IMG/VR virus record: IMGVR_UViG_3300023223_000144
Location: 1 to 42,750 of that record
Origin: a virus
DNA: 42,750 nt
Direction: 5' to 3' (one strand)
Shown here one piece after another: positions 1 to 42,750 of the stretch. Each line of letters begins with the position of its first letter. The stretch's first letter is position 1. The notes under the pieces are model-generated. The model was not told the DNA's origin. It searched no databases and saw only the letters and a program-made list of their open reading frames with translations. A program made the translations under genes and the position numbers.

Positions 1-1
1 A

Positions 2-118
2 ATGATGAACGGGCTTCGCTCGTGCATAGCACAGATGGGCGGCAACCCCTCAGATATAAGTAAGGTAACGGTTCCTGATGAAGAAAGTGAAGACCCGACG
101 GAAGCTTATTTCAACTAA
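2..118 (+). CDS. terS: terminase small subunit, C-terminal fragment
   Basis: The frame is open from the left edge of the window and encodes about 38 residues, so the 5' part lies outside. The segment LRSCIAQMGGNPSDISKV followed by an acidic tail resembles the C-terminus of P27-family small terminases, where a Leu-rich helix leads to a G-x-x-P-S-x-R/K motif. These subunits recognise phage DNA and recruit the large subunit. It overlaps the large terminase start by 41 bases, the usual gene order. The call rests on a short fragment plus position. Confidence 0.6.
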   Translation: MMNGLRSCIAQMGGNPSDISKVTVPDEESEDPTEAYFN

Positions 119-1883
119 AGACCCTACGACTGACTATGCTAAAAATATTGACAACGGAGTAATAATTGCGGGGCCATATGTACGAGATGCATGTAAAAGA
201 CATTTAACTGATCTGAAAAATAAACGCGGTTTAGTTTTTGATATTGGTTTAGCTAACAGGGCCATAGCTTATTTTAAAGATGTGTTGACTGTAGAGAAAG
301 AATTTGAAGATGAGTTTGGTGAAGTATCAAGTGAGGCAATCCCATTTAAATTAGAACCGTCTCAATGTTTTATAATTGGCTCAATATTTGGTTGGAAGAA
401 TAAATTAGGATATCGAAGGTTCCGGCGGGCTTATATTGAAATAGGTAAAGGGAATGGGAAAAGTCCACTAGCTGCTGGTGTTGGTCATTATATGCTGACG
501 GCGGATAAGAAAATAAGGGCGGAGGTTTATTCCGCTGCCACTGATATGGATCAAGCGGCTATCCTTTTTAGAGATGCAGTTGCGATGAGAAAGCGTTCAC
601 CGGCATTAAGGAGGCGGCTTTCTACTAGCGGTAACAACCCGGTTTGGCAATTAACTGATTTATCTAAGCTATCTTTTTTTAAACCAATTGCCGCAAACAA
701 AAAAGGTAAGTCTGGTATTCGACCGCATTGTGCGCTAATTGATGAAGTGCATGAACACCCGGACAATAGCGTGATTGAAATGCTACGGGCTGGGACAAAA
801 GGAAACCGGCAGGCATTAATATTTGAAATCACCAATTCAGGTTGGGATAGAAATTCAGTTTGTTGGCAGGAACATGAGTATTCTTGTAAGATTGCATCTG
901 GTGAAGAAAAGAATGATGCATGGTTTTCTTATGTTTGCGCCTTGGATACTGATGACGACCCTTTCAAGGATGAGTCTTGTTGGATTAAAGCCAATCCTTT
1001 GATGGGGGTATCGATACAGAAGGAATATATTCGCGAACAAGTGGTAGAAGCGAAAGGCATGCCTTCTAAAGAATCGACGGTAAGAAGGTTAAACTTCTGC
1101 CAGTGGACGGATTCTGACGAAGGTTGGATAACAAATGGTTTATGGGAAGCCATAGAAGATGAAATAAGCCTTGAAGAGTTTAATGGTTGCGAATGTTACG
1201 GAGGATTAGATTTATCTTTTACGATTGATTTGTCTGCGCTGGCTTTGGTTTTTCCAAAGGATGGATTTTTAAATTTATTTGTATTCTTCTGGAAACCAAA
1301 AGTAGGACTTGAGGAAGCGGAAAAAAAAGACAGGCGGCATTACAAAGTTTGGTCCGACCAGGGCCATCTTGATTTAACCGAAGGCAAGGTCATTAAATTA
1401 GGGCCGATAGCCAGAAAGTTAGGTTGGATACAAGATAAATTTGATTTAAAAAATATTGCCTACGACGCATATCGTCATAAAGAATTGAAAGAAGACCTTG
1501 CAGATTTAGGGTTTGAAATACCAATGATAGAACACCCTCAAGGTTTTCGTAGAACGCAGAGATATGAAGATGAAAGTGGTAATAAGATATTAGATAAAAA
1601 CGGCAAGGCTACTGGAAACCCATTATGGATGCCCGACAGCGTTCAGGCTTTGGAAACCTCAATAATTGAGGAAACATTAAAAACACCTATTAACCCTTTA
1701 TTGAGATCACATGTCGCGTCTGTTGCGGTTAGACTTGATCCCTCCGGGACGGATAACAAAATGTTTAATAAATTAAAATCAAACGGCAGGATCGATGGGA
1801 TAGTGGCTAGTGCGATGGCTGTAGGATTGGCAGGGATTAAAGTAATAACAGAACCAGTTTCTTTCTGGGAAAGCGCATCATGA
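78..1883 (+). CDS. terL: terminase large subunit (Terminase_1, HK97-type)
   Basis: This is the 601-aa packaging motor ATPase and nuclease. A Walker A-like GKGNGKS lies at residues 123-129 and a Walker B with catalytic acid, ALIDEVHEH, at about 219-227. A coupling-motif region follows (FEITNSG, about 249-255). The C-terminal half carries the RNase H-like nuclease domain, beginning at GGLDLS (about 375-380) with the first metal-binding Asp. Length and order fit the Terminase_1 family. It is followed by the portal gene with an ATGA overlap, suggesting translational coupling. The ATG at 78 lies inside the small subunit gene. Confidence 0.95.
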   Translation: MKKVKTRRKLISTKDPTTDYAKNIDNGVIIAGPYVRDACKRHLTDLKNKRGLVFDIGLANRAIAYFKDVLTVEKEFEDEFGEVSSEAIPFKLEPSQCFIIGSIFGWKNKLGYRRFRRAYIEIGKGNGKSPLAAGVGHYMLTADKKIRAEVYSAATDMDQAAILFRDAVAMRKRSPALRRRLSTSGNNPVWQLTDLSKLSFFKPIAANKKGKSGIRPHCALIDEVHEHPDNSVIEMLRAGTKGNRQALIFEITNSGWDRNSVCWQEHEYSCKIASGEEKNDAWFSYVCALDTDDDPFKDESCWIKANPLMGVSIQKEYIREQVVEAKGMPSKESTVRRLNFCQWTDSDEGWITNGLWEAIEDEISLEEFNGCECYGGLDLSFTIDLSALALVFPKDGFLNLFVFFWKPKVGLEEAEKKDRRHYKVWSDQGHLDLTEGKVIKLGPIARKLGWIQDKFDLKNIAYDAYRHKELKEDLADLGFEIPMIEHPQGFRRTQRYEDESGNKILDKNGKATGNPLWMPDSVQALETSIIEETLKTPINPLLRSHVASVAVRLDPSGTDNKMFNKLKSNGRIDGIVASAMAVGLAGIKVITEPVSFWESAS

Positions 1884-3088
1884 GTATTTTGGATTGGTTC
1901 AGACCTAAAGAAGTAAAGATATCTTCGCGGGATTTAATGAATGAGATTTTCCGGGGTAGGGAGTCGCGGTCTGGTGAACCGGTGACGGTAAAGACTGCTT
2001 TGGATGTAACAACAGTATTTGATTGTGTTCGGGTTATTGCCGAGGGAATTTCACAAGTTCCGTTTAGGCTTTTTCAGGAGGCTAACGGAAAGCGTAAGCC
2101 AGCGAAAGACCATCCGCTTTTTGACGTGTTGCACAGGAAGCCGAACCCTTGGCAGACTTCTTTTGAATATCGCGAAACAAAGATGTTTCATGCTTTGCTG
2201 ACAGGTAATGCTTACAGCTTTAAAAATATGGTGGGTAGTCGCCGGGAAATACGGGAACTAATACCAATTGAACCAAACAGGGTTGAAGTTAAACAGTTAC
2301 CCGACCTTACTTTGGTTTATATAATTACAGCACCAAACGGCGAAAAGAAAACTTTCCCGCAAGATATGATATGGCATATCAAAGGTCCGTCCTGGAATAG
2401 CTGGTTAGGGCTAGAAGCGGTCACCTTGGCGAGGGAGGCAATCGGACTTGCGATATCCACGGAGGCCACGCAGTCAGATTTGCATAAGAACGGCGTTCAA
2501 ACCTCCGGCACTTATTCAGTGGATTCAGTATTGGAAGTTGACCAATATGAAGTGTTACAAAAATGGATAGCAGAAAACTTTAATAATAGTGGTCCTATGA
2601 TTTTAGACCGCAGTGCAAAGTGGTCATCTAATCAAATGTCTGGAGTAGATGCGCAACATTTAGAAACGCGGAAACTGCAGATAGAAGAAGTTTGCCGGGC
2701 CTTTAGGGTTATGCCTATCATGGTAGGTCACTCTGACAACACCGGGACATACGCAAGCGCGGAACAATTATTTATAGCCCACGTGACGCATACGCTTTCG
2801 CCTTGGTATGTGAGAATAGAACAATCTGTTAATGCTAATTTACTGACAGACGCAGATAGAAAAAAAGGTATCTTTGCGAAGTTTACCGTACAGGCATTAC
2901 TCAGGGGCGCGGCAAAAGACAGGGCGGAAGTGTTCGCGCGGGCTTTAGGGTCTGGTGGGTCACCTGCTTGGATGACACAAAACGAAATAAGGGCTTTAGA
3001 AGAAATGGACAGCATAGAAGGTGGCGACACTTTGTTTAGCGGTTCAAATTCAGGAGAAGACAGTGCAAAACCTACTACAACAGTTTGA
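1880..3088 (+). CDS. portal protein (HK97 family)
   Basis: This 402-aa protein forms the dodecameric ring at the capsid vertex through which DNA enters. The early segment TALDVTTVFDCVRVIAEGISQVPF, the HPLFDVLHRKPNP motif (about 74-86) and the central LLTGNAYSF are hallmarks of the HK97-type portal family. The start overlaps the terminase stop (ATGA). The C-terminal tail is polar and overlaps the protease start by 26 bases. Nothing is unusual in length. Confidence 0.93.
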   Translation: MSILDWFRPKEVKISSRDLMNEIFRGRESRSGEPVTVKTALDVTTVFDCVRVIAEGISQVPFRLFQEANGKRKPAKDHPLFDVLHRKPNPWQTSFEYRETKMFHALLTGNAYSFKNMVGSRREIRELIPIEPNRVEVKQLPDLTLVYIITAPNGEKKTFPQDMIWHIKGPSWNSWLGLEAVTLAREAIGLAISTEATQSDLHKNGVQTSGTYSVDSVLEVDQYEVLQKWIAENFNNSGPMILDRSAKWSSNQMSGVDAQHLETRKLQIEEVCRAFRVMPIMVGHSDNTGTYASAEQLFIAHVTHTLSPWYVRIEQSVNANLLTDADRKKGIFAKFTVQALLRGAAKDRAEVFARALGSGGSPAWMTQNEIRALEEMDSIEGGDTLFSGSNSGEDSAKPTTTV

Positions 3089-3764
3089 AGTTAAATTTAC
3101 CGATGAAGGCACCAAGGAAGGTACGTTTGAAGGCTATGGGGCTTTCTTCAAGAATACCGACTCTTATGGCGATGTAATTCAGAACGGTGCGTTCAAGGAT
3201 AATCTGAAAGAGTGGAAGACCGCAGGCAAGCTCCCGCCCATGTTATCACAGCATGGCGGGTTTAAAATGTCCCCTGATGATCTAATTCCAATTGGTAAAT
3301 GGGAACATATGGAAGAAGACAGCAAAGGCCTGTTCGTTAAAGGTAGGCTGATTAATCTTGATACAGAACGCGGTAAACAAATACACGGGGCCATGAAAGA
3401 AGGCGTATTAGACGGAATGTCTATCGGATACCATGCCAAAGAATTTACATTAGGAACAAAACCAAGTGAGCCGGTAAGGTTATTGAAAAAGATTGACCTT
3501 GTGGAATTGTCTGTAGTGACATTTCCTGCTAACGGCAAATCACTGATTACAGATATAAAGTCGATGTCGACTATAAGAGATTTTGAGGATGCGCTGTTAC
3601 GCGGGACGCTACCGCCGTTATCTTCAAGAGAGGCCAAGGCATTACTTGCCGAAGGCTATAAAGCTATTCTATCCGAGCGGGACGCCGGGGGAATGGATAA
3701 TGAGCTGATGGATATCGTTCATCAAAATATCGAAACCTTACGGAGTCAATTAAATGGCAAATGA
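3063..3764 (+). CDS. prohead maturation protease (HK97/U35 family)
   Basis: This 233-aa serine protease cleaves the scaffold-like delta domain of the capsid protein during maturation. I chose the GTG at 3063 because AGGAGAAG sits about 8 bases upstream; the longer frame from 3021 would run deep into the portal gene. The expected triad is visible: His64 in LSQH, Ser120 in DGMSIGY, and an acidic residue in LVELSVV (about 148). It overlaps the portal stop and the capsid start (11 bases), as in HK97-like head modules. Confidence 0.92.
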   Translation: MQNLLQQFEVKFTDEGTKEGTFEGYGAFFKNTDSYGDVIQNGAFKDNLKEWKTAGKLPPMLSQHGGFKMSPDDLIPIGKWEHMEEDSKGLFVKGRLINLDTERGKQIHGAMKEGVLDGMSIGYHAKEFTLGTKPSEPVRLLKKIDLVELSVVTFPANGKSLITDIKSMSTIRDFEDALLRGTLPPLSSREAKALLAEGYKAILSERDAGGMDNELMDIVHQNIETLRSQLNGK

Positions 3765-5073
3765 AGACCTTAAGACCTTGCTTGAAGAGCAGGGCAAGAG
3801 CTTCGAGGCGTTTAAAGAAACGCATGAAGAGCTTAAAAATAACGACGTCGTGACAGCCGAAAAACTTGAGCGGATTGAAAAATCCCTTGATGCTGCTGTT
3901 GAACAGAAGGCAGCTATCGACGCCAAATTTGTTGCTGAACAGAAAGAGCGCGAAGATTTGGAAGCACGTCTACAACGGGCTAACATTTCAGGCACCGGTG
4001 AAGATGCTAAAGCAATGCTTGAACTGGCAGAATTCAATATGTCAATGAACTGTCTTGCTAAAGAAAAGAACAGGGACTTTGCTGGTTATGACGCCACACA
4101 ATACGGCGAATACAAGAGTGCCTTTGGTGCGTTCTTACGGAAAAATGACCGTATGCTTAGTGATACTGAAGTCAAAATTCTTTCTGCCGGATCTGATCCT
4201 GATGGTGGTTATTTTGTAACTCCTGATATCACAGGACGCATTGCCAAGCTAATCTTTGAAACCTCCCCTATGCGCCAAGTGGCTTCGGTCCAGACGATCT
4301 CTACAGATAAACTTGAAGGCGAAGAAGACTTGACTGAAGCTGGTGCCGGTTATGCCGGTGAAACATCCCAAGGGTCAGACACCACGACACCACAAACAGG
4401 CAAGTGGGCTATTCAAGTTTATTGGATTGATACCGAGCCAAAAGCAACACAGCAACTGCTTGACGATTCTTTCGTTGACATTGAGGCGTGGATTTCCCGT
4501 AAAGTGGGGGAAAAATTTGCACGGTTTGAAAGTGCTGAATTTGTTGCAGGTTCTACTGGTAAAATTCGTGGGCTTACTTCATATACAACTGCTGCCGATG
4601 ATGGCACGGGTGTTACATGGGGAACTATGGGCCATGTGGTTTCCGGTAAATCGGGAGGCTTCGCAGATTCAAACCCTGCCGATAAGTTCCATGATTTGAT
4701 GGGTACGCTTAAATCAGCATATCTTCCTAACGCTATGTTCATGACACGCAGAACTGTGATTACAGAAATCCGTAAGTTCAAAGACGGTACGGGTAATTAT
4801 ATTTGGCAACCTTCGTTTGTTCTGGGAGTTCCTGAAACAATCATGGGTCACGGCGTTATACGGGCGGAAGATATGCCCACACTGGCTGCTAATTCGTTGT
4901 CATTGGCATTTGGTGATTTCCGTGAAGGTTATCAGATTGTTGACCGTCAGGGTATTCGAGTATTGCGCGATCCCTTTACTGGTAAGCCGTTTGTGAAGTT
5001 CTATACCACCAAACGTGTAGGCGGTGGCATGGTTAACTTTGAAGCCGTAAAATTAATGAAGTTCACAACATAG
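3754..5073 (+). CDS. major capsid protein (HK97 gp5-like)
   Basis: This 439-aa protein begins with a charged coiled coil (about residues 1-85), equivalent to the cleaved delta domain that acts as internal scaffold. The HK97 fold follows, with typical segments such as GGYFVTPDITGRI, SPMRQVASVQTIST and, near the end, the conserved FGDFREGYQIVDRQGIRVLRDPF. The gene overlaps the protease by 11 bases and is followed 13 bases later by a small structural gene. The coiled coil and the adjacent protease support processing after assembly. Confidence 0.95.
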   Translation: MANEDLKTLLEEQGKSFEAFKETHEELKNNDVVTAEKLERIEKSLDAAVEQKAAIDAKFVAEQKEREDLEARLQRANISGTGEDAKAMLELAEFNMSMNCLAKEKNRDFAGYDATQYGEYKSAFGAFLRKNDRMLSDTEVKILSAGSDPDGGYFVTPDITGRIAKLIFETSPMRQVASVQTISTDKLEGEEDLTEAGAGYAGETSQGSDTTTPQTGKWAIQVYWIDTEPKATQQLLDDSFVDIEAWISRKVGEKFARFESAEFVAGSTGKIRGLTSYTTAADDGTGVTWGTMGHVVSGKSGGFADSNPADKFHDLMGTLKSAYLPNAMFMTRRTVITEIRKFKDGTGNYIWQPSFVLGVPETIMGHGVIRAEDMPTLAANSLSLAFGDFREGYQIVDRQGIRVLRDPFTGKPFVKFYTTKRVGGGMVNFEAVKLMKFTT

Positions 5074-5086
5074 AAAGGATATTACC

Positions 5087-5521
5087 ATGAACGGACTTAT
5101 AGACAATTTGGAGATTCGTTTTGTGGGTGCGCTGGTTGCGGCTAGTTCATCTATTGACAATAACTCTACAATCATCGACATGGCGGGTTTTGAATCCGTC
5201 ATGTTTGTGACGGATATTACAGACAGCGTTATTACGGGCGTTGCTGCAATGGAAATTCAATCAAACACCATTAATAGTGATACAGGCATGACAGCGGTTA
5301 CAGGTACGTCTTCCACCGCCACGTCTGGTGCTAATGATGATCTGAACGGTACGTTGCTGGCTTCGGAACTTCGCAAGCCAACAAATCGTTTTGTTCAGGC
5401 AACGCGGTCCTCTGCAACGGCAAATATTGCTTACGGTCCAGTGTATGCGATTCTGAAACCTCTACGGCTTCCTGCTGAACAGGGCGCGACTGTTTCAGAT
5501 ACAGCGTTTATTTCCAACTAA
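5087..5521 (+). CDS. putative capsid-associated (decoration) protein
   Basis: This 144-aa protein is rich in Ala, Thr, Ser and Gly, with alternating beta-type segments and no membrane segment. A good ribosome site (AAAGGAT) precedes the ATG. It lies directly after the major capsid gene and before a strong hairpin, so it is probably made in large amounts with the capsid. A decoration or stabilising role is inferred from position and composition; I do not recognise a named family. Confidence 0.55.
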   Translation: MNGLIDNLEIRFVGALVAASSSIDNNSTIIDMAGFESVMFVTDITDSVITGVAAMEIQSNTINSDTGMTAVTGTSSTATSGANDDLNGTLLASELRKPTNRFVQATRSSATANIAYGPVYAILKPLRLPAEQGATVSDTAFISN

Positions 5522-5527
5522 CCTAAC

Positions 5528-5550
5528 GGGGTGGTCTTCGGGCCACCCTT
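5528..5550 (+). terminator. hairpin with UUCG tetraloop after capsid genes
   Basis: An 8-bp stem (5529-5536 with 5541-5548, one G-U pair) closes a C(UUCG)G tetraloop, an exceptionally stable loop. The sequence after it is only moderately T-rich (TTCATCATTT). It may be a partial terminator or an mRNA stabiliser that sets capsid expression above that of the tail genes. Confidence 0.65.
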
Positions 5551-5572
5551 CATCATTTAAAAGGATTTTACT

Positions 5573-5803
5573 ATGTCACAACAAAGTGCAAATTTTCAAC
5601 GTCAGGGCGATGGAGCTTGGGTTATTCGCGGTAAATTAGTTATTGCTACGGGCGGGGAAATTGTTCCCAATTCGGAAACACAAGCGCCTGCGATTACTGA
5701 CCTTACAGTAACCGGAACCTACGCGACTGACGATACGCCAATTGAAACAGCGATCAACGATATTATAGCCGCGCTAAGGGCTGCAAACATCATAGCGACT
5801 TAA
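5573..5803 (+). CDS. small structural protein, unknown
   Basis: This 76-aa protein has a strong AAAAGGAT ribosome site. The N-terminal half is polar and beta-like; the C-terminal part, AITDLTVTGTYATDDTPIET, leads into a helix (INDIIAALRAANII). Similar layouts occur in small phage head-fibre or adaptor proteins placed after the capsid gene. I can support a virion-associated role by position only. Confidence 0.5.
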   Translation: MSQQSANFQRQGDGAWVIRGKLVIATGGEIVPNSETQAPAITDLTVTGTYATDDTPIETAINDIIAALRAANIIAT

Positions 5804-5816
5804 TGGAGGTAATAAG

Positions 5817-6191
5817 ATGGCACATGGCGTAAGACAAACCGTAGTAATCACGACAGATGGTAGTGGCGATGCTGAATTTTTTGTTGATGGCGGCACTTGG
5901 GTTATTGAAGAAATCAAATATGTCAAGACTGACTTTGCTGCTGGTGTTGATTTTACTATAACGGGTGATATTAGTGGCACAAATATCTGGACAGAATTAG
6001 ATGTGGATGCCTCCGTTACGATAAGACCACGCGGAGCAACACACTCTACAGCCGGGGTGGCGGCGTTATATGCAGCAGCAGGCACGGCGGTTAATGATAA
6101 GATTTTAATCATTGAAGAGCGTGTCAAGATAGTTATTGCTAATGGCGGTGCTACGAAAACGGGCGCAATCACAATCACGTTTGGTGCGTAA
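5817..6191 (+). CDS. unknown beta-rich virion-module protein
   Basis: This 124-aa protein has regular hydrophobic/polar alternation typical of a beta-sandwich, Gly/Ala loops, no Cys and no membrane segment. A consensus GGAGG ribosome site precedes ATG 5817. Its TAA shares one base with the next ATG (TAATG), so the two are translationally coupled. Position between capsid and connector genes suggests a head or fibre-attachment protein. No family was recognised. Confidence 0.5.
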   Translation: MAHGVRQTVVITTDGSGDAEFFVDGGTWVIEEIKYVKTDFAAGVDFTITGDISGTNIWTELDVDASVTIRPRGATHSTAGVAALYAAAGTAVNDKILIIEERVKIVIANGGATKTGAITITFGA

Positions 6192-6469
6192 TGGCCGAGT
6201 ATTTCTTACACGATCCAGACGCAGGACCGATAGATTATTCTGTTGATTTTACGGGTTGGCTTGACGGCGGTGATTCTGTGTCAAGCGTTGTTTGGAGCGT
6301 ATTCCCAATTGGTCCCACGTTAGGCACAAAAAGTCTTGCCGGTGCGGTTGCTACACAGAATGTATCTGGTGGGACTTTAGGCGCGTCTTATCGCTTAACT
6401 GCGAGTGTTACTTCGACTAATGGTGTTGTGGATGATAGATCAATTGTTCTAAGGGTAGGCCAGCAATGA
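6191..6469 (+). CDS. fiber-tail adaptor-like protein
   Basis: This 92-aa single-domain beta protein has HDPDAGPIDYSVDFTGWLDGG at the start, then a W-S-V core, and GASYRLTASVTSTNGVVDDR near the end. That pattern (a DPDA..DY.vD...WL.dGd start and an R.t..v.ts.G..d.RS end) matches small Ig-like proteins named phage fiber-tail adaptor in databases, as far as I can recall. It overlaps the next gene by ATGA. Role assignment is by pattern memory and position. Confidence 0.5.
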   Translation: MAEYFLHDPDAGPIDYSVDFTGWLDGGDSVSSVVWSVFPIGPTLGTKSLAGAVATQNVSGGTLGASYRLTASVTSTNGVVDDRSIVLRVGQQ

Positions 6470-7077
6470 GACATACACTTCATAATAATCGTGAATTTCT
6501 TAACATGAGCCACAATCAGATAAACGCTCCTGCGAGTTTTCCAATAACTTTACAACAAGTGAAGGAATGGACCCGGATTAAAGACAACATATCGGACGCG
6601 GAGTTATCAGGATTAATACAGGCCGCGACTGGCAGTGCGGAATCTCTTATGAACAGGCCAATAATTAACCGTTCGTATACACAGACAATGGACTTTTTAC
6701 CTTCTGTTATTGAATTGTTACAGGTCAAAGTTCAATCAGTCACGAGCATTACTTATCTTGATACTGATGGCAATCAACAAACCCTTGCGGCAGATCAGTA
6801 CCGTATTGACTTTGGGAGTTTGTATAAAAAAGCCACAATTGAACCGGCTCACAGCATTACGTGGCCGAATACCAGAAATGTATCAGGATCGATCATAATC
6901 ACTTATGTGGCTGGATTTGGGGTAGATTTAAACTCAGTCCCGGCAGATGTACAACAGGCAATCGCGTATCTGGTGGGCCATTATTACGATACACGGGATA
7001 TCGTAGGTGAAAACGCAATGATACCAGAAACGGCGCACGATATTTTACTCCGACATAGGGCATATGCTTTATCATGA
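6466..7077 (+). CDS. head-tail connector protein (gp6-like)
   Basis: This 203-aa protein matches the HK97 gp6/Phi ETA-type adaptor family: ITLQQVKEWTRIKDNISDAEL at about 28-48 is the conserved opening helix pair, followed by AATGSAESLMNRPII and a late PADVQQAIAYLVGHYYDTRD. Connector proteins form the ring under the portal. The start at 6466 overlaps the upstream stop (ATGA) and has a GG-rich ribosome site; an in-frame ATG at 6505 lacks one. Confidence 0.85.
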   Translation: MRHTLHNNREFLNMSHNQINAPASFPITLQQVKEWTRIKDNISDAELSGLIQAATGSAESLMNRPIINRSYTQTMDFLPSVIELLQVKVQSVTSITYLDTDGNQQTLAADQYRIDFGSLYKKATIEPAHSITWPNTRNVSGSIIITYVAGFGVDLNSVPADVQQAIAYLVGHYYDTRDIVGENAMIPETAHDILLRHRAYALS

Positions 7078-7385
7078 GAATGCGCGAAATGGTCGCTATA
7101 AAGGTTAATTCTTACTCAAAGGATGACTTAGGGGGCAATATACCTACAGTAACAACACTTGCAACTGTATGTGCGAGAGTGCAGCCGCTACGTGGTCAGG
7201 AAATGAAGGATATAGGGCGGCTTGCCGCGAAACAGTTATATTTGATTACGATCAGACACAGAACAGACGTAACCACAGATAATTTTATTATTTGGGACGG
7301 GAAAACCTTAAACATCCGATCAGTCCAGAATAGGGATGAAAGAAGCCAATTTCTTTCTATGGAATGTGAAGAAGGCGTAGAATAA
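7074..7385 (+). CDS. head closure protein (head-tail joining family)
   Basis: This 103-aa beta-barrel protein has a typical layout: a short N-terminus, VNSYSKDDLGGNIPTVTTLATVCARVQPL, then a strand set ending IIWDGKTLNIRSVQNRDER. This matches the SPP1 gp16/phage H-T-joining family, which plugs the connector after DNA packaging. ATGA overlap upstream and TAATG overlap downstream place it firmly in the neck operon. Confidence 0.82.
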   Translation: MRMREMVAIKVNSYSKDDLGGNIPTVTTLATVCARVQPLRGQEMKDIGRLAAKQLYLITIRHRTDVTTDNFIIWDGKTLNIRSVQNRDERSQFLSMECEEGVE

Positions 7386-7783
7386 TGGCAAGCCGGTTAA
7401 CAGGAGCGAACAGATTACGCCGCAAGTTATCGCGTATGCCGAAAGAAATACAAAAAGACGTTGAGGTAGGATTAAGAGATGGTGCGAATATAATCTTTAG
7501 AGAAGCACAGGCAACAGTACGCAGAAGGTTTGACGATTTGGCCGAGGCCATGCATATCAAGCGCGGAACCAGGGGGTTAAGTTTTCAGATAGGTTATTGG
7601 AAAAAAGGTAATATCCGAAGATGGCGCAAGGCTGGGTGGCGGGCCAAGTTTATTGAATTCGGCACAAGGACCGTTAGAGCGTTCCCCTTTATGGGCCGGG
7701 CTTATTTTAAAAACGAAAAGAAAATAATAAGTCGTATAAATCGCGGAGTTGATAGAGCTTTAAAAAGGGCGGCAAAACTATAA
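7385..7783 (+). CDS. HK97 gp10-like neck/tail protein
   Basis: This 132-aa basic protein has an N-terminal helix (LRRKLSRMPKEIQKDVEVGL), a middle segment with GLSFQIGYWKKG, and the conserved FIEFGTRTVRAFPFMGRAYF near residues 92-111. This E-x-G-T...PFM.pA pattern is the signature of the gp10/tail completion family. It shares one base with its neighbours at both ends. Confidence 0.85.
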   Translation: MASRLTGANRLRRKLSRMPKEIQKDVEVGLRDGANIIFREAQATVRRRFDDLAEAMHIKRGTRGLSFQIGYWKKGNIRRWRKAGWRAKFIEFGTRTVRAFPFMGRAYFKNEKKIISRINRGVDRALKRAAKL

Positions 7784-8160
7784 TGTTGGAATTTAAAAAA
7801 GCGGTTTATCTGGTTCTGTCTACCGATGGGACTTTAACCGGGCTGACAACAATACATGAACGGGCGAAATTAGACGAGCCAACGCCATTTGTTGATTTAG
7901 CTGACAGTTTGGAAATTGACTGGTCAACAAAATCATTTACCGGGGCTGAATATCTTATAAGAATGCATATATTCGCAGACACTACGGATATCGTATTACA
8001 AATAGCGGAAAGAATACGAACGTTGCTTCATAGGCAGGAATTGACAGTAACAGGCAAGAATTTCGTTGATATGCACCACGAAGATACTGAGATTTTGATA
8101 GACAAAGACGAAACCACATTACACGGAATTGTAAGCTTTCGAGCCTTGGTTCAGGGATGA
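7783..8160 (+). CDS. tail terminator/completion protein (DUF3168)
   Basis: This 125-aa alpha/beta protein follows the gp10-like gene, which is the standard slot for DUF3168 tail completion proteins. The pattern of an N-terminal helix, TPFVDLADSLEIDWSTKSF, then FADTTDIVLQIAERIRTLLH and a final beta strand ending SFRALVQG fits the family. The protein would cap the tail tube and join it to the head. It overlaps the next gene by ATGA. Confidence 0.8.
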   Translation: MLEFKKAVYLVLSTDGTLTGLTTIHERAKLDEPTPFVDLADSLEIDWSTKSFTGAEYLIRMHIFADTTDIVLQIAERIRTLLHRQELTVTGKNFVDMHHEDTEILIDKDETTLHGIVSFRALVQG

Positions 8161-8819
8161 ATATAGACCGTTTGAGGGGTATTCATTCAGGTAAGGTAGG
8201 AATTATATTAGGCGGTGGCCCGTCTTTACCGAAACAATTACAAAACAAGCCTGATAATGCCATTGTGTTTGGTGTGAACAGCCATGCGAGCCGGGTAATA
8301 AAGTGTGATTATATCATTTTCAATGATGAAAACACCTACACGGCGGTTAAAGACCTTGAGGGGCGCAAAATAAGCCGGTGGCGTCATGATATAACACAGG
8401 ATGCACCTAAAGGGCTAATTAGCGGCATTTGCGCACTCAGGGCGGCTCAAATCATGGGATGTTACCCTATAATCCTTATGGGGTTTGATTGTTACGAAAA
8501 CAAAGGGTATTTCTGGAATTTTGGTGCTGAATTGCTTGGAAATACAATATCTGTTCAAAAACATGTTGATTGTTGGAAAAAAGAGGACAAACGCGGCGTT
8601 TATGTTGCGGGTGGGCCTTTAAAAGAGGTGTTTGAAATGGCTAAAGACGTACAAAACAGACCAAAAACGATGCATATTAAAATTATTAAAGACCAAAGCG
8701 TCCCTCTTGATGACAGGCGTTCGGTCAATTTCATTCGCGGGGTGTATCCTAAAATGTCCGCTGAACTGGCAGAAGCTGCCATAAACGCCAAATGTGGCAA
8801 ATTAATAGAAAAGGAATAG
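8157..8819 (+). CDS. DUF115/MptE-like Rossmann enzyme (cargo gene)
   Basis: This 220-aa protein opens with beta strand VGIILGGGPSL (GGGPSL at 19-24). This glycine-rich loop is found in DUF115/MptE-like proteins and GT42-type sialyltransferases. A second core motif, ICALRAAQIMGCYPIILMGFDCY, sits at about 91-113, and CDYIIFND at about 51-58. It is soluble and not a known tail part. Its start overlaps the tail terminator stop (ATGA), and the tube protein follows 3 bases later, so it is co-expressed with the virion. A nucleotide- or nucleotide-sugar-handling activity is inferred; the substrate is unknown. Confidence 0.6.
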   Translation: MNIDRLRGIHSGKVGIILGGGPSLPKQLQNKPDNAIVFGVNSHASRVIKCDYIIFNDENTYTAVKDLEGRKISRWRHDITQDAPKGLISGICALRAAQIMGCYPIILMGFDCYENKGYFWNFGAELLGNTISVQKHVDCWKKEDKRGVYVAGGPLKEVFEMAKDVQNRPKTMHIKIIKDQSVPLDDRRSVNFIRGVYPKMSAELAEAAINAKCGKLIEKE

Positions 8820-8822
8820 ATT

Positions 8823-9236
8823 ATGGCCGCAGAAAAAGGTCGTTCATTACTAATCAAGCGTGGTGATGGTGCAACAAGTGAAACATTCACTAATGTAGCT
8901 GGTCAACGCTCTACAGGCATTACAATCGACGGGGAAACCGTTGATGTAACAAATAAAGATAGTGCAGGATGGCAAGAATTACTTGCTGCAGCAGGGACAA
9001 CTTCTGTAACCATATCCGGGTCAGGCGTGTTTCTTGATAGTGCAGGGGAGGTATTAATTCAAACGTCTGCTTTAACAAAATCACTTGATAATTACGAATT
9101 AGTTTTTGAAAGCACTGATAAATTTGCCGGTGCATTCCAGGTCTCAAATTATGAACGTACAGGCGAACATAATGGTGAAGTGACTTACTCTATGACACTT
9201 ATGAGTTCCGGCGTAATTACGTTTACGGCTACATAA
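8823..9236 (+). CDS. major tail tube protein (TP901-1-like)
   Basis: This 137-aa protein has a N-terminus of KGRSLLIKRGDG and the conserved block ITIDGETVDVTNKDSAGWQELL at about 37-58, followed by VTISGSGVF. This is the TP901-1/phage_tail_2 tube family. It ends with strands typical of the tube fold (EVTYSMTLMSSGVITFTA). A good ribosome site is upstream. Its stop overlaps the chaperone start (TAATG). Confidence 0.9.
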   Translation: MAAEKGRSLLIKRGDGATSETFTNVAGQRSTGITIDGETVDVTNKDSAGWQELLAAAGTTSVTISGSGVFLDSAGEVLIQTSALTKSLDNYELVFESTDKFAGAFQVSNYERTGEHNGEVTYSMTLMSSGVITFTAT

Positions 9237-9550
9237 TGGCTAGAAAAATCTCAGGAGAGCGGAGTTTAAAAGTAGGAAAAAAAACCTACACTCTGCGATT
9301 GGGCTTTGATGAAGTTAGCGCAATTGAAGATAGATATGGGAGTTTTGTCAAATTAATGCAGGAAGTCGCAACCCACGAGCCGCGCCTATCTATGCTTGCT
9401 TTCGTTTTGTCTCAAATGATAAGCGTTGAGCCGACAAAGGCATATACGATTATGATGGAAAATCGTGACGAGGTTTTAGGCACTATTGTCGAAGTCATGC
9501 TTGCAACTTTAAACCCTGAAAATAAAAAGGGCAGCAATTCGGGGGAGTAA
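9236..9550 (+). CDS. tail assembly chaperone, GTA-gp10-like (frame 0 product)
   Basis: This 104-aa protein matches the GTA-gp10 family: ERSLKVGKKTYTLRLGFDEVSAIEDRYGS, with the conserved beta hairpin plus 'L-R-x-x-F-x-x-x-x-x-I-E' helix. In tailed phages this slot encodes the G-like chaperone that coats the tape measure, and a frameshifted G-T form is usually also made. A canonical slippery heptamer lies near its 3' end. Neighbours are the tube protein (before) and the tape measure (after). Confidence 0.8.
   Translation: MARKISGERSLKVGKKTYTLRLGFDEVSAIEDRYGSFVKLMQEVATHEPRLSMLAFVLSQMISVEPTKAYTIMMENRDEVLGTIVEVMLATLNPENKKGSNSGE
9526..9532 (+). other. -1 ribosomal frameshift slippery site A AAG GGC
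   Basis: In the chaperone frame the codons AAG-GGC are preceded by A, giving the canonical X-XXY-YYZ pattern. A -1 slip re-pairs as AAA-GGG and enters an open frame that encodes the second chaperone domain. The upstream limit of that frame is a TAA just before the site, so the slip window is narrow and includes it. Confidence 0.75.
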
Positions 9551-9768
9551 TAAGCGGGTTACCGTGGAAAGCCTACCTTGAAATGTCTGGAATATTAGGG
9601 TGGTCGCCGTCTGAGTTTTGGGCGGCGACGTATCCAGAATTATTATATTCGTTTCGGGGATGGCAAAAATCCCAAGGGATCGAAGAAGAAGACACGATGA
9701 CCCGCGCTGAATTGTTGGAACTTATAGAGAAAATAGATGGCAGAAACCCTCCAAAGATTACTGATTAA
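9532..9768 (+). CDS. tail assembly chaperone C-terminal (frameshift) domain
   Basis: The -1 frame stays open from the slippery site to 9768 and encodes about 78 residues, including LPWKAYLEMSGILGWSPSEF and 'W-A-A-T-x-x-E-L'. This is the signature of the second tail chaperone (T-like) domain of GTA and related phages. An internal ATG at 9583 has no convincing ribosome site, so expression as a fusion of about 177 aa is favoured. It overlaps the tape measure start by 32 bases. Confidence 0.75.
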   Translation, partial: QQFGGVISGLPWKAYLEMSGILGWSPSEFWAATYPELLYSFRGWQKSQGIEEEDTMTRAELLELIEKIDGRNPPKITD

Positions 9769-11662
9769 ATTAGAAGCCAATACAGAACAGCTTCAACGTG
9801 AAATGCGTAAAGCTTCTGGTGCAACTGACAAATTCGCCAAGACCACAAAAAAACAATTAAGTTTTTTAGAAAAATCTTTTAAAAGAATGGGACGCACGGC
9901 GCAGACATTTGTCATTGCCTATGCAGCTGCGTTAGTCACAAAAGGAATTAAAAACACCATACTACTTGCCGACAACATGGGTATGCTGGAAGACCGCATT
10001 AAATCAGCTACACGAGAGACTGGCGGGTTTAAGTCTGTATGGGACGGATTGCTTGCCACATCTTTGGAAACGGGGACTAGTTTAAATTCATCTGTTGAAC
10101 TGTTTCAAAGATTAGCATTCACTCAAAAAGAGTTAGGTGCAACCAACAAAGACATGGTTGAGCTAAATGATATTATTGCCAAGCTCGGGGTTATATCGGG
10201 CGCGACAAATGAACAGCTTAAAAACGGTACTTTGCAGTTATCTCAGGGTTTAGGTGAAGGAATATTCAGAGCGCAAGAATTTAACTCTGTTCTCGAGAAT
10301 ATGCCCGCTGTTTTAAACGCCATAGCACGGTCTATGGGCGTCACTGTTTCAGAACTAAGAAAATTAGTTAAAGATGGTAAATTGCTTTCTAAAGATGTTT
10401 TTGCCGCTATCCTCTCTCAAGGGGAAGTGGTGGAAAAAGAATATAAGGCAATTCCTCCTCGCGTTGGCCGGGCTTGGTCAAAAATGATGACGTCCTTGAC
10501 TGCGCGACTGAGTGAGTTAAATAAAGAACTTGGCGTTACTGAAAAAATAGCTGCCGGATTTGAACTTATTGCTTCATCTGCCGCTTTTGATTCTATAGAT
10601 AGCCTTTCAGGCAGGATTGAGAGATTAAGGTCTTTGCTTGACCTACCAGAAGGGATATTAAGCACCAATGCAATTCAGGCATTTGAAAAAGAAATAATAG
10701 GATTGAATACAAGAATAAGCATTATGAAAGGAACACTAACCCCGTTATTAGAAAATATAAATAAATTAGAAGAAAAAGACCCGTTTAGGGTTGTCCCTAA
10801 AAGACCCGTTATAGATATAGACCCATTTAAACTTAAAAAAGACAAAGGCGGAACAGATATAGACCGTGACGCTACTCTAGCCCGTGAGCGCAGTGAAATC
10901 CTTAAAAAAGAAAAAGAAGACTTAAGGACCAATGCAGAAGAAACGAAGAGAATTCTTGAAGACCTTGGAATAGCTGTATTGCGTACTAGCGGCAAGGTAT
11001 CTGAGGCGATACGCGCAGAAGCGGACACAGAGATTGCGACCTTTAAAGAACGTGTTTCCGTAGGCAAGTCCACCACAGAAGACCTTGCTGCATTCAGAAT
11101 ACTTAAGAATCAAGAAGTATCTGCAAAGCTCAAAGAAATAGCTGACAAAGACATGGAGCGCATGAATAAGGCAGCAAAAGACTTTGGCGATGCAATGGTG
11201 CAGGCTTTTGAAAGCAGGGGAATAGACGCTATTTTAAACGGTGATTTATCCGGGGCATTAAAAGGATTAATCCGGGATTTTGCCGCAATGGCTTTAAGGC
11301 TGGCCGTATTAAAACCATTGGCTGAAAGCATATTCAAATCCACGGGAGGAGGAAGTATTTTCGGCAGCATATTTAAATCCTTGATAGGTGGTAAGGCTGG
11401 CGGGGGAGCTGTGCAGCCCGGCGTACCTGTAGAGGTTGGGGAGCGAGGCCGTGAATTGTTTATTCCGAACACTACAGGGCGAATTGTAAACGCGGCAGAC
11501 ACGCGCAATGTGGGCCGAGGTCAAACGTCGATCACGCAAAATATCACAGTTGCCACAGATGTTAAAAACACAGTACGTGCTGAAATGTTCCAACTGTTTC
11601 CAATCCTTGAGCAGCAAATTCTAAATTCAGTTAATCAGCAATTCTCAGGGGTGCGGGCATGA
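9737..11662 (+). CDS. tape measure protein
   Basis: This 641-aa protein sets tail length. The N-terminal LIKLEANTEQLQREMRKASG opening and the block NGTLQLSQGLGEGIFRAQEF with MGVTVSELRKLVKDGKLLS (about 170-225) define the tape-measure N-terminal domain. A hydrophobic segment lies near 57-70, and a long helical Lys/Glu-rich middle follows. The C-terminus has the usual Gly-rich GGKAGGGAVQPGVPVEVGER and ELFIPNTTGRI. The length predicts a tail near 95 nm at 1.5 angstroms per residue. Confidence 0.93.
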   Translation: MAETLQRLLIKLEANTEQLQREMRKASGATDKFAKTTKKQLSFLEKSFKRMGRTAQTFVIAYAAALVTKGIKNTILLADNMGMLEDRIKSATRETGGFKSVWDGLLATSLETGTSLNSSVELFQRLAFTQKELGATNKDMVELNDIIAKLGVISGATNEQLKNGTLQLSQGLGEGIFRAQEFNSVLENMPAVLNAIARSMGVTVSELRKLVKDGKLLSKDVFAAILSQGEVVEKEYKAIPPRVGRAWSKMMTSLTARLSELNKELGVTEKIAAGFELIASSAAFDSIDSLSGRIERLRSLLDLPEGILSTNAIQAFEKEIIGLNTRISIMKGTLTPLLENINKLEEKDPFRVVPKRPVIDIDPFKLKKDKGGTDIDRDATLARERSEILKKEKEDLRTNAEETKRILEDLGIAVLRTSGKVSEAIRAEADTEIATFKERVSVGKSTTEDLAAFRILKNQEVSAKLKEIADKDMERMNKAAKDFGDAMVQAFESRGIDAILNGDLSGALKGLIRDFAAMALRLAVLKPLAESIFKSTGGGSIFGSIFKSLIGGKAGGGAVQPGVPVEVGERGRELFIPNTTGRIVNAADTRNVGRGQTSITQNITVATDVKNTVRAEMFQLFPILEQQILNSVNQQFSGVRA

Positions 11663-12657
11663 GCATAACATACCCGGTGTTTCTGCCTGTTCCTATTAAG
11701 TCGGATCGCTTTGGTTTGAATATTAATAAATCCCAATTTTCAGGAGAGTTCGTGCGCAATAGAATAGCACAATCACACGGCGCGGGAACAACAGATGGAT
11801 GGGAAGGGGTTTATACTACACCATTTTTAAACCGAGAACAACATAGAGATATGTCTGCTCTATTAAATTCAATGAGCGTAGATGCTGGCACATTTTTTGC
11901 ATTTAATCCTAATAATAAATCCTTGCTTGGCACCTTCCCAGATCATAATTTACTGGGTTCTGATGCAGACGCCACACACTCATTCACGGGAAAATATTTA
12001 TACAGAACCGATTTTCCAATATCATATTCGGGGTTTAAAATAGGCGATCCAATTCTATTTGTGTCGAGTATATGGACAAGCGGCGGCGGTTCAGATCAAG
12101 TCCGCATCCAATTGATTTTTTTTGATAAAGATCGTGTTGTTATCCAACAAAATTCTGTAAGCGGTACGATTGGACAACCAACCCCCGAACGCAAAACAAT
12201 AACAACGACAATACCTGCAGGCACGGTTTTTATAGGTGTAGAGGCTGATGATGAACCAAATAACGGTGCGACATATTTTACACAGACAGCGGTATTAATT
12301 AAAGGTACAGTAGAACCTACTTTTAAAAGTAGTTTAAGGATTAATGGGGCAAGCCAAACGGGAACATCATTAAACATTGACAATGCACCAACATCAGAAA
12401 ATGGCGTTCTAAGAAGGGGTGCATTAATTCAAATAGAAACACAATTTTATGAAATAGCCCAACGGGCCGATTCAGACGGATCAGGAGAATTAACTATTGA
12501 AGTAAGGCCAGCAATAAAGGCGGCACATCCAGATAATGAGGAAATAGTAGTCAGAAATCCAGTCATGATAGCCGAATTGGTAAAAACAGATCACCCACAA
12601 GAAACAAATCATAATTCGATTGGGGTGATTTCATTTGCTTGGCAGGAAAAAGTATGA
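11659..12657 (+). CDS. distal tail (Dit-like) protein with inserted jelly-roll domain
   Basis: This 332-aa protein follows the tape measure with an ATGA overlap, the Dit position. The N-terminal 90 residues and the C-terminal 110 residues look like one tail-ring fold (a C-terminal region with 'N-G-V-L-R-R-G-A-L-I-Q-I' and PVMIAELVKTDHPQ). Between them, about residues 92-215 form a separate beta domain resembling a carbohydrate-binding module: it begins at FPDHNLLGSDADATHSFTGK and ends at QTAVLIKGTVEPTF. The insert may bind host surface sugars; this is inference. Confidence 0.65.
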   Translation: MSITYPVFLPVPIKSDRFGLNINKSQFSGEFVRNRIAQSHGAGTTDGWEGVYTTPFLNREQHRDMSALLNSMSVDAGTFFAFNPNNKSLLGTFPDHNLLGSDADATHSFTGKYLYRTDFPISYSGFKIGDPILFVSSIWTSGGGSDQVRIQLIFFDKDRVVIQQNSVSGTIGQPTPERKTITTTIPAGTVFIGVEADDEPNNGATYFTQTAVLIKGTVEPTFKSSLRINGASQTGTSLNIDNAPTSENGVLRRGALIQIETQFYEIAQRADSDGSGELTIEVRPAIKAAHPDNEEIVVRNPVMIAELVKTDHPQETNHNSIGVISFAWQEKV

Positions 12658-13319
12658 CCAGAACATTAGACGCATCCATAGCCACAGCAATCACAAACAA
12701 CGCAGCAGGGACAGAGATATTAAACTGGTTATCACTTTTAAAGCTGGAACTTGATAGCGGTACGGTTTTTATTAATTCCGGCACTCAGGACTTTTTGTTT
12801 GACGGTGAAACGTGGATAGGCGTAGGCGGCATGGGATCATTATCTGGTGTGCCTGAAAACACCTCTTTAGGAACAGGACAAATTACCGCCACATTATCAC
12901 ATATTCCACTAGACTCACTTCCTGACTTTGTAGATGAATTTACCACAAATGATCCTATAGGACGCGCATGGACAACATATGTGGCTTTCTTGAACGCAGA
13001 CTTTACGACTAAAGCCGTTTTAACAATGGATAGCGGGTTTATTGGTGCGCCTGAGATGGCTGAGAGTGCGACAGCCGGGAGTATTGCCCTTACACTCCTG
13101 AATGAAACCACACGCCTTGCTTTAGCCACGTTTTACAGGATGACCAGCCAAGGGCAGCAATCTATATGGCCGGGGGACGTCGGTTTTGAATATGTTACAG
13201 ATACCAACCTGTCGGAAATATCATGGGGTAGAACTAGCGTCGGGATTCCATTTTCTAGCGGCGGTATTGCGCCGCCTGGTATCGACCAGATAAGACGGAG
13301 CTTTAGTAGAGGCGGATGA
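12654..13319 (+). CDS. tail tip/baseplate hub-like protein (DUF2163-like)
   Basis: This 221-aa protein begins at ATG 12654, which overlaps the upstream stop (ATGA) and has AGGAAAAA before it; a TTG 15 bases upstream is possible but unneeded. Features include LLKLELDSGTVFINSGTQDF, DGETWIGVGGMGSL and a late SQGQQSIWPGDVGFEYV. GTA-type tails carry a protein of this layout between the distal tail protein and the peptidase-like protein, which is the order here. Confidence is moderate because family membership rests on layout. Confidence 0.6.
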   Translation: MTRTLDASIATAITNNAAGTEILNWLSLLKLELDSGTVFINSGTQDFLFDGETWIGVGGMGSLSGVPENTSLGTGQITATLSHIPLDSLPDFVDEFTTNDPIGRAWTTYVAFLNADFTTKAVLTMDSGFIGAPEMAESATAGSIALTLLNETTRLALATFYRMTSQGQQSIWPGDVGFEYVTDTNLSEISWGRTSVGIPFSSGGIAPPGIDQIRRSFSRGG

Positions 13320-13720
13320 GAAAAGAAAACTGGCTAGAATGCTTAAACGAATACCTAAACACGGTTTATGACAAACCTTTCGAGTGGGGTTCCCATGACT
13401 GCTGTATTTTTTGCAATGAATGTGTGAAGGCGATGACGGGCAAGGATTTTATGACGGAGTTTTCATCATACAATAATGAGACGTCTGCAAAGAAAGCTTT
13501 GAACGGCAAGACGCTTTACATGACCATTAGGAAGAAATTCGGCAAGCCAATATCAACAGCGATGACGCAACGCGGCGACCTTGTGTACAACAAATTTGAT
13601 ACAGGGCCGGGGCTGGGAATTTGTATTGGCAAAGAAGCGTTGTTTGTAGGGTTTGAGGGACGTGAAGGTCTTGTCACTGTTCCGGTGCTGGAATGCTCAA
13701 AAGGATTTAAAGTTGAATAA
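13316..13720 (+). CDS. NlpC/P60-like (DUF6950-type) tail protein
   Basis: This 134-aa protein has PFEWGSHDCCIFCNECVKAM at about residues 21-40, a short catalytic-Cys type motif (W-G-x-H-D-C), then a later QRGDLVYNKF. These are reminiscent of the DUF6950/NlpC-P60-related cell-wall proteins encoded just before the tail-tip protein in GTA-like tails. It may help the tail open peptidoglycan. A clear second catalytic His was not identified, so activity is uncertain. Confidence 0.65.
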   Translation: MRKENWLECLNEYLNTVYDKPFEWGSHDCCIFCNECVKAMTGKDFMTEFSSYNNETSAKKALNGKTLYMTIRKKFGKPISTAMTQRGDLVYNKFDTGPGLGICIGKEALFVGFEGREGLVTVPVLECSKGFKVE

Positions 13721-14054
13721 GGTTTTATTATTAAGTGTCCTGTTGTTATCCGGGTGCGCTAATTATTATTCAAACCTGATTAACAAGCCTGTAGTAGTAT
13801 CAAGATTTTTCCATGATAGTAAAGACAATGTTGCAAAATGTATAAATACAGAAGTTCATAAGCATTTTGGACCGTTGACGCTGCAAAACTCTACAGTTAA
13901 TAATTTCGGTGATATCTCAGAAGTAGTGGTAACTGCGAATGTCGGGGTTTATATAATCTTTACTATAAAATCACAACATGGCGGATCGATTGTTAATGTG
14001 CGCTCTGGCCACGATGTAAGCCGGGCTATCAAGACGCTTGAGGGTTGCTCATGA
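13713..14054 (+). CDS. lipoprotein encoded within the tail module
   Basis: I chose the TTG at 13713: AAGGAT lies 8 bases upstream, and it gives NKVLLLSVLLLSGC, a minimal lipoprotein signal with the lipobox LLSGC and mature start Cys-Ala. The product is 113 aa with a mature domain of mixed alpha/beta character and a final Cys. Longer frames would put charged residues ahead of the signal. It overlaps the peptidase-like gene by 8 bases and the tail-tip gene by 4. It could be a receptor-masking/superinfection-exclusion lipoprotein or a virion component. Confidence 0.7.
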   Translation: MNKVLLLSVLLLSGCANYYSNLINKPVVVSRFFHDSKDNVAKCINTEVHKHFGPLTLQNSTVNNFGDISEVVVTANVGVYIIFTIKSQHGGSIVNVRSGHDVSRAIKTLEGCS

Positions 14055-16216
14055 GTAAAGTAATCAAAACTATTGTGGGTGTTGCTGCAATTGTAGCGTC
14101 TCAATTTATACCGGGTTTAAACGTTATTGTGGCGTCTGCTTTGTTGGCGGCAGGAACAAGTCTGACATTAAGCGGTGTATCTGAGATAATTGCAGGAACA
14201 CCAAAACCAACAGAAATTGAAGACCCCGGACAAAGGCTGACATTAACCACGGACCCGGCAGCGCCCCGTGAAATATGTTACGGTATGGCAGCGACTGGTG
14301 GAACGCTGGTTTTCCGCGACACGGTAGGGGCGAATAACTCTGATTTATGGATGGTTACTGCAATTGCAGGGCATGAGATAGAAAGCATAGAAGAGGTTAA
14401 ATTTGGGGGCGTTACGACCGCGTTTAGTTCAAATAATGCAGTGGGAAATCTGAATGGTCTATGGTTTCAGTTCGAACATTTGGGAACAGATGCTCAGACC
14501 GTGGACACCGACCTTGATTCGGCTTCAACTAAATGGACAAGCAGCCACAGATTAAGAGGCGCAGCTTATATAGTAAATCGGTTAATTTACGATCAAGACA
14601 AGTTTCCTAAAAGCCTCGAACAAATTGTTTACACGATTAAAGGTAAAAAGCTTTATGACCCGCGTCTTGATAGCACGAACGGCGGTTCTGGTACTCATAG
14701 ATTTGCGGATAAAACGACATGGGCATGGTCAGAAAATCCCGTTCTTTGCTTGGTTGATTATTTGCGAGGGGAGACACAAAACACGAAATTAATATGGGGT
14801 ATGGCTCAGGTTGAAACCGCTTTTGATTGGGCAAACGTTATTTCTGAGGCTAATATCTGTGAAGAACAGATAACCTTAAAAGCGGGTGGAACGGAAGACA
14901 GATATACATGCAATGGGTTCCTTAATACTTCTGCAAGGCACAATACAAATATTAAAGCAATATTATCATCATGTGCCGGGAATTTAGTGTGGCAATCCGG
15001 TAAATGGCAGATATATGTAGGGGCCGCAAGAACAGCAGTTAAAACACGTTTGGAAGAACACTTTATTGGCCCGGTTAAATACATACCTAAGAAAGAATAC
15101 CAGAAACGTTCAAACGCTATCAGGGGGCTTTACAACGACCCTGAGGCGGGATATCAGGCCAAGGACTACCCACCAGCCATAAACGCAACGTTTGTTGCTG
15201 AGGATGGCGGTCAGGAGCTTTGGGGAGATCTTAATTTGCCGATGACGAAATCAAAGTCAACAGCTCAACGGCTTGCAAATATTGCGTTGCGTCAATCACG
15301 AATGGAGAAGATATTTTCCGGCACTGTTCATTCTATCGGATTCGAGGATCAGGCGCAGGACAGTATAAATCTGACATACTCACGTTTTAACCTTTCAAGC
15401 CAGAAAATGATTTTAACTGATTGGGCTTTGCGTTTTCAAACTGATCAAGATGGCAAGGTGGGAATGGTTGTTGAAGAAACGTTCCTTGAGACCGATGACA
15501 CGATATATTCATGGACTGCAGCCTCAGACGAAACCACAGTTAGCGCAGTCGTTGATTTGTTAAATCCACCACCCCTTTTATTGGCATGGGAGGACGTATT
15601 TGCAAGACCAGTTGAATTAACAGATGGGAGAGTTGACGCCGGGTTAGAGGTATCAGGTGATATAGCTAAGAACATAACAACCGCGCGGGCTGATAGTTCT
15701 AATGTTTTACGAAGAAATACAGGAGGATTATTTACAGGTGCGTTAGCCTCTACTGAAAATACGGGTGCGCTTGCGGATTTAAATACAGTAGATACGGCGG
15801 AAATAGATGCAAATGCAATAACGACAACGGATTTTGACACAGATATAACATTAACCCCGACAGCGACAACAGACACAACTATTTTAACCCTAACAGTGAC
15901 TGGCGGAACAAGTGACGCGGTGGAATTAGTCATATCCACTAAAAACGCATTTTTTACTTTTACTACTGGTGATTTGGTTTTTAAAGTTGTTCGAACAGAA
16001 AACGCTGTAGATACAACGATCATAGACAGGGCATGGATTAAAACGGGAGATATAGCCGATGCAGAAACTAAATCTTATGTCTTTATTGATGACGCGCCTA
16101 CTGGTGGCTTTACGTTGACATATAAATTACAATATAGGCGTGTTGGCGGCACAATAGACGCGACAAACGATAGAGTTAGAGAAATCTATTTTAGAGCGCG
16201 GCAAATCAAAAGATAA
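14051..16216 (+). CDS. tail tip protein (phage-tail_3/J-like)
   Basis: This 721-aa protein starts at ATG 14051, in ATGA overlap with the lipoprotein stop. A hydrophobic N-terminus (about residues 5-45) is followed by the conserved PREICYGMAATGGTLVFRDT, then WMVTAIAGHEIESIEEVKFGG, CLVDYLRGE and ANICEEQ. These blocks belong to the tail-tip family related to GTA gp15 and lambda J. The C-terminal 200 residues are Thr/Ala-rich beta repeats, a likely variable distal domain. It follows the peptidase-like gene as in related tails. Confidence 0.88.
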   Translation: MSKVIKTIVGVAAIVASQFIPGLNVIVASALLAAGTSLTLSGVSEIIAGTPKPTEIEDPGQRLTLTTDPAAPREICYGMAATGGTLVFRDTVGANNSDLWMVTAIAGHEIESIEEVKFGGVTTAFSSNNAVGNLNGLWFQFEHLGTDAQTVDTDLDSASTKWTSSHRLRGAAYIVNRLIYDQDKFPKSLEQIVYTIKGKKLYDPRLDSTNGGSGTHRFADKTTWAWSENPVLCLVDYLRGETQNTKLIWGMAQVETAFDWANVISEANICEEQITLKAGGTEDRYTCNGFLNTSARHNTNIKAILSSCAGNLVWQSGKWQIYVGAARTAVKTRLEEHFIGPVKYIPKKEYQKRSNAIRGLYNDPEAGYQAKDYPPAINATFVAEDGGQELWGDLNLPMTKSKSTAQRLANIALRQSRMEKIFSGTVHSIGFEDQAQDSINLTYSRFNLSSQKMILTDWALRFQTDQDGKVGMVVEETFLETDDTIYSWTAASDETTVSAVVDLLNPPPLLLAWEDVFARPVELTDGRVDAGLEVSGDIAKNITTARADSSNVLRRNTGGLFTGALASTENTGALADLNTVDTAEIDANAITTTDFDTDITLTPTATTDTTILTLTVTGGTSDAVELVISTKNAFFTFTTGDLVFKVVRTENAVDTTIIDRAWIKTGDIADAETKSYVFIDDAPTGGFTLTYKLQYRRVGGTIDATNDRVREIYFRARQIKR

Positions 16217-16228
16217 TAGGAAATTGAA

Positions 16229-16513
16229 ATGGTAAAATTTATATTCAAGATACGTGAAAAAGGATGGCTTGCAGGGCTTGGCCTACATCATGCACTGGTT
16301 GCCCTTATACCGCTTGCCGTGGGTCTATTGGTATCCTATTTAGGGCAGCGTGAAATAGGGGCATTTATTGCGTCTGGCGGGCTTTGGTTTTACCTTGGCC
16401 GGGAATACAAAGAACATGAACTACGACGCGGTGGGTTTGAGCTTTTGGATTTTGTAAGTCCGGCAATTGTTGCTTTGTCTTATTTGCCTATTATTGCGGT
16501 AATATTGGATTAA
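16229..16513 (+). CDS. small membrane protein of the lysis region
   Basis: This 94-aa protein has hydrophobic segments at about 21-40, 46-57 and 75-93, with basic residues between. AGGAAATTGAA gives a fair ribosome site. It lies directly before the lysozyme gene. This position and the three short membrane helices make it a holin candidate, but no family was recognised and other candidates exist nearby. Confidence 0.55.
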   Translation: MVKFIFKIREKGWLAGLGLHHALVALIPLAVGLLVSYLGQREIGAFIASGGLWFYLGREYKEHELRRGGFELLDFVSPAIVALSYLPIIAVILD

Positions 16514-16515
16514 AT

Positions 16516-16917
16516 ATGACCGATTATAAAACAACATTGATAGCAGATGAAGGGTTACGCCTTAACCCGTATAAATGTTCCGGGGATAAATGGACTATCG
16601 GGGTAGGGCGCAATCTTGAAGCTAAGGGCATCTCAGAGGCCGAGGCTATGTTTATGCTAGACAATGACATAAACGAAGCTAAGGCGGGCGCAAAGCAGCT
16701 TGTACGGTCATTTGACCTACTTTCAGACGATAGAAAGATCGTTATAGTCTCTATGGTGTTTCAAATGGGCAAAAACGGTGTATCTAAGTTCCAAAATATG
16801 TTAAAAGCAATAGAGTTGAAAGAGTTTGGAATTGCGGCAAATGAAATGCTTGAGAGTAGATGGGCCGTACAGACACCGAATAGGGCTAAAAGATTAGCTG
16901 AAAAAATGAAAGGCTGA
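16516..16917 (+). CDS. endolysin, GH24 (T4-like) lysozyme
   Basis: This 133-aa muramidase cleaves peptidoglycan at the N-acetylmuramic acid-beta-1,4 bond. The active-site pattern E12-x8-C21-x5-T27 is visible in IADEGLRLNPYKCSGDKWT, followed by IGVGRNL. Cys replaces the usual Asp at the second position, a variant known in this family. There is no signal peptide or SAR segment, so release should need a holin. The C-terminus WAVQTPNRAKRLAEKM matches the family. Confidence 0.92.
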   Translation: MTDYKTTLIADEGLRLNPYKCSGDKWTIGVGRNLEAKGISEAEAMFMLDNDINEAKAGAKQLVRSFDLLSDDRKIVIVSMVFQMGKNGVSKFQNMLKAIELKEFGIAANEMLESRWAVQTPNRAKRLAEKMKG

Positions 16918-16919
16918 AT

Positions 16920-17123
16920 ATGTTTGAGAAACTTAAAAATTGTTGGAAGTCCCGCACCGTTTGGGTGGGCAGTATAGCGGCTTTGTTATCTGCCGTTCAA
17001 ATGATTATGCCAGACTTGGCCCCGGTCCTTGAGCCACAAACATTCACGCTTGTAATGTTTGCGCTTTCAATGACGCTGGTGTTGTTGCGCTTCGTCACTG
17101 ACAAACCCCTGGATGAGAAATGA
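16920..17123 (+). CDS. holin candidate (two membrane segments)
   Basis: This 67-aa protein has membrane segments at about 14-30 (VWVGSIAALLSAVQMI) and 42-59 (FTLVMFALSMTLVLLRF), a basic N-terminus and a charged C-terminus. This is the class II holin layout. It sits between the lysozyme and the spanin genes and overlaps the i-spanin start (ATGA). It is the best holin candidate by position. Confidence 0.6.
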   Translation: MFEKLKNCWKSRTVWVGSIAALLSAVQMIMPDLAPVLEPQTFTLVMFALSMTLVLLRFVTDKPLDEK

Positions 17124-17365
17124 CTTGGCTTGCAGGCTTAGGCTCAAAATTAGGAGTATACCTCGCGGCTGCAGGGGTTATTGTCCTCCTTTTGCTTGGT
17201 GTGTTTTTCAGGGGGCGCAAATCCAAGGCCGATGAAGTGCAGGCAGAAACAGCCAAGACCGTGATTAAAACCGCAAAGAAGGGAAAGAAGATTGAAAAAG
17301 CTAATCGTGATTCTGGCGCTAAGTCTCGCCGTGACAGGCTGCACAAGTACTCAAGCGATAATTAA
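17120..17365 (+). CDS. inner-membrane spanin (Rz-like)
   Basis: This 81-aa protein has one N-terminal membrane segment (VYLAAAGVIVLLLLGVFF, about 13-30) and a highly charged helical periplasmic tail. Rz-like i-spanins pair with a lipoprotein o-spanin to fuse the inner and outer membranes in the last step of lysis. A lipoprotein gene begins inside its 3' part in another frame, the classical Rz/Rz1 arrangement. The ATG overlaps the upstream stop. Confidence 0.82.
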   Translation: MTWLAGLGSKLGVYLAAAGVIVLLLLGVFFRGRKSKADEVQAETAKTVIKTAKKGKKIEKANRDSGAKSRRDRLHKYSSDN

Positions 17366-17483
17366 GGACTGCTTGTGGGCTGAAATCATATCGCCAACGG
17401 ACGCTGATATCAATACTATTTCAGACGGTCTTGTTGAACAAATATTGAACCACAACGACAAACATGTCGAATTTTGCAACTAA
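17292..17483 (+). CDS. outer-membrane spanin lipoprotein (Rz1-like)
   Basis: This 63-aa protein starts at a TTG with GGGAAAGAAG just upstream. The signal KKLIVILALSLAVTGC ends in the lipobox V-T-G-C, and the mature part is short with two more Cys. It overlaps the i-spanin gene by 74 bases in a different frame. It should be anchored in the outer membrane and bind the i-spanin tail. The pair supports a Gram-negative host. Confidence 0.82.
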   Translation: MKKLIVILALSLAVTGCTSTQAIIKDCLWAEIISPTDADINTISDGLVEQILNHNDKHVEFCN

Positions 17484-17495
17484 GGAGAAATACAA

Positions 17496-17555
17496 ATGGC
17501 TAAACGACCTAAACCACCAGAGCCGACAGAAGATGATAAACCCAACAATAAATGA
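17496..17555 (+). CDS. 19-aa Pro/Lys-rich microprotein
   Basis: A short frame encodes MAKRPKPPEPTEDDKPNNK. A strong ribosome site (TAAGGAGAAA) lies 5 bases upstream, and its stop overlaps the next start as ATGA. The good translation signals and coupling argue it is translated, either for its own function or to deliver ribosomes to the membrane protein gene that follows. There is no recognisable family. Confidence 0.5.
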   Translation: MAKRPKPPEPTEDDKPNNK

Positions 17556-18076
17556 CAATTGTGGACATAAATCAATTCGAATGGGTTTTGCTCGGGATGT
17601 TCTTGTTTTCGTCTTTGAGTATAGGCAAAACAGGGCTTTTCATGGCCTGCAATATAGCACTCAGTATAGGGCTGTATGAATGGTTTTTAACGGTCCCGCC
17701 CAATGCGGCATCTGCGGCGGTTACATTAATTAACTTCACGACTATAGCTTTGATTATATACTTTGGACGTGAAATTCTACAACAAGTTATACAGGTTTCT
17801 ATTCTCTCGGGATTTGTAATATTAGATATGTTTTTATTATTGGAGTTGGTTAATGAGAAATACGAAATATGGTTGTCCGTATTATATGGGCTAATGTTTA
17901 TTACAATAGCATGGAGTGCTTGGGATGGGGTGGGCCGATTCATTAAGGGAGTTTTTACTTTCACCAGAGGTGTCATTCTATCTGCCTTGGATTATTGCGC
18001 TGGCAAATATAGCGGCGGTTCTGTGGACAGAACTTTGGATATTAAAGCACTTCCCCGGATTATGGAAAAAGATTAA
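17552..18076 (+). CDS. polytopic membrane protein, unknown
   Basis: This 174-aa protein has about five hydrophobic stretches (near residues 12-24, 28-45, 57-71, 82-100 and 105-122), then a polar C-terminus. Translation is probably coupled to the 19-aa ORF upstream. Its last 150 bases are overlapped by another membrane protein gene in a different frame. It may take part in lysis or superinfection exclusion; no family was recognised. Confidence 0.55.
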   Translation: MTIVDINQFEWVLLGMFLFSSLSIGKTGLFMACNIALSIGLYEWFLTVPPNAASAAVTLINFTTIALIIYFGREILQQVIQVSILSGFVILDMFLLLELVNEKYEIWLSVLYGLMFITIAWSAWDGVGRFIKGVFTFTRGVILSALDYCAGKYSGGSVDRTLDIKALPRIMEKD

Positions 18077-18104
18077 AACATTATGGAAGAAGATAGTTAA
18101 ATGA
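17925..18104 (+). CDS. overlapping small membrane protein with cationic tail
   Basis: This 59-aa protein begins at ATG 17925 with GGAG 8 bases upstream. It has an amphipathic N-terminus, one membrane segment (FYLPWIIALANIAAVLWTELWIL) and a strongly cationic Trp/Lys tail (LWKKIKTLWKKIVK). Its stop forms ATGA with the next gene, which supports translation although 152 bases overlap the previous gene out of frame. A holin-, pinholin- or antiholin-like role is possible. Confidence 0.5.
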   Translation: MGWADSLREFLLSPEVSFYLPWIIALANIAAVLWTELWILKHFPGLWKKIKTLWKKIVK

Positions 18105-18313
18105 GCATGGCAACAAAGATCAACTTATTCAGCAATAGCGCGTTAGCAACGGCAGGCGGCGGTGGCGGGCTTCTATGGTGGCTCGATACCCATTCAGCAG
18201 GCCTTGGCGTTATAGCGGTGTTTATAGTGGCCGTGACGGGGGTAGTGTCTAAAGTCCTTGCGTACAGAGAACTTAAAAAGCACCATCAAGAAATACTGGA
18301 CAGGATGAAGTGA
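18101..18313 (+). CDS. putative holin-like membrane protein
   Basis: This 70-aa protein has a Gly-rich hydrophobic N-terminal stretch (about 13-30), a second membrane helix (GLGVIAVFIVAVTGVVSKVL, about 34-53) and a basic C-terminus (ELKKHHQEILDRMK). This matches small two-helix class II or P21-type holins. It is the last gene of the rightward late operon; the leftward cluster ends only 13 bases away and I see no clear terminator between them. Confidence 0.55.
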   Translation: MSMATKINLFSNSALATAGGGGGLLWWLDTHSAGLGVIAVFIVAVTGVVSKVLAYRELKKHHQEILDRMK

Positions 18314-18326
18314 TCATCAATCCGAT

Positions 18327-18542
18327 TCAATTCCTTTTACAATCCCCGCATCTGACTTCATCAATATCTGCTGTATGGCAAACCCTGCATTCAATTGAAC
18401 CATAATATTCATACCCATTCGACCACGGTCCTTCTTCGCCACAATAGGAACATTTCCAAACTCGCACCGGCCCACCAACATCACATTCTACATCTATCAT
18501 CCGAGAGTGGTCATCCATAGTTTTATGGGTGCAGTCGCTCAT
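18327..18542 (-). CDS. zinc-ribbon protein, last gene of the leftward cluster
   Basis: This 71-aa protein carries four metal-binding pairs: a Cys-His near the start (CTHK), CSYCG at about 31-35, CRVC at about 52-55 and CGDC at about 65-68. It probably folds as a zinc ribbon. The start is tagged ATGAGCG like many leftward genes. One base separates it from the previous stop. Function is unknown. Confidence 0.6.
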   Translation of the reverse strand: MSDCTHKTMDDHSRMIDVECDVGGPVRVWKCSYCGEEGPWSNGYEYYGSIECRVCHTADIDEVRCGDCKRN

Positions 18543-18543
18543 C

Positions 18544-18663
18544 CTAAAATAACCACTTCGCTAATTCCCATCCGATCCATGTTCCAATTTCCCAACACAC
18601 AACAGATATAGCAAACACTAAGGCAAAATCTTTAAATCCAGTAATTTGTGGGTTATCGCTCAT
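18544..18663 (-). CDS. 39-aa single-pass membrane peptide
   Basis: I chose ATG 18663 because GGAGGAAGGG lies about 8 bases upstream and the start carries the ATGAGCG tag; longer frames lack a ribosome site. The product has one membrane segment (FALVFAISVVCWEIGTWIGW, about 14-33). It overlaps the upstream HTH gene by 11 bases. Function is unknown. Confidence 0.55.
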   Translation of the reverse strand: MSDNPQITGFKDFALVFAISVVCWEIGTWIGWELAKWLF

Positions 18664-18844
18664 CTTGTTTCCCTTCCTCCCCAAACAACCAAACCATAAC
18701 CTTAATCGTGGCCTGTTGGTCAATATTCTTGCCACCCTCAAGCCGTGAAAGCGTCTTAGCCGGGATACTAATATCAGCCGCGATTGTCTTCTGGTCTTTG
18801 TCGCTGGTGGCCCGATGCAAGCGCATCATTTTGCTTATTATCAT
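18653..18844 (-). CDS. XRE-type helix-turn-helix protein
   Basis: This 63-aa protein has a HTH: DQKTIAADISIPAKTLSRLEGGKN (about 17-40), where the turn and LSRLEGG recognition helix are typical of Cro/C1-type repressors. It is nearly all DNA-binding domain. It lies at the distal end of the leftward cluster, with ATGA overlap to the gene before. Its target operator is unknown. Confidence 0.7.
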   Translation of the reverse strand: MIISKMMRLHRATSDKDQKTIAADISIPAKTLSRLEGGKNIDQQATIKVMVWLFGEEGKQDER

Positions 18845-19026
18845 TTAACTATCCTCTCAAACATACCTAATCGACCATCAATGCTCCCAATAAAACCTAA
18901 AAATTTCCATCCGTCCTTTTTTTTGCTGGTTACCCATAAAGAAAGATCACGTGCAAAGCCAGCCCTGACTTCGTTCCTTCCAACATAATCGGGCATTTCT
19001 TCAAAATAAATTTCTACTTTTTCCAT
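18841..19026 (-). CDS. hypothetical protein, 61 aa
   Basis: The small acidic/aromatic protein has beta-alpha character (VEIYFEEMPDY at the start, WKFLGFIGSIDGRLGMFERI at the end). TAGGAAAATATT provides a ribosome site. It is separated from the gene upstream by an 86-nt hairpin-bearing spacer and coupled by ATGA to the HTH gene downstream. No family was recognised. Confidence 0.5.
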   Translation of the reverse strand: MEKVEIYFEEMPDYVGRNEVRAGFARDLSLWVTSKKKDGWKFLGFIGSIDGRLGMFERIVK

Positions 19027-19053
19027 AATATTTTCCTATTAAATTAAAGGGAT

Positions 19054-19113
19054 GGGGAAGCGGTTGGAAGGAGGAAAAACCCGCTTCCCCGGCGCGGCGG
19101 ATAAGGACCGCGC
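19054..19113 (-). terminator. two consecutive hairpins in leftward cluster spacer
   Basis: A perfect 10-bp inverted repeat (19054-19063 with 19081-19090) lies beside a 6-bp GCGCGG/CCGCGC hairpin (19092-19113). A U-run is lacking, so this may be a processing or attenuation element and not a full terminator. A similar two-hairpin spacer lies at 19620-19706. Confidence 0.45.
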
Positions 19114-19595
19114 TATTCTTTTTTCTTGGTTGCGCTCAAAACATACCTCAAAATATCTTTGGTGTTATCGTCCATAGCGTCAATTGAACGGGCCAGTTCA
19201 GCAAGCTTTTCAGCACTATAAAGATTGAAACCATCTATAGTTTTTTTAAGGGTGTTAACGTCATCGGCAAACATACTTAATTGTTTAGACATGCCGGATA
19301 TTTTTTTGCGCTTTTCTGTGGTTTTTTCGTCTAAATCTTCCCACATTTTATAAAGAAGATCTTCTTCTTCTTGGTATATTTTCCTCATTTCTGTTCTGTG
19401 TGTTAAGCAGAAAGATTTGAATTTTAACACGTCGTCTTCAAGCATTTCATTTTCTCGGGTGATATCAAGCCGTTTTTTATTGATCACCTCTTTAGCTATA
19501 GACGCTTGAGCCTCAACGCTATCAGCAGCCTCAATTTTATTGGCTATTGAAACAGGTAAATATACGTGTCTTTTTTCTTCAAATTCGTTTGACAT
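19113..19595 (-). CDS. coiled-coil hypothetical protein
   Basis: This 160-aa, highly charged helical protein has a short beta start (KRHVYLPVSIANKIEAAD) and heptad-like helices through residues 30-125. There are no catalytic motifs or Cys clusters. It follows the NinB-like gene after a structured spacer, with AAGGATAAGATT as ribosome site, which is also found before 22649. It may be an accessory factor for recombination or replication; this is inferred only from neighbours. Confidence 0.5.
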   Translation of the reverse strand: MSNEFEEKRHVYLPVSIANKIEAADSVEAQASIAKEVINKKRLDITRENEMLEDDVLKFKSFCLTHRTEMRKIYQEEEDLLYKMWEDLDEKTTEKRKKISGMSKQLSMFADDVNTLKKTIDGFNLYSAEKLAELARSIDAMDDNTKDILRYVLSATKKKE

Positions 19596-19619
19596 AATCT
19601 TATCCTTGTTTTGTTGTTT

Positions 19620-19706
19620 AAATTAATGGTGGTGGACCGCGCTTGGGGGAGACACGGCCCACCGAGGCCGGAAGAAGGGGGAGGGTAAACTCCCGGCCTA
19701 TTCTTT
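19620..19706 (-). terminator. paired hairpins between recombination genes
   Basis: Read leftward, GGCCGG pairs with CCGGCC with an inner GGGAG/CTCCC stem, followed by a second stem GGTGGGCC/GGTCCACC with one G-U pair. The design parallels the 19054-19113 spacer, and the ten bases AGCGCGGTCC occur in both. There is no clear U-tract. It may be an attenuator, an RNA processing site, or a protein-binding element. Confidence 0.4.
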
Positions 19707-19707
19707 G

Positions 19708-20097
19708 TTAGTAATTTCTCTGCATATCTTCTGGGCGCGGCAGCATGACCGCGTGAAATGATGCACAATGCCTATCTATATGTTCAAGATATTCTGTAAA
19801 TTCCTTAACGGTTAATTTTTTTGTGGACTTGGCCTTTTCCTTTGCCACACCTTTAATGGTATAAAATTTAGGCGGTAAAAACATATCCATCATATCCTGG
19901 TGCCAGTCATCTGAGGAGCAACCTATTTCTTGCCCCATAATACCGTTCCATTTCCAGTATAAATTATTCTGTTGTAAAGTCCGGTTTTTAACAAATCGTT
20001 TAATCTTGATTTCCCACACAACAGTTAAATCAAGATTACAGATAAATTCAATAATTCTGGTTAAACTTGGCTTGTCTGATGTTCTAAATGTTGCCAT
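19708..20097 (-). CDS. ninB: NinB-like recombination protein
   Basis: This 129-aa protein starts at ATG 20097; the upstream in-frame extension only duplicates the HNH gene. Conserved blocks are WEIKIKRFVKNRTLQQNNLYW (about 30-50), the W-H-x-D-M followed by FLPP, and STKKLTVKEFTEYLEHIDRH. These match NinB/Orf, a lambda ninR recombination mediator that binds ssDNA and SSB. It overlaps the HNH gene by 14 bases within a recombination block. Confidence 0.85.
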   Translation of the reverse strand: MATFRTSDKPSLTRIIEFICNLDLTVVWEIKIKRFVKNRTLQQNNLYWKWNGIMGQEIGCSSDDWHQDMMDMFLPPKFYTIKGVAKEKAKSTKKLTVKEFTEYLEHIDRHCASFHAVMLPRPEDMQRNY

Positions 20098-20395
20098 TAT
20101 CTTCCCAATCTTTCCAGAGTTTAATTGACATATCAATAGCGTATAATGCGCCCATTTTCCCAAAGTATTTAATCTCAGACCCCACATCATGTAGGGCGCG
20201 GTGGTGATCATTGCACATCGGTATTGTCCGGTTGTCCCCTAACTTCCGACCCGTCCCTCTGTATTCGCCGGGGAACTTCAACAAATGGTGAGGAGCCACG
20301 GCACCCAGGGTATGGCATTCAATACACGGCAGCTCTGATACGTGCTTTAAGTATGCCTTGTCCTCAATTCGTGGGTGCTTAGGGCAAAGGGTCAT
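20084..20395 (-). CDS. HNH-type nuclease (DUF968/Ref-like)
   Basis: This 103-aa protein begins at ATG 20395, in ATGA overlap with the previous stop. The zinc/HNH pattern is C-I-E-C at about 24-27, then AVAPHHLL, GTGRKLGDNRTIPMCNDHHRALH. The spacing resembles DUF968 and Ref-like phage nucleases, which process recombination intermediates. It is adjacent to ninB, as in lambdoid nin regions. Confidence 0.8.
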   Translation of the reverse strand: MTLCPKHPRIEDKAYLKHVSELPCIECHTLGAVAPHHLLKFPGEYRGTGRKLGDNRTIPMCNDHHRALHDVGSEIKYFGKMGALYAIDMSIKLWKDWEDNGNI

Positions 20396-20592
20396 CCTAT
20401 TCCATCCGTACGAATTACAGGAACAGCACATAAGTCAATCCGCTTTGGCAGTCGATTGGCGTGAAACTCCAAGATAGCCTCCCGGTCCCGTGGGTTAATG
20501 CTTAAGCGTGTCAGGATTCCTCTATCGTAGGCATTAAGGTTTTCCGTGTGCATGAGCCGGTATAGGTTGATAGCGAGGGTTATATATTTCAT
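20392..20592 (-). CDS. hypothetical protein, 66 aa
   Basis: The small basic helical protein (MKYITLAINLYRLMHTENLNAYDRGILTRL) has no motif that I recognise. ATGA overlaps on both sides place it firmly between the annealing protein and the HNH nuclease, suggesting an accessory function in recombination. Confidence 0.5.
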   Translation of the reverse strand: MKYITLAINLYRLMHTENLNAYDRGILTRLSINPRDREAILEFHANRLPKRIDLCAVPVIRTDGIG

Positions 20593-21299
20593 GGTGTGTC
20601 TCCTGTTGCTTCTGGCAGACCGAATGGGTCATCATCGCCGGGGAACGAGCCTATGCGTATGGCTGCGGCATCTCTTAATTCCATTACTCGTTTGAACGTT
20701 TTTGGCATTAATTCCTCAGCCTGTTCAAGCATGGCCTTGCTATCTTTAATTAGCCCGTCAAGAAATTGTAGATTGTCTTTAGCGGTTAATTTATTCATTT
20801 CGATAACAAGGTCTTTCAAACCTTGCTGGATTTCTTCTTTGTTAATTCCTCCGCTTTCTTTTCTAACTTCTTCCTTACGTTCTTCAACATATTTTACATC
20901 ATCAAAGCATCCCATAAAAATATCAGCATTGAAACCGAGTTTGGAAAGCCCTTTGGTTAAAGCATCAGTTTCCACTTTTTTTGCAAAGTCCTGATCTGGT
21001 TTAGTTCGCGCATTATCCCTATAAACAGAGATAGATGAACCTATAGGAAATTCACCATTAGGGAAAAAGAAAACCCCCTTGAATACTAAAATACCCGTCT
21101 CCGAAACAAGAGTATAATCATATTCAAACGATTTCCACCCCCATGCAACGCCATATACCCCCCACTGTTCGGTCGCCGCCATTATTTGTGTTTGAGGGGC
21201 AACAGATGTTATTTGGTTGCCCCGGACATTAGAATTTTTAGTGTTAGCCGGGTTTGTCTTACAAACAGCATTCCATAACTTCATATTGTCGTCCGTCAT
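20589..21299 (-). CDS. ssDNA annealing protein, Rad52/Sak-like
   Basis: This 236-aa protein has a N-terminal beta/alpha domain with ATEQWGVYGVAWGW (about 42-55) and the diagnostic block VETDALTKGLSKLGFNADIF (about 108-127), followed by MGCFDDVKYV. This resembles the Rad52-superfamily (Sak-type) phage recombinases, in which 'TDALKKALSxLG' precedes a short acidic motif. The C-terminus is helical and ends in an acidic DDDPFGLPE tail, a common interaction tail. It lies beside ninB, HNH and nuclease genes. Confidence 0.7.
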   Translation of the reverse strand: MTDDNMKLWNAVCKTNPANTKNSNVRGNQITSVAPQTQIMAATEQWGVYGVAWGWKSFEYDYTLVSETGILVFKGVFFFPNGEFPIGSSISVYRDNARTKPDQDFAKKVETDALTKGLSKLGFNADIFMGCFDDVKYVEERKEEVRKESGGINKEEIQQGLKDLVIEMNKLTAKDNLQFLDGLIKDSKAMLEQAEELMPKTFKRVMELRDAAAIRIGSFPGDDDPFGLPEATGDTP

Positions 21300-21991
21300 T
21301 TTGCTACCTTTCTCGGTGAAATCTCACATCCTGGAATTGTCCGTATTCCAGACCTAACGTCTTGCTTTGCCAGACCCTCGGCATACTGCACAAGCGCATA
21401 GTTTTGGGTTGACCAATAATGCCTTAGCATTGCAACGGAATCTGTAACTTCAATATCCCATACTGTACGCATGCCCTTGACGTTATCCTTGCTGATCGCC
21501 TTGGCCTTGGCGGTTGCTTTTTGTGCGGCTTTTAAAAGCTTTTCGGCTTCTTCACGTTCTTCAAGACTCGCGGCCCTGATAGCCTCTTGTGCTTTGCGTT
21601 CTTTTTCGTCAGCTATGGCGCGGGCCTTGCGGGCCTCTTCATCCTTTTCGGCTTGCACTTTTTGCTTCCAAGGGGTGACGGTATCAAGACAAGCCCGTAA
21701 GGCAAGAGGAGCCTTTCCCGTAACGCCTTTGGTATCGGCTATCAGCGGGGCATACTTAGCCTGTACAGCCTTCTTACCTTCATCAAATGGCGTGTTCTCA
21801 TACTTGCGGTGTTCCTCGGCCTTTTTAGCCGCAGCCTTAATCATGCTGATTAGCTTGTCGATCTGGTCGGCTTGGCCTTGTGTTTCAATAGGCTCGCCGT
21901 CAATCCATTGTTTAGCCGCTTCATAAAGGTCGTTGATTTCTTTTTCAACAATCTCAAATTCGTTAGGCGGGTTATTATGTCCTTCAGCCAT
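21296..21991 (-). CDS. conserved coiled-coil protein of alphaproteobacterial phages
   Basis: This 231-aa protein begins MAEGHNNPP, an opening I associate with phages and prophages of Alphaproteobacteria. It then has WIDGEPIETQGQADQIDKLI and a long Ala/Glu/Lys coiled coil (about 85-165), and a final globular part. It is coupled to the annealing protein by ATGA, so a role with ssDNA or annealing is likely. The catalytic function is unknown. Confidence 0.65.
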   Translation of the reverse strand: MAEGHNNPPNEFEIVEKEINDLYEAAKQWIDGEPIETQGQADQIDKLISMIKAAAKKAEEHRKYENTPFDEGKKAVQAKYAPLIADTKGVTGKAPLALRACLDTVTPWKQKVQAEKDEEARKARAIADEKERKAQEAIRAASLEEREEAEKLLKAAQKATAKAKAISKDNVKGMRTVWDIEVTDSVAMLRHYWSTQNYALVQYAEGLAKQDVRSGIRTIPGCEISPRKVAK

Positions 21992-21992
21992 C

Positions 21993-22136
21993 TTAATATC
22001 CTTTCACCAATCCAAAAGCCTCACCAATATACCACGCTGCGGGAAATCCAATATAAAACATCACTGCGATGCACAAGCTCCCGGCTAAGTATTTCAATAC
22101 ATCCCTGTTGCGTATTTTATGCCCGTTGATGTTCAT
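21993..22136 (-). CDS. 47-aa membrane peptide
   Basis: This short gene encodes a basic N-terminus followed by one hydrophobic span (YLAGSLCIAVMFYIGFPAAW, about 16-35). Its start overlaps the nuclease stop (ATGA), and the next ATG lies 1 base after its stop; the next gene's ribosome site is inside it. This spacing supports that it is a real gene despite its size. Function is unknown. Confidence 0.55.
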   Translation of the reverse strand: MNINGHKIRNRDVLKYLAGSLCIAVMFYIGFPAAWYIGEAFGLVKGY

Positions 22137-22396
22137 CTGATTTCCCCGAAATGTTGTGAAAAGAACCATGCCGCTTCCATCCCTTGAATTGCTATGATAT
22201 TTTTCACCCGTGACATTTGTTCGTCAATTCTCGCACTGTGAAACCGCTTGCATTCGATATATACACCGCTATCCGGCAGGTAAAAGCCTAAGCCATTTGT
22301 CCCGCCTTGGCTGTCGTGTATAAATTCAATGTCGTTAGCGCACAATGCCCCGGCAATCACTTTCTCTACAGGATCGGTTATTCTTGTTCTGTTCAT
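22133..22396 (-). CDS. PD-(D/E)XK-like nuclease
   Basis: This 87-aa protein starts at ATG 22396 with AAGGAATTGAT upstream. It shows a minimal nuclease core: an N-terminal helix with a Glu, GLGFYLPDSGVYIECKRFHS with Asp42, Glu48 and Lys50 in D-x(5)-E-x-K spacing, and a downstream helix starting at Gln60. This is the fold used by VRR-NUC and Holliday-junction resolvase-like enzymes. It sits in the recombination block. Confidence 0.6.
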   Translation of the reverse strand: MNRTRITDPVEKVIAGALCANDIEFIHDSQGGTNGLGFYLPDSGVYIECKRFHSARIDEQMSRVKNIIAIQGMEAAWFFSQHFGEIR

Positions 22397-22397
22397 A

Positions 22398-22649
22398 TCA
22401 ATTCCTTGAAGCTTGGGAGTGTCTAATCTGATGCTGACGTTCGAGAACTTCCTGTTCTTTTTCCTCAGCAATGATGTCGGTGAGATTGATTATCAGGGCC
22501 GTACCATCTTTAACATGGATAGTGTGAATATATCCGAAATGACCATTGTCCCGAACTTCGGTGATAGCTTCTTGAAGGGTGTCAAGGGGCAAATCGCCGA
22601 CCATGCAGAGATCGCCGCCTATATCAAAAATGTTAATCCAGTATTCCAT
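22398..22649 (-). CDS. hypothetical protein, first gene after the leftward promoter
   Basis: This 83-aa protein has a beta-alpha-beta opening (MEYWINIFDIGGDLCMVG) and a charged C-terminal tail. AAAAGGATAAGATT upstream is a strong ribosome site. It is the first gene downstream of a clear sigma70-type promoter at 22697-22725, so it may be expressed early with the recombination genes. No family was recognised. Confidence 0.5.
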   Translation of the reverse strand: MEYWINIFDIGGDLCMVGDLPLDTLQEAITEVRDNGHFGYIHTIHVKDGTALIINLTDIIAEEKEQEVLERQHQIRHSQASRN

Positions 22650-22696
22650 AATCTTATCCTTTTAGATTTGAGAGATTTTCCGTTCCCTTGATTTTA

Positions 22697-22725
22697 TTTG
22701 TAGCAAGATACTTGTCCACTGTCAA
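22697..22725 (-). promoter_or_regulatory. leftward sigma70-type promoter
   Basis: Read leftward, -35 TTGACA (exact consensus, 22720-22725) is followed by a 17-base spacer and -10 TACAAA (22697-22702, 4/6). It should drive the recombination gene set from 22649 down to 18327. Confidence 0.7.
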
Positions 22726-22733
22726 CAACAAAC

Positions 22734-22762
22734 TTGACTTAAATAAAGTTTTTAATTACATT
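22734..22762 (+). promoter_or_regulatory. rightward sigma70-type promoter (divergent)
   Basis: TTGACT (22734-22739, 5/6) is followed by exactly 17 bases and TACATT (22757-22762, 4/6). It points at the HTH gene at 22796. The two divergent -35 boxes lie only 8 bases apart and form the inverted pair GTCAA-N8-TTGAC, so a single bound regulator could control both. Confidence 0.65.
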
Positions 22763-22795
22763 GTCCGTGTTAGAAACATTTAAGGAAAGAACGCT

Positions 22796-23008
22796 ATGAC
22801 AAAAACTCAGAAGATATTGATTAAGTTGAAACAGAGACTTGTCGGATGTCGACTATCATTCGCCGATCTTTCCCGATGTTCTGGCATTACCGAAGGCGCA
22901 ATTTCAAGGGGTTTTAATGGAAAGACTCTGGCCATGAAGCCCGAAATATTGGAATTGCTTAAACTGGGAACCGATAAATTAACCCAACATAAAAAGGGTA
23001 ACTTATAA
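22796..23008 (+). CDS. HTH transcriptional regulator (XRE-like)
   Basis: This 70-aa protein has a helix-turn-helix: LSFADLSRCSGITEGAISRG (about 20-39), FNGKTL. It has a good ribosome site (TAAGGAAAG) and its own promoter. It is the only rightward gene inside 12 kb of leftward genes, so it likely works as a local repressor at the divergent promoter pair just upstream. It may be a Cro/CI-like regulator, but there is no dimerisation or cleavage domain. Confidence 0.65.
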   Translation: MTKTQKILIKLKQRLVGCRLSFADLSRCSGITEGAISRGFNGKTLAMKPEILELLKLGTDKLTQHKKGNL

Positions 23009-23012
23009 TGGG

Positions 23013-23405
23013 TTATTTCGTTAAATTATACCGGCGCATTATGTCTGCGAAGTCATCCAGGTTATCAACAATCTCATAATAGCAGCCCAACACCTCAACA
23101 CGTTCTTGAAATAGCTTTTGTTTGTCAGACTGAGTGCCGCCCTTTAGGTCAATTATTCTATTGCCACGCTTGCCCATCTTGTATGTCTTTGGAGCCTTAA
23201 GCTCGACGAAGACTATCTGCAACCCAATAAGAACGCTTTCGGAAATAAAAATCAAGTCCGCAACGCCACCTAACAGCCCCATCTTCATTAAGTTGCCCAT
23301 ATTTTTGGGATTGCGTTCGTTGGGCGTCGACCAGTAAACCACGTTTTTACGTAGTGACAACTGACACCATTGGATGACCGCTTCTTGAAGATAGCTTTCT
23401 CTCAT
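23013..23405 (-). CDS. VRR-NUC domain nuclease
   Basis: This 130-aa protein fits the stand-alone VRR-NUC family: an N-terminal helix with Glu (SYLQEAVIQWC), the N-E-R-N-P motif, GLLGGVADLIFI with the catalytic Asp50, IVFVELKAPK with Glu68 and Lys70, and a later Gln in GGTQSDKQ. Such enzymes cut branched or flap DNA. I chose ATG 23405 because it overlaps the stop of a 25-codon ORF (ATGA); a GTG 21 bases upstream is possible. Confidence 0.85.
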   Translation of the reverse strand: MRESYLQEAVIQWCQLSLRKNVVYWSTPNERNPKNMGNLMKMGLLGGVADLIFISESVLIGLQIVFVELKAPKTYKMGKRGNRIIDLKGGTQSDKQKLFQERVEVLGCYYEIVDNLDDFADIMRRYNLTK

Positions 23406-23479
23406 ATCGCCGCCGCCCACACCCACACCACGAAAAAGACCGCTATCAGGGTTACAAAACTGTGATTATGTCTATACAT
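23402..23479 (-). CDS. 25-aa membrane microprotein
   Basis: The tiny frame MYRHNHSFVTLIAVFFVVW continues as VWAAAI. It is a single membrane helix. AAGGAAAGACG is a strong ribosome site directly upstream, and the stop forms ATGA with the VRR-NUC start. Both signs suggest real translation. Function is unknown; small hydrophobic peptides in early regions often act on host membrane functions, which is only a possibility here. Confidence 0.5.
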   Translation of the reverse strand: MYRHNHSFVTLIAVFFVVWVWAAAI

Positions 23480-23550
23480 CGTCTTTCCTTAAAAATACGC
23501 AGGAGCTAAATCGCCAAACTTGCTCCCGCTAGTGAATCACAACATCTGCT

Positions 23551-23718
23551 TTAGGGCTGGTTTGATGTTGTGAGTTTATTATTCGTTTGTTCTGGTGTGG
23601 CAACGCTTTTATCACATTCACGGCATATAAGATTGCTAACAACTTTATCATCGCGGGATAATTTCTTGCCACATTTATTACAGGCATACGCGCTCGTTTC
23701 TTTTGTTTCAATTGACAT
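23551..23718 (-). CDS. zinc-ribbon protein, 55 aa
   Basis: ATG 23718 has GGAGG 9 bases upstream. The protein has the zinc knuckles CNKCG (about 13-17) and CREC (about 32-35) within TSAYACNKCGKKLSRDDKVV. It is clearly related to the N-terminal domain encoded at 26479 (same T-S-x-Y-x-C-N-x-C-G and R-x-D-K-V-V pattern). The ACGAGCG tag encodes its Thr-Ser at residues 8-9. It overlaps DUF1643 by 11 bases. A shifted frame on the same strand is open but has no such pattern. Confidence 0.65.
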   Translation of the reverse strand: MSIETKETSAYACNKCGKKLSRDDKVVSNLICRECDKSVATPEQTNNKLTTSNQP

Positions 23719-24217
23719 AACGAAAAGCCTCCAATGGTGTATCTGATTTAAGGTAAAGGGGGTGCTTGGGATGGCCTTGTTTTGTCACACCAAGGCAATA
23801 AACAGGCAACATGATTCCGTTGCACATATTCATAAAATTATGCGCCTGTTCTTTTGCAAACCTGTTAGCACCCCAAGCACATACAATCGGCTTGCCAGTG
23901 ACTTTTGAGCGATGGGCATATGAGTTCAACACCTTATCATTGCCATGCATGGGGTCTAAGTGTTTCGATAATTCAGCGGGGTCGGTGGCCCGTAAAGCGA
24001 AAAGATTAATGACCATAATGCCATCATAACCTTCGCGCTTTGCAAAACTCACACAACGGCGAATAGTGGGGTCGTCTTCTTTGGCATCCGCTGTTGATGG
24101 GTTCAGCATACAAAAAATCATTAAATTTTCGACATTTTCACCCCACACGCGCGTCAGCGTATAACGGTATTTGTCGCAAAGTGATATGTATGCATCGTTA
24201 ACCTTATACCCGCTCAT
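23708..24217 (-). CDS. DUF1643 family protein
   Basis: This 169-aa protein has the DUF1643 hallmarks: LMIFCMLNPSTADAKEDDPT (about 32-51), IRRCVSFAKREGYDGIMVIN, LFALRATDPAEL and later VCAWGANRF. DUF1643 proteins are widespread in phages and bacteria, but I know of no assigned activity. The start carries ATGAGCG and overlaps the preceding stop. The family is clear, the function is not. Confidence 0.88.
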   Translation of the reverse strand: MSGYKVNDAYISLCDKYRYTLTRVWGENVENLMIFCMLNPSTADAKEDDPTIRRCVSFAKREGYDGIMVINLFALRATDPAELSKHLDPMHGNDKVLNSYAHRSKVTGKPIVCAWGANRFAKEQAHNFMNMCNGIMLPVYCLGVTKQGHPKHPLYLKSDTPLEAFRYVN

Positions 24218-24229
24218 TTGTTTTGCTCC
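24211..24229 (-). repeat. junction repeat J1, copy 1
   Basis: A 19-nt sequence (leftward GGAGCAAAACAAATGAGCG) covers the end of one gene, its ribosome site and the start of the next. Copies with one or two changes lie at 24802-24820 and 25754-25772, where the flanking genes are unrelated. Confidence 0.75.
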
Positions 24230-24381
24230 ACTTCTTTATGGTTATCGTCAAGAAACACTGCTAGCTTCATCAGCCCAGTAAGAACTAGATTTATTCTAGT
24301 TTCCGTCATATTTCCTTGGTTCTTGGCGTCATCAAAATAATTAAATGCTGACTGTAGATGTTCATTGTTCCAATCGCTCAT
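24214..24381 (-). CDS. hypothetical protein, 55 aa
   Basis: ATG 24381 (ATGAGCG) is preceded by AGGAGTTCAACTTAA and overlaps the upstream stop (ATGA); the stop overlaps the DUF1643 start in the same way. The protein is an acidic helical product (MSDWNNEHLQSAFNYFDDAK) ending VEQNK. That ending is shared at DNA level with the ends of two unrelated genes (see the repeats). No family was recognised. Confidence 0.55.
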   Translation of the reverse strand: MSDWNNEHLQSAFNYFDDAKNQGNMTETRINLVLTGLMKLAVFLDDNHKEVEQNK

Positions 24382-24617
24382 TTAAGTTGAACTCCTATTT
24401 CTCTTATCAAATCATTAGCAGCTTTTAAATCTTGTCCTAAGTTTTTATTGTCGATGACAAGTTGTTCAATCTGCCCCACCACATCACACAAACTCGCCTG
24501 TTGTGCCGCACCATCTTCACCGTTGATGATAACATCAATTTTGCGAACCAACCGCTGACGGTCTTTGAACGTCTCTTCATAATCTTCAATGGTTAAATCG
24601 CTCGTTTGTTTTGTCAT
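24378..24617 (-). CDS. coiled-coil hypothetical protein, 79 aa
   Basis: The protein is helical and charged (DYEETFKDRQRLVRKIDVII near the start, a Gln/Asn-rich second half). ATGA overlaps occur at both ends. The N-terminus MTKQTSD contains the ACGAGCG tag at codons 5-7 and not at the start codon. No enzyme motif is present. Confidence 0.5.
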   Translation of the reverse strand: MTKQTSDLTIEDYEETFKDRQRLVRKIDVIINGEDGAAQQASLCDVVGQIEQLVIDNKNLGQDLKAANDLIREIGVQLK

Positions 24618-24808
24618 GGGTTTACCTTCTCAATATCGAAAAGTTCGGTTATGTCAAATTCATCAATTAGGTCGTTTGCAGTCTCATTGCCAAATTCAGC
24701 AGCAACACTTCTGAGAACAGAACCAACTATGTTATTTGAATAAGGGCCGTCCGTCACGATAGCCTTGGTTATACTTATCCTTGCTTTTTCCATTGTCATT
24801 TCGCTCAT
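24614..24808 (-). CDS. hypothetical protein, 64 aa
   Basis: The start is ATGAGCG, preceded by the J1 repeat with GGAG as ribosome site. The product is helical with an acidic C-terminus (LIDEFDITELFDIEKV). There are no Cys and no membrane segment. ATGA overlaps join it to both neighbours. No family was recognised. Confidence 0.5.
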   Translation of the reverse strand: MSEMTMEKARISITKAIVTDGPYSNNIVGSVLRSVAAEFGNETANDLIDEFDITELFDIEKVNP

Positions 24809-24820
24809 TTGTCTTGCTCC
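24802..24820 (-). repeat. junction repeat J1, copy 2
   Basis: It reads leftward GGAGCAAGACAAATGAGCG, one base different from copy 1. It encodes the LEQDK end of the upstream protein and the MSE start of the downstream one. Confidence 0.75.
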
Positions 24821-25035
24821 AGTTCTCTTTTGTATTTGTTAATGTCCCGTCTAATATTTTTCAACCAGTCGTTAAGTTCTGCCATGTGTCTTTCATGCGA
24901 AGCTATGGCTTTTTGTTTGACTTGCCAGATATGAAGAAATTGAGCCTCTACCATATAAGGCATCAGTCGCTCACGCTCTTCTTTGGGTAGGTCATTCCAT
25001 AAATGTGAAAAATTTCCAGTCGGTATATTAATCAT
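24805..25035 (-). CDS. hypothetical protein, paralogue of 29886-30143
   Basis: This 76-aa helical protein shares a strong pattern with the gene at 29886: M-I-N-x-P opening, H-x-W-N-D, then LHIWQVKQ-x-A-I-x-x-H and M-x-E-L-x-x-W-x-x-N-I-R. The conserved Trp and His positions suggest a specific fold. AGGAAGCTTTTGAG upstream contains the ribosome site. The two copies are 5 kb apart, so this looks like duplication or repeated acquisition of a cassette. Confidence 0.6.
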   Translation of the reverse strand: MINIPTGNFSHLWNDLPKEERERLMPYMVEAQFLHIWQVKQKAIASHERHMAELNDWLKNIRRDINKYKRELEQDK

Positions 25036-25253
25036 CTCAAAAGCTTCCTATCTTCTTCAAGTTCAGATGCAAATCTTCCATGCCATTTATGAAGATCAAC
25101 ACGATTAAGTACAAATGCCATATTTTCAGTTTGTCTAATTAAAGCTCTTTGAAGACGGTCAATCTCATCGGCCGCATCTTCTAGCATACGAACAAGGGGA
25201 CCATAATTTTCTTTTTTAGCATCGCGCCTTAAGGCTTTGATCAAATCGCTCAT
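25032..25253 (-). CDS. hypothetical helical protein, 73 aa
   Basis: I chose ATG 25253 (ATGAGCG), one base after the upstream stop, with GGAAAATTGAT ahead; an in-frame ATG at 25271 lies within the previous gene and arises from the J2 repeat. The protein is helical (SDLIKALRRDAKKENYGPL, then an acidic/hydrophobic helix DAADEIDRLQRALIRQTENM). This layout suggests a coiled coil. No family was recognised. Confidence 0.5.
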   Translation of the reverse strand: MSDLIKALRRDAKKENYGPLVRMLEDAADEIDRLQRALIRQTENMAFVLNRVDLHKWHGRFASELEEDRKLLR

Positions 25254-25271
25254 ATCAATTTTCCAATTCAT
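25247..25271 (-). repeat. junction repeat J2, copy 1
   Basis: A 25-nt sequence spans the end of one gene (encoding ...ELEN-stop) and the ATGAGCG start of the next. It matches 26169-26193 at 24 of 25 positions although the genes on either side differ. Confidence 0.8.
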
Positions 25272-25551
25272 CGTGGTTCCTGGCTGTTTCTGATGCGTCC
25301 AATATCATCTGTGCCAACTCTTCAATGCTGTACTTTTTTCTCTCATCTTCTGGTCTTGAAATTACATCTTTAGGGTCGGCGTACCATCCAGATCCGCCCC
25401 AATTATTGGGATTAGATGCAAAAAAGAACTCCCCATGTTCCCCGTCCCAAAGGACAACCCATACGGAGTTACCTTCTGGTGTGTTGGCAATGTGTTTTCT
25501 ATGACCTCTACTGCCTTCTTCAAATCTTTTCCATTTACCGCTCGTCTTCAT
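25255..25551 (-). CDS. hypothetical protein, 98 aa
   Basis: The protein opens MKTSGKWKRFEEGSRGHRKH with the ACGAGCG tag at codons 3-5. A Trp/Gly-rich middle (VWVVLWDGEHGEFFFASNPNNWGGSGWYAD) suggests a compact beta domain, followed by a helix. It ends ELEN, encoded in the J2 repeat. ATGA overlap with the previous gene. No family was recognised. Confidence 0.5.
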   Translation of the reverse strand: MKTSGKWKRFEEGSRGHRKHIANTPEGNSVWVVLWDGEHGEFFFASNPNNWGGSGWYADPKDVISRPEDERKKYSIEELAQMILDASETARNHDELEN

Positions 25552-25760
25552 ATTTCAATTCCTTCTGGCGGGTCAATTCTTTTCCAGTGAGTAGGCACGG
25601 CTTCTTTGTTTAGTATACTGTGACAGTGCCACTTCCCATTATCATGATGTCCTGTTGACGCCCCGTAAGGCGGAACCCATAAAAGAACACGCTCGCTCAT
25701 TGTTCCACAGTGAAGGGTGCGCCCTTCGGGTGCTGTTTCAATCGGTTGCCAATCGCTCAT
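25548..25760 (-). CDS. DUF551-like protein
   Basis: This 70-aa protein begins MSDWQPIETAPEGRTLHCG, close to the W-x-P-I-x-T-A-P opening of the DUF551 phage family. The C-terminal part has a W-x-x-I/P motif (PTHWKRIDPPEG), also usual in DUF551. The family is common in phage early regions without known function. It starts with the J1 repeat and an ATGAGCG tag. Confidence 0.7.
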   Translation of the reverse strand: MSDWQPIETAPEGRTLHCGTMSERVLLWVPPYGASTGHHDNGKWHCHSILNKEAVPTHWKRIDPPEGIEI

Positions 25761-25772
25761 TAGTCTTGCTCC
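25754..25772 (-). repeat. junction repeat J1, copy 3
   Basis: It reads leftward GGAGCAAGACTAATGAGCG, one change from copy 2. The change creates a TAA one codon earlier in the upstream gene, giving ...VEQD-stop. Confidence 0.75.
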
Positions 25773-25981
25773 ACAATTGATGAAAGAACACTTTCAAAAC
25801 ATAAAAAATCTTCATGCTCCTGTACTTGGCTTTTAATTTTCTCCACGGCTTGTTCTTCTGTCATGTTTACCGACTTAATAGAATGGAGAGCGTGGCCATG
25901 ATCAATAAAATGCCCTTCGCTTAATGGCTTTATGGCAAACACAACAGACACAAATATAGTTTTACGTTTCTTGCTCGTCAT
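25760..25981 (-). CDS. hypothetical protein, 73 aa
   Basis: The product starts MTSKKRKTIFVSVVFAIKPL, a basic end followed by a beta strand, and then a helix (TEEQAVEKIKSQVQEHEDF). A strong ribosome site, CAGGAGGCC, precedes it. The tag is present with one mismatch (ACGAGCA). TAATG overlap joins it to DUF551. No family was recognised. Confidence 0.5.
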   Translation of the reverse strand: MTSKKRKTIFVSVVFAIKPLSEGHFIDHGHALHSIKSVNMTEEQAVEKIKSQVQEHEDFLCFESVLSSIVEQD

Positions 25982-26175
25982 AATTGGCCTCCTGATTTGA
26001 AATATTCACAACGTCCATGAGCTTGTACTTCAATATCGCATACCATATTAAATTTGCATATATACTTAATTCCAGGGCTTATAACGTGGACACATCGAGC
26101 GCAGTTATCCGGCTTTGATTGGGTGTATCCCATCTTTTTTAGTAACAGTTCTTCTAATTTCTTCAATTCGCTCAT
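25978..26175 (-). CDS. Cys-rich small protein, 65 aa
   Basis: I chose ATG 26175 (ATGAGCG) next to the upstream stop, as at 25253. The protein has a helical N-terminus and then CARCVHV, YICKFNMVCD and GRCEYF, giving five Cys that could bind zinc or an iron-sulphur cluster. ATGA overlap to the next gene. The related start context (J2) is shared with an unrelated protein. Confidence 0.5.
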   Translation of the reverse strand: MSELKKLEELLLKKMGYTQSKPDNCARCVHVISPGIKYICKFNMVCDIEVQAHGRCEYFKSGGQL

Positions 26176-26193
26176 ATTAATTTTCCAATTCAT
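26169..26193 (-). repeat. junction repeat J2, copy 2
   Basis: This is the second 25-nt copy, with one substitution relative to 25247-25271. It again spans an ELEN-stop gene end and an ATGAGCG gene start. Confidence 0.8.
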
Positions 26194-26479
26194 GTTTTAA
26201 AATATCAAGTATGCGGACCACATTGTCCAGTTGTTCGCTTGATGCCTCTAAATCGCTTTTGATAACTGGCACGGTCGTGCATTCCGCGCTTGCGTTTAAA
26301 ACTGCCCTTACGACACGGATTGAATTTTTCATTTGATTAATTTTATCTATCGCGCTCATGTTACTTTCCTTCATATTTGTGCATTTTAAACAAAACTTAT
26401 TGTCTACAACCTTATCTTTACGGGTTAATCTTATGCCACAAAAATTGCAGTGATATCCGCTCGTTTTAATTTTTGTCAT
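26177..26479 (-). CDS. zinc-ribbon plus helical domain, likely fused cassettes
   Basis: From ATG 26479 (ATGA overlap) the 100-aa frame has two parts. Residues 1-36 form a zinc ribbon (TSGYHCNFCG, then CLKC) related to the protein at 23551. Residues 41 onward form a helical domain starting MSAIDKINQMKNSI. The second part has its own AAGGAAAGTAAC ribosome site and ATGAGCG start (26359), as for a stand-alone gene. It may be a fusion after loss of a stop, or two products from one frame. Confidence 0.6.
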   Translation of the reverse strand: MTKIKTSGYHCNFCGIRLTRKDKVVDNKFCLKCTNMKESNMSAIDKINQMKNSIRVVRAVLNASAECTTVPVIKSDLEASSEQLDNVVRILDILKHELEN

Positions 26480-26703
26480 GTTTTGCACCTCCACAAACGA
26501 TATCCGTCTTTGACTTTTCTGCTTGTAGGCCTATATTTCAATCTTCGCATTGCCGCAGAAATTCTGTCTCGTTCTTTTTGGTCGCAAGTAAGGATGCTGT
26601 CACCAATTTTCATTTCACCCAGCATATCAAGCAAGGGCGAATATCTGCCGGTTAGTGGCATCGGGATATTTTTATCAATTTTAAATTTCTTAAAATCGCT
26701 CAT
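26476..26703 (-). CDS. hypothetical DNA-binding-like protein, 75 aa
   Basis: The protein starts MSDFKKFKIDKNIPMPLTGRY, then MKIGDSILTCDQKERDRISAAMRRLKYRPTSRK. The 'K-x-G-D-S-I' plus 'R-x-R-I-S-A-A-M-R-R' combination is common in small phage regulators with a helix that may bind DNA. The start is ATGAGCG after CAGGAGG. This assignment is by layout only. Confidence 0.5.
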   Translation of the reverse strand: MSDFKKFKIDKNIPMPLTGRYSPLLDMLGEMKIGDSILTCDQKERDRISAAMRRLKYRPTSRKVKDGYRLWRCKT

Positions 26704-26927
26704 TTAATATCCTCCTGAACTGAAACTTTGACTGCCCGCGCCTGCTTGTAATCACGAAGCCAACGCCAATGAAGATCACGCTCATGAGCCGTTACCCATG
26801 ACGAACAATCCTTATCAAGAAACGCTTTAATAGCGGCGCGGCGAGTGGGGTTGATTGTATGTGGCAGGATCTTAAAATTTGGTCCATCTCGCCTTTTCAC
26901 AACCCACATTTGAAGTTTTTTGCTCAT
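26700..26927 (-). CDS. hypothetical basic protein, 75 aa
   Basis: I chose ATG 26927 (ATGAGCA) since GGAGGACGG lies upstream. The product is basic, with Trp-rich helices (MWVVKRRDGP; HERDLHWRWLRDYKQ). The high positive charge suggests nucleic acid or membrane binding. ATGA overlap leads to the next gene. No family was recognised. Confidence 0.5.
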   Translation of the reverse strand: MSKKLQMWVVKRRDGPNFKILPHTINPTRRAAIKAFLDKDCSSWVTAHERDLHWRWLRDYKQARAVKVSVQEDIK

Positions 26928-26928
26928 T

Positions 26929-27186
26929 TTAACCGTCCTCCAAATTGAAAGTTTTATTTTTAAAATATTCAAGAGTATTGGATAATGCCGCGAACATTAT
27001 TAGGTTATGATCGCCCTCGCTGATGTCCCCGCCGATAGAGTTTTCAGAAGTAACCCATGAAATCGCCACTGATTTTAGTTCTCCGGACTTTGCTCGCTCA
27101 AGTGCAAGTTCAAGCATTTCAACAGCATCACCATTAAGTCCAGGCCTTAACGGGATAATCTTAAAATCGTCGCTCGTTTGTGTCAT
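26929..27186 (-). CDS. hypothetical acidic protein, 85 aa
   Basis: ATG 27186 has GGAGATATGAA upstream and lies 1 base after the upstream stop. MTQTSDDFKII carries the ACGAGCG tag at codons 4-6. Then come VEMLELALERAKSGELKSVA and a beta/alpha region. The pattern 'A-V-x-M-L-E-x-A-L-E-x-A-K-S-G-E-L-x-S-V-A' occurs in many small phage proteins of unknown function. Confidence 0.55.
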   Translation of the reverse strand: MTQTSDDFKIIPLRPGLNGDAVEMLELALERAKSGELKSVAISWVTSENSIGGDISEGDHNLIMFAALSNTLEYFKNKTFNLEDG

Positions 27187-27187
27187 T

Positions 27188-27361
27188 TCATATCTCCACG
27201 TTTTTAAGGGCATATTCTATGCATTGCGCCGCTACAGCAGACACAGTTAAATCATAGTTCTTTGCAAGAGATTCTAATCTGAGCTTATCGGCTCGGGCCA
27301 CTTTTGCTGAAATTATAACCTTTTCGTTTTTAGGTCTTTTTACCTTCCATCCGCTCGTCAT
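27188..27361 (-). CDS. ribbon-helix-helix-like DNA-binding protein, 57 aa
   Basis: The gene encodes MTSGWKVKRPKNEKVIISAK, then VARADKLRLESLAKNYDLTVS and AVAAQCIEYALKNVEI. A beta strand (KVIISAKV) followed by two helices is the CopG/Arc ribbon-helix-helix layout. It starts in the J3 repeat with the ACGAGCG tag and ends one base before the next ATG. A local transcription factor is likely, although the operator is unknown. Confidence 0.6.
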   Translation of the reverse strand: MTSGWKVKRPKNEKVIISAKVARADKLRLESLAKNYDLTVSAVAAQCIEYALKNVEI

Positions 27362-27370
27362 AATATTTCA
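27352..27370 (-). repeat. junction repeat J3, copy 1
   Basis: A 19-nt sequence, leftward TGAAATATTATGACGAGCG, is identical to 28985-29003. Here it is read as the ...SEIL-stop end of the upstream gene plus the MTS start; in the other copy the first TGA is the upstream stop and AATATT is intergenic. Confidence 0.85.
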
Positions 27371-27600
27371 CTTTCTGAAACTTCGCCATAAGCATCAAGA
27401 GCTAGACGTATTCCCATCTTTCTTTCTTCACTGGTTAATTGGTGCTTTAAAACCATCCTTGCCGATCCTGCCTTTCGCGTTGATTTGACATCTCGCCACA
27501 ACATGCCGTAAGCCATTATCATTGCTTCCTTGGGTGACATTGCTTTCAATTCCGCTTCGTAGGCCTCACCAGCCATGTCTATTGCATCCTGTACGCTCAT
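27358..27600 (-). CDS. hypothetical helical protein, 80 aa
   Basis: It starts MSVQDAIDMAGEAYEAELKAMSPKEAMIMA from an ATGAGCG tag and is all-helical, with a basic middle (RDVKSTRKAGSARMVLKHQL). It is joined by TAATG to the gene before and ATGA to the RHH gene after. No family was recognised. Confidence 0.5.
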   Translation of the reverse strand: MSVQDAIDMAGEAYEAELKAMSPKEAMIMAYGMLWRDVKSTRKAGSARMVLKHQLTSEERKMGIRLALDAYGEVSESEIL

Positions 27601-27761
27601 TAAAAATTCCCATAACTTCTGTTGTCTTGTTGAAAATGTTTACGTTCGGCCTCTCGCTGCATTACCTCGCGCTTGTAGCTGTCCCAAGTATTAACTTCCT
27701 TTTGGCATTCATTAATTATCCGCTCTAGCCATTCAGCATTTCCGCTCCTTTGATTTGTCAT
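27600..27761 (-). CDS. hypothetical charged protein, 53 aa
   Basis: The frame encodes MTNQRSGNAEWLERIINECQ followed by a Glu/Lys/Arg/Gln-rich helix (YKREVMQREAERKHFQQ). ATG 27761 has AAGGATTATTGAT upstream and overlaps the previous stop by ATGA; its own stop shares a base with the next ATG. AGGAGCG, a near match of the tag, encodes R-S-G at codons 5-7. Confidence 0.55.
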   Translation of the reverse strand: MTNQRSGNAEWLERIINECQKEVNTWDSYKREVMQREAERKHFQQDNRSYGNF

Positions 27762-28249
27762 ATCAATAATCCTTGTTGCGGCACTAAAAGGCTTGCCAGT
27801 TTCTCAATAAGTTTGTGCGGGTGCTTTGGCCATATACTTATAAATGGGATATTAGTGCCGCGCTCTTTACATGCGGTGCGTAACTCTTCCATATAGATGC
27901 CGCTTGGCTGGTATGGGTTCTTGCCACCAAAATTAGTTCCACAAGCCGGGGATGTTGTAACTCCGATAACTGCGAATGCACCAAATTTGACTATCTTATC
28001 AGCTTCATATTGCGCTATAACGGCGCAATGATCACGAAACCCCGTCAGTTCATTGTAGTATTTTCGTCCGTGTGGTTTCCGGTCCGGGCCACTAAACTCA
28101 GTTTCTGGGCAACGCATGGGCATAAGTTTAATATCGTTCCCCCGTGACCACTGGATAAGCGGAGGCGCAAGATAGGCCTCTTCTGTCGGCGGTTTTGCCA
28201 TAAGGCTGGGGCAATAGAAACACCCTGACGTAAAGACGTAACGGCTCAT
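27758..28249 (-). CDS. TudS/DUF523-like putative Fe-S protein
   Basis: This 163-aa protein has a Cys pair near the start (GCFYC, residues 10-13), MPMRCPETEFSGPDRKPHGR (about 43-62) and VIGVTTSPACGTNFGG (about 93-108). The order 'CPE...G..R' then 'SPxCG' is the core of DUF523 proteins, which include the [4Fe-4S] 2-thiouracil desulfurase TudS. Residues between form alpha/beta segments. It may desulfurate or otherwise handle modified bases. The start lies in junction repeat J4 (ATGAGCC). Confidence 0.6.
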   Translation of the reverse strand: MSRYVFTSGCFYCPSLMAKPPTEEAYLAPPLIQWSRGNDIKLMPMRCPETEFSGPDRKPHGRKYYNELTGFRDHCAVIAQYEADKIVKFGAFAVIGVTTSPACGTNFGGKNPYQPSGIYMEELRTACKERGTNIPFISIWPKHPHKLIEKLASLLVPQQGLLI

Positions 28250-28262
28250 CTTCGAGTTTCCT
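28244..28262 (-). repeat. junction repeat J4, copy 1
   Basis: A 19-nt sequence, leftward AGGAAACTCGAAGATGAGC, encodes the ETRR-stop end of one gene and the ATGAGC start of the next. The copy at 29506-29524 differs at one base. Confidence 0.75.
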
Positions 28263-28434
28263 TTTCATATATTACAAATTCACTTATTTTATGTTTTCCA
28301 CATCGAGGACAATCAAAATCTACCGCTGCCATTTCTGCCATGACTTGTGAAACAAAATGGCCACACTCAGGGCAGTTTCTAGTTGAAACTTTGTCAACGG
28401 GAATTGTCTCTACGCTCGTTAAAACATCACTCAT
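28246..28434 (-). CDS. zinc-ribbon protein, 62 aa
   Basis: ATG 28434 has CAGGAGTTTC upstream. The protein has CPECGHF (about 21-27) and CPRCGKHK (about 42-49), a classical two-knuckle zinc ribbon, and ends in ETRR. The ACGAGCG tag encodes T-S at codons 6-7 (MSDVLTSV). Longer upstream frames are in the neighbour and lack a ribosome site. It overlaps that neighbour by 8 bases. Confidence 0.6.
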   Translation of the reverse strand: MSDVLTSVETIPVDKVSTRNCPECGHFVSQVMAEMAAVDFDCPRCGKHKISEFVIYEKETRR

Positions 28435-28795
28435 GATTTGAAACTCCTGTACCATTACAAGCAGGGCATTCTTTGCTGCCATCGCTAAAATCTCCAGAAC
28501 CTCCGCAAGATTTACAGGACAAACTATCAAGATGTTTCTGCCTATTTGCGTCAATATCCTCAAGAATTTTCATTGCTTCTTCTCTCCATTTATCCCCGTG
28601 TTTGTCGAGTAAATTAGAGGTCCAATGAATAACCACAGCTTGCTCATATTCAGATTTAGGACCGCCGTCTGCATATAGTCCCGCCGCAATAAGCATGTGA
28701 GCTATTTCACGACAACAAAAATTAGGTCTACCAAATATAATTATTTGAGTTTTAGTTAGGGTGATCGTTTCGCTCGTTTGTTTTATGTTAGTCAT
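28427..28795 (-). CDS. DnaJ-type zinc-finger protein, 122 aa
   Basis: The N-terminal two thirds are helical (IIIFGRPNFCCREIAHMLIA, EAMKILEDIDANRQ). The C-terminus has CKSCGGSGDFSDGSKECPAC followed by NGTG, i.e. two C-x-x-C-x-G-x-G repeats as in the DnaJ zinc domain and anti-TRAP-like proteins. The tag ACGAGCG lies at codons 7-9 (KQTSE). It may bind protein or RNA. The preceding gene is a pseudogene. Confidence 0.6.
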   Translation of the reverse strand: MTNIKQTSETITLTKTQIIIFGRPNFCCREIAHMLIAAGLYADGGPKSEYEQAVVIHWTSNLLDKHGDKWREEAMKILEDIDANRQKHLDSLSCKSCGGSGDFSDGSKECPACNGTGVSNHE

Positions 28796-28994
28796 TATGA
28801 AAACCTTTCAGAAATTGTTTAATTTCTTCTTGAAGATCACCAGCAAAAAGTCCGGTTCCTGTTCCTTCTTTTTCAGAAACATGCTTGAGATAATTCATTA
28901 ATATTTTTTTCTCAATAACAAGTGCGTTTTTTTCCTCAAGCAAGCTATTCGCTTTACCCGCTCAATATTCTACTTGATCAAATTCGCTCGTCAT
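28788..28994 (-). pseudogene. small gene with an in-frame TGA at codon 11
   Basis: From ATG 28994 (J3 repeat, ACGAGCG tag) the frame reads MTSEFDQVEY, then TGA (28962-28964), then continues for 57 open codons with coding-like composition (AGKANSLLEEKNALVIEKKI; EGTGTGLFAGDLQEEIKQFL) to a TAA that overlaps the next gene. TGG in place of TGA would restore a 68-aa protein. A nonsense mutation, readthrough or an internal start are all possible. Confidence 0.6.
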
Positions 28995-29003
28995 AATATT
29001 TCA
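28985..29003 (-). repeat. junction repeat J3, copy 2
   Basis: It is identical over 19 nt to 27352-27370. The upstream gene here ends at the TGA that begins the repeat, so the same DNA serves as stop plus spacer. Confidence 0.85.
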
Positions 29004-29192
29004 CAACCTTTCTATGAAGTAGATAAATGATTTCCATTTCTTAGTTATTCTTTCCCAAATTGGTATCGGGAACTTAAACTCTGAACAATGCTTGCACTCG
29101 AAATACCTATCATTGCCATCTGAGTTTAAAGCCACGAAAAATATCTTTGGTGCGACCCATGAATGAAAGCCAAATTTACAAAGAATGCTCAT
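29001..29192 (-). CDS. hypothetical Cys/His protein, 63 aa
   Basis: The product has CKFGFHSW at the start and FECKHCSEFK in the middle, so a zinc site of two Cys pairs plus His is possible. The C-terminus is aromatic and basic (WERITKKWKSFIYFIERL). It starts with ATGAGCA and overlaps the previous stop. No family beyond a general zinc-ribbon type. Confidence 0.5.
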   Translation of the reverse strand: MSILCKFGFHSWVAPKIFFVALNSDGNDRYFECKHCSEFKFPIPIWERITKKWKSFIYFIERL

Positions 29193-29323
29193 TTGTTTTC
29201 CTTCAAAATATTTTTCAAAAATTTCTTAGCTAACCGCTTTGTTCTAAAATAAAGGAAGGGTTCGCCGTATAGCAGAATTTTATAACCTCGGGCGGATTTG
29301 GCTATGGTGTATGTATCGCTCAT
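29189..29323 (-). CDS. basic peptide, 44 aa
   Basis: ATG 29323 (ATGAGCG) overlaps the upstream stop, and the stop overlaps the next start (both ATGA). The protein is basic (MSDTYTIAKSARGYKILLYG; RTKRLAKKFLKNILKENK) with a beta then amphipathic helix layout. It could bind nucleic acid or membrane. No family was recognised. Confidence 0.5.
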   Translation of the reverse strand: MSDTYTIAKSARGYKILLYGEPFLYFRTKRLAKKFLKNILKENK

Positions 29324-29511
29324 AAGTGTAACTTTCTCTTTTGGAGTTTCCGTTGTCTTTTCGCCTCAGCTTTGGACATAGCAAGTTGATCTATGGGGTT
29401 ACTTGGGTCTTTAGGTGGCTTAGTTCTTGTCGGCACCACGCTATGCACATCGCCCATTTCACCGAGCATCCCTAACATTACCCATGCGGCCACATTGACT
29501 TTCGCGCTCAT
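29320..29511 (-). CDS. hypothetical protein, 63 aa
   Basis: A hydrophobic N-terminus (VNVAAWVMLGMLGEMG) is followed by a Pro-rich linker (RTKPPKDPSNP) and a very basic tail (AKRQRKLQKRKL). The start is in junction repeat J4 (ATGAGCG). The combination might be membrane-tethered, but the hydrophobic stretch is short. No family was recognised. Confidence 0.5.
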   Translation of the reverse strand: MSAKVNVAAWVMLGMLGEMGDVHSVVPTRTKPPKDPSNPIDQLAMSKAEAKRQRKLQKRKLHL

Positions 29512-29524
29512 CTCCGAGTTTCCT
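29506..29524 (-). repeat. junction repeat J4, copy 2
   Basis: Leftward AGGAAACTCGGAGATGAGC, 18 of 19 identical to 28244-28262. It supplies the ETRR-stop gene end and the following start in a different gene pair. Confidence 0.75.
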
Positions 29525-29663
29525 GTTCTTCATCTGACTTCATATTTTTCCATCCTATATCACGTAGCCATTTCGGGAGTTCGTAAAATCTCTTTTCAGA
29601 TTCCTTGAATTGCTCTACTATCCACGGGGCAAGTTTCAATTTTATGCTCGTTTCATTTGCCAT
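29508..29663 (-). CDS. hypothetical protein, 51 aa
   Basis: The frame encodes MANETSIKLKLAPWIVEQFK, then ELPKWLRDIGWKNM and an acidic/basic ETRR tail. ATG 29663 lies inside the 3' end of the gene before, with TAGGAAAGG as ribosome site; its stop overlaps the next start (ATGA). The tag occurs as ACGAGCA at codons 5-6. No family was recognised. Confidence 0.55.
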   Translation of the reverse strand: MANETSIKLKLAPWIVEQFKESEKRFYELPKWLRDIGWKNMKSDEEQETRR

Positions 29664-29889
29664 TTGATTTGACCTTTCCTATATAGGTAATCTCGCCGTT
29701 ATCCTGACAAAGATAAATTTCTTCACCATTAGCAACGCGCTCAAAGATAGAATTTAAATCGTCTTCAAAGGTTGATGCGCGACTTTTCCAAAGGGCCAGT
29801 TCCGCACGAAGTGTTACTAACTCAAGCTGTGAGGTAAAAGCGGAATCAAATACTGATCTTGGTTTACTAATGTTTACATGGCTCGTCAT
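29653..29889 (-). CDS. hypothetical coiled-coil protein, 78 aa
   Basis: The protein has a helical core (LELVTLRAELALWKSRASTF) and a beta ending (EIYLCQDNGEITYIGKV). The start codes MTS (ACGAGCC, a tag variant) and overlaps the previous stop. No family was recognised. Confidence 0.5.
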   Translation of the reverse strand: MTSHVNISKPRSVFDSAFTSQLELVTLRAELALWKSRASTFEDDLNSIFERVANGEEIYLCQDNGEITYIGKVKSNGK

Positions 29890-30143
29890 AGTTTTGACCC
29901 CTGTTTTAAAACACTCTCTGGGTGTTTCCTTTTATATTCTGCGAGACTCAGCCGGATATTGTCCATCCAACCATCAAGCTCTTTCATATATCTCTTGTGC
30001 GCTTTGATCGCTGTTTGTTTGACTTGCCAGATATGTAAATAATGAGTTTCCATAAGAACTGGGGAAAGCCGCACTTTCTCCTCAAATGAGGTTTCGTCAT
30101 TCCATACATGTGTAAACTCCTTAGGCGGTAGATTAATCATCAT
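29886..30143 (-). CDS. hypothetical protein, paralogue of 24805-25035
   Basis: This 85-aa protein shares H-x-W-N-D, THYLHIWQVKQTAIKAHKRY and M-K-E-L-D-G-W-x-x-N-I-R with the gene at 24805. It has a longer basic C-terminus. Overlaps: ATGA with the operon's first gene upstream and ATGA downstream. The two copies suggest duplication within the cluster; function is unknown. Confidence 0.6.
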   Translation of the reverse strand: MMINLPPKEFTHVWNDETSFEEKVRLSPVLMETHYLHIWQVKQTAIKAHKRYMKELDGWMDNIRLSLAEYKRKHPESVLKQGSKL

Positions 30144-30709
30144 TCTTTCCCTTCATAGGGAGTCTTAGCCGGGGCCACTGCAATCGCCTTTTTAGCCCAG
30201 CGCCAGACCGTTGTTTTTCGTTCTTTATCCCATCCCAACGCTTCGCATATCTGTCTTGAATTCATTCCATCGTTACGCATCTTGTGGATACGCTTGTGGT
30301 CTCTCAAGCTAACTGAGTCCGGCTTACCTCCATGACCACCATTGCGGCGCTCCACGGTCTCTATATGGCCAAGCAAGACATCTATATTTTCCCACTCTGA
30401 AAACTCAACGGTAATATCGCCCTTGCATAAGTATAATGTTTGCGGTATTGGTCCCATTTCTTTATTCATTTTTTTGAAATTCCACTTGCCGACAATAGAC
30501 CCGGAATAAACAATTAATTGATCCTCCTTCTCCCTGAAAGAACGTATCGCATCAAAGATAGTTTGAGTGCCGTCACCATTATATATATGGGCAACTGATA
30601 CACCCTTTCTGATAAGATGCTCTTTCTGAATATCGACAGAAACCTCGCCTTGGATTGATTTAACATAACCGTATTTTGTAATGATTTTCACCTTTTTTAC
30701 CTTTTTCAT
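30140..30709 (-). CDS. putative HTH regulator, first gene of leftward operon
   Basis: This 189-aa protein has a N-terminal half that resembles part of a resolvase-like Rossmann fold (KIITKYGYVKSIQGEVSVDI, AHIYNGDGTQTIFDAIRSFR, LIVYSGSIVG) and a C-terminal HTH (DHKRIHKMRNDGMNSRQICE, then WGDK-like WDKERKTTVWRW). It could be a degenerate serine recombinase converted to a DNA-binding regulator, and its position next to the divergent control region fits a regulator. The catalytic Ser was not identified. Confidence 0.5.
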   Translation of the reverse strand: MKKVKKVKIITKYGYVKSIQGEVSVDIQKEHLIRKGVSVAHIYNGDGTQTIFDAIRSFREKEDQLIVYSGSIVGKWNFKKMNKEMGPIPQTLYLCKGDITVEFSEWENIDVLLGHIETVERRNGGHGGKPDSVSLRDHKRIHKMRNDGMNSRQICEALGWDKERKTTVWRWAKKAIAVAPAKTPYEGKE

Positions 30710-30716
30710 AAATACC

Positions 30717-30763
30717 TATTGCAATTGAAACTACATTATGCAATAACCTTAGTCAAGCAATAA
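30717..30763. promoter_or_regulatory. divergent control region with repeated operator half-sites
   Basis: A 7-bp inverted pair TATTGCA/TGCAATA (30717-30723 and 30739-30745) is followed by another GCAATAA (30757-30763). Read leftward, CATAAT (30735-30740) could be a -10 box and TTGACT (30751-30756) a -35 of a second option; their spacings are not ideal. The region separates the two divergent early operons, both starting with DNA-binding proteins. Confidence 0.45.
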
Positions 30764-30818
30764 AACAACGATTATTGAATTGAAATATTAAGACGCCCAT
30801 GTGGGCAGGAGACAAACA

Positions 30819-31046
30819 ATGGAATTACAATCAAACTTGAAAAGACTACGCAAGGCAAGAGGGTTATCCTTAAATGGTGTTGCTGTTTTAGTTGGGATTA
30901 CTAAACAACAAATATGGGCTTATGAGAAAGCCAAGTGTATTAATCCGACACTAAAAACGCTGCTCGGCTTTTGTACAGCTTTTAATGTGACGATTCTTGA
31001 ACTTTTATATGAAGAAGAATTGCTTAAAAACACGGACACTATTTAA
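30819..31046 (+). CDS. XRE-family repressor-like regulator
   Basis: This 75-aa protein begins at ATG 30819 after CAGGAGACAA; a GTG at 30801 is in a hairpin and lacks a ribosome site. It is a typical XRE domain: LKRLRKARGLSLNGVAVLVG, ITKQQIWAYEKAKCINPTLK, TLLGFCTAFNV. Such proteins bind operator DNA as dimers. It is the first gene of the rightward early operon and sits beside the likely operators at 30717-30763. Confidence 0.8.
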   Translation: MELQSNLKRLRKARGLSLNGVAVLVGITKQQIWAYEKAKCINPTLKTLLGFCTAFNVTILELLYEEELLKNTDTI

Positions 31047-31075
31047 TTTGCACTAACGCCCGGAAAGGCAGAGAC

Positions 31076-31462
31076 ATGGTAGCTTATAACTTTAAAAAGC
31101 AATTCGCTGATGACGTAGAATACGGCACTAAGCGCCAAACGGTCCGCGCCGAGCGTAAAGACAATCGACACGCCAAGCCCGGCGACAATCTGCAACTTTT
31201 TACAGGAATGAGAACCAAAGGTTGCCGCAAACTTCGCGACGCTATTTGTTCCAGGGTTCAAAAGATCAGGATTGAAGCCACAGAAATGTTTATTGATGGT
31301 GAGAGGCTACAAGCCGGATCTGGCAACCAATTTGCCGACCCCGATAATTTCGATAACGATTTTGCCAAGGCTGATGGATTTGACGAATTCATGGACATGT
31401 CAGAGTGGTTTTCCGACACACACGGATTGCCCTTTGAGGGTGTTCTGATTAAGTGGAACTAA
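31076..31462 (+). CDS. ASCH-domain protein
   Basis: This 128-aa protein fits the phage ASCH (PUA-like) family: AYNFKKQFADDVEYGTKRQT, then VRAERKDNRHAKPGDNLQLF, TGMRTKGCRKL, and the end W-F-S-D-T-H-G-L-P-F-E-G-V-L-I-K-W. ASCH domains bind RNA or modified nucleosides, and some hydrolyse modified cytidines. A radical SAM gene follows 27 bases later, so the two may act together. The start-associated element precedes it. Confidence 0.85.
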   Translation: MVAYNFKKQFADDVEYGTKRQTVRAERKDNRHAKPGDNLQLFTGMRTKGCRKLRDAICSRVQKIRIEATEMFIDGERLQAGSGNQFADPDNFDNDFAKADGFDEFMDMSEWFSDTHGLPFEGVLIKWN

Positions 31463-31489
31463 AAACTTTTTTAACGCCCGGAGATAGTT

Positions 31490-32380
31490 ATGGAATACAG
31501 CACAGGTAAATGGATCGGCGGATTGGCCGAATGGATTGAAGGGGATACAGCCTTTCTATCTGTTGCTTTTACCTGGAAGCTTGATGATGCTTATCAACGG
31601 GCAATATTTCTAAAGGCGCAAGGCTTAACGGTTCGTGCAGGTGGCCCCGGCATCTTTACCCGGAAGCACTATCTTGCTGATGTTGCAGAATTAGGCGGCA
31701 AGGCACCAGAAGCTCTTGTTCACCATAACCCTATGGCCACTATGGCAAGCCGGGGTTGCCCCGTAGGGTGTTGGTTTTGCATTGTGCCTAAGATGGAAGG
31801 CAAAGAGTTTACAATGATGCCCGATTTCCCTATGCGCCCCGTGTTGGTGGACAATAATCTATCAGCTTTACCTGTTGATTATCAAGACCATATAATTCAA
31901 CGGTATATAGACCATAATGTGCCATTGCTGGATGCTAATTCAGGCTTTGAGCCGCGCACCTTCGATGAAGATACATTTCAAAGATGGGGTGTTATAAATA
32001 AAGGTCCGTGGCGTTTTGCGTATGATGATGAAGGCGATGGCCCTCATGTTGAGAGGGTAATGAAAATTCTTAAAGATGTGCCACAAAGCCGCAAAAGAGT
32101 TTATGTGCTTATCGGCAATGAGCCTGTAGCAGATTGTCTTGCCAGAATAAACAAGGTGATTGAGTGGGGTGGTGATCCACATGCGCAACCATTTATAAAA
32201 TTAAATGCTTTGGAAAAGAGGCCTCATGTCCGTCATGACTGGACAATGCAAAAATTGAAAGATATGGCGCGGTGGTGCAATGGTTGGGTTTGGCGAAAAG
32301 TACCATTTGAAGAATATAACCGATCTGCAAAAACGCCCGCACCAATTGACACTAACCAACAAGATTTTTTATTAGACTAG
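31490..32380 (+). CDS. radical SAM enzyme
   Basis: This 296-aa protein has the cluster motif C90-x3-C94-x2-C97 in MASRGCPVGCWFCIVPKMEG, typical of radical SAM enzymes that bind [4Fe-4S] and S-adenosylmethionine. The N-terminal 85 residues (YQRAIFLKAQGLTVRAGGPG) resemble a small Rossmann/B12-binding-like domain without an obvious cobalamin His. Later GFEPRTF and VYVLIGNEP fit TIM-barrel strands. Substrate is unknown; the ASCH neighbour suggests nucleoside or RNA chemistry. Confidence 0.82.
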   Translation: MEYSTGKWIGGLAEWIEGDTAFLSVAFTWKLDDAYQRAIFLKAQGLTVRAGGPGIFTRKHYLADVAELGGKAPEALVHHNPMATMASRGCPVGCWFCIVPKMEGKEFTMMPDFPMRPVLVDNNLSALPVDYQDHIIQRYIDHNVPLLDANSGFEPRTFDEDTFQRWGVINKGPWRFAYDDEGDGPHVERVMKILKDVPQSRKRVYVLIGNEPVADCLARINKVIEWGGDPHAQPFIKLNALEKRPHVRHDWTMQKLKDMARWCNGWVWRKVPFEEYNRSAKTPAPIDTNQQDFLLD

Positions 32381-32414
32381 AAACATTTTTAAACGCCCAC
32401 CGAAAGGGAATACA

Positions 32415-32729
32415 ATGAATAACGATAACTTAGAAAAATTACCAAAAACGGAAGAAAAAGAAATATTTATACTTTTAGATATAGGCGAGTATAGCGCAGG
32501 ACGTTTATCTTATTTAGACTATGACTCATCTAAATACGGAGATGACAAAATATTACTTGGGACACAAATGGTAACCTTTAAGATACCTCAAAAAGTTGAT
32601 ATTAAGGGCAAGGCTGTTGAGAGTTTAGAAGAGAAAAAGGTAAAAATAAACGCCAAGTTTCATATGGAATTAAAGGTGGTTCAGGATAAGATTGATAATC
32701 TTCTGGCCATTGAATACAAACCAACTTAA
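32415..32729 (+). CDS. hypothetical protein, 104 aa
   Basis: The protein has a acidic start (NNDNLEKLPKTEEKEIFILL), then beta strands (YSAGRLSYLDYD; QMVTFKIP) and a helical C-terminus (EKKVKINAKFHMELKVVQDKI). It resembles small phage proteins of unknown function. It is preceded by a copy of the ACGCCC element. No catalytic or metal site is visible. Confidence 0.5.
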   Translation: MNNDNLEKLPKTEEKEIFILLDIGEYSAGRLSYLDYDSSKYGDDKILLGTQMVTFKIPQKVDIKGKAVESLEEKKVKINAKFHMELKVVQDKIDNLLAIEYKPT

Positions 32730-32746
32730 GCGCCCGGAGATAGATA

Positions 32747-32953
32747 ATGGCAAAAATTAAAGATGCATTTGAAACTGAAATTGAAGTAAACGCACGGCTT
32801 GCTGATGAGCCAAACCGTCCAGCAGAACTTGAGATGGGGCCATCAAAAAACGGTAGCCGATATTGTGCCAATGCTCGTAAGGCTTATGGAGGTAATGGGT
32901 CAATTGCGTCTGGTGGTACTAACGAATATTGTACTTGTGACGTATGTTTTTAA
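32747..32953 (+). CDS. hypothetical Cys-containing protein, 68 aa
   Basis: The product has an acidic helical first half and ends in GSRYCANARKAYGG...YCTCDVCF, with four Cys concentrated at the C-terminus. A small metal site is possible. ACGCCC-type element (GCGCCCGGAGA) and GGAGA ribosome site precede it. No family was recognised. Confidence 0.5.
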   Translation: MAKIKDAFETEIEVNARLADEPNRPAELEMGPSKNGSRYCANARKAYGGNGSIASGGTNEYCTCDVCF

Positions 32954-32992
32954 TTTAATACTTAAACGCCAAGGGGGCATAGGAGACTAGAA

Positions 32993-33205
32993 ATGAATAA
33001 AGACTTAGAGGAATTTGCAAGATCAAGAATACTTGTGGGCCTTAATAAGCTCCCAGAAAGCAATCAGATGCTTTTCAAGCGGATGTATTCACATAATAAC
33101 TTAGATGCAAGCATTGAAGATGTTGTCGCAAACATGGAGGCTGAAAAACTTGATTGGGCTATGCAGCAAGTAAGCCGTACTTTGGAGGATAACAATGTCT
33201 TATAG
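32993..33205 (+). CDS. conserved small phage protein, 70 aa
   Basis: The pattern RILVGLNKLPESNQMLFKRM followed by 'Y-S-H-x-N-x-D-x-x-I-x-x-V-V' and EKLDWAMQQVSRTL is one I have seen in many phage early regions, without known function. It is all-helical. It overlaps the next gene by 11 bases. A start-associated element with AGGAGA lies upstream. Confidence 0.6.
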   Translation: MNKDLEEFARSRILVGLNKLPESNQMLFKRMYSHNNLDASIEDVVANMEAEKLDWAMQQVSRTLEDNNVL

Positions 33206-33446
33206 ATTGTCATGCGGTTGTGAACCAGACGCTTCTGGGTTTGGATATTGCGGGGCTTGCGTTAGTGCTTTGCGTAATAAAATATGGAGTGAAATGTCGC
33301 CAGAGAAGAAAGCTTATGATAGACATTTTGCCCCTGCACAAAGTGCCGCCTTGGATGAAGCGGAAGGCGAGTATAATACATGTTGTTCATGCCATATAAA
33401 TCCGCCATGTTCTTATTGCACATCTGGTGCTGATGAGGATGAATAA
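33195..33446 (+). CDS. Cys-rich small protein, 83 aa
   Basis: The protein has clusters CGCEPDASGFGYCGAC near the start and CCSCHINPPCSYC near the end, nine Cys in total, with an alpha-helical middle. This arrangement suggests two zinc sites bridging the termini. Ribosome site GGAGGATAAC lies inside the upstream gene. No family was recognised. Confidence 0.55.
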   Translation: MSYRLSCGCEPDASGFGYCGACVSALRNKIWSEMSPEKKAYDRHFAPAQSAALDEAEGEYNTCCSCHINPPCSYCTSGADEDE

Positions 33447-33479
33447 TAATTTCAACGAAGACGCCCGGAGACTCAGCAC

Positions 33480-33635
33480 ATGACACATGAAGCCCCATTT
33501 AATAATTTCGACGCGCCATATGACAAGGCCATGAGACAGGTCGAGGAATTGGCCTATTATGCTAACTCTGAGGATGACAGGCTCAAACGCTTGTTAAAAT
33601 CTCAGAACACAAATGATACTGCAAAGGAAATATGA
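33480..33635 (+). CDS. hypothetical acidic protein, 51 aa
   Basis: The short frame encodes MTHEAPFNNFDAPYDKAMRQ, VEELAYYANSEDDRLKRLLK and a polar tail. The last copy of the ACGCCCGGAGA element directly precedes it, and the stop overlaps the next start (ATGA). Both argue for a real gene. No family was recognised. Confidence 0.55.
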   Translation: MTHEAPFNNFDAPYDKAMRQVEELAYYANSEDDRLKRLLKSQNTNDTAKEI

Positions 33636-33793
33636 TGAAGCCATTTACTTTCGCAGAAATGTCCCTTCTAAAGCAATACCATAAATACATGCCAGTGCCT
33701 AAAATTATAAAAAAGCTATCTTGGCTCAGGGGTTTTAAAAGAGATGTAGAAGAGATAACAAATAAGTTAACTTATATGAGATGGATAGAATAA
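33632..33793 (+). CDS. hypothetical basic protein, 53 aa
   Basis: It encodes MMKPFTFAEMSLLKQYHKYM, then PVPKIIKKLSWLRGFKRDVE and a helical end. AAGGAAATATG provides the ribosome site, and the start overlaps the stop upstream by ATGA. Its own stop shares a base with the next ATG (TAATG). The basic helical character suggests nucleic acid binding. Confidence 0.5.
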   Translation: MMKPFTFAEMSLLKQYHKYMPVPKIIKKLSWLRGFKRDVEEITNKLTYMRWIE

Positions 33794-34248
33794 TGGCTAG
33801 TCGTTTTTCAAAGAAAGAAAAAGATTATATTAGAGATAATTATGGTGCCAACACAGCTAAACAGGTAGCGCGTAGGCTTTATGCGCGGTGTGGAGTTCGA
33901 AGAACAGAAGGGGGAGTCTGGGCTATGGCAAAGAGTATGGGAATCAAAAAAGATGAGGAACCTAAGCCGCCGCGTAGCTTATCATATGCCGGAATAGTAA
34001 TGGTAAGAACTATAGAGTCTCCTGACAATTTCCCCTCTATGGATAGAATGAAAATATCAATTCAACCCGCCGATTTAATCGGCGCGATGACAAACCAGGA
34101 ATGTAATTCGTACGTGGTTGCTGGTGTGATAAAGAGGGCTACCGGATATAATGTCACGGCAAATCAGGTAACGGAAATGCAAGTAAGAACGGGAATGCCC
34201 GAAAAATATGCCACTGATAAAGTCAAGAGGTTTTTAGGGCTATGTTAG
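33793..34248 (+). CDS. hypothetical HTH-like protein, 151 aa
   Basis: I chose ATG 33793 (TAATG overlap with the stop before); an ATG 12 bases upstream is in frame. The first 55 residues (SKKEKDYIRDNYGANTAKQV, then RRTEGGVWAMAKSMGIKKDE) resemble a Myb/SANT-like HTH as found in phage regulators. The C-terminal half is helical (GYNVTANQVTEMQVRTGM). It overlaps the next small gene by 7 bases. DNA binding is a reasonable inference. Confidence 0.55.
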   Translation: MASRFSKKEKDYIRDNYGANTAKQVARRLYARCGVRRTEGGVWAMAKSMGIKKDEEPKPPRSLSYAGIVMVRTIESPDNFPSMDRMKISIQPADLIGAMTNQECNSYVVAGVIKRATGYNVTANQVTEMQVRTGMPEKYATDKVKRFLGLC

Positions 34249-34394
34249 GCCTTATCACCGCCATGCTCATTCCCCCGGTAATAGGGGCTGTAATATACGC
34301 TATAGATCGTGACAGGTGTGTTTGGGCGGCAGGTATCTGCGGCGTAGGGGTGGATATAAGTTATTTGATTTTGGTTTATGGAAAGGTGTTATAG
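34242..34394 (+). CDS. 50-aa membrane protein
   Basis: The frame encodes two hydrophobic segments, LGLITAMLIPPVIGAVIYAI and WAAGICGVGVDISYLILVYG, separated by the charged D-R-D-R. It begins 7 bases before the upstream stop. The ribosome site is GAGGTTTTTAGGG. Its stop overlaps the first of the tandem dyad repeats. Function is unknown. Confidence 0.5.
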   Translation: MLGLITAMLIPPVIGAVIYAIDRDRCVWAAGICGVGVDISYLILVYGKVL

Positions 34395-34430
34395 ATGGTT
34401 TCTATAGGTTGTATAGATAATTTCTATTAG
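34390..34430. promoter_or_regulatory. tandem dyads ATAGA-N5-TCTAT
   Basis: Two 19-bp direct repeats (34390-34408 and 34412-34430) are spaced exactly 22 bp apart; each contains an inverted repeat ATAGA-N5-TCTAT. The spacing of about two helical turns fits cooperative binding of two repressor dimers. They lie just upstream of a possible -10 box, TAAAAT at 34450-34455. Confidence 0.6.
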
Positions 34431-34522
34431 ACTTATGTTGGAAAATATGTAAAATAGAAAACGCCTGCATGGTTATTCTCGGAAAGGTTCCCACACAGGC
34501 GTTGATACATACTGATAAGAAA

Positions 34523-34537
34523 TGTTATACCATAACA
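34523..34537. promoter_or_regulatory. 15-bp palindromic operator-like site, copy 1
   Basis: TGTTATACCATAACA has perfect 6-bp arms. A related site lies at 34606-34620, matching at 12 of 15 positions. Confidence 0.5.
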
Positions 34538-34605
34538 CAAAAATCCTGTCAATACATATCTCCGATAAATCCTTCCGATAGTTTATGCCCCACACAGGCT
34601 TTGTA

Positions 34606-34620
34606 TGTTATAATGTAACA
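34606..34620 (+). promoter_or_regulatory. extended -10 promoter within operator-like palindrome
   Basis: TGTTATAATGTAACA contains TGnTATAAT, an extended -10 element with exact consensus, and at the same time has palindromic arms TGTTA/TAACA. A protein bound here would block the promoter. The predicted RNA would start near 34621 and read through 250 nt into the gene at 34870. Confidence 0.6.
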
Positions 34621-34869
34621 ACCGCGACCCGTAGGAGTTACGCGCATACTGATGGTTTACAAGGTGAAGGATAAAATAAGTTAGATTGTCTATACCGCGA
34701 CTTATTTTGAAAACAGCCTAAAAAATGTTTTAGCGAGATGCCACCAAGACAATATCAAGGCATACACGAGAGTGAAAGATTAACTTAGTACTCACAGAAT
34801 AGCTTGGTAGGCTATGCTCCCATATCAGGAGCGAGGAAAAGGGTTTAGCTATGGAAAAAGGAAAGAAAG

Positions 34870-35466
34870 ATGGCTACTAATTTAGAAAAATACAAAAAGT
34901 ACGAGGCGATTATGGATAAGTTAGGGCATGATTTTGCTATGTCGTTCTTCCCCAACGGACTACCTGATAAGGTGTATCGAGTAAGTATAAACCATACGAA
35001 ATATAAAAACGGGTATTATGTACAAGAAGCCAAAGTAGATAAAATAATGTATCACTTTAAAGAAAATTTTAGGAAGCCTTATTTCGATAAACGCCCAAAT
35101 AGAGAAAATGTGAGCAAGATAAAAAAAATAGTTGAGGGATTAACCTGCCAAGACCTAAATGAAGAAGATATTTGTTTGCATGTTAGTGATGGCAGGACTA
35201 GTTGGGGAATGCATTTGAAGGATTTTAAAGAGGGCAACAACGCTTCTTTCGTTAAAAATACACTTGAACCTATAGTGAAAGGCTTGGTTGAAAAATATGT
35301 GCCTAAAGAAGGTCAGTTTAAATGTGAGTATTGTGGCAAAGCAACCGATATAGACAAGAAAGTAGTAGATACGGTTATTTCTAGGCAATATACAAATTTC
35401 AAAAAAGAATTTGATTATTGTTCTGGTAGATGTGCGGCCCATAATCAAATGGCCCATGAAGGGTGA
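34870..35466 (+). CDS. hypothetical protein with C-terminal zinc ribbon
   Basis: This 198-aa protein has a basic N-terminal alpha/beta part and a C-terminal zinc motif: FKCEYCGKATD (about 150-160) and FDYCSGRCAAHNQMAH (about 181-196). GGAAAGAAAG is the ribosome site. It is the first gene after the 475-nt regulatory region and before a replication-like gene, so it may act in replication or its control. No family was recognised. Confidence 0.55.
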   Translation: MATNLEKYKKYEAIMDKLGHDFAMSFFPNGLPDKVYRVSINHTKYKNGYYVQEAKVDKIMYHFKENFRKPYFDKRPNRENVSKIKKIVEGLTCQDLNEEDICLHVSDGRTSWGMHLKDFKEGNNASFVKNTLEPIVKGLVEKYVPKEGQFKCEYCGKATDIDKKVVDTVISRQYTNFKKEFDYCSGRCAAHNQMAHEG

Positions 35467-35480
35467 TATAGAATAATCTC

Positions 35481-35978
35481 ATGAATGAAACCGCAGAAGA
35501 ATGGATTAAATGCTTCCCCATAGGCCGCAGGATAGGCCCAGACAAGCTCAAGAAGAAATTCCCGGCTCTTGTCAAGAAGTATGGCTTTGACGAATTATGC
35601 ACACGTACAAGGGCATTCACGGAAAGCCACCAGAACACAGAGCGCAAGTTCATTCCGCACCCGATGACCTGGATTAATCGTGGAGGGCTTGAAGAAGACT
35701 TAAGTACAGAAATAACTATAGAAAACCCACACCCAAAACTTGAGCATTTTTGTGATATTATCAATGATACATACCAGCGCAGTCAGGTGGCAAAAGGAAA
35801 CTTTGCGAAGATCGCAGAAATAACCGATGGCAAGCAGATAGTGGATGCATGGCTTAAAGGGCTAAGTCCCCTGATATGTGGATGGGACAGGTGCAAGATC
35901 ATACACAAGATAATTGAGGCTATGCATCCCGGCACAATCGTAACAAGCTTTACACATTGGGAAGCAAGGTTAAAATGA
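35481..35978 (+). CDS. replication-associated protein (primosome-like)
   Basis: This 165-aa protein contains RTRAFTESHQNTERKFIPHP, MTWINRGGLEED (about 42-74). The F-x-P-H-P-x-T-W-x-N-x-G/R-x-x-x-D pattern is typical of the C-terminal part of phage O-like and DnaD-like replication initiators. The rest is helical. It lacks the usual N-terminal winged-helix domain, so it may be a short or split initiator. Position downstream of a repeat-rich non-coding region fits replication. Confidence 0.6.
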   Translation: MNETAEEWIKCFPIGRRIGPDKLKKKFPALVKKYGFDELCTRTRAFTESHQNTERKFIPHPMTWINRGGLEEDLSTEITIENPHPKLEHFCDIINDTYQRSQVAKGNFAKIAEITDGKQIVDAWLKGLSPLICGWDRCKIIHKIIEAMHPGTIVTSFTHWEARLK

Positions 35979-35993
35979 AATGTTGGAACAATC

Positions 35994-36293
35994 ATGACGG
36001 GATTTAATTATGATAAATATACATGGACTAATCACGCCATAAAAAACCTTAGAAAGAGAATCGGCCCGATGACTACAGCCGAGGCCGACAGAATGCTTGA
36101 GGGTGGAGTGCGATTAACAAAATCAAGAAGAAAGATGGCAAGAAAGCAGAGTCCCTGTAATTCATCAATCTATATGGGTAAAATGTTTAAAGGTAGATAT
36201 TGGTTACTGGTGGCAGATAGATATATTATCGTAATATGTCAGCCTATGACGATAATTACTTGTTGGGACATGCTGGCAGACAAGGAAGAATGA
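35994..36293 (+). CDS. hypothetical protein, 99 aa (DUF4258-like layout)
   Basis: The protein has TNHAIKNLRKRIGPMTTAEA (H-A-x-x-x-x-R-x-R motif), a basic middle and a beta ending, GRYWLLVADRYIIVICQPMT. The H-A...R.R helix followed by a sheet recalls DUF4258/RelE-like folds, but the match is weak. An RNA-cleaving toxin cannot be claimed. There is no antitoxin-like partner next to it. Confidence 0.5.
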   Translation: MTGFNYDKYTWTNHAIKNLRKRIGPMTTAEADRMLEGGVRLTKSRRKMARKQSPCNSSIYMGKMFKGRYWLLVADRYIIVICQPMTIITCWDMLADKEE

Positions 36294-36306
36294 ATAATCA
36301 TAACCC

Positions 36307-36426
36307 ATAACGGACGCATTCGAGAAGCAAACCAAGCAAGCAGCCGAAAAGCTTGTGGATATTATCGAACGGAACAAGCCCAAAAAGGGGGCTGTATATT
36401 CATGCTATAAAGGAGAAGAAAAATGA
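36307..36426 (+). pseudogene. coding-like frame with ATA in place of a start codon
   Basis: The frame ITDAFEKQTKQAAEKLVDII continues as ERNKPKKGAVYSCYKGEEK and ends in ATGA overlap with the next gene. Composition and coupling look like a real small gene (MTDAFEKQ... would be expected), but the first codon is ATA and there is a TAA six bases upstream. A GTG at 36355 is the only standard internal start. It may be a decayed gene or one with a rare AUA start. Confidence 0.45.
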
Positions 36427-36623
36427 CTAGTGCAAATACAATTCTATCGCCCCATGACGTAGTGACCTGTACTGCAGTAAGGCATACCCCATATTCAAGC
36501 GATAAGCAAAGGGTTAACCACTGTGGCAAGCCGTCAACATATCGCGTTGAGGGTAACCCATATTGCACCATTCATGCCGGGCAGGCAGCTTTGGCTATTT
36601 TAATCAACGGAGAAGAGAAATGA
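36423..36623 (+). CDS. hypothetical Cys/His protein, 66 aa
   Basis: The protein has VVTCTAVRHTP in the middle and HCGKPSTYRVEGNPYCTIHA near the C-terminus. The C-G-K-P...G-x-x-Y-C-x-x-H pattern is the C-terminal zinc motif found in GcrA-like and other small phage proteins. AAGGAGAAG is the ribosome site. It overlaps its neighbours by ATGA on both sides. Confidence 0.6.
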   Translation: MTSANTILSPHDVVTCTAVRHTPYSSDKQRVNHCGKPSTYRVEGNPYCTIHAGQAALAILINGEEK

Positions 36624-36865
36624 ACATATTTCAAAGATTTATGCATTGGGCATTTAATTACCAATATGTCTTATTATCAACAGTGTTAGGGAACAGGAGA
36701 ATATGCAGGGTTTATCAGCTAGGTTTGAGTATGTACGCAAACCCATATGCGTCTGATTCAAAGACTAAATTATTACCGGGAGGTAAGACAACTGGAGTGT
36801 CATATGTTGTTGGGTGGGAGCCTGTAACTTTAGAATTTTTAGGAAATCAAGAGGAACTAATATAA
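36620..36865 (+). CDS. hypothetical protein, 81 aa
   Basis: ATG 36620 overlaps the previous stop (ATGA), with GGAGAAGAG upstream. The product has a aromatic, hydrophobic start (IFQRFMHWAFNYQYVLLSTV) and a beta-like second half (GVSYVVGWEPVTLEFLG). It could be weakly membrane-associated. No family was recognised. Confidence 0.5.
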   Translation: MNIFQRFMHWAFNYQYVLLSTVLGNRRICRVYQLGLSMYANPYASDSKTKLLPGGKTTGVSYVVGWEPVTLEFLGNQEELI

Positions 36866-36925
36866 CCTTGAGGATTAACATAAGATAGTGTAGAATGAGG
36901 TTGAATTATTTCAGGTCACAAGCCC

Positions 36926-37087
36926 ATGACATTAGAGAAATCTCCTAATTATAGAGAAGTTGATAATTGTACAAATTGTATCTTATGTACCAGCAGGGGT
37001 CCGGATTGGATAGAGTGTGAAAAATATGGGCTTGTCGATGAGGGTTATATATGTGATGAATATCAGGATAATGGTGATGAACGATAA
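36926..37087 (+). CDS. Cys-rich zinc-ribbon-like protein, 53 aa
   Basis: The frame encodes MTLEKSPNYREVDNCTNCIL, CTSRGPDWIECEKYG and a tail with another Cys. The five Cys with C-x-x-C-x-x-C spacing suggest a metal-binding knuckle. The ribosome site is weak (TCAGGTCACAAGCCC). It lies between two better-supported genes, in a region otherwise without frames. Confidence 0.5.
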   Translation: MTLEKSPNYREVDNCTNCILCTSRGPDWIECEKYGLVDEGYICDEYQDNGDER

Positions 37088-37099
37088 CGGAGAAATGAA

Positions 37100-37141
37100 A
37101 TGAGCGGTGACAACAACGGCATAGAAGGATTTGGTGGGTGA
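37100..37141 (+). CDS. 13-aa leader-like ORF
   Basis: A short frame, MSGDNNGIEGFGG, follows ACGGAGAAATGAA and ends in a GTGA overlap with the next gene's GTG start. Because the next start has only an internal AAGGAT as ribosome site, this ORF may serve to deliver ribosomes by coupling. Its own function, if any, is unknown. Confidence 0.4.
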   Translation: MSGDNNGIEGFGG

Positions 37142-37677
37142 GCAGAAAGCGGAGAGGCAAGACCTTAAAGAAGATACCCACCACCAGAGAAGGCAGGCAA
37201 CCCAAAGCCAAGCCAACCCCTGAACGGTTAGCCCAATTCAAACGCTTAGTGGGCAGAGACTATCAAGGTGCATACGATAGCGCCGACACATCCCCAATAA
37301 GCATAATGGAAGCTAGGGGGCTATTAAACGGCGACGGGGCGGCTAAAGTATCAGCAGCACATAGTTTCCGTTCTCTCTACATCCACAGGAATGGCCAAAT
37401 AGACGCGAAGTCGGGTTCTATAGGCGATATGACCGGAAACGGGTCAATAGGCTTTCCTCGTGAGGTTACGGACCTCTCAGACGCAGATAGAGAACAAGAC
37501 TTCAAAGAACTAAACGATAAACTATACAGCGCAGGCCGAAACGTGCAGGAACAGATTGTCAATGTGGGAGTATGCGAGAATGTTCCTATGTGGTTGGATA
37601 ACCTGATTGCCGGGCGCAAAGGAGAATCCAAAGATCGTGACGATTTAATGATTGGTTTGGATATTTTGATCTACTGA
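37138..37677 (+). CDS. hypothetical protein at end of early operon (possible late regulator)
   Basis: This 179-aa protein starts at GTG 37138 (GTGA overlap, AAGGAT upstream). The N-terminus is basic and disordered (RKRRGKTLKKIPTTREGRQP), followed by RLAQFKRLVGRDYQGAYDSA and helices. The last gene before a late promoter often encodes a late regulator or antiterminator, and the basic N-terminus fits RNA or DNA binding. This role is inferred from position only. Confidence 0.5.
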   Translation: MSRKRRGKTLKKIPTTREGRQPKAKPTPERLAQFKRLVGRDYQGAYDSADTSPISIMEARGLLNGDGAAKVSAAHSFRSLYIHRNGQIDAKSGSIGDMTGNGSIGFPREVTDLSDADREQDFKELNDKLYSAGRNVQEQIVNVGVCENVPMWLDNLIAGRKGESKDRDDLMIGLDILIY

Positions 37678-37678
37678 C

Positions 37679-37730
37679 TTGACTTAATAAGTAGTTTCGC
37701 GTACGCTAAATCAACGTGGAAATTTTCACG
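37679..37730 (+). promoter_or_regulatory. promoter-like site with palindrome
   Basis: TTGACT (37679-37684), a 17-base spacer and TACGCT (37702-37707) form a weak sigma70-type promoter. Directly after it, CGTGGAAATTTTCACG (37715-37730) is a near-perfect 16-bp palindrome that could bind a regulator. The terminator begins 5 bases later, so transcripts from here would stop unless antitermination acts. Confidence 0.4.
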
Positions 37731-37734
37731 ACAT

Positions 37735-37777
37735 AAAAAGCTACTAGCCTCCCTCCCCCTCGGTTGGTGGCTTTTTT
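37735..37777 (+). terminator. strong rho-independent terminator of early operon
   Basis: A 15-bp stem (37735-37749 with 37762-37776, including several G-U pairs) encloses a C-rich 12-base loop and runs into six T. The A-tract on the left makes it partly bidirectional in form. It separates the rightward early operon from the fibre genes. Confidence 0.85.
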
Positions 37778-37794
37778 AATGGATGGGATAAATT

Positions 37795-38928
37795 ATGAGC
37801 TTTCCTACAGGTTGGGGCAGAAAAGTTAAAATTACGGTCCCGGATGCGAAGATAACAGGAAGCAATACGGATTTTCCTATTCTGCTAACCAAGGACAATC
37901 TCCCTACCGAAATGGTAGACGCCGGGTCGAACTCAGCTTTGAATGGTGGGGGTGATGTAAGGTTTTCCGAAGATGCGGCGGGAACCACGCAATTAGATTT
38001 AGATGTTGTTACTTTTGTAACCAACGCAAGTGAACCAAGCCGCGAAGTAGAGCTTCATGTTAAACGGCCTACGCTTAACACAGGGGCAGCAAGAGACATT
38101 TATGCATGGTATAAGAAGGCAGGGGAAGTACAGCCCGCCGTGACTGCATCTTTTGGCCGCAATGCTGTTTGGACTGATTACCTAGTAGTAGCTCACCTTA
38201 AAGAGGCGGCGAATAATGACGCCGGAGGCTATACCAATTCGACGGGCGGTACGGATGGAACAGGAACAAGTATGTCTCTGGCAAATGTAACAGCACCCTT
38301 CGGTGCAGATACGGCCCAATTTGACGGTACGAATGATAGGATAGAATTCCCTTTAAGCTTAACGGCAACTGATGACATATTTACAGTACAGGGGTGGGGT
38401 AACCCGGATGATTTATCAATAGACCACAGGATTTTATCGCTTGGTACTGCTAATAATGCAGCTTCTGTAGCGGTTATATGGATGGATGCAGACGGTACGG
38501 GCGATGGTTGGAGGGCGCAAGTCAAAACAAGCGGGGCCACGGTGATAACAATTGGGCTTGATACCGACAACGATGCAGCGGCTGCTACATGGCAACTGTT
38601 ACACCATAGGCTAAGTTTAACTGATAGTGAGCTTTACTTAGATGGTGCGTCAAAAGCTACGGGCGGCGGCGGAGGCTTTAGCGACGGAACTGGAGATGCA
38701 GACGCATTGATTATAGGAAATATATGGCGTCTTACAGGTTCCGGGGCGTATTTCGATGGTGGTATATCGGAGGTTCGTCTGAGAATGGACAACGCCGTTA
38801 ATGATGACTGGATAACAACAGAAAACGCCAACCATAGCGACCCGGCAACATTTTCTACAGCAGGAACGCCAGAGGCAGTGGGTGGGGTTACGCGAAGATA
38901 TAGCTTAAGCTTAACAGGAGCAGGATGA
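37795..38928 (+). CDS. tail fibre/receptor-binding protein (DUF2341 + LamG-like)
   Basis: This 377-aa protein begins with a DUF2341-like domain (KVKITVPDAKITGSNTDFPI, DAGSNSALNGGGDVRFSEDA) and has a LamG/concanavalin-like jelly roll at about 125-335 (AQFDGTNDRIEFP, FTVQGW, LYLDGASKATGG, FDGGISEVRL). The combination occurs in phage and bacterial surface-binding proteins. It starts the fibre operon, after the terminator. Its last 18 bases overlap the opposite-strand homing nuclease. Confidence 0.75.
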   Translation: MSFPTGWGRKVKITVPDAKITGSNTDFPILLTKDNLPTEMVDAGSNSALNGGGDVRFSEDAAGTTQLDLDVVTFVTNASEPSREVELHVKRPTLNTGAARDIYAWYKKAGEVQPAVTASFGRNAVWTDYLVVAHLKEAANNDAGGYTNSTGGTDGTGTSMSLANVTAPFGADTAQFDGTNDRIEFPLSLTATDDIFTVQGWGNPDDLSIDHRILSLGTANNAASVAVIWMDADGTGDGWRAQVKTSGATVITIGLDTDNDAAAATWQLLHHRLSLTDSELYLDGASKATGGGGGFSDGTGDADALIIGNIWRLTGSGAYFDGGISEVRLRMDNAVNDDWITTENANHSDPATFSTAGTPEAVGGVTRRYSLSLTGAG

Positions 38929-39462
38929 CAGACCAGTAATAAAACGACCGTCTTTACCTCGTGGCCTTGGTTCTGGTTTAACATAGATGCGATTGGCAGC
39001 CTGTTCTTTTGGTGTAGACCATTTACAATTCTTTGGGCAATAATTGCCATCGTTATCAATTCTGTCTATTGAATGGGTTGGCGTGGGTTTAGTTCCCATG
39101 TCTTTTAAAAAATTAGAAAAGGATTTACGCCAACGCGTACAAACAATAATGCCTCGGCCTCCATATCTGTGCCACCCGGGTAGTTTGTCATTTTGACAAC
39201 GCCCTATCATACAAACCCAAGAAGAATATTCCGGCGTTCTAATCCCGCCTTGTTTAGTGGCACCATGTATTGTTATTGCTTCTAAATGTAAACACCCACA
39301 AGACTTATGTTTGGAGTGTCTAATATCAGATGAATGAGCATATGAAATATTGCCGCAATTGCATAGGCATTTCCAAACAACTCTAGCGCCTTTGTTTTTC
39401 GACCTACCCAATACTAGTAGTCGGTGAAACTTTTGGCCAGTAATGTCAATAAAGGAACCCAT
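38911..39462 (-). CDS. HNH homing endonuclease (AP2/HNH type)
   Basis: This 183-aa protein starts at ATG 39462; a TTG 36 bases upstream is less likely. The order is typical: IDITGQKFHRLLVLGRSKNK, VWKCLCNCGN, KSCGCL, EYSSWVCMIGRCQN, YGGRGIIVCTRWRKSFSNFL and the HNH core SIDRIDNDGNYCPKNCKWST with EQAANR. These free-standing nucleases cut a target site and copy themselves into it. It lies against the flow of the fibre operon, between two fibre genes. Confidence 0.9.
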   Translation of the reverse strand: MGSFIDITGQKFHRLLVLGRSKNKGARVVWKCLCNCGNISYAHSSDIRHSKHKSCGCLHLEAITIHGATKQGGIRTPEYSSWVCMIGRCQNDKLPGWHRYGGRGIIVCTRWRKSFSNFLKDMGTKPTPTHSIDRIDNDGNYCPKNCKWSTPKEQAANRIYVKPEPRPRGKDGRFITGLSSCSC

Positions 39463-39512
39463 AGTGCTATTATACACAGAAAACGACCACAAAGTCAACC
39501 AGGTTATCCGTC

Positions 39513-41387
39513 ATGGCCGATAATGTCATAAGCGACCCTGGATCAGGTGGCGCAACATTTGCGACTGATGATATAGGGGGCATTCACTATACTATAAATA
39601 AAATAACATTCGGCGCACTGGACAGCTCGACGCTTGCAAGCTCAGGGGCGGGTAATGTGGATGCAGGAACGCAAAGAGTTGTTCTTGCGACTGATCAGGC
39701 CGTTGTTTCGATAGATGATAACGCAGGTTCAATAACTGTTGATAATTCCGGTACTTTTGCTGTTCAATCTACATTACAGGCAGGGACGGCGGAAATAGGT
39801 AAATTAGCCACTGGCGTTGCTGAGATCGGGAATATTAAAAATTCGGGTACTTTTTTAGTACAGTCGGCACAATCCGGCACATATAACATAACAAATATAT
39901 CAGGCACCATATCTTTACCTACAGGTGCAGCCACAGCCGCCAAACAGTTAGCGGACGGTCATAATGTTACTATTGATAACTCAACGGGTGCAAGCGCGGT
40001 CAATATTCAAGACGGCGGAAATTCTATTACGGTAGACAATGGGGGGACATTTGTTACACAGATTGACGGTGATGCATTAACATCCTTACAATTGCTTGAT
40101 AACGCCGTTTCTGGTGCTGGCTATAACATTACACAATTCAACGGCGTAAACGTTTCGATGGGAAACGGGGTATCAGGAACAGGCGTTCAACGTGTAACCA
40201 TTGCATCAGATACTACTGGCGTATTAAGTGTAGATGATAATGGAGGGTCATTAACAGTAGACAGTGCCGCTGCATTTACAATTCAGGAAGATGGTGCTGC
40301 ATTAACGGCTTTACAATTATTGGATGACGTTGTTGCTACTTTAGGCACAACAACATATTCAGAAGCCACCACCAAAGGCAATATTATTGGAGCTGTTCGC
40401 AATGATGTATTAGCACCTTTGGCTGATACTAATAATGAAATTTCGCCGTTACAGGTCGATGAACTAGGGGCATTATGGATATGTGATGCACCAAATGTGA
40501 TTGACAGTGGGAACTCCACAACTTCTACATTATCGGGAGCGGCAACATTCACTGGAACTGGCGTTGATATCCTGAATTATACAATGGTTTCAACACAAGT
40601 ATTTGCAGATCAGGACAGCGCCGCAAATGGGATGCGGTTTGAATTTTCAATTGATAATACAAATTGGGATGTTTCACATCAACATGATTTTATAATTGGA
40701 ACAACAAGAACATTTCAACTACCAGCACATGCTAAATTTTACAGGTTTGTGTTTGTTAATGGTGCTACGCCGCAAGGAGCGTTTAGGGTACAAACTATTC
40801 TGCATAGGCAAAATTCCTTAACTACCATACACAGACTTGACGACAATCTTGCGCCTGATAGATCGTCAGTCATTGTAAAAGCCTCTATTATAGCGCAGGC
40901 AGCAGGTACCGGGGATTTTATACCTATAAATTCCACAGCGGGTGGAAATCTCAAGGTCGCCATAGAAGAATTTGACGCATCGCTTCCGACCGGATCAAAC
41001 TTAATAGGTGATGTTGGTATAAGTGTCAGGACGTCAGGCGGCACCACATTATATAAGAATATTGACGTGGATGAGAGCGAAGACGAAGTTAAAGCGACAG
41101 CAGGCCAAGTATATTGGATACATGCCATTAACAGCACTGCAGCACCGTTATTTCTTAAGTTTTATGATTTGGCAGCGGCAAGTGTCACTGTAGGAACGAC
41201 GGTGCCTGATTTAACTTTCCCTGTTCCAGGCAATGCGGATTCAGACGGTGCAGGCTTTACATTGTCGATTCCCAACGGGATAGAGTTTGGCACAGGCATT
41301 ACAATAGCGGCGACTACGGGCGTGGCAGACAATGACAGCGGTGCGCCCGGAGCAAATGCATTAGTGGTTAATCTAGGGTTTGCGTAA
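39513..41387 (+). CDS. large tail fibre/structural protein with internal repeats
   Basis: This 624-aa protein is Thr/Ser/Gly/Ala-rich and has beta repeats. Imperfect copies of 'S-x-D-D-N-x-G-S-x-T-V-D' lie near residues 66-80, 163-180 and 238-252, the last two each followed by a D-G-x-A-L-T-x-L-Q-L-L-D-x-x-V helix. The C-terminal 300 residues look like separate beta domains (DQDSAANGMRFEFSIDNTNW; a final GTGITIAATTGVADNDSGAP). Proteins of this type form fibres or neck whiskers. Confidence 0.7.
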   Translation: MADNVISDPGSGGATFATDDIGGIHYTINKITFGALDSSTLASSGAGNVDAGTQRVVLATDQAVVSIDDNAGSITVDNSGTFAVQSTLQAGTAEIGKLATGVAEIGNIKNSGTFLVQSAQSGTYNITNISGTISLPTGAATAAKQLADGHNVTIDNSTGASAVNIQDGGNSITVDNGGTFVTQIDGDALTSLQLLDNAVSGAGYNITQFNGVNVSMGNGVSGTGVQRVTIASDTTGVLSVDDNGGSLTVDSAAAFTIQEDGAALTALQLLDDVVATLGTTTYSEATTKGNIIGAVRNDVLAPLADTNNEISPLQVDELGALWICDAPNVIDSGNSTTSTLSGAATFTGTGVDILNYTMVSTQVFADQDSAANGMRFEFSIDNTNWDVSHQHDFIIGTTRTFQLPAHAKFYRFVFVNGATPQGAFRVQTILHRQNSLTTIHRLDDNLAPDRSSVIVKASIIAQAAGTGDFIPINSTAGGNLKVAIEEFDASLPTGSNLIGDVGISVRTSGGTTLYKNIDVDESEDEVKATAGQVYWIHAINSTAAPLFLKFYDLAAASVTVGTTVPDLTFPVPGNADSDGAGFTLSIPNGIEFGTGITIAATTGVADNDSGAPGANALVVNLGFA

Positions 41388-41548
41388 TGTTAACGACACT
41401 AATATTTTTCTTTAAAGGATTTTCAGAGAAGGTCATAACACCAAGCCCATTAAGGACAAGAACGGTTAAGGCAAATGACAGGACATTAACGGCATTATCG
41501 AACAACAGGACGTCGATACCAACCGGAAATAGGACAAGGGTTGTTTAA
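41387..41548 (+). CDS. small basic fibre-module protein, 53 aa
   Basis: The frame encodes MLTTLIFFFKGFSEKVITPS, then PLRTRTVKANDRTLTALSNN and RTSIPTGNRTRVV. The repeated R-T-x-x-x-x-x-x-x-R-T pattern is typical of small proteins after fibre genes in some phages. The start shares a base with the upstream stop (TAATG), and the end overlaps the next start. This argues for coupling. Confidence 0.6.
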   Translation: MLTTLIFFFKGFSEKVITPSPLRTRTVKANDRTLTALSNNRTSIPTGNRTRVV

Positions 41549-42290
41549 ACGGCTTAACTCATATAGACGCGGTTATACATTAGCATGGAACAAATATAGC
41601 AAAACATACAGACGGAATAACCCGTGGTGTGTAAAGTGTCTGCCTAAACTAACAGCAGCGCAATGTGTGGATCATATCAAGCCAATAAGCGGCAAGGATG
41701 ATCCTTTATTCTGGGAAGAAAGCAATCATCAATCGTTATGCTGGAGTTGCCACAGTATCAAGACAGCCACAGAAGACGGAAGCGGCGGCGCGGTAACACA
41801 CCCTGCATGGTTACCTAAGCCAGCATGCCCGGTCACGGTAGTATGTGGGCCACCAGGATCAGGCAAGTCGACATATGTAAAGGGTAACATAGCAGGCAAT
41901 GATACCCTGATTGATCTTGATGCATGCTTAGAGACAGTAAGCGGTATAACAGACGCACCTAAGGAGTATTTAACGCCTGCTATACGCATGAGGAACCGCA
42001 TGTTAGCCAACCTAGCCAAACAAAGGCACGGGTCAGCATGGTTCATAGTATCAGCACCGACTAAAAGGGAACGGGACTGGTGGGCAGCCATACTAGGCGC
42101 AACAGTAATCAACCTTGATGTGCCTATAAAGGAATGTGAGAGACGCATTAAAACAGACACACACCGCCAAGGAAGGCTTGAAGCTCTCACAGCATGGCAT
42201 AAGAAGGCAACTATCAACGATTGGAAGCCACCACGCAAGAAGGTAACGATTGGCCTTGATGGTTGGCCTATTGGAGAGACAGATGATTAA
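41541..42290 (+). CDS. HNH nuclease fused to P-loop NTPase/kinase-like domain
   Basis: This 249-aa protein starts at a TTG with AGGACAAGGG upstream. Residues 1-80 hold an HNH fold: C30-x-x-C33, VDHIKPIS with D44-H45, N62-H63 and CWSC (67-70) with H71. Residues 96 onward hold VTVVCGPPGSGKSTYV (Walker A at 103-111), an early Asp (LIDLD) and a C-terminal RR/Arg-rich lid-like region (ECERRIKTDTHRQGR), like a polynucleotide or nucleoside kinase. The position just before the terminase fits a packaging-linked HNH, as in HK97 gp74. Confidence 0.8.
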   Translation: MFKRLNSYRRGYTLAWNKYSKTYRRNNPWCVKCLPKLTAAQCVDHIKPISGKDDPLFWEESNHQSLCWSCHSIKTATEDGSGGAVTHPAWLPKPACPVTVVCGPPGSGKSTYVKGNIAGNDTLIDLDACLETVSGITDAPKEYLTPAIRMRNRMLANLAKQRHGSAWFIVSAPTKRERDWWAAILGATVINLDVPIKECERRIKTDTHRQGRLEALTAWHKKATINDWKPPRKKVTIGLDGWPIGETDD

Positions 42291-42507
42291 CCAAGCATAT
42301 GAAGACAAGGCAAACACGAATACAGGTTGCATTAAACTAAGATTAAAGCGAAGCAAGACGGGAAGGCTTACCCACTACGTAACAGATATGCAAGGCAGGG
42401 CATTAGCAGGACAGAGAGCCGTAGCTATACAATCAGACATAAAAGGTGGAGCCACTGTTACGGTTACGTTCGTGGTTCATCCTGATTGGTTAGAGATTGG
42501 AGAATGA
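42283..42507 (+). CDS. hypothetical beta-rich protein, 74 aa
   Basis: I chose ATG 42283 because TTGGAGAGACAG precedes it and it overlaps the upstream stop. The protein has alternating strands (GCIKLRLKRSKTGRLTHYVT; ATVTVTFVVHPDWLEIG) and a basic surface. A role next to the terminase/HNH block is likely but unspecified. Confidence 0.5.
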   Translation: MINQAYEDKANTNTGCIKLRLKRSKTGRLTHYVTDMQGRALAGQRAVAIQSDIKGGATVTVTFVVHPDWLEIGE

Positions 42508-42508
42508 C

Positions 42509-42658
42509 ATGATTAGTATATCGTTGGGTGTCCTAGGGGTTGTCATGGTAGCTACATTTATAGGAGCGTTGGAGGCTACTGTGCGGAAGAACAAGAACCA
42601 TACTATTATGAATACACATGGAGCGCCAAGCTCGCCTGCACCAAAGCCCTACGAATGA
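42509..42658 (+). CDS. 49-aa membrane-anchored peptide
   Basis: The frame encodes a N-terminal membrane helix (ISISLGVLGVVMVATFIGAL) and a polar tail ending SSPAPKPYE. GGAGAATGAC provides the ribosome site, and the stop overlaps the next start (ATGA). No family was recognised. Confidence 0.5.
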   Translation: MISISLGVLGVVMVATFIGALEATVRKNKNHTIMNTHGAPSSPAPKPYE

Positions 42659-42741
42659 TAACAACCATATGTATAGCAGCCGTGATCGTGTTGGTGTGGT
42701 GCATACTAGTGACCCGTACAGGGTTAGGTGGTCCATTATGA
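42655..42741 (+). CDS. 28-aa membrane microprotein
   Basis: The frame is MITTICIAAVIVLVWCILVT followed by RTGLGGPL: one membrane helix with a short tail. It overlaps both the gene before (ATGA) and the partial gene after (ATGA). It lacks a strong ribosome site, so it depends on coupling. Confidence 0.4.
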   Translation: MITTICIAAVIVLVWCILVTRTGLGGPL

Positions 42742-42750
42742 GAATGGTTA
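42738..42750 (+). CDS. start of a further gene, cut by window edge
   Basis: ATG 42738 overlaps the preceding stop (ATGA), and only MRMV is visible. By gene order it could be the next small gene or the terminase small subunit. Confidence 0.3.

What the first reader, a model, noticed from the sequence alone, without database searches (positions are those of the whole stretch)
18537..29889. In-frame A(T/C)GAGCG tag at or near the start of most leftward small genes
I read at least 20 leftward genes in which ATGAGCG is the start codon context or ACGAGCG lies within the first ~12 codons, always in the same frame, encoding (M/T)-S-(D/E/G/A). Exact cases include starts at 18542, 18663, 23718, 24217, 24381, 24617, 24808, 25253, 25551, 25760, 26175, 26359, 26479, 26703, 27186, 27361, 27600, 28434, 28795, 28994, 29323 and 29511; near matches are at 25981, 26927, 27761, 28249, 29192, 29663 and 29889. 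The proteins are otherwise unrelated (zinc ribbons, RHH, DUF551, DUF1643). Neither codon bias nor the ribosome site explains a conserved 7-mer downstream of the start. It resembles the start-associated sequences of cluster K mycobacteriophages in concept and could be a recombination anchor, an RNA-binding target or a translational control site.
Basis: partly seen in the sequence, partly recalled or inferred. Interest (0 to 1): 0.9.

Follow-up and report, generated by a model that had tools for sequence, protein, structure and literature searches.

The report
Shared start tag in phage genes
Nearly all of about 29 small, mostly unrelated genes in one block of a bacterial virus carry the same seven-letter sequence, either as their start signal or a few codons inside the gene in the same reading frame; it looks like a shared control or gene-joining site that acts on the nucleic acid rather than on the proteins.

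Summary
AYGAGCG occurs 27 times in the window against 6.8 expected; 25 copies lie on one strand and 22 of them in one 6.4-kb leftward block. In that block 25 of 29 genes have AYGAGC in frame within the first 10 codons. Same-protein codon resampling gives a mean of 5.5 (maximum 14 in 20,000 runs). Thirteen genes use ATGAGC as the start itself; twelve carry ACGAGC at codons 2-8 behind a separate ATG that usually has a Shine-Dalgarno-like sequence, and no gene has both near its start. Codons at the tag are fixed (Thr ACG 12/12, background 13%; Ser AGC 25/25, background 18%) in mostly unrelated proteins, so the constraint is on DNA or RNA. Twelve other leftward genes lack it, so it belongs to a module, not to all leftward genes. 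Homologues in named phages lack it. Runs of ATGAGCG starts inside phage-specific junction repeats also occur in unrelated viral contigs; the repeated in-frame ACG form appeared only here. Best reading: a start-associated sequence, probably a translational control site, carried in duplicated gene-junction modules. The nearest known kind is the SAS of cluster K mycobacteriophages, but sequence and position differ. No close relative was found, so control site versus recombination boundary stays open.

The parts
23551..30143 (-). Leftward block of about 28 small genes in which the tag sits (the untagged gene 30140-30709 precedes it)
   Evidence: 25 of 29 genes (counting 30709) with in-frame AYGAGC in the first 10 codons
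29505..29511 (-). ATG-form tag, start of 29320-29511 (MSAK)
29317..29323 (-). ATG-form tag, start of 29189-29323 (MSDT)
29186..29192 (-). ATG-form, ATGAGCA, start of 29001-29192 (MSIL)
28243..28249 (-). ATG-form, ATGAGCC, start of 27758-28249 (MSRY)
27594..27600 (-). ATG-form tag, start of 27358-27600 (MSVQ)
26921..26927 (-). ATG-form, ATGAGCA, start of 26700-26927 (MSKK)
26697..26703 (-). ATG-form tag, start of 26476-26703 (MSDF)
26353..26359 (-). ATG-form tag inside the open frame 26177-26479 (codon 41); possible internal start or former gene start
26169..26175 (-). ATG-form tag, start of 25978-26175 (MSEL)
25754..25760 (-). ATG-form tag, start of 25548-25760 (MSDWQPIETAP; DUF551-like by eye, no Pfam match)
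25247..25253 (-). ATG-form tag, start of 25032-25253 (MSDL)
24802..24808 (-). ATG-form tag, start of 24614-24808 (MSEM)
24375..24381 (-). ATG-form tag, start of 24214-24381 (MSDW)
24211..24217 (-). ATG-form tag, start of 23708-24217 (DUF1643, MSGY)
18657..18663 (-). ATG-form tag, start of 18544-18663 (MSDN)
18536..18542 (-). ATG-form tag, start of 18327-18542 (MSDC)
29880..29886 (-). ACG-form, ACGAGCC, codon 2 of 29653-29889 (M-TSH)
29645..29651 (-). ACG-form, ACGAGCA, codon 5 of 29508-29663 (MANE-TSI)
28985..28991 (-). ACG-form tag, codon 2 of the frame from 28994 (M-TSE; TGA at codon 11)
28771..28777 (-). ACG-form tag, codon 7 of 28427-28795 (MTNIKQ-TSE)
28413..28419 (-). ACG-form tag, codon 6 of 28246-28434 (MSDVL-TSV)
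27743..27749 (-). Degenerate AGGAGCG, codon 5 of 27600-27761 (MTNQ-RSG)
27352..27358 (-). ACG-form tag, codon 2 of 27188-27361 (M-TSG)
27171..27177 (-). ACG-form tag, codon 4 of 26929-27186 (MTQ-TSD)
26458..26464 (-). ACG-form tag, codon 6 of 26177-26479 (MTKIK-TSG, zinc ribbon)
25972..25978 (-). ACG-form, ACGAGCA, codon 2 of 25760-25981 (M-TSK)
25539..25545 (-). ACG-form tag, codon 3 of 25255-25551 (MK-TSG)
24599..24605 (-). ACG-form tag, codon 5 of 24378-24617 (MTKQ-TSD)
23691..23697 (-). ACG-form tag, codon 8 of 23551-23718 (MSIETKE-TSA, zinc ribbon)
25247..25271 (-). Junction module ATGAATTGGAAAATTGAT+tag, paired with 26169-26193
   Evidence: upstream 22 nt match at 18 of 22
26169..26193 (-). 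Junction module ATGAATTGGAAAATTAAT+tag
24211..24230 (-). Junction module TGGAGCAAAACAA+tag (also at 24802-24821 and 25754-25773)
28985..29004 (-). Junction module GTGAAATATT-ATG+tag, 20 bp, also exactly at 27352-27371
28244..28261 (-). Junction module GGAAACTCGAAG+ATGAGC, paired with 29506-29523

Best explanation
The tag is a nucleic-acid-level start-associated sequence of one leftward accessory gene block. SHOWN: it is strand-specific; 25 of 29 genes carry it near the start; the ATG and ACG forms exclude each other near the start; the codons are fixed; it lies outside the conserved part of the proteins with known homologues that were checked; it is absent from neighbouring leftward genes. INFERRED (1): because it lies inside or just after the initiation region of mRNA, codons 1-8, it most likely acts on mRNA at translation initiation, as a target for a phage or host RNA-binding repressor, or for a small RNA whose 5'-CGCUCGU would pair with both forms (G-C with ACG, G-U with AUG). 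This would switch the block's genes together. INFERRED (2): the sequence was laid down as a start module (Shine-Dalgarno, start codon, AGCG) copied between gene junctions. The ACG form would be the same site pushed a few codons inward by in-frame codon insertions between ATG and the tag, which explains the frame lock.
For: Enrichment and strand bias. 25/29 against codon-matched mean 5.5, maximum 14/20,000. Thr at tag ACG 12/12 against 13/102; Ser AGC 25/25 against 24/131; 12 of 13 TS dipeptides in the first 12 residues are ACGAGC, 0 of 8 elsewhere. Zero of 12 ACG-form genes start ATGAGC against 13 of the other 17 (hypergeometric 2380/67,863,915 = 3.5e-5, my arithmetic). Upstream ATGs of the ACG forms mostly have Shine-Dalgarno-like sequences, so ACG itself is not the start. 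Weak extra positions fixed relative to the tag rather than the start: A at -18 in 22/27, A at -6 in 20/27, A/T at -2 in 26/27; shuffle P about 0.0006-0.001 for -18. Junction modules of about 18-25 nt shared by pairs or a triple of junctions whose flanking genes show no BLAST similarity. Only two paralogous pairs among these genes. Homologues of 23708-24217, 24378-24617 and 26929-27186 in named phages lack the tag. Best in-frame internal hexamer: 40% of window genes, at most 28% in 98 control loci, where the one case looked into (L051) is paralogy.
Against: No trans-acting factor is identified. No Rfam match in 17-33 kb. The window holds CGCTCRT only opposite the tags and opposite two rightward copies, so no phage-encoded small RNA candidate stands out. 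The tag is not clearly more unpaired than control 7-mers (0.50 against 0.46). RNA-binding alone does not predict that all 12 ACG forms are in frame; that needs the insertion history, for which there is no direct evidence. No close relative was found in the collections searched, so conservation across phages is untested.
Confidence: 0.4

Rival explanations
1. Gene-boundary (cassette) sequence. The tag is the 3' end of short junction modules through which small genes are gained, lost and shuffled by the phage's own annealing-type recombination. Frame and letters are kept because any exchange at the tag then yields an intact gene on both sides.
For: Four classes of about 18-25-nt junction modules shared by junctions whose flanking genes show no BLAST similarity, with similarity ending at or just after the tag. 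The block is made of mostly unrelated accessory genes. Nearby genes include a NinB/Orf recombination mediator, a DUF968 protein with a weak RecA-dependent-nuclease match and 20589-21299, which resembles proteins annotated as exonuclease or single-strand-annealing protein in other phages. Other viral contigs show runs of unrelated small genes with phage-specific junction repeats ending in ATGAGCGA (L226, L130, L124). The frame lock is predicted. Short conserved boundary sequences are a published idea for phage mosaicism (PMC3029335).
Against: Only 7 bp is common to all junction classes, too short for ordinary homologous annealing, and no site-specific recombinase was found among the proteins searched (not every open frame was searched). 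No relative with swapped modules could be found.
Confidence: 0.3
2. Ordinary preference for a good start context (Shine-Dalgarno, ATG, AGC, acidic or small residue: MSD, MSE, MSG) plus inherited copies of a favoured start. No special factor and no special function.
For: ATGAGC was the most frequent start hexamer in 15 of 98 control loci, though many of these loci were fetched by tag patterns. GGAGCAANACNAATGAGCG occurs in 38 viral stretches without a tag system. Runs of ATGAGCG starts occur elsewhere.
Against: It does not explain twelve ACG AGC pairs at codons 2-8 with no synonymous variant, their exclusion from ATGAGC-start genes, or the absence of the tag from 12 adjacent leftward genes.
Confidence: 0.2
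3. Ribosome-dependent cleavage or pausing site: AYG-AGC-G is read in frame in the ribosome and marks these early mRNAs for inactivation, in the manner of RelE/RegB-type nucleases.
For: It predicts both the frame lock and the start-proximal position. T4 RegB, structurally related to RelE and YoeB, cuts early mRNAs in translation initiation regions (PMC3014915).
Against: No nuclease of that kind was identified in the window by the family searches run. The known enzymes recognise triplets or GGAG rather than a 7-mer.
Confidence: 0.07

Closest known systems
Start-Associated Sequences (SAS/ESAS) of cluster K mycobacteriophages (PMC3203893; PMC12699233)
   Same: Short asymmetric sequence, one orientation, tied to starts of many unrelated non-structural genes, restricted to part of the genome, unknown function, translation suspected.
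   Different: SAS is 13 bp (GGGATAGGAGCCC), 3-7 bp upstream of the start, contains the Shine-Dalgarno core and favours genes with intergenic gaps over 50 bp. Here the 7-mer is the start itself or lies 1-7 codons downstream in frame, has no Shine-Dalgarno core, and the genes mostly overlap or abut.
Short conserved boundary sequences proposed for lambdoid phages (cited in PMC3029335; original details from my own knowledge)
   Same: Shared short sequences at junctions of small accessory genes, including the translation start.
   Different: Exchange at the junctions is not demonstrated here; only 7 bp is common to all junctions, and about half of the sites lie inside the coding sequence.
T4 RegA translational operators (PMC3014915)
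   Same: One regulator could act on about 30 genes by a site overlapping the AUG.
   Different: RegA sites are A+U-rich and not a conserved 7-mer; none is described there as lying in frame several codons downstream. No RegA-like protein was identified here.
Small-RNA sites in the five-codon window (PMC7769764)
   Same: Position, just at and after the start, where pairing blocks initiation.
   Different: No small RNA was found; a shared seed across about 27 genes of one phage block would be unusual.

Membership tests
Start-Associated Sequences (cluster K) | 13-bp consensus GGGATAGGAGCCC | tested here: not met
   The shared element is AYGAGCG; the only other strongly tag-fixed positions are single bases at -18, -6 and -2
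Start-Associated Sequences (cluster K) | Located 3-7 bp upstream of the start codon | tested here: not met
   Tag is at the start codon or 3-21 nt downstream of it
Start-Associated Sequences (cluster K) | One orientation, tied to starts of many unrelated non-structural genes | tested here: met
   25 of 27 on one strand; 25 of 29 genes in the block; proteins mostly unrelated
Start-Associated Sequences (cluster K) | Kept across related phages with different gene content | not testable with these tools
   No close relative found
Gene-boundary sequences (lambdoid type) | Junction sequences shared between junctions with unrelated flanking genes | tested here: met
   Four module classes
Gene-boundary sequences (lambdoid type) | Exchange or mosaic breakpoints at the sequence between phages | not testable with these tools
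   Needs related genomes; none found
RegA-type translational operator | Cognate repressor encoded | tested here: inconclusive
   No RegA-like match in the Pfam and PHROGs searches run; most block proteins match nothing and not every open frame was searched
RegA-type translational operator | Repression of translation in vivo or in vitro | not testable with these tools
   Needs experiment

The most novel reading that the evidence does not exclude
A frame-locked, dual-form start tag: one phage marks nearly every gene of an accessory block with a 7-mer that works either as the start (ATGAGCG) or as an in-frame codon pair just inside the gene (ACGAGCG), read in the context of the translating ribosome or used as a plug-in joint for new genes. 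No such in-frame form turned up in the few papers read here.
Probability: 0.3. Interest if true: 0.75.

Novelty: new variant of a known kind. Interest (0 to 1): 0.52.

Why it matters
Start-associated repeats in phages have been known since 2011 without an established mechanism. A case where synonymous codons are frozen inside many unrelated genes separates translation context from nucleic-acid recognition and can be tested with synonymous changes in a reporter. If it is a joint for adding genes, it would help show how phages assemble long runs of small accessory genes while keeping them translatable.

Tried and rejected
Close relatives: none by megablast or blastn, by early-gene, terminase or zinc-ribbon scans, or by capsid search of 398 genomes of one phylum at E<=1e-100, a strict cut-off. 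Relatives of the 20589-21299 protein in genomes (L178-L197) and the paralogue-family hits L013-L015 carry no tag enrichment at starts. Three-tag spacing scans brought mainly repeats and GC-rich coding chance; no locus had more than one gene with the ACG form. A junction-pattern scan found ordinary start contexts. L051 first looked like a second case (GACGAA at gene starts) but is largely a family of MTDEQIIE-type paralogues. ACG as the start codon: rejected, because each ACG-form gene has an in-frame upstream ATG, most with a Shine-Dalgarno-like sequence. Protein-level tag alone: rejected, because codons are fixed. tRNA, Rfam RNA and excess promoters or terminators: none. A match of ACGAGCG to a conserved 16S rRNA stretch, recalled from memory, was not tested and not used.
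Full report
Observation. AYGAGCG occurs 27 times in the window against 6.8 expected, with none of 100 shuffles reaching it; 25 copies are on the minus strand. In the leftward block 23551-30709 I set 29 genes by hand from the open frames. Thirteen start with ATGAGC and twelve carry ACGAGC at codons 2-8, in frame, behind an ATG that in most cases has a Shine-Dalgarno-like sequence. One more has AGGAGCG. Three (30709, 30143, 25035) have none. No start-proximal copy is out of frame. Two further ATG-form genes lie at 18663 and 18542; the 12 leftward genes between them and the block have none.

It is not codon usage or protein sequence. Keeping the proteins and redrawing codons gives 5.5 tagged genes on average (maximum 14 in 20,000), and shuffling codon order gives 0.8, against 25 observed. 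At the tag Thr is always ACG (12/12; background 13/102) and Ser always AGC (25/25; background 24/131). Of 13 TS dipeptides near starts 12 are ACGAGC; of 8 elsewhere none is. The proteins are mostly unrelated: only two paralogous pairs, one of them untagged. The two forms exclude each other at starts (0 of 12 against 13 of 17), so each tagged gene has one copy near its start.

Extent. Relative to the tag, three upstream positions are also skewed: A at -18 (22/27), A at -6 (20/27), A or T at -2 (26/27). A composition-matched shuffle gives P = 0.0006 and a rotation null 0.001 for the strongest. The -18 skew is seen in both forms, so it follows the tag and not the start codon. This is weaker evidence than the 7-mer itself.

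Junction modules. Several junctions share about 18-25 nt that include the end of the previous gene, the Shine-Dalgarno region, the start and the tag: TGGAGCAARACWA+ATGAGCG (24217, 24808, 25760), ATGAATTGGAAAATTRAT+ATGAGCGA (25253, 26175), GTGAAATATTATG+ACGAGCG (28994, 27361), GGAAACTCGRAG+ATGAGC (29511, 28249). The genes on either side show no BLAST similarity. These look like copied joints.

Comparison with other phages. Control loci show that runs of ATGAGCG starts are not unique: L226, L130 and L124 each have several small genes close together with a phage-specific junction repeat ending in ATGAGCG. These loci were fetched because they contain the tag, so their frequency cannot be judged. 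In the loci screened, none had more than one gene with the in-frame ACG form. Among 98 control loci the commonest in-frame internal hexamer near starts reached at most 28% of genes; in the window block it is 40%, and the one control looked into closely (L051) is explained by paralogues. Homologues of the DUF1643 protein, of 24378-24617 and of 26929-27186 in named phages begin differently and lack the 7-mer, so the tag belongs to this phage's leaders and not to the gene families.

Interpretation. Start-proximal position, strand specificity, frozen synonymous codons and restriction to one block point to a nucleic-acid site used when these mRNAs start translation. This is inferred, not shown. The frame lock of the ACG form is best explained if the site began as the start codon and was pushed inward by in-frame codons, or if exchange at the tag must keep the frame. 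The first favours a control site, the second a recombination joint; without relatives the data do not decide, and I put 0.4 and 0.3 on them.

Known kinds. The nearest is the SAS of cluster K mycobacteriophages (PMC3203893): same idea, different sequence and position, so this is not a member. RegA operators (PMC3014915), small-RNA sites within the first five codons (PMC7769764) and phage boundary sequences (PMC3029335) are the mechanistic models.

Noticed in passing
window 28788-28994 (-): The frame from 28994 reads MTSEFDQVEY, then an in-frame TGA, then AGKANSLLEEKNALVIEKK... to 28788: a broken gene, a sequencing error, or a 10-aa peptide with an in-frame restart (TTG at 28943).
   Followed up: partly
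window 26177-26479 (-): Zinc-ribbon protein (paralogue of 23551-23718) continues in frame into a second part that begins with its own ATGAGCG tag at 26359; looks like two genes fused by loss of a stop.
   Followed up: partly
window 24805-25035 and 29886-30143 (-): Paralogous pair (51% identity), both without the tag; relatives with F(S/T)HLWND in L013, L014 and L015.
   Followed up: partly
L226 minus strand, 0-based offsets 27-1590 (about 9.8-11.4 kb of the locus); L130 plus strand, 6133-7732: Runs of six to seven small genes whose junctions share a phage-specific repeat (C-terminal codons, Shine-Dalgarno, ATGAGCG): independent cases of repeated gene-junction modules.
   Followed up: partly
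window 30140-30709 (-): First gene of the leftward block, 189 aa, without the tag and without a Pfam or PHROGs match; its C-terminal end looks helix-turn-helix-like by eye. Possible regulator of the block, untested.
   Followed up: no
window 31490-32380 (+): Radical SAM domain protein (phrog_9298, E=2.4e-15) just right of the repressor-like gene at 30801.
   Followed up: no
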